From an uncultured Bacteroidia bacterium (lineage in GTDB: Bacteria > Bacteroidota > Bacteroidia > Bacteroidales > F082): a stretch of 36,462 bases of DNA. The stretch covers positions 1 to 36,462 of the forward strand of contig CACZQL010000103.1 in the NCBI GenBank assembly GCA_902783365.1. Reading direction: 5' to 3'. The notes under the pieces were generated by a model. That model was not told the DNA's origin, searched no databases, and saw nothing but the letters and a program-made list of their open reading frames with translations. Of the stretch, positions 1 through 36,462 are shown piece after piece. The first letter of the stretch is position 1. Every line of letters begins with the position of its first letter. Both the position numbers and the translations under genes were made by a program.

Positions 1-2
1 AG

Positions 3-102
3 GGCGAGAGATGGTTAGAAACGGATATGGGTTCCCTCGTGGAATCACCCGGAGGGTGAGAGATGGTTAGGGTGAAAGATGGTTAGGGTGAAAGATGGTT
101 AG
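3..102. repeat. 16-bp tandem repeat downstream of rsmD
   Basis: Three consecutive 16-bp units of the form GGTGAAAGATGGTTAG occupy 55-102; the first differs by one base. A diverged isolated copy sits at 3-18. The array lies just beyond the 3' end of the minus-strand rsmD gene (stop at 115). No gene is seen in 1-114. The function is unknown. Confidence 0.85.
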
Positions 103-114
103 GAACCCCGGGGA

Positions 115-669
115 TCAACCCTCGTCGGAGTCAAAGGTTTGGGCGAAAAAGCTGAAATTTACCTTGCCGTAATGCCGCTGTTCCATGAAATGAGGATGAT
201 CCTCAAAACTCACATGTTTGTGATGTTCCAGCACAAACATCCCGTTTTCCGTCAGGAGCTCATTGTCGAAGATGAGCCTCACCAACTGGTCGTATTCCTG
301 CGAGTCGTAGGGCGGGTCGGCGAAAATGAGGTCGTATTTTAATCCATGCTTGGCGATGAAACGATAGACATCCGCCCGTACCACGATAAGCTCCTTCATC
401 TCCAACTTGTTGGCCGTCTCTCTGATAAAACGGACACAGCCATTGTCCTGATCGACGGCGGTCACTTTGGGGCAACCGCGGGAGACCAGCTCGTAGGAGA
501 TGTTGCCGGTGCCGGCAAAAAGGTCGAGGGCGGTCACCTCCTCGAAGTCCATGTAGTTCTCCAGGATGTTGAACAGGCTCTCCTTGGCCATGTCGGTGGT
601 GGGGCGCACGGGCAGGTTGTTGGGGGCGATGATTTGTCGCCGCTGGTATCTTCCTCTTATGATTCGCAT
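115..669 (-). CDS. rsmD: 16S rRNA (guanine(966)-N(2))-methyltransferase RsmD
   Basis: The 184-residue protein matches RsmD in length and motifs. The family N2-methylates G966 of 16S rRNA during 30S assembly, using S-adenosylmethionine. The SAM-binding motif I (DLFAGTG) is at residues 49-55 and the catalytic DPPY motif at 118-121. The N-terminal MRIIRGRY start and the RPTTDMAKESLFNIL segment are typical of the family. The ATG at 669 lies inside the end of the upstream DUF3822 gene, a 13-nt overlap. The two genes are therefore probably co-transcribed and translationally coupled, an arrangement common in Bacteroidota. I see nothing odd in the protein. Confidence 0.95.
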   Translation of the reverse strand: MRIIRGRYQRRQIIAPNNLPVRPTTDMAKESLFNILENYMDFEEVTALDLFAGTGNISYELVSRGCPKVTAVDQDNGCVRFIRETANKLEMKELIVVRADVYRFIAKHGLKYDLIFADPPYDSQEYDQLVRLIFDNELLTENGMFVLEHHKHVSFEDHPHFMEQRHYGKVNFSFFAQTFDSDEG

Positions 670-1484
670 GTGAGAGACTTGTATGGGATGTAATAATATT
701 GGAATGGGATGTCGCAGAAGGCGGTGTCAACTTCGATGGCTCCATCGGGGCGGATGAAACGGATGCGTCGGATGTAGCGTTCGCAGAGGTTGACGATGCT
801 GGAGTTGTTGGTGATGAGCCCGGTGAAAAACACGGGGATGTCGAGGCCGGCGAGTTGTTGTTGCTGCAATGTGAACATCAGGTAATAGACGAAGTCCTCC
901 TTGGTGTTGAACTTGAAGTTGTTGAAGAAGAGGAGTTGGTTCTCCTTGACGATGGCCATGTCGAAGTCGCGGCTTTTGACATTCAGATAGACATTGGTGT
1001 CGTTTTCCTCGGAAGGGGCGTTGAGGATGCTGTTGAGGAATACGGTGGACTCGTGGGTGATGAGGATGTCGGGCCAGTTGTTGCGGAGGTGTTGCGCGAG
1101 TTTGGAGGGCAGGGCGAACATGTTGACGGTGTGGATGCCGGGCAGCGTGTCGTGGAAGGCCTCGTAGTGGTGTGGGAGGAGGTGGTTGAATTGCAGCAGG
1201 TAGTCGATATGCTCCTCATCGAAGAGTGTTTCGGGGATGAGGGTGTTGAATCGGTTGGCGACGATGTAGCGGATGGAGTGGAAGGTCTGTCCGAAGAGGC
1301 CTTTGTCATAAAGGTCTTTCTCTACGGTTTTGAGGAGGGAGTTCTCGTCGTCAGCCTCGGAGGTCTGGTAGAGTTGCAGATCGACGACGAGGTTCCGTTC
1401 TGTGTCATAGACCAAAAAACAAAAACCATCCAATGAGCATTGGATGGTTATGTCGTAGTATCGGTTTCTGGAGGGGTCAACCAT
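657..1484 (-). CDS. DUF3822 family protein
   Basis: This 275-residue soluble protein has no signal peptide. Its length, its position directly before rsmD and its general character match the Bacteroidota DUF3822 family, which has an actin/hexokinase-like (ASKHA-type) look but no assigned reaction. Visible features are an N-terminal stretch of beta-strand-rich sequence with a YDITIQCSLDGFCFLVYD segment and a central region with FFTGLITNNSSI. The start ATG at 1484 overlaps the TAA stop of the upstream gene by one base (TAATG), and the 3' end overlaps rsmD. Three genes (2104 to 115) therefore form one tight operon. The family assignment rests on recall of the neighbourhood and sequence, not on a search. 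Confidence 0.75.
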   Translation of the reverse strand: MVDPSRNRYYDITIQCSLDGFCFLVYDTERNLVVDLQLYQTSEADDENSLLKTVEKDLYDKGLFGQTFHSIRYIVANRFNTLIPETLFDEEHIDYLLQFNHLLPHHYEAFHDTLPGIHTVNMFALPSKLAQHLRNNWPDILITHESTVFLNSILNAPSEENDTNVYLNVKSRDFDMAIVKENQLLFFNNFKFNTKEDFVYYLMFTLQQQQLAGLDIPVFFTGLITNNSSIVNLCERYIRRIRFIRPDGAIEVDTAFCDIPFQYYYIPYKSLTCES

Positions 1485-2104
1485 TAGAGTTTCTCCCAGT
1501 TACCGTCGGTGGAGGCTTCCTCAAGCGATCCGACTTTCATGCCGGCGTACTTGTCGAGTTGTTCCAGTTCGGCTTTGGCGTTCAGCACTCTTTGCTCGTC
1601 CATTCCGGTGAGATAGACCTCGAAGGGAGTCTTGACTTCGAAGACGGGCACGGAGATACCACCGCGCTTGATGATGCTGTCGTGGATCTCGAACTGTGCG
1701 GCGGGGTTGCTGAAAGGAACGATGCCGATCTCGTTGATGTTGAAGTTGGGTCTCTTTCCGAAGAGGGAGTCGATGACTTTCACATAGCCAAGGGTGTCGT
1801 TGATGGTCTTGGTGAAGGTGGTGTCTTCCGGGTCAGGAACCATCATGACGATCGGGATCTCATGATTCTTGGCGAAATCAATCAGGGTGTCGAAGCTGGA
1901 GGTGTACCGGTTGTTGGCTTGTTTGAACTGGACCTCAATGTCACGGATGTCCTTCAGATGTTGGACCACTTGAGCCTCGCGGGCACTTTTCTCGTTACCG
2001 AAATCGATAGGAGCTTTGATGCTTTTAATGACCATAATGGCCAGAAACACAGCAACTGCAGTCAACAGAACGTTGATGATAGCAATCTTAAGTTTTGGAT
2101 TCAT
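1484..2104 (-). CDS. Membrane-anchored pilin-like hypothetical protein
   Basis: The protein has 206 residues starting at the ATG at 2104; a TTG two codons upstream is possible but weaker. Residues about 5-27 form one hydrophobic helix (IAIINVLLTAVAVFLAIMVI) preceded by lysines, so the rest is probably periplasmic. The segment after the helix (heptad-like charged helix, then NNRYTSSFDTLIDF) resembles the pattern in type II secretion pseudopilins, where a long helix is followed by an NGxY...LDxL motif. No prepilin peptidase site (G before the hydrophobic stretch) is visible, so I do not call it a pilin. It heads the operon with the DUF3822 gene and rsmD, and a TACCTTTG promoter element lies 46 nt upstream. 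Function unknown. Confidence 0.7.
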   Translation of the reverse strand: MNPKLKIAIINVLLTAVAVFLAIMVIKSIKAPIDFGNEKSAREAQVVQHLKDIRDIEVQFKQANNRYTSSFDTLIDFAKNHEIPIVMMVPDPEDTTFTKTINDTLGYVKVIDSLFGKRPNFNINEIGIVPFSNPAAQFEIHDSIIKRGGISVPVFEVKTPFEVYLTGMDEQRVLNAKAELEQLDKYAGMKVGSLEEASTDGNWEKL

Positions 2105-2149
2105 TGTCAATTATTTTTTTCTGATTATTTTTTACTTTTTACCGTGCTG

Positions 2150-2157
2150 CAAAGGTA
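2150..2157 (-). promoter_or_regulatory. Bacteroidota-type -7 element (TACCTTTG) for the rsmD operon
   Basis: The minus strand reads TACCTTTG, an exact match to the TAnnTTTG -7 consensus of Bacteroidota primary sigma factor promoters. It lies in the AT-rich gap between the divergent genes at 2104 and 2231. I see no clear -33 TTTG at the usual spacing. Confidence 0.55.
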
Positions 2158-2204
2158 TGTTTTTTTTTGGTACGCTGAAACATTTTTTTCTTGTTTTATT
2201 TTCG

Positions 2205-2212
2205 TATCTTTG
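2205..2212 (+). promoter_or_regulatory. Bacteroidota-type -7 element (TATCTTTG) for the AMP-nucleosidase gene
   Basis: TATCTTTG on the plus strand matches TAnnTTTG exactly and lies 18 nt before the ATG at 2231, giving a very short leader. With the element at 2150-2157 it forms a divergent promoter pair. The position supports 2231 rather than a far upstream in-frame start. Confidence 0.6.
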
Positions 2213-2230
2213 CAAAAAAGTCGGAAAACC

Positions 2231-3001
2231 ATGAAAACGAAGAAAGAAATCGTTGAGAATTGGCTCCCGCGCTACACAGGGTTGGAGCTTGAGAAGTTTG
2301 GAAAATACATTCTGCTGACCAATTTCCAGGATTATGTGGACAAGTTCGCCTTGTGGCAGGGGGTGGATGTGGTAGGGAAGGAGAAGCCCATGCCTTGCGC
2401 CACTGATGGTGAGATTACCATCATCAACTTCAGCATGGGGAGTGCCAACGCGGCCACCATCATGGACCTGCTGGGGGCCATCAGTCCCAAGGCGGTGCTG
2501 TTTCTCGGCAAATGCGGGGCAGTGCGCAAGAACCATGTGGGCGACTTCATCCTGCCCATTGCGGCCATCCGCGGCGAAGGTGCCTCCAACGACTATTTCC
2601 CGCCCGAGGTGCCGGCCCTCCCTGCCTTCAGCCTCGAAAAAGCCATCTCCACCACCATCCGGGAATATGGCAAAGACTATTGGACCGGGACGGTTTACAC
2701 CACCAACCGGCGGGTGTGGGAACACGACGAGGACTTCAAGGACTACCTCCGCAAGATCCGCTGCCTCGCCGTTGACATGGAGACGGCCACCCTGTTCAGC
2801 GTGGGGTTCTACAACGAAATCCCCACCGGCGCCTTGCTCCTCGTCTCCGACGAGCCCATGACCCCCGAAGGCGTCAAAACCGCCGAAAGTGACAAAAAGG
2901 TGAACAAGAGCTTCGTGGGCGACCATCTGCGCATCGGCGTGGATTCCCTCCGCCAACTCATCAACAACGGCATCACCGTCAAACACCTGAGATTCGACTG
3001 A
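2231..3001 (+). CDS. AMP nucleosidase-like nucleoside phosphorylase-fold protein
   Basis: The 256-residue protein has the PNP/UDP-phosphorylase fold. Visible motifs are GKCGAVR followed by GDFILPIAAIRGEG near residues 95-117, and VDMETATLF near residue 180, the ribose/base-binding signature with its acidic residue. Bacteroidota proteins of this short type are usually annotated as AMP nucleosidase (AMP to adenine plus ribose 5-phosphate). They lack the extra N-terminal domain of the roughly 480-residue E. coli Amn. A uridine- or purine-phosphorylase activity cannot be excluded from sequence. The reading frame is open back to 1433, but family homology and the promoter at 2205 both place the start at the ATG at 2231. 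holA follows 23 nt later on the same strand. Confidence 0.8.
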   Translation: MKTKKEIVENWLPRYTGLELEKFGKYILLTNFQDYVDKFALWQGVDVVGKEKPMPCATDGEITIINFSMGSANAATIMDLLGAISPKAVLFLGKCGAVRKNHVGDFILPIAAIRGEGASNDYFPPEVPALPAFSLEKAISTTIREYGKDYWTGTVYTTNRRVWEHDEDFKDYLRKIRCLAVDMETATLFSVGFYNEIPTGALLLVSDEPMTPEGVKTAESDKKVNKSFVGDHLRIGVDSLRQLINNGITVKHLRFD

Positions 3002-3024
3002 CCCTCCCATAGCTCCACATCACC

Positions 3025-4029
3025 ATGGCTTTGACTTACCAACAGATTATTTCCGACATCCACCATAAAAAATACGCTCCGGTGTATTTCCTCATGGGGG
3101 AGGAACCTTATTTCATCGACATGATCTCCGACACCATCGAGGAGGAGGTGCTTGATGAAACCGAAAAGGCGTTCAACCAAATCGTGGTCTATGGCCGCGA
3201 CGTGGATATCGACACGGTGGCCACCCACGCCAAGAGCTTCTCCATGATGGGAGGCTATATGGTGGTCATCGTCAAAGAAGCCCAGGACCTCAAGAACATC
3301 GAGGACTTCGAGAAATACATCGAGTCCATTCCGCCAACCACCATCCTGGTGTTCGATTATAAGTACAAAAAACTCGACAAGCGCAGGGCCTTGGCCAAGA
3401 AAATCGATAAGATTGGGGTGCTTTTCGAGTCGAAGAAACTGTACGACAGCAATATCCCCGGATGGATTCAGTCGTACCTCACAGAGAAAGGCTATTCCAT
3501 CACTCCGAAGGCGACCCAGATGCTGGCCGATTATCTCGGCAACGACCTGCACAAGGTGCGCAACGAACTGGAGAAGCTGATGATTGCCATGCCTAAAGTG
3601 AAAAAAATTGAGGATGTCGATGTGGAGCGCAACATCGGTATCTCCAAGGATTTCAATGTGTTCGAGCTGCAAAACGCCATCGGGCAGCGTGATGTGATGA
3701 AGGCCAACCGCATTGTGAACCATTTTGGCGAGAATGTCAAAGAGAACCCCTTGCTTGTCACGGCCATCACCCTTTATGGCTATTTCACCAAGATTTTGAA
3801 GGTGCATTATGCCAGCGACCCGTCGTCAAACGCCCTGGCCACCGCCTTGGGCGTCAACCCCTTCTTTGTGCGCGACTACCAGCTCGCCGCCCGCAACTAC
3901 TCCGTCGCCGACTGCGTGCGCTGCATCGGCATCCTCCGCGAGTTCGACCTGAAATCCTTAGGCTACAACAACGCCAACGTCTCCGAAAAAGACCTCTATC
4001 GGGAGATGATCTTCCGGATACTGCATTGA
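3025..4029 (+). CDS. holA: DNA polymerase III subunit delta (HolA)
   Basis: The 334-residue protein has the length and layout of the clamp-loader delta subunit. This is a RecA-like N-terminal domain beginning with YFLMGEEPYFID (the degenerate Walker region), a middle helical segment, and a C-terminal collar domain (residues about 210-334). Delta opens the beta sliding clamp and works in the cytoplasmic clamp loader with gamma/tau and delta'. The central ISKDFNVFELQNAIGQRD segment is typical of Bacteroidota HolA. It lies 23 nt after the AMP-nucleosidase gene, so co-transcription is likely. Its stop codon is followed at once by a hairpin of mirrored heptamers shared with the convergent acyl-CoA ligase gene. 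Confidence 0.92.
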   Translation: MALTYQQIISDIHHKKYAPVYFLMGEEPYFIDMISDTIEEEVLDETEKAFNQIVVYGRDVDIDTVATHAKSFSMMGGYMVVIVKEAQDLKNIEDFEKYIESIPPTTILVFDYKYKKLDKRRALAKKIDKIGVLFESKKLYDSNIPGWIQSYLTEKGYSITPKATQMLADYLGNDLHKVRNELEKLMIAMPKVKKIEDVDVERNIGISKDFNVFELQNAIGQRDVMKANRIVNHFGENVKENPLLVTAITLYGYFTKILKVHYASDPSSNALATALGVNPFFVRDYQLAARNYSVADCVRCIGILREFDLKSLGYNNANVSEKDLYREMIFRILH

Positions 4030-4030
4030 A

Positions 4031-4107
4031 TTCGGAATGCGGAATTCGGAATGCGGAATAATTACCTCCGGCAGGCATATTCCGCATTCCGCATTCCGCA
4101 TTCCGAA
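4031..4107. terminator. Hairpin of mirrored 7-bp repeats between convergent genes
   Basis: The left arm is four 7-bp units of TKCGGAA (4031-4058) and the right arm four units of TTCCGMA (4080-4107). The arms are largely complementary, giving a stem of up to about 28 bp around a 21-nt loop. It fills nearly the whole gap between the holA stop (4029) and the acyl-CoA ligase stop (4108). It could act as a bidirectional transcription terminator, though it lacks a clean U-tract. Confidence 0.7.
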
Positions 4108-5886
4108 TTACCTAAACAGGTTCTCGATTTGGGGTTTGTAGTGCTCGGCGATGACGTTGCGGCGGATTTTCATGGTGCTGGTGACTTCGCCCTTCTCGGC
4201 GCTGAAGTCCGTGGGAAGCAATTCGAATCGCATCACCCGCTCGTAGTCGCCCAAACGCTTGTTGAGGGTATCCACTTCCTTGCGGAACAGACCGACCACG
4301 TTCTTGTCCTTGATCATCTCAAGGTCGCTGTCGAAGTGGAGCTGCTGGCTTTTGCACCACATCCGCACCTGCTCGAAGTTGGGTACGATGAGGGCCGCGG
4401 CGAATTTCTGGCCTTCGCCCACTACCATGATGGAGTTGATGAAAGGCGACTCCAGCATGGTGTTCTCCACCAACGAGGGGCTGATGTATTTCCCCATCGA
4501 GGTCTTGAAGATCTCTTTCACCCTGCCTGTGAGGCGAAGGAACCCCTCTTCGTCGATGAGTCCCTTGTCGCCTGTGTGGAAATATCCCTCGCTGTCGATG
4601 ACCTCGGCGGTGGTCTCGGGCGACTTGAAGTAGCCTTTCATCACCGTGGAGCCTTTCACCAAGATCTCGCCTTCCTCGGAAATCTTCACATCGACGTTGC
4701 CCACGGGGAATCCCACGGTGCCGATTTTGATGTGTTTGGTCACGGGACTGTTCACCGCAATCACGGGGGAGGTCTCGGTGAGGCCGTAACCTTCCATGAC
4801 CGGCATCTTCATGGCGGTCAAAAGCTTGGAGATCTTGGGTTGGATGGTGGCCCCGCCCAGGATGATGACTTCGAGGTGGTTGCCAAGGGTTTCGCGCACT
4901 TTGCTGTAAACCAGCTTGTCGGCGACCCGGAGCTTCAGGTTGTACAGAATGCTGTTCTGGTGTTTGTCGTTGAACTCGTAACCTAGGTTGATGGCCCAGT
5001 CGAAAATCTTTTTCTCCATGCCTTTCATCTTGCTGCCTTTCAGTAGCACGGAGGCATGGACTTTTTCCAGAAGTCGGGGGATGGTGGTGAACACGTGGGG
5101 CTTCACCTCATTAATATCGTTGAGGATGGTGGCCATGTTTTCGGCGTAATACACGGTGGCGCCACGGTTCATGTAGGCCATCACCACTTGGCGTTCAAAG
5201 ATATGGGAGAGAGGTAGATAGCTGAAAAACCGGGTTGTTTTGTCCACATAGAACAACTGGCCTAGGCATTTGGTGTTGGAGGTGAGGTTTTCGTGGGTGA
5301 GCATCACGCCTTTCGGGGTGCCGGTGGTGCCCGAAGTGTAGATGACGGTAGCCATGTCGTGACGGTCCACGCGGTCTTTGGCCGCCTGAAGTCGCTCCGG
5401 GGCGACTGTCTCGCCCAAGGGCATCAGCTCTTCGAGGCTCATCAGACCCTCCACGGGCTTGATGGAGACGATCTTTTGCACGGTGGGAAGCTCCGCCTGG
5501 ATGCGCTCAATCTTCCGGTAGATGTCTTGCCCGTAGATGAAAAGCAGCTTGGACTCCGAGTGGTTGATGTTGTATTTGTAGTCGTTCTCGCTGATGGTGG
5601 TGTAGAGAGGCACGGTGACGGCACCCACCTGCTGGATGGCCCAGTCGATGAAATTCCAATGGGGACAGTTGCGCGAGGCCAAAGCGACACGGTCGCCTTT
5701 TTGAATCCCCAAAGCCATCAGCGCGCGGCTGACACGGTCCATCAGCTGAAGCGCCTCCTCAACCGTGTAAACCCTCCACTCGCCGTTCTCTTTAGCGGCA
5801 AGGATGGTCTTGGACTTCCCATATTCCTTCTCCAGCTTGGGAAGAAGGTCAAAGGTCCTCAAAGGAGCTCCATCGTAAGTTACCAT
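4108..5886 (-). CDS. Long-chain fatty acid--CoA ligase (AMP-forming)
   Basis: This 592-residue ANL-superfamily enzyme activates fatty acids via an acyl-adenylate and transfers them to CoA. The P-loop-like motif A3 (YTSGTTGTPKGVMLTHENL) lies near residues 181-199. The later motif GYGLTETSP and the hinge/adenylation motif YFHTGDKG are present, as is the C-terminal lysine region near KGEVTSTMKIRR. The overall layout is that of the FadD15/ACSL-type subgroup, with the long insert containing YLPLSHIFER. The frame is open to 5955, but the 23 upstream residues are atypical. MVTYDGAP at 5886 is a better start and has a TATTTTTG promoter element 46 nt upstream. It is convergent with holA and divergent from dtd. 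Confidence 0.88.
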   Translation of the reverse strand: MVTYDGAPLRTFDLLPKLEKEYGKSKTILAAKENGEWRVYTVEEALQLMDRVSRALMALGIQKGDRVALASRNCPHWNFIDWAIQQVGAVTVPLYTTISENDYKYNINHSESKLLFIYGQDIYRKIERIQAELPTVQKIVSIKPVEGLMSLEELMPLGETVAPERLQAAKDRVDRHDMATVIYTSGTTGTPKGVMLTHENLTSNTKCLGQLFYVDKTTRFFSYLPLSHIFERQVVMAYMNRGATVYYAENMATILNDINEVKPHVFTTIPRLLEKVHASVLLKGSKMKGMEKKIFDWAINLGYEFNDKHQNSILYNLKLRVADKLVYSKVRETLGNHLEVIILGGATIQPKISKLLTAMKMPVMEGYGLTETSPVIAVNSPVTKHIKIGTVGFPVGNVDVKISEEGEILVKGSTVMKGYFKSPETTAEVIDSEGYFHTGDKGLIDEEGFLRLTGRVKEIFKTSMGKYISPSLVENTMLESPFINSIMVVGEGQKFAAALIVPNFEQVRMWCKSQQLHFDSDLEMIKDKNVVGLFRKEVDTLNKRLGDYERVMRFELLPTDFSAEKGEVTSTMKIRRNVIAEHYKPQIENLFR

Positions 5887-5901
5887 GATCTTGCTACTCG
5901 T

Positions 5902-5970
5902 TATCTTTGAACGATTCCGTGAATTTTGGCTGCAAAAATACAACAAATACCACATAAAATACTATCTTCG
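5902..5970. promoter_or_regulatory. Divergent promoter region between acyl-CoA ligase and dtd
   Basis: On the minus strand TATTTTTG (5933-5940) matches TAnnTTTG and would serve the acyl-CoA ligase gene. On the plus strand TATCTTTG (5902-5909) matches exactly, and TATCTTCG (5963-5970) matches with one change and is closer to the dtd start at 5985. Which plus-strand element is used cannot be told from sequence. Confidence 0.45.
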
Positions 5971-5984
5971 CAAAAAATTTCGTC

Positions 5985-6437
5985 ATGAGAGTTGTCGTAC
6001 AACGTGTTTCAAAGGCCTCGGTCACGATCGACGGCAAGCTGAAGTCGGAGATTGGACTGGGATTGTTGGTCTTGCTCGGCATTGAGGAGGCCGACGGGGA
6101 AGAGGATGTGGAATGGCTGTGTTCCAAGCTTTCCAAATTGCGCATCTTCTCCGATGAGAATGATGTTATGAATCTGGATATCAATCAAGTAGAGGGTTCT
6201 TTTTTGGTGGTGAGCCAGTTTACCCTCCATGCCTTGACCAAGAAAGGCAACCGCCCGAGTTTCATCCGCGCGGCGCGTCCTGAACAGGCCATCCCCCTCT
6301 ATGAGCGATTCGTCCAACGTATTCATGAAGTCTCGGGCCGTGAGGTCCTTACCGGCGAGTTCGGTGCCATGATGGACGTGGCCCTCGTCAACGACGGCCC
6401 CGTCACCATCCTCATGGACTCCAAACACAAAGAATGA
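5985..6437 (+). CDS. dtd: D-aminoacyl-tRNA deacylase (Dtd)
   Basis: The 150-residue cytoplasmic protein carries both DTD signatures. SQFT is at residues 77-80, followed by the KKGNRPSF segment. The NDGPVT cross-subunit Gly-cisPro motif is at 136-141 (Gly138-Pro139). The enzyme removes D-amino acids, and glycine mischarged on tRNA-Ala, from tRNA as a homodimer. The length equals the family norm. It is followed 45 nt later by rbfA, which has its own promoter-like TATCTTTG, so the two may be transcribed together or separately. I see nothing unusual. Confidence 0.95.
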   Translation: MRVVVQRVSKASVTIDGKLKSEIGLGLLVLLGIEEADGEEDVEWLCSKLSKLRIFSDENDVMNLDINQVEGSFLVVSQFTLHALTKKGNRPSFIRAARPEQAIPLYERFVQRIHEVSGREVLTGEFGAMMDVALVNDGPVTILMDSKHKE

Positions 6438-6448
6438 AAAAAAAGTTG

Positions 6449-6456
6449 TATCTTTG
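6449..6456 (+). promoter_or_regulatory. Bacteroidota-type -7 element (TATCTTTG) for rbfA
   Basis: TATCTTTG matches TAnnTTTG exactly and lies 26 nt before the rbfA ATG, in the short dtd-rbfA gap. No -33 element is evident at the usual spacing. Confidence 0.5.
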
Positions 6457-6482
6457 TCCCCCAAAAATTTCCACTTAATACT

Positions 6483-6827
6483 ATGGATAACAAACGACTA
6501 GATAAAGTAAATAAACTGATTCTGAAAGAATTAGGAGATATCTTTCAAAGAGAGCTGAAGCCGGCGGTGCCTTCGCTGATGATTACGGTGACCCACGTGA
6601 AGGTGACTTCCGACCTTGGCTATGCCAATGTGTATCTCAGCGTTTTCGGTGTTGACGACAAGAAAAAAGTGGTGGAGGAAGTCGGCCAGAACGCCCGTGC
6701 CATCCGGGGACTGCTCGGCAACCGCATCCGCCACCAAATGCGCGTCATCCCCGAGCTCCGCTTCTTCGAGGACGACTCGTTGGATTATATCGAGAACATC
6801 GACAACCTGCTGCATCCTGAGAAGTGA
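6483..6827 (+). CDS. rbfA: Ribosome-binding factor A (RbfA)
   Basis: The 114-residue protein is a single KH-type domain typical of RbfA. RbfA binds the 30S subunit near the 5' end of 16S rRNA during late maturation and cold adaptation. Recognisable segments are the N-terminal helix RLDKVNKLILKELGDIFQREL, the ITVTHVKVTSDLGYANVYLSVFG strands, and the C-terminal RHQMRVIPELRFFEDDSLDY. Its stop overlaps the GTG start of the ABC permease gene (GTGA, 4-nt overlap). This indicates translational coupling, and the same pair is found together in many Bacteroidota. Confidence 0.93.
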   Translation: MDNKRLDKVNKLILKELGDIFQRELKPAVPSLMITVTHVKVTSDLGYANVYLSVFGVDDKKKVVEEVGQNARAIRGLLGNRIRHQMRVIPELRFFEDDSLDYIENIDNLLHPEK

Positions 6828-8059
6828 GACTGCCGCTGTTCATAGCAAACCGCTACCTCCTCGCCAAGAAGAGCCATAACCTCATTAATATCATCACCTG
6901 GATTTCCATCCTTAGTATTAGTGTGGGTGCCTTCGCGCTCATCGTGGTGCTTTCGGCTTTTAACGGCCTTGAGAAGGTGATCTCCTCCATGAACAACCTT
7001 CTTACTCCTGACCTGCAAATTGCTGCGGTGAAAGGCAAGACCATCGACCTTTCGACTTTTCCTCTCGACAAGCTCAAGGCCTTGCCAGGGGTTGAATATG
7101 CCATCCCCACCCTCACCGAAGACGCTCTGTTTCGCGCCAACGACAAGCAACATATAGGCCAAGTGAAGGGTGTAGGCCTTGAATACCAAGAGATTGAAAG
7201 AATGAAACAGGTCGTTTACGGCGATGAGACATTGCTGCTCTCCGATGGCTCGCACGATTTTGCGGTGCCGGGGGTGGGCGTGGCTTGGTATCTGGGCATC
7301 AACGCCTACGATGCCTACGCCATGATGCGGGTGTATGTGCCCAAACGGGGCAACGCCTCCCTCATGAACCTCGAAAACGGCTTCAACTCCGATGTCTTGA
7401 CGGTGCAAAGCGTGTTCTCCACCAGTCAGGAAGTGGACGATAAGATGATTTTGGTGCCCTTTGAATGGCTCTCTGAACTCCTTGATTATGAGGATAAAGC
7501 CAATAATGTGGAGCTCTTCCTTTCCGCTAAGGCGGATCCTGCCAAAGTGAAAAAAGAGGTGAGAGCGTTGTTGGGTTCCGACTTTACCGTGAAGGACCAG
7601 CAGGAACAGCAGGCGACCCTTTATAGGGTGATGCGCTCCGAGAAATGGGCTGTCTATGTCATCCTCACCTTCATCCTGATCTTGGCTACCTTCAACGTGG
7701 TGGGATCGCTTACCCTGCTGATGATCGACAAACGCAAGGACACGGAGATTCTGAAGGCGATGGGTGCCGATAATCAACTGATTAAAAGAGTTTTCCTGAA
7801 CGAGGGTTTGCTTATTTCCGTCGTGGGTGGCCTCATCGGCTTGTTGCTCGGCATCCTCTTGGTGATGTTGCAACAAAGGTTCGGATTTGTGAAATTCGGA
7901 ACTGGTGGAAATTATGTGGTGGATGCCTATCCCGTTTTGCTGAAGTTCAAGGATGTGCTGCTGATTTTTGCCACCATCCTCGTGGTAGGATGCACGTCGG
8001 CCTTCCTCACGGTTGGCCATGCGATGCGGAAGGATCCATCAGGTTCGTCAAGTCTATGA
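6824..8059 (+). CDS. ABC transporter permease, LolC/LolE-like (FtsX family)
   Basis: The 411-residue inner-membrane protein has one N-terminal transmembrane helix (about residues 22-44), a large periplasmic MacB-type domain, and a C-terminal FtsX domain with three helices (about 270-400). The start RLPLFIANRYLLAKKSHNLINIITWIS is typical of LolC/LolE permeases, which extract lipoproteins from the inner membrane for delivery to the outer membrane. No ATPase gene is adjacent. The start codon is GTG, overlapping the rbfA stop. The last 53 nt overlap the 3' end of rsmA on the opposite strand. The substrate is not certain; another MacB-like export role is possible. Confidence 0.85.
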   Translation: MRLPLFIANRYLLAKKSHNLINIITWISILSISVGAFALIVVLSAFNGLEKVISSMNNLLTPDLQIAAVKGKTIDLSTFPLDKLKALPGVEYAIPTLTEDALFRANDKQHIGQVKGVGLEYQEIERMKQVVYGDETLLLSDGSHDFAVPGVGVAWYLGINAYDAYAMMRVYVPKRGNASLMNLENGFNSDVLTVQSVFSTSQEVDDKMILVPFEWLSELLDYEDKANNVELFLSAKADPAKVKKEVRALLGSDFTVKDQQEQQATLYRVMRSEKWAVYVILTFILILATFNVVGSLTLLMIDKRKDTEILKAMGADNQLIKRVFLNEGLLISVVGGLIGLLLGILLVMLQQRFGFVKFGTGGNYVVDAYPVLLKFKDVLLIFATILVVGCTSAFLTVGHAMRKDPSGSSSL

Positions 8060-8816
8060 ATGCTTGCACGGAGAGTTGTTCGGGTCTTTGGTCGAACACT
8101 TTGTTTCCGATGATTTCGGGGGAGAGCATGGGCCGCAGCGAGTTGCGAAGCGTTTTCCGGCGTTGGTTGAAGGCTTGTTTGACGATGCTCACGAACAGTT
8201 TTTCGTCGCAATTCAGGGTGGCGACATGGTTGCGTCGCATCTTGATGACTGCCGATTTGACCTTCGGGGGTGGATTGAACACGTTTTCGTGAACGGTGAA
8301 GAGGTAGTCGATGTCGTACCAGGCCTGCATTAGCACGCTGAGGATGCCGTAGGTCTTGCTGCCTTCTTTGGCGGCCATGCGCTCGGCCATCTCTTTTTGC
8401 ACCATGCCCACCACTTCCACTACTTGGTCTTTGTATTTCAGCACTTGGAAGAAGATCTGGCTGCTGATGTTGTAAGGAAAGTTGCCGATGATGCCGAGGT
8501 TGTGAGGTCCGAATTGTGAGAGGTCGGTACGAAGGAAGTCGCCCTGGATGAGCCGTTCGCCGAGTTGCGGGAAATGCGTCTTCAGGTAGTCGATGGACTC
8601 ACGGTCGATTTCGATGACAGAGAACCGTTCTTTGAGGTCGTCCACCAGGTATTGGGTCAGCACTCCGGTGCCGGCGCCCACCTCGATGACGTGTTCCAAT
8701 TCGGGAGAGAGCTGCTCCACGATCTTTTGCGCGATGTTCAAATCGGTCAGAAAATGCTGTCCGAGAGCTTTTTTAGGCCTCACTTCTGCCTTCTGTCTTC
8801 TGTCTTCTGTCTTCAT
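8007..8816 (-). CDS. rsmA: 16S rRNA dimethyladenosine transferase (RsmA/KsgA)
   Basis: The 269-residue protein dimethylates the two adenines of the 3'-terminal hairpin of 16S rRNA. The KKALGQHFL N-terminal signature begins at residue 15, SAM motif I (IEVGAGTG) spans 44-51, and the catalytic NFPYNIS motif begins at 112. The ATG at 8816 overlaps the stop of the upstream TPR gene (ATGA), which supports it. However, the first 12 or so codons are made of a 7-bp tandem repeat (ACAGAAG) and look unlike family N-termini. A GTG at 8783 would start the protein at VRPKKALGQHFL, close to the usual family start. The 3' end overlaps the convergent permease gene by 53 nt. Confidence 0.93.
   Translation of the reverse strand: MKTEDRRQKAEVRPKKALGQHFLTDLNIAQKIVEQLSPELEHVIEVGAGTGVLTQYLVDDLKERFSVIEIDRESIDYLKTHFPQLGERLIQGDFLRTDLSQFGPHNLGIIGNFPYNISSQIFFQVLKYKDQVVEVVGMVQKEMAERMAAKEGSKTYGILSVLMQAWYDIDYLFTVHENVFNPPPKVKSAVIKMRRNHVATLNCDEKLFVSIVKQAFNQRRKTLRNSLRPMLSPEIIGNKVFDQRPEQLSVQAFIDLTNLMDPSASHGQP
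8783..8814. repeat. Heptanucleotide array over the rsmA start
   Basis: About 4.6 copies of CTTCTGT (ACAGAAG on the coding strand) run from 8783 to 8814, ending within the rsmA ATG. The second-to-fourth units are identical and the leftmost ends in C rather than T. Because 7 is not a multiple of 3, gain or loss of a unit would separate the ATG from the rsmA reading frame. Confidence 0.9.
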
Positions 8817-10615
8817 AGCTTCCTATAATTCTTCTTTGCTTGTGCGGTGTAAAGGCTGGTGGGGTAGAGGTCGATGAGTTGTTCGTAGTGTTGTTTGGCG
8901 TCTTCGCGGGCTTTCAGCTGGTGGTGTTCGATCAAGGCGGCTTTCATCAGGGCGTCGTCGGCCATGTAGCTGTCGGGAAACAGGGTGACGATTTGGAGGA
9001 ACAGGGTGTCGGCTTCCACATATTCCTTTCGTCGCTCCATGATTTCGGCTTTGCGGTAGAGTGCATGGGGTTTGCTGACCATGTTGCCGTCGGCGCAGAT
9101 GGAGTCGAGGACGAGCAGTGCTTGGTCTTCCTTGTGTTGGTAGATCTTGTAGTCGGCGCGTGCGATACGGTTGAGTTCTTTGCCGTCGGGGTCGATTTCG
9201 AGGTTGTCGCCGATGATGAGCGAGAGGGTCATGGCGTCGTTGGCGATGAGTTTCGAGGTGGCGGCTTTGAGGACGTCGAGTTGGGTCTGGGCCCAGGCGA
9301 ACTCCCCGATGAAATAGCGGAGCTGGGCGTTCTTGTAGCGTGCCTCGTGGCCGAGGGGTTCCTCTTTCATGGCTTTGTCAACCTGGCTGTAAAGCAGGGT
9401 GGCTTCCCACACCTCGTCGTTGTAGAGATAGATGTCGGCCAGTTTGAGTTTCAGCTGGCATTGCTGGAGCTTGAGGGTGGTTTGGTTGATGGCTTGTTGC
9501 AGCACTTCCACGGCCTGGTCCGACTGGTCGAGGTGATAGGCCATGAGGTCGGCTTGGATGGCGACGAGGTCGGCGTATTCCTTGCTGCCCACGTCGGGGT
9601 AGGCGGTTTCGATTTTTTTGCTGAGCCGCTCATACACTTTCTTGTCGGTCACATGGTTCTTGAGGCATTGCTGGTTTTCGGTCTTGATGGCGCCGATGAG
9701 GGCTTGGCCGTAAAAAGGGTAGGCCTTCCCCTTTTTCAGGATATAGTCGTAGGCGTCGTTGGCGATTTCGTATTGTCCGTTGGAGAGGCAGATGCCGGCC
9801 AGGTTGATGATTTGGAGGTCCTGGTCGTCGGTCCTTCGGTCGATGCTTTTGCATTGGGCCAGGGCGATGTCGTAGTCCTCCTCTTGGAGGGAGAACCACA
9901 CCAGCATTTGTGCGAACTCCACGTTGTCGGGCTTCTCCTGGGTTTTCTTCAGGAGGGCGATGCGCATCTCGTCAGCGATGCTTTTGTTGACATCGTAGAG
10001 CAGCAGGGTTTGGAACCGGTTTTTGATGGAGTTGTATTGGTCGGGGCGGCGTTCGAGTTCAAGCAGGTAGTATTCAAAGGCCTGCTGGTAGTTGTTCATG
10101 GCGTGATAGACACTGGCTTTCTCCATGTAGAAGGGGTTGTGGTCGGTGTTGATTTCGGCGCCTTTGTCAAGGATGCGGAGGGCATAGTCGTTCATCATCC
10201 GGCTTCGGAACATGTTGGAGATGTTGAGGATGGTGTTTCGGCTTTCGGGGAGGTCCTTGAGGATCTCGTTGAAGATTTTGTCGGCCTTGTCTTGCTGTTG
10301 GCTGTTGACATAGAGGTAGGCCAGGTCGATTTTTGATTTCCAGGCGTTGGGGTTTTTGCGGATGAAGCTTTTGAGTTCTTTCTCGGCTTCGCTGAGTTCC
10401 CCGAGCCGGATCATGCATTCGACATATTGGTTGAAGTGATGGGCTTGTGATTTTTTCTGGTAGAGATTCAGGTAGGCCGCCTTGGCTTTGTCGTATTCTT
10501 GTTTTTGGAAGAGGTTGCTGGCGAGTTGTTCCTCCACTTGGTTGTTGTTTTGTGCGAGGGTGGGGAGTTGCAGGAAGAGTAGGAGGAGGCAAAAGGCGAG
10601 GGCGGTGTTTTTCAT
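8813..10615 (-). CDS. Secreted tetratricopeptide-repeat protein
   Basis: The 600-residue protein starts with a clear Sec signal peptide (residues 1-21, ending LPTLAQ). It continues as helical repeats of about 34 residues with the TPR pattern (for example LASNLFQKQEYDKAKAAYLNLYQKK near residue 30 and EYVEADTLFLQIVTLFPDSYMADDALMKAALIEHH near residue 540). It is probably periplasmic or on the inner face of the outer membrane and mediates protein-protein contacts. It lies between a small lipoprotein gene (4-nt overlap at the start) and rsmA (4-nt overlap at the end), so the three are translationally coupled. No enzymatic motif is visible. The partner is unknown. Confidence 0.85.
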   Translation of the reverse strand: MKNTALAFCLLLLFLQLPTLAQNNNQVEEQLASNLFQKQEYDKAKAAYLNLYQKKSQAHHFNQYVECMIRLGELSEAEKELKSFIRKNPNAWKSKIDLAYLYVNSQQQDKADKIFNEILKDLPESRNTILNISNMFRSRMMNDYALRILDKGAEINTDHNPFYMEKASVYHAMNNYQQAFEYYLLELERRPDQYNSIKNRFQTLLLYDVNKSIADEMRIALLKKTQEKPDNVEFAQMLVWFSLQEEDYDIALAQCKSIDRRTDDQDLQIINLAGICLSNGQYEIANDAYDYILKKGKAYPFYGQALIGAIKTENQQCLKNHVTDKKVYERLSKKIETAYPDVGSKEYADLVAIQADLMAYHLDQSDQAVEVLQQAINQTTLKLQQCQLKLKLADIYLYNDEVWEATLLYSQVDKAMKEEPLGHEARYKNAQLRYFIGEFAWAQTQLDVLKAATSKLIANDAMTLSLIIGDNLEIDPDGKELNRIARADYKIYQHKEDQALLVLDSICADGNMVSKPHALYRKAEIMERRKEYVEADTLFLQIVTLFPDSYMADDALMKAALIEHHQLKAREDAKQHYEQLIDLYPTSLYTAQAKKNYRKL

Positions 10616-11127
10616 TTGGAGGCGACTTTACGGATGTTTTTTTTCAGCGACCTCAGGGCCTGGTCCTGTTTGGGAAGCCGGTCTTGGAAATACAGCACTC
10701 GGTAGTGGAGGGTGTCGGCGGCGTCGCTTTCGTCTTGAAGGTAGAGGGCGAAGAGGGAGTCGGTGACAAGTTGGTGGTCGAGGTCGTATTGCAGGTTGAC
10801 GAGTTGGGTCCGGATATAGGAGAGGTCGTGCCTCATGATGGGAAGCATTTCGTCGAATTGTTGGAGGTAGGCTTGTGCGAGGTTGAGGGTGTCGAAGAAC
10901 GCGTCGATATGTTGCTGCGGCACGTATTGCAGCATGGAGTCGCACCAATGGAAGTCGGCCCGGATTTTTTCGGGGTATTGTTGTTGGATGTCGTTGAGCG
11001 CCAGGCTGTCGCGGTCGAGTTGCCGGTGCAGCTTGGCGAAAGGGTTTTCGGCCTTGTCCGCGCACGAGAAGAGGGCGAGGAGCAAGGCCGAAACCGCTGT
11101 CAGTATGAGGTTACGAAATGAGGTCAA
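10612..11127 (-). CDS. Small lipoprotein, function unknown
   Basis: The 171-residue protein has a lipoprotein signal peptide with lipobox LFSC, the cysteine at about residue 22. Most of the rest is alpha-helical and charged, with coiled-coil potential. I do not recognise a family. The only start upstream of the signal peptide is a TTG at 11127, inside the end of serS (17-nt overlap); there is no ATG or GTG before the lipobox. The TPR gene starts within its stop codon (overlap 10612-10615). The pairing of a helical lipoprotein with a periplasmic TPR protein suggests the two work together at the outer membrane, which is inference. Confidence 0.72.
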   Translation of the reverse strand: MTSFRNLILTAVSALLLALFSCADKAENPFAKLHRQLDRDSLALNDIQQQYPEKIRADFHWCDSMLQYVPQQHIDAFFDTLNLAQAYLQQFDEMLPIMRHDLSYIRTQLVNLQYDLDHQLVTDSLFALYLQDESDAADTLHYRVLYFQDRLPKQDQALRSLKKNIRKVASK

Positions 11128-12382
11128 AGCCGGTGTATTTTTGGAGGGCTTTCGGGATATGGATGCCTTCCGGGGTTTGGTGATCTTCGAGCAGGGCGGC
11201 CACGATTCTGGGCAGGGCGAGGGCGGAGCCGTTGAGGGTGTGGACGAGTTGGATGTTGCCTTTGCTGTCCCTGTAGCGGAGTTTCAGTCGGTTGGCTTGG
11301 AAGGTCTCGAAGTTGGAGACGGAGCTCACTTCGAGCCAGAGTTGCTGGGCGGCGGACCACACCTCGAAGTCGTAGGTGGTGGCGGAGGTGAAGCTCATGT
11401 CGCCGCCGCAGAGATGGAGGATGCGGAAGGGGAGTTCCAGCTTGCGGAGCAGTCCGGCCACGTGTTGTTTCATGGCTTCGAGGCGCTCGTAGGAGTTGGC
11501 GGGGTTGGCGATCTCGACGATCTCCACCTTGTCGAACTGGTGGAGGCGGTTGAGGCCTCTGACGTTTTTGCCGTAGGAGCCGGCTTCGCGGCGGAAGCAG
11601 CTGGAGTAGCCCGCGGTCTTGATGGGCAGTTGCTCTTCTTTGACGATGGTGTCGCGGAACATGTTGGTCAGCGGCACTTCGGCGGTGGGGATGAGGTAGA
11701 AGCCGTCGAGCGGCACGGCGTACATCTGGGCTTCCTTGTCGGGAAGTTGTCCGGTGGCGTAGGCCGAGGCTTCGTTGACGACGATGGGGGGTTGGGTCTC
11801 GTTGTAGCCGTCGGCGGCAGCCTCATCGAGGAAGAAGTTGATGAGGGCGCGTTGCAGCTTGGCGCCTTTGCCTTTGTAGAAGGGGAAGCCAGCGCCGGTG
11901 ACTTTGTTGCCGAGTTCGAAGTCGGCCAACTGGTAGTCGTTGAGCAGTTCCCAGTGGGGCTTGGCGCCTTCGTGGAGTTGGGGCATCTCGCCTTCCTGAT
12001 GGACGTTCACGTTGTCGGCGGCGGAGGTGCCTCTTGGCACGTCGAGGCGGGGGGTATTGGGGATTTCCACGAGCTTGGTTTGGATCTCCTGCTTGATGAC
12101 CTCAAGCCGGTCGGCCAGGGTCTTGGAGAGCTCTTTCATCTCGTTGTTCTTGGCTTTCATCTCGTTGGCTTCGGCGGCCTTGCCTTGTTTGTAAAGCTCG
12201 CCGATGGCCTTGGCGTTGCTGTTGAGGCTCGCCAGGAGGTCGTCGCATTGTCTTTGGGTGCTGCGACGCTCGTCGTCCAGCTTAAGAATCTCGTCGATCA
12301 GCGCGACGTTCTTGAAGTTTTTGATGGACAGACGTTCGATCACTTCGTCTTTGTGGTCTCTGATGTAGGATAATACTAACAT
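11111..12382 (-). CDS. serS: Seryl-tRNA synthetase
   Basis: The 423-residue class II synthetase charges tRNA-Ser (and tRNA-Sec where present) with serine. The N-terminal 110 residues form the long antiparallel coiled-coil arm that binds the tRNA variable arm. The serine-binding TAEVPLTN segment is at 233-240, motif 2 (FRREAG, then GLNRLHQFDKVE) at 263-287, and motif 3 (GSALALPRIVAALLE) near 388-402. The family length is usual. It has its own TATATTTG promoter element upstream and is followed by the overlapping lipoprotein gene. The rplU-rpmA-serS order is widespread in Bacteroidota. Confidence 0.96.
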   Translation of the reverse strand: MLVLSYIRDHKDEVIERLSIKNFKNVALIDEILKLDDERRSTQRQCDDLLASLNSNAKAIGELYKQGKAAEANEMKAKNNEMKELSKTLADRLEVIKQEIQTKLVEIPNTPRLDVPRGTSAADNVNVHQEGEMPQLHEGAKPHWELLNDYQLADFELGNKVTGAGFPFYKGKGAKLQRALINFFLDEAAADGYNETQPPIVVNEASAYATGQLPDKEAQMYAVPLDGFYLIPTAEVPLTNMFRDTIVKEEQLPIKTAGYSSCFRREAGSYGKNVRGLNRLHQFDKVEIVEIANPANSYERLEAMKQHVAGLLRKLELPFRILHLCGGDMSFTSATTYDFEVWSAAQQLWLEVSSVSNFETFQANRLKLRYRDSKGNIQLVHTLNGSALALPRIVAALLEDHQTPEGIHIPKALQKYTGFDLIS

Positions 12383-12408
12383 TGCTTGACGCTATTTGAA
12401 ATTTTGCG

Positions 12409-12416
12409 CAAATATA
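12409..12416 (-). promoter_or_regulatory. Bacteroidota-type -7 element (TATATTTG) for serS
   Basis: The minus strand reads TATATTTG, an exact TAnnTTTG match, 26 nt upstream of the serS ATG. It directly abuts the end of the long inverted repeat at 12417. Confidence 0.55.
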
Positions 12417-12601
12417 AGAAGCTGTTTTGATTTTTTGTTTAAAGTTTTTGATTTTTTCTTTTTCGGCTTCTTTGAGGGTCTTTTTGGTCTGATTTTTTGT
12501 TTCGCTCACTCCGATAGCCCGCTATCGTCGTTCGCTCAACAGAAAAATCATCCTCAAAAATCCCTCTCAAAGAAGCTCGAAAATAAATCAAAACAGCTTC
12601 T
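12417..12601. repeat. 185-nt nested inverted repeat upstream of serS
   Basis: Perfect 17-bp outer arms (12417-12433 and 12585-12601) enclose a second arm pair (12466-12478 with 12562-12576, 2-nt bulge). A third pair follows (12490-12500 with 12539-12550), and the innermost perfect 7-bp palindrome is CGATAGC-CC-GCTATCG (12512-12527). The whole can fold as one long hairpin. It holds no gene and lies between the rpmA terminator and the serS promoter. It may be a MITE-like insertion or an RNA leader structure. Confidence 0.75.
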
Positions 12602-12605
12602 AAAT

Positions 12606-12644
12606 GAAAAAAACCGGCTGTCAGGCAGACAGTCGGTAAAAAAA
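12606..12644 (-). terminator. Intrinsic terminator after rplU-rpmA
   Basis: A 10-bp stem with one mismatch (arms of 12613-12637, ACCGGCTGTC ... GACAGTCGGT) is flanked by A/T runs on both sides. On the minus strand the hairpin is followed by a run of seven T. It lies just past the rpmA stop at 12662 and could work in both directions. Confidence 0.85.
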
Positions 12645-12661
12645 TGTATGCTACGAAAACT

Positions 12662-12934
12662 TTATTCAACGATTTCGGCTGCCACGGGGACGATGGAGAC
12701 GAAAGACTTGTTGTCTTTCTTCTTCACGAACTCAACGATACCGTCGCACTTCGCATAGAGGGTGTGGTCCTTGCCCATACCGACGTTCTTGCCGGGGTTG
12801 TGCTTGGTACCACGTTGACGGACGATGATGTTGCCTGCGATGGCTGCTTGTCCACCGAAAATTTTCACTCCAAGTCGTTTGCTCGCTGACTCACGACCGT
12901 TCTCGGAACTACCGACGCCTTTCTTGTGTGCCAT
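12662..12934 (-). CDS. rpmA: 50S ribosomal protein L27
   Basis: The 90-residue protein begins [22 protein letters not shown], the family signature, followed by [23 protein letters not shown]27 reaches into the peptidyl-transferase centre of the 50S subunit with its basic N-terminus. There is no cleavable N-terminal extension of the Firmicutes type. It lies 22 nt after rplU in the same operon and is followed by an intrinsic terminator. Confidence 0.97.
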
Positions 12935-12956
12935 ATCTTTTCAGTTTTTTCGGGTT

Positions 12957-13268
12957 TTACATGATGATGTTGTCAATGACGACCTTGCTCAGGTACTGGC
13001 GATGGCCGTTGGAGGTTTGATAACCTTTTCTTCTCTTCTTCTTGAAGACGATGACCTTGTTGCCTTTGCAGTGCTCCTTAATCGTCGCCTCGACGTTGGC
13101 ACCAGCAACCGTGGGAGCTCCAACTTGTGTAGCGCCCTCGTTGTCAATCAATAATACTCTGTCGAAAGAAACCTTGCTTCCTTCTTCTCCTTGCAGTCTG
13201 TTGACGTAAATCTCTTGACCGTTGGTCACTTTGAACTGCTGTCCTGCTATTTCTACAATTGCGTACAT
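12957..13268 (-). CDS. rplU: 50S ribosomal protein L21
   Basis: The 103-residue protein begins MYAIVEIAGQQFKV, the standard L21 N-terminus, and ends with the GHRQYLSKVVIDNI region; L21 binds 23S rRNA in the 50S subunit. The frame is open further upstream to 13301, but those 11 codons are not part of the family, so the ATG at 13268 is chosen. A TAATTTTG promoter element is 21 nt upstream. rpmA follows after 22 nt. Confidence 0.97.
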   Translation of the reverse strand: MYAIVEIAGQQFKVTNGQEIYVNRLQGEEGSKVSFDRVLLIDNEGATQVGAPTVAGANVEATIKEHCKGNKVIVFKKKRRKGYQTSNGHRQYLSKVVIDNIIM

Positions 13269-13288
13269 GACTCTAAATTTTCGGACTG

Positions 13289-13296
13289 CAAAATTA
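13289..13296 (-). promoter_or_regulatory. Bacteroidota-type -7 element (TAATTTTG) for rplU-rpmA
   Basis: The minus strand reads TAATTTTG, an exact TAnnTTTG match, 20 nt before the L21 ATG. Confidence 0.55.
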
Positions 13297-13340
13297 CACA
13301 ATTTTTTGATTGTGCAACCATTTCCTTGAAAATTTTCAAA

Positions 13341-14624
13341 TTATTTTTTCATCAGGCCTTCTGTGACCGCTGCGACGGCCTCTTTGGTGAAGCCAATCGG
13401 GAAGATATGAGCGGGTTCCAGATGGTAATGCTCGTGTTGCTCCTTGAAGTGTTTCTCGCCGCCGCCCGTGATGTTGAGCATGATGACGTCGTCGGACTTC
13501 ACCTTATTAATATGGATGGCTTGGACGAGGGAGGCCAAGGCCACGCCGGCGGCATGGTAGATGTCAATGCCTTCGGTTTCCTCGAAGAGCTCTTTGGCGG
13601 CTTGGGCCTCTTCGTTGCTGACGGCGAAGATGTCGCCTTGGGTGTCTTTCAGGGCGTCGTAGAGTCCGCCGGCCAGCGAGTAGGGGGGCTTGCGGTTGGA
13701 GAGCACAGGGGCGCAGATCTGGGCGGCGTCACGCCGTGCCTGGTCGGGATCGTAGGGCAACAAGGCTCGTGAGTCTTGCCGCCAGGCCTCGTACATGGGC
13801 ACAAAGGGTTTGTTTTGCGACACGAAGAGCCGGGCTTTGTGCTGTCCGAAACGACCGTCCTCAAGGAAACGCAGGTTGGCTTCCCAGGCGGCGATGGCGC
13901 CGGTGCCGCTGCCCACTGCTTGGAAGTAAAAGTCGGGGATGCGCCCGATGGTGGTCACCGCCGACATCATGGTGGTGCTCATGCCGTCGCGGCGCGCGAT
14001 GTTTTTGGCGCCGCCCTCGGCGAGGAAGCCCGGCAACTCACAGACGTAGTTGGACAGCTGGATGGCGTCGAAATAGTCGCTGCCCGAGGCGGTGGTGAAG
14101 AGCTTGACGCAGGGGTTGAGCGGCTTGTCGAACCACAACGCGTTGAGGTTGTCCTGCGGGACGCAGAGCAGCAACGGGATGCCATTGTCGGAGCATACTT
14201 TGGCAAAGGCCCTCGCGGTGTTGCCGGCGGAGGCCACCACCAGCACCTTGTCCTTTTGCTCCTCGCCCAGTCGGGCGCACACCGAGTAGGCCTCAGTCTC
14301 CTTGAAAGAGCAGGTGGTCATCTTGGCGCCTTTGGCTGGCCACCACCCACTGAAGGTGATGTATAAGTTGTTTAATCCCAGTCGCTTGGCTAGCTTCTCA
14401 CTTTTGTAAGTGACGGGGCAGGAAGGGTTCTCCAGTGTCCTCTGGATGGGCATCCAGTCGGCGTATTTGTAGAGCCCGAGTCGGTCGTCGCCCACCCGGA
14501 GTTGTTTCTGTTCATAGATGGCCCTTACCAGGCTTGGTTTTTCCCCTTGCGGGTCGTCCAACGTCCATCCCTGATCTTCGAAAATGCGGCCCGTAGCCAC
14601 GTTCATCAGCTTGTAGTGTTCCAT
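13341..14624 (-). CDS. Cysteate synthase (threonine-synthase-like PLP enzyme)
   Basis: The 427-residue fold-type II PLP enzyme has the Schiff-base lysine in CSFKETEA (Lys108) and the phosphate-binding SAGNTARA segment at 132-139. The length and the YNxATG/SGWWPAKGA region match the cysteate synthase family, known from methanogen coenzyme M synthesis: O-phosphoserine plus sulfite gives L-cysteate. In Bacteroidota, cysteate is the head-group precursor of capnine-type sulfonolipids, so that pathway is the likely role here. No acyltransferase partner gene is in the window. The frame extends to 14906 through repeat DNA; the ATG at 14624 is chosen on homology. A plain threonine synthase is less likely because the family-typical N-terminal domain is missing. 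Confidence 0.8.
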   Translation of the reverse strand: MEHYKLMNVATGRIFEDQGWTLDDPQGEKPSLVRAIYEQKQLRVGDDRLGLYKYADWMPIQRTLENPSCPVTYKSEKLAKRLGLNNLYITFSGWWPAKGAKMTTCSFKETEAYSVCARLGEEQKDKVLVVASAGNTARAFAKVCSDNGIPLLLCVPQDNLNALWFDKPLNPCVKLFTTASGSDYFDAIQLSNYVCELPGFLAEGGAKNIARRDGMSTTMMSAVTTIGRIPDFYFQAVGSGTGAIAAWEANLRFLEDGRFGQHKARLFVSQNKPFVPMYEAWRQDSRALLPYDPDQARRDAAQICAPVLSNRKPPYSLAGGLYDALKDTQGDIFAVSNEEAQAAKELFEETEGIDIYHAAGVALASLVQAIHINKVKSDDVIMLNITGGGEKHFKEQHEHYHLEPAHIFPIGFTKEAVAAVTEGLMKK

Positions 14625-14644
14625 GAGCTCAGTGTTTTGAGCCG

Positions 14645-14652
14645 CAAAGATA
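14645..14652 (-). promoter_or_regulatory. Bacteroidota-type -7 element (TATCTTTG) for cysteate synthase
   Basis: The minus strand reads TATCTTTG 20 nt upstream of the ATG at 14624. The 22-bp repeat array starts about 47 nt further upstream, so the promoter is bounded by repeat DNA. Confidence 0.55.
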
Positions 14653-14698
14653 GTAAAAATAGTAAAGGTGTTTACAGTAAATACAAATACTTTTTTTT

Positions 14699-14780
14699 CT
14701 GGTGTCCCGCATCCAGTGTTCTGGTGTCCCACATCCAGTGTTCTGGTGTCCCACATCCAGTGTCCTGGTGTCTCGCACTC
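14699..14780. repeat. 22-bp hairpin-forming tandem repeat
   Basis: Three near-identical 22-bp units (CTGGTGTCCCACATCCAGTG plus TT/TC) run from 14699 to 14764, with a partial fourth at 14765-14780. Each unit can form its own short hairpin (CTGG/CCAG ends). Together with the palindromic elements to the right they fill the 597-nt gap 14625-15221, in which no gene is seen. Confidence 0.85.
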
Positions 14781-14808
14781 CGCACCCCGTGTCCCGATAT
14801 CCCGGTAT

Positions 14809-15014
14809 CCCCACACTGACGTGCATGTCCCCACACTGACGTGCGGGGTTACGAGGATGTCGTGCCTTCGGCACTCCCTATCCTCACCCCACTTGGAGCC
14901 CCACACTGACGTGCGGGGTTACGGGGATGTCGTGCCTTCGGCACTCCCTATCCTCACCCCACTTGGAGCCCCACACTGACGTGCGGGGTTACGGGAATGT
15001 CGTGCCGTTGGCAC
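14809..15014 (+). repeat. REP/BIME-like palindrome array, direct copies with 70-bp period
   Basis: Three 46-bp elements start at 14829, 14899 and 14969, exactly 70 bp apart. Each has a first hairpin (CCCCACAC-TGAC-GTGCGGGG, one mismatch), a spacer of about 13 nt, and a second hairpin (GTGCC-TTC-GGCAC). The 24-bp stretch between elements is repeated too. A short copy with only the first hairpin lies at about 14809-14828. The third element has a changed loop (GTTGGCAC). They flank the IS200-like transposase. Confidence 0.9.
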
Positions 15015-15045
15015 TCATATCGTATCCCCTAGCGTAGTACTGGTA

Positions 15046-15211
15046 GTGCCGAAGGCACGGCATCCTCGTAACCCCGCACGTCAGTGTGGGGTTACTAGGA
15101 CATGGGGTTACTAGGACATGTGGTGCTGAGTGTGGGGCTCCGAGTGAGGGTGTGGACAGACACTGGCTCGGTGCTGCTATAGGGGGTGGGGACTGGGAGT
15201 GCCGAAGGCAC
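15046..15211 (-). repeat. Inverted copies of the palindrome element next to the transposase 3' end
   Basis: 15046-15091 is a complete 46-bp element in inverse orientation. It is followed by two 16-bp direct repeats of GGGGTTACTAGGACAT (15088-15119). A lone second hairpin (GTGCC-GAA-GGCAC, 15199-15211) lies 10 nt from the transposase stop codon. Head-to-head pairs of this kind are what BIME structures look like. Confidence 0.85.
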
Positions 15212-15221
15212 GACACAGCTG

Positions 15222-15671
15222 CTAATCACTGAGGAAGAAACGCTCGTCAATGGTTATCCCGTTCTCTATGAGAAAAGAACGATATTCTTCAGCGAAAGTG
15301 GTTGTCAGATGATGCTCTTTCTGCTTCATGATATAACCAATGATCATATCCCTGTCGCGGAGACTATAGCTGAAGCCCGCGTATTCGTGACCCCAACCTC
15401 TGAAATTAGGGAAGTTCGGGTTCGTTTTCAGCCATCTGCTGCTGTTTGCCTTGATTTTTTGCACAAAAGCGGAGAGCGACAAGGTGGGCGGTATGGACAC
15501 GAAGATATGGATGTGATCGGGCATCCCTCCTATGCGGTAGGTCTGGCAGTGGAGGCTTTTTGCGATACCATGAAGGTAGGCGTACAACTCCCTCTCATGG
15601 TCGAAGGGGATGGTCGGCTCACTACGGTAGGTGCGGAACACGATATGGAAATAGGTGGTGGTATGGCTCAT
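15222..15671 (-). CDS. IS200-like / REP-associated tyrosine transposase (Y1_Tnp)
   Basis: The 149-residue protein is a single-domain HUH transposase. The metal-binding HIH motif sits in MPDHIHIF (His53, His55), and the probable catalytic tyrosine is Tyr113 in GYIMKQKEHH, with the family-typical Gln117. The SAFVQKIKANSSRWL helix and the C-terminal GITIDERFFL segment fit Bacteroidota members. Such enzymes cut single-stranded DNA beside hairpins. The abundance of palindromes on both sides suggests the REP-associated (RAYT) type rather than a freely moving IS. The frame runs upstream to 15761 through 20-bp repeats, but the ATG at 15671 begins the conserved domain. It is intact and may be active. 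Confidence 0.88.
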   Translation of the reverse strand: MSHTTTYFHIVFRTYRSEPTIPFDHERELYAYLHGIAKSLHCQTYRIGGMPDHIHIFVSIPPTLSLSAFVQKIKANSSRWLKTNPNFPNFRGWGHEYAGFSYSLRDRDMIIGYIMKQKEHHLTTTFAEEYRSFLIENGITIDERFFLSD

Positions 15672-15700
15672 GATGTTGTTGCTTTTGTTGGGTTGCCTCA

Positions 15701-15801
15701 CACTGACGTGCATGCCCCCACACTGACGTGCATGCCCCCACACTGACGTGCATGCCCCCACACTGACGTGCGGGGTTACGAGGATGTCGTGCCTTCGGCA
15801 C
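15701..15801 (+). repeat. 20-bp tandem hairpins plus full palindrome element at the transposase 5' side
   Basis: Three perfect tandem 20-bp units (CACTGACGTGCATGCCCCCA) occupy 15701-15760. A complete 46-bp two-hairpin element follows at 15756-15801, identical to the one at 14829. The 20-bp units are copies of only the first hairpin. The gap 15672-15854 holds no gene. Confidence 0.9.
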
Positions 15802-15854
15802 TGGGAGAGGGGGTGGGGGTTATACCAAAGGGTGAGGCGGATGGGATGGTTTGA

Positions 15855-16265
15855 TTAGGCGATCATGGTGGCGCAACGGGTGATGATGTCGGTGGCGAGG
15901 GTGATGCCGCCACTGCATACTTGCTTGGTGGGGTTGCCATCGTAACCCATGGAGATGTGTATCGTCTCGTATCCGACGGTCACCAAATCGAGGAGTTTGA
16001 GGTCGCGTTTGGCGATTTTTTCTTGATAATCCTTGATTTTAGGATGGGGCCGTTTCGCTGTTTTCACTTGGAATGTGGCATCGAGGATGAGCAGCACACC
16101 GTTCCACAAGGTGTTGCCGGCCATGCGCACATATTTTCTGTCTTTATAGAGTTTGGTCTCGGTGTCGAGCTGGGCTTTTTCTTCCAATATGTCTTTCGCG
16201 TTCTGCACATAACGCTGGGCCTCGGTCACGGGGTCCACGATGGATTCTATCATAAAACTTCTCAT
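15855..16265 (-). CDS. DUF5618-like small protein
   Basis: The 136-residue protein is mainly helical and has no signal peptide. The pattern EAQRYVQNAKDIL ... KYVRMAGNTLWNGVLLILD resembles the Bacteroidota DUF5618 family (helical, HEPN-like in feel), whose function is not known. This assignment is from memory of the family pattern. The start is at 16265 (MRSFMIESIV) or possibly the ATG at 16253. A TAATTTTG promoter element lies about 50 nt upstream. The gene stands alone between the transposase repeats and the divergent C10 peptidase gene. Confidence 0.6.
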   Translation of the reverse strand: MRSFMIESIVDPVTEAQRYVQNAKDILEEKAQLDTETKLYKDRKYVRMAGNTLWNGVLLILDATFQVKTAKRPHPKIKDYQEKIAKRDLKLLDLVTVGYETIHISMGYDGNPTKQVCSGGITLATDIITRCATMIA

Positions 16266-16314
16266 AAATAAATATGTTTTTAATTAGTTATTAGTAGTTG
16301 AATGTTTAATGCTG

Positions 16315-16322
16315 CAAAATTA
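16315..16322 (-). promoter_or_regulatory. Bacteroidota-type -7 element (TAATTTTG) for the DUF5618-like gene
   Basis: The minus strand reads TAATTTTG, an exact TAnnTTTG match, 49 nt before the ATG at 16265. Confidence 0.5.
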
Positions 16323-16443
16323 CATAAAATTTTTCATTTGTCAAGAGAAAGAGATGGTTTTTGCGAATCTTGTATTTGGAGGCATAGGTTTTTTGTGTTT
16401 TTTAATTTTTGAAAATAATCGCTCCATATTCCGTTTTTTTTCC

Positions 16444-16451
16444 TACTTTTG
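16444..16451 (+). promoter_or_regulatory. Bacteroidota-type -7 element (TACTTTTG) for the peptidase cluster
   Basis: TACTTTTG matches TAnnTTTG and lies 38 nt before the ATG at 16490. It is the only such element seen in front of the plus-strand run that starts here. Confidence 0.5.
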
Positions 16452-16489
16452 ACACCTTAATTAATAGATGTAATCTAATATCATCGTAT

Positions 16490-19291
16490 ATGAAGAAAAA
16501 TCTACTCACTTTACTGATGCTGGCCCTGGGCGTCACCGGGCTTTTCGCTGGACCGGTGGACCTGCCCACCGCGCAGAAAGCCGCGGAAGGCTTCGCCCAT
16601 AGCAGCCTGGCCTTGGCGGCCAAAGCGGACGAGATGCAACTCGTTACGGCCACTGAAAACTACTATGTGTTCAACTTCGGGAACGAGGGGTTCGTCATCC
16701 TCTCCAACGATGACGTGTTCCGGCCCGTCATCGGGTATTCCAACGAAGGGGCTTTCCCCACCGAGAACCCTTCTCCCGAAATGATGTACTACCTCGACAA
16801 CCTCAGCGAAGGAAGACAGTTCGCCCTCCGCGCCTCCCTCCAACAAAATGCCGAGGTGGCACGCGAATGGGAGATGCTCCTCAGCCAGGGCCAGCTGCCC
16901 TCACGCAATGGAAACCGAGGCTCCTTCTACCTCTGCACCTCCAAATGGAACCAAAACGATCCCTACAACAAGTTTTGCCCTACCGGTAACGGCGGCGGAC
17001 GCTCCTACGCGGGCTGCGTGGCCACCGCCATGTCGCAGGTGATGTATTACTGGAGATACCCGGAGCACGGATTCGGCAACCATACCTATACCCATTACAA
17101 CTACGGGGAGATGTCGGCTGACTTCGCCTCGGCGCACTACGATTTCGACCACATGCCCAACTCCATCAGCAACTCCTCGCCCGTGGAGCAGATCGATGCG
17201 ATTGCCTACTTTATGTACCATTGCGGCATCGCGGTCGATATGGACTACTCGCCTTCGGGCAGCGGCGCCTACTCGCAGGATGTGCCCGACGCGGTGCTGA
17301 AATACTTCGGCTATTCCAACCGTTGCCGCTATTACCCGCGCGACAACTATAGCCTTGAGGAATTCCAAAACATCCTCAAGGACCAGTTCGACATGGGATG
17401 GCCTTGCTACTACTCCGGCACCGACACCGAAGGTCAGGGCGGCCACGCCTTTGTGTGCGACGGCTACGACGACAACGACCTGTTCCATTTCAACTGGGGC
17501 TGGGGTGGCTCCGGCGACGGCTTCTTCGCCATCGACGCCCTCAATGTGTCGGGCTACGCCTTCAACTCCGGCCAGGCGGTGGTGGCCAACTACGTGCCTG
17601 CCGACGTGTTCCTGAACACCCCTAAGGCTCCCGACTTCTTCACTGCCGTGCCCAACGGCGACGAGGCGTTCAGCGTCACCCTCTCCTGGGTCAACCCCAC
17701 CGCCACCCTCGACGGCCATGATCTGGAAAGCATCGATAAGATCATCCTTGTACGCGACGGTGCCGTCGTGAAGGTCTTCGACAACCCCACGCCGGGTGAA
17801 GCCGTCACCTACGTGGATCCCGCCGGTATCCCCATGATGGTGGACTACAAGATTTATGCGGTGTGCAACAATGTCAGTGGCCGCAAAGCCAACGCCAACG
17901 ACGTCAACTTGGGCCCCACCTGCACCTGGTCGTTCGAGCTGACTTCCTCCTCGCCTGAAGGTTGGGACGAGGCGGGCCTGGCGGTCTTCAACGCCTCGGG
18001 CCTCAAAGTGGGTACCGTCTCCAAAGACGACATGGACGGCCTCCGCACCATGGAACTGCCTCAAGGCCGGGTCTCCTTCACCTGGACGGCTCCGAGCGAT
18101 AGCACCGAAATGTCGCTCCGCATCCTCAACGGTGAAGGGAACCCCGTGTTCTCCTATAACGGACCTTCCTACCTGATGCCTACGGGTATCTTCTTCGAGA
18201 CGGTGAATACCTGCGGCGGGAGCGGCAGCGACGTAGGCCCCTCCCAACTCCAGGCAGTCGGTGAAGGCCACGATGTCGTCCTCCGCTGGCAGGGCATCGA
18301 CGACCCAGGCTACGGCTATAACGTGTATCGCGACGGTTTCCTCTACACCATGGTCACCGACACCACCGCCTTTGTTGACGCCAACGCGCTCGAAGCCTCG
18401 CACGACTATTTCGTCACCGCCTACCGCGCGGAAGGGGAGACCGACCCCTCCAACATCGTCACTCCTTGTTTCGAGATCGACTCCGCCCCGGCGCCTCGCA
18501 ACTTCGATTACGAGATCCTCGAAAACGGCAAGACCCAACTCTTGTGGGAAGCTCCCGAAGGGGGCGCGGAACCTGCCGGATACAAGATCTATCGGAGAAC
18601 TGATGACACGGAATATAAAGTGGCCAAGATCGTGGGTCCTAACAATCTGACATATAAAGACAACTCCGGCGCCACTCCCGGCACCCGGTATTACTATCAA
18701 GTCGTCGCCTTGTACGGCAATGGCCATCTGGAATCAGCCCCGGCACGCAATGCCCAAAACCCCGACCTGGGTTGCGTCATGGTCAACCGTACCCACCTGC
18801 CCGCAGGACTGACCCTCTCCGAAGTCAGGTCCGATGGTCGTCGCTTCCTCCTGCAATGGCAACCTGCCCTGCTCGCTGAGAGCTACAACCTCTATTGCAA
18901 CGGAAATCTGGTGGCAGAAGGCATCACCGACACCCAAGTCGAGAATGTGTCGCACGATGGCGACCTGCTGGTGTATCAAGTTACCGGCGTGGTGAACGGC
19001 GTGGAGTCAAGTCCCTCCAACAAAGCCTGTTACGGCAACCTGGCCGTCGATGAGCATGAGACCGACGCCTTGCGCCTCTTCCCCAATCCCACTTCGGGCA
19101 CCCTCACCGTCCAAGCGGAAAACCTCCTCGCTGTGGAGGTTTATAGCTCGACTGGCCACCGCATCCTGAGCCAAAAAGCACTTGCCAACCAAGTGAACCT
19201 TCAACTCGAAGGCCTCAAACAAGGGGTTTATTACCTGAAAGTCCTCACCGCACAGGGCTGGCAGTCGCGTAAAGTCGTCCTGATTCACTAA
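16490..19291 (+). CDS. Secreted C10 (streptopain-type) cysteine peptidase with T9SS sorting domain
   Basis: The 933-residue precursor has a signal peptide (1-20), a Spi_C10-type inhibitory propeptide (about 21-140) and a C10 catalytic domain. The nucleophile is Cys176 (AGCVATAMSQVMYYW) and the histidine His319 (GGHAFVCDGY), followed by the FNWGWGG motif. FN3-like beta domains follow, one with the VYRDG pattern. A type A T9SS sorting domain ends the protein (LRLFPNPTSG ... GVYYLKVL). Relatives are streptopain, interpain and Porphyromonas PrtT, which degrade host or dietary proteins outside the cell. The frame opens at 16409, but the signal peptide fixes the start at 16490. The T9SS-type protein at 19311 follows after 19 nt. 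Confidence 0.92.
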   Translation: MKKNLLTLLMLALGVTGLFAGPVDLPTAQKAAEGFAHSSLALAAKADEMQLVTATENYYVFNFGNEGFVILSNDDVFRPVIGYSNEGAFPTENPSPEMMYYLDNLSEGRQFALRASLQQNAEVAREWEMLLSQGQLPSRNGNRGSFYLCTSKWNQNDPYNKFCPTGNGGGRSYAGCVATAMSQVMYYWRYPEHGFGNHTYTHYNYGEMSADFASAHYDFDHMPNSISNSSPVEQIDAIAYFMYHCGIAVDMDYSPSGSGAYSQDVPDAVLKYFGYSNRCRYYPRDNYSLEEFQNILKDQFDMGWPCYYSGTDTEGQGGHAFVCDGYDDNDLFHFNWGWGGSGDGFFAIDALNVSGYAFNSGQAVVANYVPADVFLNTPKAPDFFTAVPNGDEAFSVTLSWVNPTATLDGHDLESIDKIILVRDGAVVKVFDNPTPGEAVTYVDPAGIPMMVDYKIYAVCNNVSGRKANANDVNLGPTCTWSFELTSSSPEGWDEAGLAVFNASGLKVGTVSKDDMDGLRTMELPQGRVSFTWTAPSDSTEMSLRILNGEGNPVFSYNGPSYLMPTGIFFETVNTCGGSGSDVGPSQLQAVGEGHDVVLRWQGIDDPGYGYNVYRDGFLYTMVTDTTAFVDANALEASHDYFVTAYRAEGETDPSNIVTPCFEIDSAPAPRNFDYEILENGKTQLLWEAPEGGAEPAGYKIYRRTDDTEYKVAKIVGPNNLTYKDNSGATPGTRYYYQVVALYGNGHLESAPARNAQNPDLGCVMVNRTHLPAGLTLSEVRSDGRRFLLQWQPALLAESYNLYCNGNLVAEGITDTQVENVSHDGDLLVYQVTGVVNGVESSPSNKACYGNLAVDEHETDALRLFPNPTSGTLTVQAENLLAVEVYSSTGHRILSQKALANQVNLQLEGLKQGVYYLKVLTAQGWQSRKVVLIH

Positions 19292-19310
19292 CCTCCAAAA
19301 ATTTGACAAC

Positions 19311-20696
19311 ATGAAAAGACTTGTTATCACTATAATTGCTCTTGTTGCTGTTTCCACCTTAATGGCGCAACAACCCCAGAAACCGGTGGTGTTCCGTAAC
19401 CACGCGGAAGCACTCCGCTACCAGATGGAGCACCTTGACCGCCTTCCGCTGAAAAGCCATGAATCCGCAAGGGCGATGACACTTTATTCCCAGAAACTCG
19501 ACAGCGTGATTGGCTCCAACGACTTCGACCGGACCCGCTGGAAGAACGTGTATTCCTATACGGAAGTGAACGGACATCCCTCTGACGCCGTGATGGTCGA
19601 AACCAGCTACCTCTGGCAAGACCTGGCTTGGGTGCCTTCGACGAAAAGCGAGGTCGTGAAAAACGTAGAGACGGGTCTCGTGGAAAAAGAAAGCACCTTC
19701 CAGTGGGGCGAGGCGGATTGGACCCCCGACCTCACCGCCGAGTATTTTTACAACGACAACCTCCTGCTCGACAGTGTGCTCAATTATCGCTTCAACGACT
19801 CGGTATGGCAAGGCTACAACCGCGCGGTCTATGAATACGACGAGCAGGGCCGCCTCGTGTTTTGCCTCATCTGCAATGGACAAAATGCCCAAGGCGTTTG
19901 GGTGGAATCCAACAAATACGAAAACACCTACACCGACGACGGAGCACTCTCCTTCACCATGGTGTACAACAAGCGTGGCAACACTTGGCGCGAATACCTC
20001 AAAGACACCCTTACCTATAACGCTCAGGGACAATGTGTGGAACTCCTGACCAAAACGAGAAGCATGGGCCCGGGTGGCGGAGGCTGGAGAGACTACAGCA
20101 AATACGAGTTCGAATACCAAGATGGACAACTCGTCTCGGAAACCTCCTACAGCGGTGGCTGGGCCTGGTTCAGCTCCGCACTGACCCTCGACGCCAAAAA
20201 TGAGTTCCAACACGACGCGCAAGGCAACCTGGTGATGAAAACCGCCAGCGTCTATAACGAAGTGGAATGGATGGTCCGCGATGTGTATGAAAACAGTTTC
20301 GACCCCACGGTCCCCGCCGCCGACATCCTCGGGTTGCTCCCCGTGTGGGAGTCCATGCTCTCCAATGGCATGGGCTACGTGCTCGACCTGGAGTCCCCGC
20401 TGATGAGCCAATGGAACTCCTGCATCATCGCCTCCCCCAGCCTCGATACCGAGTTCCACCTCTATTATTCAGGCTTTGCCGCTGTTGACGAGCACCTCAC
20501 CGCCTCGCTCACCGTCCTTGGCGGGGATGGCCGACTCACCGTCAATACCCCCGAAGCCTGCGACCTCACCGTCTATGACCTGCTCGGCAGGGTGGTGGCT
20601 ACCCGCCATCACGTCCACCAGACGGAATTCGCATTGACCCCCGGCCTCTATATCGTGAGCAACGGAACCGAAAGAGTGAAAACCATCGTCAGATAA
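19311..20696 (+). CDS. T9SS-type secreted repeat protein, function unknown
   Basis: The 461-residue protein has a signal peptide (1-19, ending TLMAQ). Its beta-rich body carries YD/DUF3836-like repeats of the form YDEQGRLVFCL, YNAQGQCVELL, YQDGQLVSETSY and HDAQGNLVMKT (about residues 175-320). The C-terminal 70 residues (LTVNTPEACDLTVYDLLGRVV ... LTPGLYIVSN) match a type A T9SS sorting domain. The protein is therefore likely exported and attached at the cell surface. No catalytic motif is visible. It lies 19 nt after the C10 peptidase and 18 nt before a secreted C1 peptidase, so it probably belongs to the same operon. It may be a binding partner or surface scaffold, which is inference. Confidence 0.8.
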   Translation: MKRLVITIIALVAVSTLMAQQPQKPVVFRNHAEALRYQMEHLDRLPLKSHESARAMTLYSQKLDSVIGSNDFDRTRWKNVYSYTEVNGHPSDAVMVETSYLWQDLAWVPSTKSEVVKNVETGLVEKESTFQWGEADWTPDLTAEYFYNDNLLLDSVLNYRFNDSVWQGYNRAVYEYDEQGRLVFCLICNGQNAQGVWVESNKYENTYTDDGALSFTMVYNKRGNTWREYLKDTLTYNAQGQCVELLTKTRSMGPGGGGWRDYSKYEFEYQDGQLVSETSYSGGWAWFSSALTLDAKNEFQHDAQGNLVMKTASVYNEVEWMVRDVYENSFDPTVPAADILGLLPVWESMLSNGMGYVLDLESPLMSQWNSCIIASPSLDTEFHLYYSGFAAVDEHLTASLTVLGGDGRLTVNTPEACDLTVYDLLGRVVATRHHVHQTEFALTPGLYIVSNGTERVKTIVR

Positions 20697-20714
20697 TTAT
20701 AATATTTAAATAAT

Positions 20715-21860
20715 ATGAATAAAACTATTAAATTATTTTCTTTAATCCTTTTGATGGGGGTCACGACGGTGACCTTCGCCCAAGAGGCGCAGGAAGAGAA
20801 ACAGCCTGTGTATCAGTTTACGGAAACCGTCAACGTGCCGCATACTGCGGTGGATAACCAAGGCAGCTCCGGCACCTGCTGGTGCTTTGCCGGCATCGGC
20901 TTCGTGGAGGCGGAGATCCTCCGGATGTACGGCAAGGAATTCAACCTCTCCGAGATGTTCGTGGTGCGCAACGCCTGGTCGGAGAAGGTGGCCAAGTTCG
21001 TCAGGATGCATGGTGGCAGCTCGCTCAGCCAAGGCGGCGAGGTGTGCGACGTGCTGTATATGATCGACAAATACGGCATGATGCCCGAGGCCGACTACAG
21101 CGGCAAGGTGATCGGCGAGGAACGCCACATGCACAGTGAGATGAACGAAGTGATTGCCGGGGTGGCTCGCGCCATCATCAAGAACGGCAACAAAAAGATC
21201 TCGCCCGCGGGTCCCAAAGCCGTGCAAGGTGTTCTCGATGCCTATCTCGGCGACGTCCCCGAGGACTTCACCGTCGATGGCAAGAAATACACGCCCAAAT
21301 CGTTCGCCGAGGCTTATCCCATCGACCCCGCCAACTACATTGAAATCTGCTCCTTCACCAGTGAAGAAAACTACAAGCCTTGCATGGTGGAGATTCCCGA
21401 CAACTGGACGTGGACCCCAGCCTACAATATGCCGCTCGACGAGTTGATGCAAGCGGTGGACTACGCTCTTGAGCATGGCTACACCCTCGGCTGGGCCCAG
21501 GATGTGAGCAACAAGGGCTTCTCAGGCAAGACCGGCATCGGCATTGTGCCAGAAGACCCCGACGCCACCCTCTGGGAAGAAATCGTCGCTGAAAAGAAGG
21601 TCACCGATGAGGACCACCAAAACGCTTACGACAACTGGGACGCCGGCGACGACCACAGCATGCTGGTGGTCGGCATCGCCAAGGACCAAAATGGCAACAA
21701 GTATTATAAAATCAAGAACTCCTGGGGCACCGAAAGAGGACCCTACAAAGGCTATTGGTACTGCTCGGAGCAATACCTCCGCCAATACACCATTTTCTTT
21801 ACCTTGCATAAGGATGCCCTCTCCAAGGCCATGAGGAAGAAGTTGAAAGTGGAAAACTGA
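20715..21860 (+). CDS. Secreted C1 family peptidase (bleomycin-hydrolase/PepC-like), copy 1
   Basis: The 381-residue papain-fold peptidase has a signal peptide (1-22, ending VTFAQ). The catalytic residues are all present: Gln49 in DNQGSSG, Cys55 (GTCWCF), His314 (DDHSMLV) and Asn335 (KNSWGT). The family is C1B-like. Classical bleomycin hydrolase/PepC enzymes are cytosolic aminopeptidases of about 450 residues, whereas this one is shorter and exported. It probably acts in the periplasm or outside the cell on peptides released by the C10 peptidase, which is inference from context. The last six codons (KLKVEN) and the stop lie inside a 7-bp repeat array. A second copy follows 83 nt downstream. 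Confidence 0.9.
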   Translation: MNKTIKLFSLILLMGVTTVTFAQEAQEEKQPVYQFTETVNVPHTAVDNQGSSGTCWCFAGIGFVEAEILRMYGKEFNLSEMFVVRNAWSEKVAKFVRMHGGSSLSQGGEVCDVLYMIDKYGMMPEADYSGKVIGEERHMHSEMNEVIAGVARAIIKNGNKKISPAGPKAVQGVLDAYLGDVPEDFTVDGKKYTPKSFAEAYPIDPANYIEICSFTSEENYKPCMVEIPDNWTWTPAYNMPLDELMQAVDYALEHGYTLGWAQDVSNKGFSGKTGIGIVPEDPDATLWEEIVAEKKVTDEDHQNAYDNWDAGDDHSMLVVGIAKDQNGNKYYKIKNSWGTERGPYKGYWYCSEQYLRQYTIFFTLHKDALSKAMRKKLKVEN

Positions 21861-21881
21861 AAGTGGAAAGTGGAAAGTTAT
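21840..21881. repeat. Heptanucleotide array over the stop codon of C1 peptidase 1
   Basis: Six 7-bp units of AAGTGGA type (with AAGTTGA, AAACTGA and AAGTTAT variants) run from 21840 to 21881. The peptidase stop codon (21858-21860) is inside the third unit, so the array encodes the protein's C-terminus. Confidence 0.85.
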
Positions 21882-21943
21882 CAAATCAACGAAACAACAA
21901 AACAACAAATCAATAATTTAATCATTAACTAACAAACAACATT

Positions 21944-23185
21944 ATGAAAATCAGACATTTTCTTAGTGCAGCCGCATTGATGCTCAGCGTCGCGGCCATC
22001 GCCCAACCTCAAGCCACGATGCCGAAACCTGCCGACAAAGATGAAGAGGAAGGCTTCAAGTTTGAAACCATCAAGGAACTTCCTGTCACCTCCGTGAAAG
22101 ACCAGAACCAAGCCGGTACCTGCTGGTGCTACTCCTCCCTGGCTTTCTTCGAGGCGGAACTCCTCCGTATGAAGAAACCCGAGTACGACTTCTCCGAGAT
22201 GTACATTGTGTATAAGACCTACCTCGACCGTGCCGAGGCCGCTGTCCGTACCCACGGCGACGTGTCCTTCTCGCAAGGCGGTTCCTTTGGCGATGTGCTG
22301 TATGCCATCAAACACTACGGTCTGGTGCCCGACTGTGAGATGCCCGCTGGCAAGATGCACGGCGACTCCCTCTCCAACTTCACCGAACTCTCCGCTGTGA
22401 CCGACCCCTACGTCGCTGGCGTGGTCAAAAGCCGCAAGATCCAAATGGATGCCGATGGCAACGCCCTGTGGAAGAAGGGCTTGGCCGGTATCTACGACGC
22501 CTACCTCGGCGTGCCTCCGACCGAGTTCACCTACAATGGCAAGAAATACACGCCCATGAGCTTCGCCGAATCCACTGGCCTCAACATGGACGACTATGTC
22601 AACCTCACCTCTTTCACTCACCATCCCTTCTATGAGCCTTTCGTCATCGAAGTGCAGGACAACTGGCGCTGGGGTCAGGCCTGGAACCTCCCCATCGATG
22701 AACTCATGCAGGTCATGGACAACGCCATCGACAAAGGTTATCCCATCGCTTGGGGCTCCGACGTGAGCGAACAAGGCTGGCTCCGTGGCAAGATGTCAGG
22801 CATCGCCGTCCTTCCCGACCTCGACGCCAAGGAAAAAGACCTCCAAGGCTCCGACATGGCCCACTGGATGGGACTCTCCGCCGCCGACCGCCGCAAGGAA
22901 GCCCAAAACCAGCCTACCCCCCAGAAATGGGTCACCCAAAAAGAACGCCAAATCGCCTACGACAACTATGAGACTGGCGACGACCACGGTATGCTGATCT
23001 ACGGCACCGCCAAAGACCAAATCGGCAACGAGTACTTCATCGTGAAGAACAGCTGGGGCGACGCCGGACAGTATCACGGCGTGTGGTACGTCTCCAAGGC
23101 CTTCGTCCGCTACAAGACCCTCAACATCGTGGTCCATAAGGACGCCCTGCCGAAGGACATCGCCAAGAAGCTGGGAATCAAGTAA
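21944..23185 (+). CDS. Secreted C1 family peptidase (bleomycin-hydrolase/PepC-like), copy 2
   Basis: The 413-residue paralogue of the preceding gene keeps the same order of motifs. It has a signal peptide (1-20, ending AAIAQ), Gln54, Cys60 (GTCWCY), His348 (DDHGMLI) and Asn369 (KNSWGD). An insert of about 30 residues before the histidine (KDLQGSDMAHWMGLSAADRRKEAQ region) makes it longer than copy 1. The two probably arose by tandem duplication and have diverged substantially, so their substrates may differ. The stop codon falls in the first unit of another 7-bp array. The lipoprotein gene at 23218 starts 32 nt later. Confidence 0.9.
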   Translation: MKIRHFLSAAALMLSVAAIAQPQATMPKPADKDEEEGFKFETIKELPVTSVKDQNQAGTCWCYSSLAFFEAELLRMKKPEYDFSEMYIVYKTYLDRAEAAVRTHGDVSFSQGGSFGDVLYAIKHYGLVPDCEMPAGKMHGDSLSNFTELSAVTDPYVAGVVKSRKIQMDADGNALWKKGLAGIYDAYLGVPPTEFTYNGKKYTPMSFAESTGLNMDDYVNLTSFTHHPFYEPFVIEVQDNWRWGQAWNLPIDELMQVMDNAIDKGYPIAWGSDVSEQGWLRGKMSGIAVLPDLDAKEKDLQGSDMAHWMGLSAADRRKEAQNQPTPQKWVTQKERQIAYDNYETGDDHGMLIYGTAKDQIGNEYFIVKNSWGDAGQYHGVWYVSKAFVRYKTLNIVVHKDALPKDIAKKLGIK

Positions 23186-23214
23186 GAAGTAAGAAGTTAG
23201 AAGTAAGAAGTAAT
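23180..23214. repeat. Heptanucleotide array at the stop codon of C1 peptidase 2
   Basis: Five 7-bp units (AAGTAAG, with one AAGTTAG and a final AAGTAAT) run from 23180 to 23214. The peptidase stop TAA is inside the first unit, and the next gene starts 3 nt after the array. Confidence 0.9.
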
Positions 23215-23217
23215 GCT

Positions 23218-24054
23218 ATGGTTAAGATGATAGTCATGCTTGGTCTATTGTCGCTGTTCGGCTGCCATGCGCAGGGAAATGACTTCAAAAACGACACCAT
23301 CACCTTTTTTTCCCTTTCGGAAGGAGGGGGAATGAATCGTTTCTCTGGCTTTAGCTATTGTGTCGAGACGACCAAGGACGGGAAAGTGCATTTTCGGTTC
23401 AATGAGCGTCATCCCGACGAGAAGGAGCTCATCATCGACGACCATTCGGTGTTCGACAGCTTGCAACAGATTATCTTGAAACACAAGATGTATCGCTATA
23501 AGAGCTATTACAGTCCGCCGTTTGATGTGCTGGATGGCGAGTCATGGGGCATGTATGTTCAATATGCCTCAGGAAAAGACCTCAGCACGGGCGGTTATAT
23601 GTATGGCCCCAAGGGATATGGCGAGGCAATCAGCGAGCTCTGCCGATGTCTTAACCATTGGAAGGAAATGCCCTCCGTCACCAGCGAGGTGGTGTCGTTC
23701 TACTACGAGTATGGTCACGAGCGTTATACCTTGGAACGCAAGGAGGATCATGCGGTGCTCATCTATGACAACGAGGCAACCAAGGAACACCGCGAGCTCG
23801 TTCGAGAGCTGGAGATGATGGAGGACTTGAGGGTGGTTATCAATGTGGAGGGCTTGAAAATGAATGGCAAACGAGGCGAGACAGAACCTGATTACACCCT
23901 CTGGATGTATGAAATAAATTACAGTAATGGAGACCGGTACTTGTGCGAAAGCTACGACAGTACCTTCAAAAGTGGGTACACCGAAATGATACAAGGATTT
24001 ATCTCCTACTGGATGAATGAAGAAAATAGAACACGTTATTTTAATTATTACTAA
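23218..24054 (+). CDS. Lipoprotein with an internal domain duplication, function unknown
   Basis: The 278-residue protein has a lipoprotein signal with lipobox LFGC (Cys16). I do not recognise a family. The body is two related halves. Residues about 22-153 end in WGMYVQYASG ... GYGEAISELCRCLNHWKEM. Residues about 157-278 end in LWMYEINYSNG ... GYTEMIQGFISYWMNEE. Shared positions include W-x-MY, Y-x-x-G, GY-x-E-x-I and a final W. It is probably anchored in the outer membrane. It sits between the C1 peptidases and the porin gene, with short gaps (32 and 15 nt), which suggests one transcript. An inhibitor or binding role toward the peptidases is possible but unsupported. Confidence 0.7.
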   Translation: MVKMIVMLGLLSLFGCHAQGNDFKNDTITFFSLSEGGGMNRFSGFSYCVETTKDGKVHFRFNERHPDEKELIIDDHSVFDSLQQIILKHKMYRYKSYYSPPFDVLDGESWGMYVQYASGKDLSTGGYMYGPKGYGEAISELCRCLNHWKEMPSVTSEVVSFYYEYGHERYTLERKEDHAVLIYDNEATKEHRELVRELEMMEDLRVVINVEGLKMNGKRGETEPDYTLWMYEINYSNGDRYLCESYDSTFKSGYTEMIQGFISYWMNEENRTRYFNYY

Positions 24055-24069
24055 CTAATTTTTATCACT

Positions 24070-25458
24070 ATGAAAAGACTTTCATTATTGATGGCTGCTC
24101 TGTTTGTCATGGGAGCAGTTTCGTTTGCCCAGCCTGGCCAAGCGCTTGACCAGTATGGCAACAAAGTGGGTGTGAAAGATGTGAATGCCACCGAACGTGA
24201 TGGTATTCTTGTCTTCGAATCCAAAGACAAAGACTTCAAGTTTTGGTTTGACACTAGAGTGCAGGTCGATTTCGGCGCCTATTTCGGGCAACAGGAATGG
24301 GCTGATCCCATCGGCAATGGTGCCAGCATCCGCCGCGCCCGTTTTGCGGTGAAGACCCAAATCAATCCCGACTGGTACGGTGAGGTGGATATGGAAGTCG
24401 CCAACGGCTCCTTCGAGCTGAAAGACGCTATTGTCCGCTACTCCGGCCTGGAGAACTGGCAGTTCAGCGTGGGTAGCCAGAAGCCCGACTTCTCCATGTC
24501 GCGCAACACCTCCTCGCGTTACCTCGAGTTCATGGAGCGCCCGATGGTGGTCAGCGCCTTCGCTCCCAGCCGTCACCTCGGCATCTATGCCAAATACAAC
24601 AACAAATACTTCTTCGGAAGCGCCAGTGTCCTGTTCCAAGAGATCGAAGGCCAGGAGACCCGCGACTTTGTGGAAAACAACAACAAGAGTTATGGCATGG
24701 ACGAAGGTCTTTCCTATATCGGCAAGATCGCTGTTCGTCCTGTCAACGAAGATGACTTTGGCATTCACATTGGCGGCGCCGTCATGTACGACACCCCCAA
24801 GACCTCCGATGAATTCGGCTTCTATGGCGGAACCCGCTTCAGCTGCCGCAATGCCACCAACATCAGCCGCAAGAAATACTTGGACACCGATGACTTGAAG
24901 GATACGAAGTTCAACCTCATCGCCACGGCGGAACTCGCCTGCCACTATGATGGTCTGCGTCTCGAATCAGCCTGGTTGTCCGACTGGACCTACATGGATC
25001 CCGACAAGGTTGTCCTTGACAGACCTTACCATTTCCAAGGCTGGTACGTGGAAGGTGGCTACCTCCTCTTTGGCGGCAAGCAGACCTACGACTCCGGCAG
25101 CGCCAAGTTCAACCGTACCCGCAATGGAAGAAGCTGGGGCGATGTGGAACTCGCACTCAAGTATGAGTATATTAACTTGAACGACTTTGAGAACCGCCTT
25201 ACCGACCAAGCCATCTTCGGTGGTTCCGCTGAACTCTATGGCGCGGGCCTCAACTTCTATCTTGGCAAAAACACCAAGATTGTCCTCAACTATCAGTATG
25301 TCAACAACGACCGTTATGCCAATGGCAAGGATAAGCTCTATTGCGGTCTTGATGCCGACGGCAAAGCCACCAAAGACTACAAGGCTGTCGTCGATGCCGC
25401 TGGTGATGCCGGTGTCAACTACCACATGCTGCTGGCCCGTTTCCAGGTCGCTTTCTAA
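24070..25458 (+). CDS. Phosphate-selective porin O/P family protein
   Basis: The 462-residue outer-membrane beta-barrel has a signal peptide (1-20, ending VSFAQ). After a short N-terminal segment come the features of the Porin_O_P family: FKFWFDTRVQVDFGAYF, ASIRRARFAVKTQINPDWYGEVDMEVANGSFELKDA, the SVGSQKPDFSMSRNTSSR segment, and alternating barrel strands ending in the terminal aromatic (VAF). Pseudomonas OprP/OprO pass phosphate and polyphosphate; substrate specificity in Bacteroidota members is mostly untested. It lies 15 nt after the duplicated-domain lipoprotein and 37 nt before the lamin-tail lipoprotein. The TTM genes follow further downstream, which makes a phosphate-compound role attractive but inferential. 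Confidence 0.88.
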   Translation: MKRLSLLMAALFVMGAVSFAQPGQALDQYGNKVGVKDVNATERDGILVFESKDKDFKFWFDTRVQVDFGAYFGQQEWADPIGNGASIRRARFAVKTQINPDWYGEVDMEVANGSFELKDAIVRYSGLENWQFSVGSQKPDFSMSRNTSSRYLEFMERPMVVSAFAPSRHLGIYAKYNNKYFFGSASVLFQEIEGQETRDFVENNNKSYGMDEGLSYIGKIAVRPVNEDDFGIHIGGAVMYDTPKTSDEFGFYGGTRFSCRNATNISRKKYLDTDDLKDTKFNLIATAELACHYDGLRLESAWLSDWTYMDPDKVVLDRPYHFQGWYVEGGYLLFGGKQTYDSGSAKFNRTRNGRSWGDVELALKYEYINLNDFENRLTDQAIFGGSAELYGAGLNFYLGKNTKIVLNYQYVNNDRYANGKDKLYCGLDADGKATKDYKAVVDAAGDAGVNYHMLLARFQVAF

Positions 25459-25495
25459 ACAAACGCTATGTTAAACTTTTTAAATTGAAACAGAT

Positions 25496-26827
25496 ATGAA
25501 AAAGATATTATTTGCGGCTTTAGCCCTGATCGTTGCGATGGCTTCCTGTGTCAAGGATCCCCAATACCCCGGTGTCACCATCTCTGATGTGACATACACC
25601 CCCAAAGCTGTCCAGGCTGACGTGCCTGTCACGGTGACGGCTACCATTACCAGCTTCAGTGAAGTTAAGGCTACCTTGTATTATACGGTGGATGACGGGA
25701 AAATCAATGAGGTTGGAATGGATCCTGCCGCCGAAAAGAATGTCTTCTCGGCTGTGATCCCCGGCCAACCCAACGATGCCAAGGTCAATTTCCATATTGT
25801 GGCTCAAGGTGAACTGGTGGCCACTTCTGCCGAAATGGAATATGTGGTCGGCGCAGTCGCCATTGACTATAGCGTGCTTCAGCTCAACGAGTTGAATGGC
25901 AACGACAAATTCATTGAGATCTTTAACAACGGAACGGAAGACCTCAACCTCAATGGAGTTTTCATTGAAAAAGACGCTGAGCAAAACTGGGTGGCCGACA
26001 ACACGGTGACCATCCCCGCAGGTGGTTACTTGTTGCTCTATAGTGAAGATGTCGCAGCCGATCATTCCGAAGTGCCTGCCACATTGATCTTCCACAGCGG
26101 CCTCTCCGCAAAGAAGAATGTCCGCATCCAGCTGTTCACTCCCGCCGGTGAGTCCATCGACGACTTCAACTTGGTGGCGATTGACCAGAACGATCCTTCG
26201 ATGATTCCCGCTCCGGCTTCCTACAGCCGTAACGCTGATGGCAACTGGTACTATGCCGATGCCACTCCGGGTGCTGCCAATGTGGATGGCGTGACGCCGC
26301 TCCTCGGCCTCGAAGGCGGCGAAACCCCCGAGCCCCCGACTCCCGATGAGCCCGACTACACCAACCTCGTCCTCAATGAGCTGAATGGCGACACCAAGTT
26401 CATCGAGTTCTACAACAAGGGCGACCTTGACCTCTCCATGGAGGGCATGTATATCATGAAGGACGACTATGTTGCTGGTGCCACTTGGACCGCCGACGCT
26501 TCCGTCGTTGTCCCGGCCCATGGTTATGTGTTGCTGTACAGCGAGGATGTGGTGGCTGAAGGCCAAGCTCAAGTAGGCTATTCCGAGAACCTGGTTTTCC
26601 ACAGCGGCTTCTCTGGCAAGAAAACCGTCCGTATCACCCTCTTCATGCCCGATGGTACCGTCAGAGATGAATACACCAGAGGTTCCACTGGCGAATGGGG
26701 ACAAAACATCACCAACGTGGGTGCCCAGTCTTTCGCCCGTACTCCCGACGGTGGTGACTGGAAGCTGGCCGACCCGACCCCGGGTGAAGCCAACCCCGCG
26801 ACCGGCGATGACATCCCTCAAGAATAA
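25496..26827 (+). CDS. Lipoprotein with two lamin-tail domains
   Basis: The 443-residue protein has a lipobox at ASC (Cys18). An Ig-like beta domain (about 25-118) comes first. Two lamin-tail domains (LTD) follow, at about 125-265 and 290-430. Each has the pattern LNELNG(N/D)xKFIEfyNxGxxDL, YLLLYSEDV and FHSG(L/F)S(A/G)KK-VRI-LF, followed by a WxxADPTPGxAN ending. A proline-rich linker (ETPEPPTPDEP) joins the LTD copies. Bacterial LTDs occur on surface proteins and often accompany nucleases or phosphatases; here no enzyme domain is visible. It directly follows the porin gene (37 nt) and may act with it on the cell surface, which is inference. Confidence 0.85.
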   Translation: MKKILFAALALIVAMASCVKDPQYPGVTISDVTYTPKAVQADVPVTVTATITSFSEVKATLYYTVDDGKINEVGMDPAAEKNVFSAVIPGQPNDAKVNFHIVAQGELVATSAEMEYVVGAVAIDYSVLQLNELNGNDKFIEIFNNGTEDLNLNGVFIEKDAEQNWVADNTVTIPAGGYLLLYSEDVAADHSEVPATLIFHSGLSAKKNVRIQLFTPAGESIDDFNLVAIDQNDPSMIPAPASYSRNADGNWYYADATPGAANVDGVTPLLGLEGGETPEPPTPDEPDYTNLVLNELNGDTKFIEFYNKGDLDLSMEGMYIMKDDYVAGATWTADASVVVPAHGYVLLYSEDVVAEGQAQVGYSENLVFHSGFSGKKTVRITLFMPDGTVRDEYTRGSTGEWGQNITNVGAQSFARTPDGGDWKLADPTPGEANPATGDDIPQE

Positions 26828-26855
26828 AAAATAAATCATCAAGTAAATAGGTATC

Positions 26856-26909
26856 GCACCCCGAAGGGGTGCCCGCTCAATAACCGGGGGTAGCCGCCAG
26901 GCTGCCCCC
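26856..26909. repeat. Two-hairpin palindromic element after the lamin-tail gene
   Basis: The first hairpin is GCACCCC-GAA-GGGGTGC (26856-26872, 7 bp perfect). The second has a 10-bp stem with one G-U pair (26886-26909, GGGGGTAGCC ... GGCTGCCCCC). This is the style of REP-like elements of Bacteroidota, and its sequence differs from the transposase-linked family. It may end or process the upstream transcript. Confidence 0.8.
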
Positions 26910-26929
26910 AGCCTAACACAAAAAGACAA

Positions 26930-27574
26930 ATGGCAAAAGAAGAAATGAAAATCGGCGAAGTGTCAAAGCCGAGATTTGAGTTCCGCTCCTTTGGACAGTG
27001 CTTCTGCGAGGCCCACAAACGCATGGCCCGCCTCTCCGCACCCGTCCCCGAGAAAGTGTGGGAACGCCTCAGCGACGAGATCTACATCATCTCCCGCAAA
27101 AACGATATCAACAACACCAAGATCCGCGACGGCAAGATGGACATCAAGACCTTCGTCCAATCCGTTGACGGCCTCGAACAATGGAACCCCCTCATGAAAG
27201 GCGAGTTCCCCATCAGCCGCGAAGTCCTCGAAAAGGAAGTGTTCCCCGCCTTCATGGTGGAGATGCCTGCCCTGACCAAGGACACTTACACCTACGACGA
27301 GTTCATCGCCATGGTGAAGGCCAACCCCGACCTGGCCGCCGTGCGCGTCCATAAACGCCGCTTCGGCTACATGGTCAACGACACCATCTGCGAGTTCGGC
27401 GAAGTGCTCATCAACGGCGCCAAGGTGGTGACCATCAACTCCGAATCCACTGAAATCGACGACATCAAGAAGACCATCAAGGACGTGGGACTCGAAGGCG
27501 TCGAGAACATCAACTATTTACAGGCTATCAAGCGCGTCATCGGCATGTCCGACAAACCGCTTGCAAACGAATAA
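26930..27574 (+). CDS. Probable triphosphate-tunnel (CYTH-like) protein, divergent
   Basis: The 214-residue soluble protein has no signal peptide, and I do not recognise a named family. The order of its strands and charged residues resembles CYTH/TTM proteins. There is an N-terminal RFEFR strand (15-19), then EIYIIS and KIRDGKMDIK (Arg66, Lys69, Lys73) followed by GLEQWNPLMKGEFPI. Next come VHKRRFGYMV (Lys142, Arg143, Arg144) with a downstream EFGEVLINGAKVVTINSES (Glu155, Glu172). Inward-facing Arg/Lys/Glu of this pattern bind triphosphate in TTM enzymes. The next gene, only 6 nt away, is a canonical CYTH protein, which supports the reading. The fold call is inference; catalytic competence is unknown. 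Confidence 0.6.
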   Translation: MAKEEMKIGEVSKPRFEFRSFGQCFCEAHKRMARLSAPVPEKVWERLSDEIYIISRKNDINNTKIRDGKMDIKTFVQSVDGLEQWNPLMKGEFPISREVLEKEVFPAFMVEMPALTKDTYTYDEFIAMVKANPDLAAVRVHKRRFGYMVNDTICEFGEVLINGAKVVTINSESTEIDDIKKTIKDVGLEGVENINYLQAIKRVIGMSDKPLANE

Positions 27575-27580
27575 ACAACT

Positions 27581-28057
27581 ATGGCACAAGAAATTGAAAA
27601 AAAGTTTTTAGTGAAGGGCGACTTCAAGGCTGAAGCTTTCAAGGCCACCCGCATCACCCAAGGCTACCTCTCCAGTGTGCCGGAACGCACCGTGCGCGTG
27701 AGAGTGAAAGGCGACAAGGGCTTCATCACCATCAAAGGCATCGGCAACGCCTCCGGCGCCGCCCGCTTCGAGTGGGAGAAAGAAATCCCTGTCGAGGAAG
27801 TGCAACAACTCCTCGAAATCTGCGAGCCTGGCGTCATCGACAAGACCCGCTTCCTGGTCAAGAATGCCGACGGCAAACACACTTGGGAAGTGGATGAGTT
27901 CTATGGCGACAACGACGGCCTCACCGTCGCCGAAATCGAACTCACCGACGAGAACGAGCCTTTCGACAAACCCGCCTGGCTCGGCGAGGAAGTCACCGGC
28001 GACCCCAAGTACTTCAACTCCATGTTGATGAAAAACCCTTATAAAAACTGGAAATAA
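27581..28057 (+). CDS. CYTH domain (triphosphate tunnel metalloenzyme)
   Basis: The 158-residue single-domain protein has the full short-TTM signature. ExExK is at residues 4-8 (EIEKK). TVRVRVKGDKGFITIK gives the Arg-x-Arg and Lys positions, FEWEKEI an acidic pair, IDKTRFLV the Lys-x-x-Arg element, WEVDEF an acidic strand, and AEIEL the final E-x-E. Bacterial enzymes of this size (for example the Nitrosomonas and Clostridium TTMs) hydrolyse inorganic tripolyphosphate with divalent metal ions. Adenylate cyclase activity is a less likely alternative. The gene lies 6 nt after the divergent TTM-like gene and 65 nt before an SLC13 transporter gene. Confidence 0.92.
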   Translation: MAQEIEKKFLVKGDFKAEAFKATRITQGYLSSVPERTVRVRVKGDKGFITIKGIGNASGAARFEWEKEIPVEEVQQLLEICEPGVIDKTRFLVKNADGKHTWEVDEFYGDNDGLTVAEIELTDENEPFDKPAWLGEEVTGDPKYFNSMLMKNPYKNWK

Positions 28058-28066
28058 CTATCAATC

Positions 28067-28094
28067 GTAGAGACGGTGCCCGCACCGTCTCTAC
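28067..28094. repeat. Perfect 13-bp palindrome (GTAGAGACGGTGC)
   Basis: GTAGAGACGGTGC and its exact complement are separated by a CC loop. The element lies in the 65-nt gap between the CYTH and SLC13 genes. The GTAGAGACG...CGTCTCTAC ends match a palindrome family I recall from many Bacteroidota and cyanobacterial genomes. It could attenuate transcription into the transporter gene. Confidence 0.85.
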
Positions 28095-28098
28095 CTAC

Positions 28099-28126
28099 CT
28101 TTCACCTCTCACCTTTCACCTCATGA
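28099..28126. repeat. Heptanucleotide array at the SLC13 transporter start
   Basis: Three 7-bp units (CTTTCAC, CTCTCAC, CTTTCAC) run from 28099 to 28119. A degenerate fourth (CTCATGA, 28120-28126) contains the ATG start codon of the transporter gene. Confidence 0.85.
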
Positions 28127-29712
28127 CCTCTTCCTTCGACCCCCTGGATATGAACAACTACAAGGTGGAAAAACTGCCCAAGATGCAGAAATCCTCCTTC
28201 GAGAAATGGATGGCCCGCCTCGGCGGACCCCTCGCCATCATCGCCTTCGTGGTGATCTATTGGTTCAGCCACATCGGCTTTATCGACCACCTCAACCCCG
28301 AGTCGCTCACCGCCAAGGCTTTGAAACGTTGCAATGAAATCGGTCTCGACACCTTCATCCGGACCAACTACGCCATGCTCGCCATCTTTGTGGCGGGTCT
28401 CATCCTCTGGATGACCGAGGCCATCCCCAACTACCTCACCTCTTTATTAATTATCCTCGGCACGGTGCTATGCAACGTCACCTCGCAGAAGGATGCCCTC
28501 GCCCAGTTAGGACACCCGGTCATGTGGCTCAACATCCTCTCCTTCGTGCTGGCCAGCATGTTGGTCAAGACCCAGTTCGCCAAACGTATGGCGCTCGCCT
28601 TTGTCATCAAGTTCGGCAAAAGCGCCAAAGGCGTGCTGTGGAGTTTCCTGGTCATCAATCTGGTGCTGTCGGCTTTCATCTCCGCCACCACGGTGAAGGC
28701 TACCATCATGCTCCCCATCTTCATGACCGTCTGCGCCATCTACGGCGCAACGGGCGACCATCGCAACAACTTCGGACGCAACCTCGTCATCCAAAACCTG
28801 TTCCAGGTGAATGTCGGTGCCAACGCTTTCTATACCGGCAGTGGCGCTCACCTGTTGGCCATTTCCCTGATTGCCGGTTTCGCCGGCAGTTGCGACTTCG
28901 GCTACTCCGACTGGCTTATCGCCTGCGGCCCGATGAGTTTGTTGATCCTCGTGGTCGGCTTGCTTGTGGGAATGCACGTCTTCTTCCCCATGAAGAAAGA
29001 GGAACAGAAACCCCAAATCGATGGCGGTCTGGAACGCCTCAGGCAGGAACTCAAGGACATGGGCAAGATGAAGAAAGAGGAATACAAGGCGGTCGGCATC
29101 TTCGTTTTGGTGCTTTTCCTGTGGGTCACCAAAGGCACTTTCCATAACATCGACGAGACCATCGTGGCCCTCCTCGGTGCCATCCTCGCCCTGCTGCCCG
29201 GCATCGGCGTGGTTAAATGGAACGATGTCGATATCCCCTGGCATCTCATGCTCTTCTCCGCCGGCGCCTACACCCTTGGCTCCGGCCTCAATGCCACCGA
29301 CCTGCCCAACACCATGGTCAACGCCGGCTTTGACAGCCTCGGCATCACCGCCCAAACCCCCTTCTGGGTGCTGTATGTCATCCTGACCTTCTTGATGATG
29401 TATTCCGGACTGGTGTTCCAAAGCAAGACCATCCGCACCATGGTGTTCGTCCCCATCGCCCTCGGCGTGGAAGCCCGCTTCGGGTTCCCCCTGATGAGCC
29501 TCTCCCTCCCCGTGGCCATGCTCATCGAACATTGCTATGTGCTGCCTTTCAACAGTAAACCCGCCGCCTTGCTCTATAACACCAACATGTACAGTCAGAC
29601 CGATGCCTTCAAATACGGCATCACCATGATGACCTTCTCGTGGATTCTCATTCTGATATGGGGCGAAACGGTTCTCAAATGGCTGGGCATCACCCCGGGT
29701 CTGCTCTTTTAA
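28123..29712 (+). CDS. SLC13/DASS family sodium-anion symporter
   Basis: The 529-residue inner-membrane protein has about a dozen hydrophobic segments. A hydrophilic N-terminal tail of about 45 residues precedes the first segment (LAIIAFVVIYWFSHIGF). Later come the SATTVKATIMLPIFMTVCAIYG region and a C-terminal mirror-image half, as in the DASS (Na_sulph_symp) family. The family moves dicarboxylates, sulfate or phosphate with Na+. The present substrate cannot be read from sequence. The start at 28123 lies in a 7-bp array; MNNYK at 28150 is an alternative. The neighbours are TTM genes upstream and a two-helix membrane protein 12 nt downstream, which makes phosphate worth testing. Confidence 0.88.
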   Translation: MTSSFDPLDMNNYKVEKLPKMQKSSFEKWMARLGGPLAIIAFVVIYWFSHIGFIDHLNPESLTAKALKRCNEIGLDTFIRTNYAMLAIFVAGLILWMTEAIPNYLTSLLIILGTVLCNVTSQKDALAQLGHPVMWLNILSFVLASMLVKTQFAKRMALAFVIKFGKSAKGVLWSFLVINLVLSAFISATTVKATIMLPIFMTVCAIYGATGDHRNNFGRNLVIQNLFQVNVGANAFYTGSGAHLLAISLIAGFAGSCDFGYSDWLIACGPMSLLILVVGLLVGMHVFFPMKKEEQKPQIDGGLERLRQELKDMGKMKKEEYKAVGIFVLVLFLWVTKGTFHNIDETIVALLGAILALLPGIGVVKWNDVDIPWHLMLFSAGAYTLGSGLNATDLPNTMVNAGFDSLGITAQTPFWVLYVILTFLMMYSGLVFQSKTIRTMVFVPIALGVEARFGFPLMSLSLPVAMLIEHCYVLPFNSKPAALLYNTNMYSQTDAFKYGITMMTFSWILILIWGETVLKWLGITPGLLF

Positions 29713-29724
29713 CGCCTGCTCAAA

Positions 29725-31179
29725 ATGATTGATATTCAAACCAAAATACACGACAAGTTCGCCATTGAGTTCAAAGTTGGATTCAGTGGCCGAGAGGATG
29801 TCAAAGACGAGCGCTTTGACGTGAACACTTGGATTTTTCTTCCTAATGGCTTGGATATCAATAAGGACACCTATAGCAAGGATCGCTTTTACACCGACAT
29901 GAAGTCGAATGTGCGGCTCATCACACCTTCCTTTGCGTTGAGCGAGATGGTGGGGGAGGAGGCGGTGCCTTTCAACAACCTGAAGAAGGCGGTCGAGGAG
30001 GTGGTGGCGGAACCTTCGGAGGAACACCATACCGAGTTTGAGTTCCAGCTGAAGCTGTTTGGCTCCATCTTCAAGAGTTCCGTGAGGGATGCCGCCGCCA
30101 TGGTGATTAGAAACCTGGCTGCCCCCAACTCCTACGAGCGTTGCGCTTTGTTTGTGGAGGATGCGCGCAAGGTGCTATCGGTGTTCCGCGGTGTGGCGGC
30201 CTTGCTGCCCGACACCGATGGAGAGCTGGCTTCGAAATTCGGCTTCACCGACGAGTACATGAGCCACCAAGTGGAGATCAGGACACTGCGTATCATCCGT
30301 GCCCTCGACCAGCAAAAGACCTCCGACTTCGACAGCGCCCGAAGCGTTCTCGCTCAGCTCTTCTCGGAGGAGGAAACCTACAAGATTCAGAAAGGTTATA
30401 GCCATGCCGTGGTCAACGACGAAGCCAACAACCGCGATTTGCTGTATCGACACAGCCTGCTGAAGAAATACATCGAAAGTGCCTTGTTCTTGAAGGTCAA
30501 CACCACGCAGGACGGTATCGCAGTGAAGCAAATCTCCTTCAGCCTCGCCGCCGGCCTCGCCATGATGGTGTCGCTTCTGGTGACCATGCCCTTCACGAAA
30601 TACCTGGGCAACTACCCCTCTGTGATCTTCATCACAGTCATCTTGATTTATATGCTGAAAGACCGCATCAAGGAACTGACCCGGTGGATGTTCGCCTATC
30701 AGCTGAAAGACAAATACTTCGATAACAAGACGGTGGTCAGCATCAAGGACCAGAAAGTCGGTTGGATCAAGGAAGGCATGGACTTCATCACCGACGACAA
30801 GGTGCCGGAGGAGGTGATGCGCCTTCGCGGACGTTCCAAACTGGAGGCCGACAACGCCTTCCTCGAAGAGAAAATCCTCCTGTACCGCAAAAAAGTGGAG
30901 GTCGATCAGGAACTGCTGAAAAACCACTACAACTACGATTTCAAAGGCATCAACGACATCATGCGCTACCATATCAACTTCCTGACCAAGAAGATGGACA
31001 ACCCCGAGTCGGTGGTGCATTGCCTCGATGAGCGTCATCAGCTCCATGCGGTCAAAGCCGAGCGGGTTTACAACTTGTTCACCGTGTTGCAGTTCAAATG
31101 GGCGGATCAAACGGAATACAAGGCCTTCCGCGTGCAGGTGAATCGCGACGGCATCTTATCCATTGAAAACCAATCTTGA
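29725..31179 (+). CDS. Two-helix membrane protein with large soluble domains, function unknown
   Basis: The 484-residue protein has no signal peptide. A soluble N-terminal region of about 270 residues comes first. Two adjacent transmembrane helices follow (about 271-290, FSLAAGLAMMVSLLVTMPF, and 296-312, VIFITVILIYML). A soluble C-terminal region of about 170 residues closes the protein and includes a basic/coiled segment (KLEADNAFLEEKILLYRKKVEVDQELL). The topology puts both soluble parts on the same side, most likely the cytoplasm. I do not recognise a family. The gene is 12 nt after the SLC13 transporter and 18 nt before the YitT gene, so all belong to one transcript. A regulator or partner of the transporter is a reasonable guess only. 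Confidence 0.75.
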   Translation: MIDIQTKIHDKFAIEFKVGFSGREDVKDERFDVNTWIFLPNGLDINKDTYSKDRFYTDMKSNVRLITPSFALSEMVGEEAVPFNNLKKAVEEVVAEPSEEHHTEFEFQLKLFGSIFKSSVRDAAAMVIRNLAAPNSYERCALFVEDARKVLSVFRGVAALLPDTDGELASKFGFTDEYMSHQVEIRTLRIIRALDQQKTSDFDSARSVLAQLFSEEETYKIQKGYSHAVVNDEANNRDLLYRHSLLKKYIESALFLKVNTTQDGIAVKQISFSLAAGLAMMVSLLVTMPFTKYLGNYPSVIFITVILIYMLKDRIKELTRWMFAYQLKDKYFDNKTVVSIKDQKVGWIKEGMDFITDDKVPEEVMRLRGRSKLEADNAFLEEKILLYRKKVEVDQELLKNHYNYDFKGINDIMRYHINFLTKKMDNPESVVHCLDERHQLHAVKAERVYNLFTVLQFKWADQTEYKAFRVQVNRDGILSIENQS

Positions 31180-31197
31180 ATATAAAGACAAAAGACC

Positions 31198-32094
31198 ATG
31201 AAAATAGAAAAGACAAAAATCCTCACTGAGGTCAAACGCTATGTCATTATCACCTTTGCGTTGTTGATGATGGCTTTCGGCTGGACAGGTTTCCTGATTC
31301 CCCAGCATGTGTTGGGTGGCGGCGTGAGCGGTATCGCGACCCTGATTTTTTATGCCACAGGTATCTCAACGGGTATTTCCGTGTTTGTCATCAACGGCAT
31401 CCTGGTGCTGATATCGCTGAAGGTGCTAGGACCCTCGTTTGGTATCAAAACGGTGTATTCCATCGTGATGGCTTCGCTGTTCTTCTCCATCTTGCAGCAC
31501 TTTATCACTGACCCGATTCTCGCAGGGGAGATGGCTCCTTTGGTCGAAGACAAGTTCCTCTCCTCCTTGATTGGTGGCGCGTTGGCGGGTACCGCCATCG
31601 GCATCGCTTTCACTCAAGGGGGTAGCACAGGCGGCACCGACATTGTGGCCATGATGATTTGCAAGTATCGCAACATCTCCCAAGGGAAAGTGATCCTGTT
31701 TTTGGACATCATCATCATCGCCTGTTCCTATTTCGTGGTGGAGACCGACAAGATTCAGACCATTATCTACGGCTTCGTGGTGATGGGGGTGTGCAGCTAT
31801 TGCATCGACCTGGTGCTGACCGGCAATAAGCAGTCGATCCAGGCCTTCATCTTCACCAGCAAGCCCGAGAAGGTGGCCGACCGCATCGGCACGGAGTTGC
31901 AGCGTGGCGTCACCTTCATCAAAGGCACGGGATGGTACACCAAAAAGGAAGGTGACATCCTGATGGTGGTCACCCACAAGCGTGAGTCGCAGCAAATCCT
32001 CCGCATCGTGAAAGACGAGGATCCCACAGCCTTCATGACCATGAACATGGTGATGGGCGCCTACGGGAAAGGGTTTGAGGCGATAAGAAGGTAG
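31198..32094 (+). CDS. YitT family membrane protein with DUF2179 domain
   Basis: The 298-residue protein has five or six transmembrane helices in the N-terminal two thirds. They include the glycine-rich GFLIPQHVLGGGVSGIATLI motif and the internal repeat GGALAGTAIGIAFTQGGSTGGTDIVA. A cytoplasmic C-terminal DUF2179 domain (about 220-298, FTSKPEKVADRIGTELQRGVTFIKGTGWYTKKEGDILMVV) follows. YitT/DUF161 proteins are common in Bacteria; their transport role is not settled. It is the last of the tightly spaced genes. Its stop codon overlaps the first unit of a 7-bp array. Confidence 0.9.
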   Translation: MKIEKTKILTEVKRYVIITFALLMMAFGWTGFLIPQHVLGGGVSGIATLIFYATGISTGISVFVINGILVLISLKVLGPSFGIKTVYSIVMASLFFSILQHFITDPILAGEMAPLVEDKFLSSLIGGALAGTAIGIAFTQGGSTGGTDIVAMMICKYRNISQGKVILFLDIIIIACSYFVVETDKIQTIIYGFVVMGVCSYCIDLVLTGNKQSIQAFIFTSKPEKVADRIGTELQRGVTFIKGTGWYTKKEGDILMVVTHKRESQQILRIVKDEDPTAFMTMNMVMGAYGKGFEAIRR

Positions 32095-32141
32095 TTTACA
32101 GTTGACAGTTAGCAGTTTACAGTTTACAGTTTAGAGTATAG
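32093..32141. repeat. Heptanucleotide array over the YitT stop codon
   Basis: Seven 7-bp units of AGTTTAC and variants (AGTTGAC, AGTTAGC, AGTTTAG, AGTATAG) run from 32093 to 32141. The YitT stop TAG (32092-32094) overlaps the first unit. Confidence 0.9.
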
Positions 32142-32171
32142 GGCACCTCGGAGAGGCGCGACAACATAGTC

Positions 32172-33164
32172 ATGGAAAAAAAAGAATTACGAGCCCATAT
32201 CAAGGCATTAAAGAAACAACACACCAAGGAACAATTGCTGGAACAATCCCTGGTGATTTTAAACAAACTGGAACAGCATCCCGATTTCATCCGCGCGCAG
32301 CGGGTCATGCTTTACAACGCCCTGCCCGACGAGGTGCAGACCCAAGCCTTCTTGGAGAAATGGCATTTGTGCAAGACCATCATCCTGCCCACGGTGGTGG
32401 GTGACGACATCATCCCTGTGGAATACGGAAAGGACACCACTTTCGCTGTGGGCGACTTCAATATCTTGGAACCCCAAAATGAGCCTTATACCGGCGGCTT
32501 CGACTTGATGGTGGTGCCAGGCGTGGCCTTCGACCGCCAGGGCAACCGCATTGGGCGGGGCAAGGGCTACTACGACCGCTTCTTGTGTCAGCATTTGGAA
32601 GTGCCTCGCATCGGTATCTGTTTCGACTTCCAACTCGTGGACGAAGTGCCTACGGAGCCTTTGGACATTCGGATGGACGAGGTGATTACGCTAAAGAGTG
32701 TGGAGCAAGAGGTCTTTGAGTTGCTGCGGCAGCGTCACCTTACCTTTGCCTCGGCGGAGAGCTGCACGGGAGGCAACATCGCCCATCGCATCACCTTGAT
32801 TCCGGGAAGCTCAGAGGTGTTTCGGGGGGCGGCGGTCACCTACGCCACACCCACCAAGACCAAGGTGCTGGGGGTGCCCGCAGGGGTCATCGAGCGGCAC
32901 ACGGTGGTGAGTCAGCAGGTCGTGGAGGCCATGGCCCAAGGTGTCCGTGCGTTGATGGAGGCTGATTTTGGAGTGGCTACCACGGGGGTGGCCGGTCCCG
33001 GTGGAGGCACCGAGGCGTCGCCGGTCGGTACCGTGTGGATCGGTGTGGCCTCCAAGGACGGCGTCATTTCCAAGTGTTTCAATTTCGGGAATCATCGGGA
33101 GCGAGTCATCCGTCGCGCCACATTGACCGCTTACGAAATGCTGTCAAGGCATCTGAAAAAGTGA
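32172..33164 (+). CDS. Fusion of 5-formyltetrahydrofolate cyclo-ligase and CinA C-terminal amidase
   Basis: The 330-residue protein joins two normally separate enzymes. Residues 1-175 are a complete 5-formyl-THF cyclo-ligase (MTHFS), with LYNALPDEV, LPTVVGDDI and the substrate-binding GRGKGYYDRFL motif; it makes 5,10-methenyl-THF. Residues about 178-330 are a complete CinA-C/PncC domain, with ASAESCTGG at about 193-201 and ATTGVAGPGGG further on; this domain deamidates nicotinamide mononucleotide in NAD recycling. The junction (ITLKSVEQEVFELL) has almost no linker, and no frameshift or stop is seen. The gene starts 77 nt after the YitT stop. Why folate and NAD salvage would be linked is unknown. 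Confidence 0.9.
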   Translation: MEKKELRAHIKALKKQHTKEQLLEQSLVILNKLEQHPDFIRAQRVMLYNALPDEVQTQAFLEKWHLCKTIILPTVVGDDIIPVEYGKDTTFAVGDFNILEPQNEPYTGGFDLMVVPGVAFDRQGNRIGRGKGYYDRFLCQHLEVPRIGICFDFQLVDEVPTEPLDIRMDEVITLKSVEQEVFELLRQRHLTFASAESCTGGNIAHRITLIPGSSEVFRGAAVTYATPTKTKVLGVPAGVIERHTVVSQQVVEAMAQGVRALMEADFGVATTGVAGPGGGTEASPVGTVWIGVASKDGVISKCFNFGNHRERVIRRATLTAYEMLSRHLKK

Positions 33165-33194
33165 TTTTTTTGTAAAATTTATCATAAATTGTTG

Positions 33195-33202
33195 TAATTT
33201 TG
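33195..33202 (+). promoter_or_regulatory. Bacteroidota-type promoter (TAATTTTG) for the beta-helix protein
   Basis: TAATTTTG matches the -7 consensus exactly. A TTTG at 33169-33172 lies 22 nt upstream, close to the usual -33 spacing. It precedes the ATG at 33245 by 42 nt. Confidence 0.6.
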
Positions 33203-33244
33203 CGGCTTGATTTTTGAGTATAATTTTATTCAACACTATAACAA

Positions 33245-36118
33245 ATGAACTCAACGACAAGTCGTTTTGCGAGGATAGCCGTGATGCTCATCCTCGCTTT
33301 GTCCATCACGAATGGTTGGGCGCAGACAACACTGAATCTATCTGGTGAGGGCTCAGAAGAGCACCCTTACGAAATCTCAAGCTTGGAGCATTGGAACAAC
33401 CTTGCTGACTATGTTGCGGAAGGCAACAATTGCTCCGGCCTTTTCTTCCTGATGACGAATGACATCGGAACAGCGGAAGCTCCTGTCACCAAGCCTCTTG
33501 GTCGTCAAACCAGCAGTAACAAGGTGGATAGGAAGCGTTTCGCCGGCACGTTCAACGGAGGGAATAACACCCTCACCGTCGCCTTGAACTCACAGGACGA
33601 TTGGTTTGTGTACAATCGCGGTTATTGCTCCCCCTTCGCCTACGTGCAACGTGCCACCATTCAAAACTTGCATGTGGTCGGTAAAGTGATTGCGGAAGGA
33701 CAATGGGCCAGCGGCCTGGTGGGTTCCACGGGCAATGGCAAGGCCGACGGCGTTTGTGTCATCGACCACTGCCAGGTGAGCGTTGAGATGGTCGCCAACT
33801 ATGTGAGCCACAACAGCTCCTACGGCAACCATGGCGGGCTTGTTGGTATTGCCGAAGGTAATACCACGATTACCAACTCCTGGTTCGATGGAAAGTTCCT
33901 GGGGGTGGACTATAAGTACTCCGCTGGCTTTATTGGCATCAACAAAGGGGTCGCCACCCTCGACAACTGCCTCTTCAATCCCTCGGAAATCAATATCACG
34001 AACAACAATATTGAAGGTTCTTGCGAGTTTGCGCATGACATGCAAGACGGCAGTCATACCCTCACGAACGCCTACTGGGTCAGCCATTTCGGCGAGCCAG
34101 AAAACGCCCAGGGCCAACGAGTCATCCCCCAAAGCTCGTTGCCGGTGGAGATCCAACAATCGGCTAATTTCGATTATTGTGTCACGACGGTTCACGCTGC
34201 CGACGGCAACCCCTATTATATTATTAAGCACAATCCCACCTGGATGGATGTGCAGACCAACTTCCTCAACGGTGTTGACATGGAGTTGCAAGCAAGCATT
34301 GAAGCAGGTACAGAAGACGGGGCGCTGGTGGTTCCGGCTGGTAAGACGGTCACCCTTCAATTGAACGGCACCCTCGATCGCGGTCTTATGCTGTCGGAAG
34401 AGGCTCACGATGAAGGCTATGTCATCAGCGTTGAGGAAGGCGCCAGCTTGACGATCATAGGCGGTACCCTCACTGGAGGCAATAACACTGGCCATGGCGG
34501 TGGCGTTTATAACGCCGGTACGCTGCACCTCAAGGACGTCACTGTCAGCGGAAACTTTGCCGAAGGCAATGGTGGTGGTATTTATAACGGAGGCAGCTTG
34601 GTGCTCGAGGATGTCACCATCACCGACAATAGAGGAAAAAACGATGCCAACAGAGGCATCGGTGTCTATGTCGCTGACAACGCCGCCCTCAGTCTCCAGG
34701 GATTGATTCAAATCACGGGAAATAACTATACTTATTTTAGCCCCATAGCACACCATGTCGCGCATAACCTCTATCGCAACGGTGTCATCACCCTTCAAGG
34801 CATCCTTGATGGGCAATCGTCTATCGGCGTGGAGGGGACGACGGGAGTCTTCACAAACGGTCTTGCCAATTATGGTGATGTGAGCTGCTTCACCAGCGAT
34901 GATGGCAACTTCAAAGTCGTTGACGAATCGGGTGAGGCCTCTTTGGTGGAACTCATCAAGCTCACTGTGGCGGGCTTTGGCAATACCGACGGAAAGTGGA
35001 TTTTCGTTGCCTCTCCTGTGGTGAGAGACCTTGGTCCTAAGGAAGTTGGCAACTTTGTTTTAAACCGTCCCAGTGATTACGACCTCTATCGTTTCAACCA
35101 GGAAGCTGAAGCGGAATGGGAGAATTACAAAAACGCTGAACATACTGAGGGATTTGTCCTTGAAAACGGCAAGGGCTATCTTTATGCCCGTAAGAATAAG
35201 GGGGATGTGGTGTTCCAAGGTCCCTTTAGTGAGGAGACTGAGACCACCGTTGAACTTGCCTACAATGAGAGTGCCACATGGAAAGGCTGGAACTTGGTGG
35301 GCAACCCGTTCCCGGTGCCTGCTTACGTCAACCGTAACTACTATAAGATGAATGCCGAAGGTACGGGTGTCGAGCCCGTGAATGTGGAAGAGAACGACGC
35401 TCCCATCGATGTCTGCATGGGTATCATGGTGCAGGCCGGGGGCTCGGGTGAAACGGTGAAGTTCAGCACGACTCCTTTTCAGCAGCAAGGGGGCGACAAG
35501 GGCAACTTGAGCATCGTCTTGTCCCAGAACACCCGTGGCAATGCGGTGCAAGACAAGGTCATGGTGAGCTTCAACGAAGGTAACCGTTTGGGCAAGTTCT
35601 ATTTTGGCAACAGCAATGCTAACCTTTATATTCCTCAGGGTGAGGAGGAATTCGCCATCGCCGATGCTGAGAAACAAGGTGAGATGCCCCTGAATTTCAA
35701 AGCCAAGATGGATGGTGAATATACCATCAGTGTGGATCCCGGGAACGTGGAGATGGACTATCTGCATCTGATCGACCATCTCACTGGCGCCGATGTGGAT
35801 TTACTCGCCAACCCGAGCTATACCTTCAGCGCAAAAGCCGATGGCTACGCCGCCCGCTTCCGCCTCGTGTTCAGCGCCAATAACGCCCAAGAGATGGCTG
35901 ACGAAAACGAGGCCTTCGCCTTCATCAGCGACGGCAACCTCATTGTCAACGGCACGGGTACCCTCCAGGTCTTTGACGCTCTTGGCCATCAGCTCCTCAC
36001 CAAGGAACTGCAAACTGCCAACTGCCAACTGCCAACTTCCAACTTAAATACTGGAGTCTATACGCTCCGCCTCATCCAGGGCAGCGACGTGAAAACCCAA
36101 AAAATCCTGGTAAGATGA
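33245..36118 (+). CDS. Large secreted beta-helix protein with T9SS sorting domain
   Basis: The 957-residue protein has a signal peptide (1-26, ending NGWAQ). Its N-terminal half carries short turn repeats of a right-handed parallel beta-helix, with GLVGSTGNG, GGLVGIAEGNTTITNSWF, GGVYNAGTLHLKDVTVSGN and GGIYNGGSLVLEDVTITDN. The last two resemble polymorphic outer-membrane-protein repeats. A beta-rich middle (about 580-890) contains WNLVGNPFPVPAYVN. The end is a T9SS type A-like sorting domain (GTLQVFDALGHQLL ... GVYTLRLIQG). Such surface proteins often act in adhesion; no enzyme motif is visible. The sorting domain contains a 7-bp repeat array that encodes its QTANCQLPTSN segment. It has its own promoter and a strong terminator after it. 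Confidence 0.85.
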   Translation: MNSTTSRFARIAVMLILALSITNGWAQTTLNLSGEGSEEHPYEISSLEHWNNLADYVAEGNNCSGLFFLMTNDIGTAEAPVTKPLGRQTSSNKVDRKRFAGTFNGGNNTLTVALNSQDDWFVYNRGYCSPFAYVQRATIQNLHVVGKVIAEGQWASGLVGSTGNGKADGVCVIDHCQVSVEMVANYVSHNSSYGNHGGLVGIAEGNTTITNSWFDGKFLGVDYKYSAGFIGINKGVATLDNCLFNPSEINITNNNIEGSCEFAHDMQDGSHTLTNAYWVSHFGEPENAQGQRVIPQSSLPVEIQQSANFDYCVTTVHAADGNPYYIIKHNPTWMDVQTNFLNGVDMELQASIEAGTEDGALVVPAGKTVTLQLNGTLDRGLMLSEEAHDEGYVISVEEGASLTIIGGTLTGGNNTGHGGGVYNAGTLHLKDVTVSGNFAEGNGGGIYNGGSLVLEDVTITDNRGKNDANRGIGVYVADNAALSLQGLIQITGNNYTYFSPIAHHVAHNLYRNGVITLQGILDGQSSIGVEGTTGVFTNGLANYGDVSCFTSDDGNFKVVDESGEASLVELIKLTVAGFGNTDGKWIFVASPVVRDLGPKEVGNFVLNRPSDYDLYRFNQEAEAEWENYKNAEHTEGFVLENGKGYLYARKNKGDVVFQGPFSEETETTVELAYNESATWKGWNLVGNPFPVPAYVNRNYYKMNAEGTGVEPVNVEENDAPIDVCMGIMVQAGGSGETVKFSTTPFQQQGGDKGNLSIVLSQNTRGNAVQDKVMVSFNEGNRLGKFYFGNSNANLYIPQGEEEFAIADAEKQGEMPLNFKAKMDGEYTISVDPGNVEMDYLHLIDHLTGADVDLLANPSYTFSAKADGYAARFRLVFSANNAQEMADENEAFAFISDGNLIVNGTGTLQVFDALGHQLLTKELQTANCQLPTSNLNTGVYTLRLIQGSDVKTQKILVR
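36006..36047. repeat. Heptanucleotide array inside the T9SS sorting-domain coding sequence
   Basis: Six 7-bp units (AACTGCA, three AACTGCC, AACTTCC, AACTTAA) run from 36006 to 36047, fully inside the coding sequence. The total length is 42 nt, so the frame is kept. The array encodes a stretch between two conserved parts of the sorting domain. Confidence 0.9.
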
Positions 36119-36157
36119 TCGTGGCGCGTGGATAGTTTTTCCCGCTTGGCACTTTCC

Positions 36158-36194
36158 ACTAAAAAAGAGACGCTTTTGCGTCTCTTTTTTTAGT
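36158..36194 (+). terminator. Intrinsic terminator after the beta-helix gene
   Basis: A perfect stem of 13 bp (GAGACGC plus an A/T run) encloses a TTTT loop at 36174-36177 and is followed by T-rich sequence. It lies 40 nt after the stop codon at 36118. It is nearly symmetric, so it may also work toward the left. Confidence 0.9.
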
Positions 36195-36226
36195 ATTCGA
36201 GGTATTCAATCCAACAGCAGCAAGAC

Positions 36227-36256
36227 AGGACAAGTACAGGACAAGTACAGGACAAG
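36227..36256. repeat. 11-bp tandem repeat
   Basis: About 2.7 copies of AGGACAAGTAC occur between the terminator and the tRNA gene. The 259-nt gap 36119-36377 holds the terminator and this repeat, and no gene is seen. Confidence 0.8.
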
Positions 36257-36377
36257 CTGCGCTGACGGTTATGTTCGGCTATTGTATCCTCATGCATTAG
36301 TTTCACCTATGTTTCACCTGAGAAAAAGAAAACCTCTGTAATTGCTTTTATATCAACAATCTACAGAGGTTTCTGAG

Positions 36378-36462
36378 TACCCGAGGCCGGGATCGAACCG
36401 GCACGCCTTTAAAGGGCAAGGGATTTTAAGTCCCTCGTGTCTACCAATTCCACCACTCAGGC
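36378..36462 (-). tRNA. tRNA-Leu(UAA)
   Basis: The minus strand folds as an 85-nt class II tRNA. The acceptor is GCCTGAG paired with CTCGGGT (with two G-U pairs), and the discriminator is A. A D-arm with GGTAGAC is present. The anticodon stem AGGGA/TCCCT carries the loop CTTAAAA, giving anticodon TAA at 36426-36428. A long variable arm follows, then the T-arm GCCGG-TTCGATC-CCGGC. The 5' end coincides with the window edge. No CCA is encoded. Confidence 0.93.

Follow-up and report, generated by a model that had tools for sequence, protein, structure and literature searches.

Tandem arrays of 7-bp units recur, mostly at gene edges, in the stretch of DNA that we analysed (36,462 nucleotides of an uncultured gut Bacteroidia bacterium with an F082-like Bacteroidales genome, hereafter the window) and in samples of the rest of its genome. 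We give about even odds (roughly 0.5) to the reading that they are heptamers amplified by slippage and copied between loci, forming a low-grade dispersed repeat that is kin to the heptamers of cyanobacteria and Xanthomonas. Arrays of this kind are known from other bacteria; what is surprising here is how close to genes they are placed, the direction in which they point and the presence of copies inside enzyme genes.

Heptamer arrays in the window

When TRF was run on the window, all seven loci listed by the first-pass annotation proved to be genuine 7-bp arrays (Table 1). The locus described there as a single array at 4031-4107 does have a period of 7, but consists of a pair of inverted arrays separated by a 19-bp core. 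A comparison of TRF coordinates with ORF edges bears out that six of the seven loci touch a start or stop codon and that one, the 36006 array, lies inside a coding sequence, where it encodes ELQTANCQLPTSNL in frame near the end of an ORF with a Por secretion tail (33245-36118). The ORF edges come from a purpose-made hexamer gene finder, the starts of which are less certain than the stops.

Table 1. Period-7 arrays and associated core in the window
Position	Strand	Feature	TRF extent	Basis
4028..4059	+	GGAATGC-family array, left (purine) arm of inverted pair	4028-4059	TRF, junction sequence, Pfam
4060..4078	.	19-bp core between arms, AATTACCTCCGGCAGGCAT		16 cores listed
4079..4109	-	Right arm of inverted pair, pyrimidine-rich on +	4079-4109	TRF
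8783..8814	-	AAGACAG array	8783-8814	TRF, ORF edges
21840..21878	+	AAGTGGA/AAGTTGA array	21840-21878	TRF, Pfam, junction sequence
23180..23213	+	AAGTAAG array	23180-23213	TRF, Pfam, junction sequence
28097..28121	-	ACCTYTC array (GARAGGT on -)	28097-28131	TRF, Pfam
32093..32141	+	AGTTTAC array	32093-32137	TRF, Pfam, junction sequence
36006..36045	-	AACTGCC array (GGCAGTT on -)	36006-36044	TRF, Pfam

The left arm of the inverted pair begins on the stop of the DNA polymerase III delta gene (3025-4029, + strand), a TGA ending at 4029, and the right arm on that of an AMP-binding ligase gene (4108-5955, - strand); with both arms anchored on facing stops, the pair thus occupies the entire 78-bp convergent spacer. 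As RNA, positions 4024-4115 are predicted to fold into a hairpin of -53.3 kcal/mol (z -10.4). Its core is a variant of the cores common to other GGAATGC hairpins in the genome, and the right arm has matches at other places in the genome as well. Other arrays also meet stops: the 21840 array spans that of a C1-like peptidase gene (20715-21860, stop at 21860), the 23180 array opens in the last codon and stop (23185) of the C1-like peptidase gene at 21944-23185, and the 32093 array begins on the stop (32094) of a YitT gene (31198-32094). The AAGACAG array sits between the stop of a TPR gene (8813-10615, - strand) and the start of ksgA (8816, - strand), where it codes for an additional KsgA N-terminus, MKTEDRRQKAE, while the 28097 array adjoins the ATG (28123) of a Na/sulfate symporter gene.

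Excess of period 7 in the genome and the phylum

Within the window, seven of the 13 collapsed TRF arrays with a score of at least 50 had a period of 7, and a lag test, which is unbiased by period, found eight period-7 segments against no more than two at each of the other periods between 2 and 30, multiples of 7 aside. The same test was applied to two samples of the genome. Sample 1 (390 kb), made up of the window and contigs matched by a repeat search and therefore leaning towards the GGAATGC family, held 94 period-7 segments against 0, 4, 4, 8 and 0 for periods 5, 6, 8, 9 and 10. Sample 2 (232 kb), drawn from contigs outside the listed matches of that search and so leaning away from GGAATGC, held 30 against 1, 0, 7, 8 and 2, with some of its contigs having already turned up in earlier analyses of the genome. 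Order-3 Markov shuffles gave no period-7 segments in the lag test (one shuffle of 354 kb and 20 of 232 kb), and TRF found no period-7 arrays in three shuffles. Overall, 125 period-7 segments lie in the 636 kb sampled out of a 2.75-Mb genome (154 contigs, 84.4% complete), and the whole genome probably holds several hundred arrays. Period length is not restricted to 7, as a minority of 8-bp arrays is present and period-9 arrays occur beside them in the same samples.

Across the phylum, AGTT was found at a spacing of 7 in 168 of 395 Bacteroidota genomes, compared with 52 at spacing 8 and 9 at spacing 6; the survey ran these three spacings, and some of the spacing-8 hits are AGTT tetranucleotide runs. 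The present genome has the highest spacing-7 load of all 395. A reversed-pattern control gave 11 matches in it versus 302, but this control is impure in that TTGA spaced by 7 is itself a possible heptamer, with many matches in some genomes. Many other assemblies hold similar arrays, some of them on contigs of 3.3-5.5 Mb. The period-7 excess that the first-pass annotation had proposed to check holds in both samples of the genome and, for AGTT units, phylum-wide.

Placement at gene edges and strand polarity

Intergenic arrays adjoin genes more tightly than expected, with 41 of 56 lying no more than 2 bp from an ORF edge against 16.7 for random placement in the same spacers. In the phylum-wide set the near gap was at most 10 bp for 53 of 81 arrays. 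Of the spacers in sample 1, those between convergent genes held arrays in 13 of 43 cases, those between codirectional genes in 32 of 194 and those between divergent genes in 2 of 44. The analysis could have returned no excess of period 7, or arrays equally common away from gene edges; neither came true. The suggestion of a 7-bp process at translation boundaries nevertheless stands only in part: placement at edges is tighter than random, yet 31 of 94 arrays in sample 1 (five of these 31 within 15 bp of the ORF end) and 5 of 30 in sample 2 are inside predicted ORFs, so the process is not limited to such boundaries.

The arrays have a real outward polarity, in which the G-rich or AGTT strand is mostly directed away from the gene, with the purine or G-rich 5' arm at the gene and the pyrimidine arm 3'. 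Outward spacers outnumbered inward ones by 37 to 6 in sample 1 (two mixed) and by 12 to 5 in sample 2 (one mixed; p 0.14, not significant alone). The genus gave 33 to 12 (three mixed), in spacers that are not fully independent because some arrays may have been inherited in common by related species (e.g. L028 and L079), and the phylum, scored on the AGTT strand, 59 to 16 (one mixed). For the phylum test, 24 of the 168 matching genomes contributed 78 stretches, among the matches listed; one G187 place at a contig end, the G000 places and two fetched G403 stretches were left out. Neighbouring arrays of opposite direction were purine-left and pyrimidine-right in 30 of 30 cases (18/18 in this genome, 6/6 in the genus and 6/6 in the phylum); other neighbours comprised one same-direction and one undecided pair in this genome, and two same-direction pairs in the genus and four in the phylum. 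The polarity cannot be put down to selection for in-array stop codons alone, since the outward direction is also seen in 16 of 17 arrays whose G-rich strand lacks stop triplets, although 12 of these 16 belong to the GGAATGC family and the count outside it is only 4 versus 1. As causes of the polarity we favour two candidates, synthesis by fold-back and selection for hairpins that terminate transcription both ways.

Unit turnover between relatives

Unit families recur across unrelated loci of the one genome. The 94 arrays of sample 1 fall into 27 canonical units, led by AATGCGG (17), AGAGGTG (15) and AAAGGTG (12), with AACTGAT found only twice; TAACTGA is therefore not a single favoured unit here. 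The same gene edge, in turn, bears different heptamers in different species. At the ksgA edge, G004 has the same unit family as the AAGACAG array, G012 has a different heptamer and G007 has no array. A period-7 stretch was flagged at the 23180 site in two of nine loci holding both genes (L014 and L015), and in nine of 66 readable CYTH-symporter spacers, a count that leaves out the 10 of 76 longer than 400 bp; eight of these nine are by the ATG, and their units differ. Where both flanks are at least 95% identical across species, two of three length differences are multiples of 7, namely 28 bp for L020 versus L030 (24 and 52 bp) and 7 bp for L079 versus L069 (27 and 20 bp). The third, L030 versus L020 (22 and 35 bp), is no multiple of 7, and such differences are also common, the remaining comparisons being mixed.

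Arrays inside genes

Four genes that we checked against relatives, identified by Pfam, hold arrays in frame. The array in IleRS is absent from all 14 relatives and that in RibF from all 11 readable ones, while for Asd two of 16 relatives carry arrays of another unit. In the gene at L135:10701-11924 the array takes the place of native residues and is absent from 14 of 14 relatives. That array-bearing genes include homologues of IleRS, Asd, RibF and ksgA would argue against phase-variation switching at surface genes.

Origin of the arrays

If the arrays are slippage-amplified heptamers copied between loci, strand slippage would add and remove units, and short-homology copying would carry arrays from locus to locus, sometimes seeding on gene-edge sequence, as is hinted by eye at three junctions. 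Arrays would build up where selection tolerates them, that is, up to stop and start codons or, in a stop-free frame, in variable stretches of proteins. With the unit drifting and the 7-bp step persisting, sister species would come to show different heptamers at one edge. That 7 prevails over 6 and 8 is probably a property of the slippage machinery, along the lines of the polymerase-contact idea cited by Rehm et al. 2015 (PMC4692102). Simple slippage accounts for neither the sharing of units among unrelated loci nor the polarity, and the GGAATGC family, with its shared cores, may be a separate MITE-like element. A more far-reaching proposal, which we regard as unlikely, is that a directional fold-back or templated process, distinct from ordinary slippage, is common to Bacteroidota and perhaps also to cyanobacteria and Xanthomonas. 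It would write heptamers of fixed polarity, starting or stopping at gene edges and forming only purine-left/pyrimidine-right hairpins, and would rewrite the flanks of stops and even stretches of protein as species diverge.

The arrays could instead be selected as cis elements, with inverted purine-then-pyrimidine pairs serving as two-way terminators after stops and G-poor pyrimidine arrays before starts providing an open leader for translation without a Shine-Dalgarno sequence. The 4024-4115 hairpin, the distribution over spacer types, the uniform order of opposite-direction neighbours and the short near gaps across the phylum all agree with this, but we find it doubtful: many arrays sit within predicted ORFs, the CYTH-symporter spacer already has a hairpin of its own, array density varies between sister species (in small samples), and the single window arrays at 8780, 21838, 23178 and 32090 fold no better than shuffles, on which ground RNA structure was rejected as a general function. 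That the arrays belong to REP/MITE-like elements mobilised by a Y1 (RAYT-type) transposase is quite improbable. In favour of it, related cores lie between GGAATGC arms in both orientations (16 listed), 99 genome matches were returned by a 981-bp query holding a single copy, mostly to this element and with palindromes counted on both strands, and three Y1_Tnp matches occur in the genome, one of them in the window. Against it, all three Y1_Tnp loci, in a genome 84% complete, are flanked by other inverted repeats of their own, which led us to reject RAYT mobilisation, and four listed inverted pairs of other families share no loop. Moreover, in small samples of incomplete genomes, Y1_Tnp occurs where no arrays were sampled (e.g. 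G019 and G024) and arrays occur without a Y1_Tnp match (G005 and G014). Separately, a heptamer array was located some 1.2 kb from the Y1_Tnp locus in L335.

A dedicated enzyme that adds heptamers, such as a polymerase or reverse transcriptase copying a 7-nt template, would suit a period that stays constant while the unit varies and the single polarity of opposite-direction pairs; unit variants within arrays and the 8-bp arrays fit slippage better, however, and we judge this very unlikely. RVT_1 had no match in the present genome, which at 84% completeness weighs only weakly against a reverse transcriptase. As for chance or an artefact of metagenome-binning assembly, the fragmented and incomplete assembly is the one point in its favour, and its probability is negligible: we regard it as refuted by the shuffles and by the same kind of array in many other genomes, long contigs included, and genes also present in relatives stay in frame across the in-frame arrays.

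Relation to known heptamer repeats

The STRR heptanucleotide repeats of cyanobacteria consist of short tandem heptamers scattered through a single genome, and we liken the present arrays to them by description only. In a wide sense the same traits are seen here, with an excess of 7 bp over other periods and one unit at many loci. Three Calothrix heptanucleotides are cited in Rehm et al. 2015 (PMC4692102), which, in the portion drawn on here, also notes a bacterial heptamer excess without an agreed explanation. That paper describes G-quadruplex heptamer repeats of the GGGNATC type in Xanthomonas and Nostoc. Like the present arrays, these have a 7-bp unit, are dispersed and mostly non-coding and are rare between divergent genes, and they share the polarity, the G-rich strand being sense after stops and antisense before starts within 50 bp (PMC4692102). 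Compared with the repeats as described there (PMC4692102), the present genome has many unit families rather than one, its arrays often start on the stop codon itself and form purine-left/pyrimidine-right pairs, and it has in-frame arrays in enzyme genes that were compared with relatives. The window arrays contain no GGG on either strand, and hence lack the four G-tracts (three or more G each) that define G-quadruplex heptamers.

Heptamers are not new to Bacteroidota, since MacGregor 2015 (PMC4679880) reports TAACTGA direct repeats in Beggiatoaceae, cyanobacteria and five Bacteroidetes. According to the sections used here, most of these directly precede starts in the Guaymas Maribeggiatoa genome, and indels between two Cyanothece strains are mostly 7-nt steps (PMC4679880). 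The present arrays resemble them in having a 7-bp unit at gene edges, and one array of TAACTGA itself occurs in the genome (L122); unlike that system, in which related heptamers rarely repeat (PMC4679880), this genome holds many related heptamers together. Rickettsia palindromic elements, which are about 150 bp long, encode a conserved peptide and lie in frame inside metabolic genes (PMC10969869, in the part used here), are likewise dispersed repeats in frame in genes, whereas the present arrays are tandem heptamers of varied unit.

One genome thus brings together several features: its units turn over between orthologous sites, some array lengths change by 7-bp steps, conserved enzymes carry arrays in frame, and the polarity is one seen phylum-wide. 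Why the period is 7, why the arrays point outward and whether they move between loci are questions now testable in cultured Bacteroidota. If arrays do move between loci, they would supply proteins with new C-termini, N-termini and internal stretches.

Heptamer arrays in the window and its genome

The genome containing the window comprises 2.75 Mb in 154 contigs and is 84.4% complete, with the window forming one contig (C103); among the matches listed, its nearest named relatives are mostly Bacteroidales assemblies from rumen and gut. All seven loci of 7-bp tandem repeats reported in the first-pass annotation were recovered. As described there, six are at start or stop codons and the seventh is intragenic; it is read in frame close to the C-terminal end of a protein with a Por secretion tail. 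The first locus consists of two inverted arrays which, with a 19-bp core between them, occupy an entire 78-bp convergent spacer. Using a lag test that treats every period equally, we found eight period-7 segments in the window versus no more than two at any other period in the 2-30 range, multiples of 7 left aside.

This excess could have been chance within the window, but it holds in both samples of the genome. Sample 1 (390 kb, the window plus contigs matching a query that contains a hairpin of the GGAATGC family, in which inverted array arms flank related cores) has 94 period-7 segments, compared with 0, 4, 4, 8 and 0 for periods 5, 6, 8, 9 and 10; sample 2 (232 kb of contigs outside that listing) has 30, compared with 1, 0, 7, 8 and 2. 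Markov-3 shuffles of these samples gave zero period-7 segments. Array density is 24 per 100 kb in sample 1 and 13 in sample 2, leaning high and low respectively because contigs were chosen by or against a GGAATGC-hairpin match. Short arrays of other periods also occur in the window (see table), and 8-bp arrays (AGTTGTTC; GGGACTNC-like, by eye) lie beside heptamers or in their place in the same genome (G000) and at loci L025, L035, L047, L067 and L090, some of them as inverted pairs.

Features of the window discussed in the text
Feature	Coordinates	Strand
Period-16 tandem array	53-103	
GGAATGC-family copy	4028-4109	
Array at ksgA edge	8783-8814	
Y1 (RAYT-type) transposase gene with its flanking repeats	14697-15825	
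Y1_Tnp Pfam match	15321-15662	minus
Palindrome 3' of CYTH gene	28067-28094	
Array in CYTH-symporter spacer	~28097-28121	
Period-11 tandem array	36221-36256	

Placement at gene edges

Among the 94 arrays of sample 1, 31 lie within predicted ORFs (5 of them at most 15 bp from the ORF end) and 7 have a flanking gene on only one side, leaving 56 for the edge test. The concentration at gene edges is borne out: 41 of the 56 overlap an ORF edge or lie within 2 bp of one, versus a mean of 16.7 and a maximum of 27 in 2000 random placements within the same spacers, as do 14 of 24 in sample 2 (random mean 5.3, maximum 11). The most frequent near gap is -2, the final letters of the stop codon being the initial letters of the array. 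By spacer type in sample 1, arrays occupy 13 of 43 convergent, 32 of 194 codirectional and 2 of 44 divergent spacers. Abutment on ORF edges fits selection that allows arrays to grow up to coding sequence and, less often, into it.

Arrays within coding sequences

Array-bearing genes were named from Pfam, except for one that we take to be IleRS from its family. IleRS carries an 11-residue in-frame insert absent from all 14 aligned relatives, and RibF (FAD synthetase/flavokinase) an inverted-pair insert of at least 23 residues absent from all 11 readable relatives (the row of a twelfth was empty and is not counted). In a THUMP-like gene (L135:10701-11924), an array absent from 14/14 relatives stands in place of some 17 native residues and makes the protein two residues longer than in ten of them; the other four have their own insert nearby. 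Arrays therefore both insert and replace. Asd (semialdehyde dehydrogenase) has ACCTCTC units in G000 and AACTCTC at the same place in two related genomes (G004 and G017), while in G002 (L189) an unrelated glycine-alanine rich insert occupies the heptamer stretch; neither is present in the remaining 13 of the 16 relatives. Given G002 and the three heptamer species, this stretch behaves as though any insert were accepted. Going by their families, these four genes are probably essential. Contig C76 of G000 (L123, L124) also has in-frame arrays in four MBOAT-family genes, three at an almost identical codon (about residue 357-372).

Turnover and taxonomic spread

CYTH and symporter genes are both present at 76 loci, and after exclusion of 10 overlong spacers, a period-7 stretch was flagged in 9 of 66, by the ATG in eight of the nine. 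Units there include AACTTTC, AACTCCT, AATTCTA, AAACTCT and AACCTAT, with ACCTYTC in the window. After the CYTH gene, the window and several relatives have a palindrome (GTAGAGACG...CGTCTCTAC), and a similar one lies in frame within another gene (L236, L238, L239). At the ksgA edge, AAGACAG is common to the window and G004, AGTGAGA/AGTTATG spans the same 36 bp in G012, and the short spacer of G007 has no array. Where both flanks match another species at 95% identity or more, arrays differ in length in three cases, by 28, 7 and 13 bp; at lower flank identity the differences are mixed.

Across 14 other genomes of the genus (small samples, about 457 kb in total), segments numbered 27 for period 7, 11 for period 8 and 1 for period 6, with zero of period 7 in the small samples of four genomes. 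None was found in 297 kb from seven genomes in other families of the order; the order is not devoid of arrays, since another of its genomes (G376) has 29 AGTT matches at spacing 7. A survey of 395 Bacteroidota genomes, which detects AGTT units only, found four-unit AGTT matches at spacing 7 in 168, spacing 8 in 52 and spacing 6 in 9. The G000 counts are 302, 51 and 0, and the second-highest genome at spacing 7 (G403) has 106.

Heptamer excess in bacteria is already known. TAACTGA repeats are reported in five Bacteroidetes (MacGregor 2015, PMC4679880), and 'Satellites in the prokaryote world' (PMC6749651) mentions families derived from heptamers. Bacteroidota have a high density of short repeats according to a 2025 survey (PMC12699852). 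Excerpts of the open-licence literature yielded no account of Bacteroidota in which heptamer arrays of several families sit against stop codons.

Strand polarity and origin

Taking the array strand as that with more G than C, the arrays of 37 sample 1 spacers point away from the closer ORF edge and those of 6 towards it, with 2 spacers mixed (31 away and 4 towards by a purine rule). Sample 2 gave 12, 5 and 1, not significant by itself (p 0.14), and genus loci 33, 12 and 3 (p 0.0025, some related species not being independent). A further 24 Bacteroidota genomes contributed 78 stretches, in which the AGTT strand served as array strand; the counts there were 59, 16 and 1 (p 6e-7). Neighbouring-array pairs provide a test independent of gene calls: opposite-direction neighbours have the purine-rich arm on the left and the pyrimidine-rich arm on the right in 18/18 cases in G000 (including 9/9 outside the GGAATGC family), 6/6 in the genus and 6/6 in the phylum set. 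The remaining pairs are one same-direction and one undecided in G000, and two and four same-direction in the genus and phylum set. Rehm et al. 2015 (PMC4692102) describe G-rich heptamers with this polarity in Xanthomonas and Nostoc, and cite a proposal that 7 is favoured by the length of polymerase contact.

The 7-bp length steps point to slippage, clean steps being few, and the same units recur at unrelated loci, so some inter-locus copying is needed. The GGAATGC family may be a MITE-like element of its own, because its cores are related among copies and the window copy folds strongly. Y1 transposases are unlikely movers of the arrays, as each of the three loci found has repeats of another kind on its flanks. 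At the window gene these are 70 bp and 20 bp long with CCCCACACTGACGTGCGGGG as their building block (a search for the motif gave 13 occurrences in the genome, five at this locus), and L335 and L336 each have different inverted repeats. No reverse transcriptase was found in the 84.4% complete genome. The polarity fits neither slippage nor edge-tolerating selection simply. Fold-back synthesis might always copy the purine-rich strand into the pyrimidine-rich one, or selection might favour hairpins with a pyrimidine-rich 3' arm, which would act as two-way terminators.
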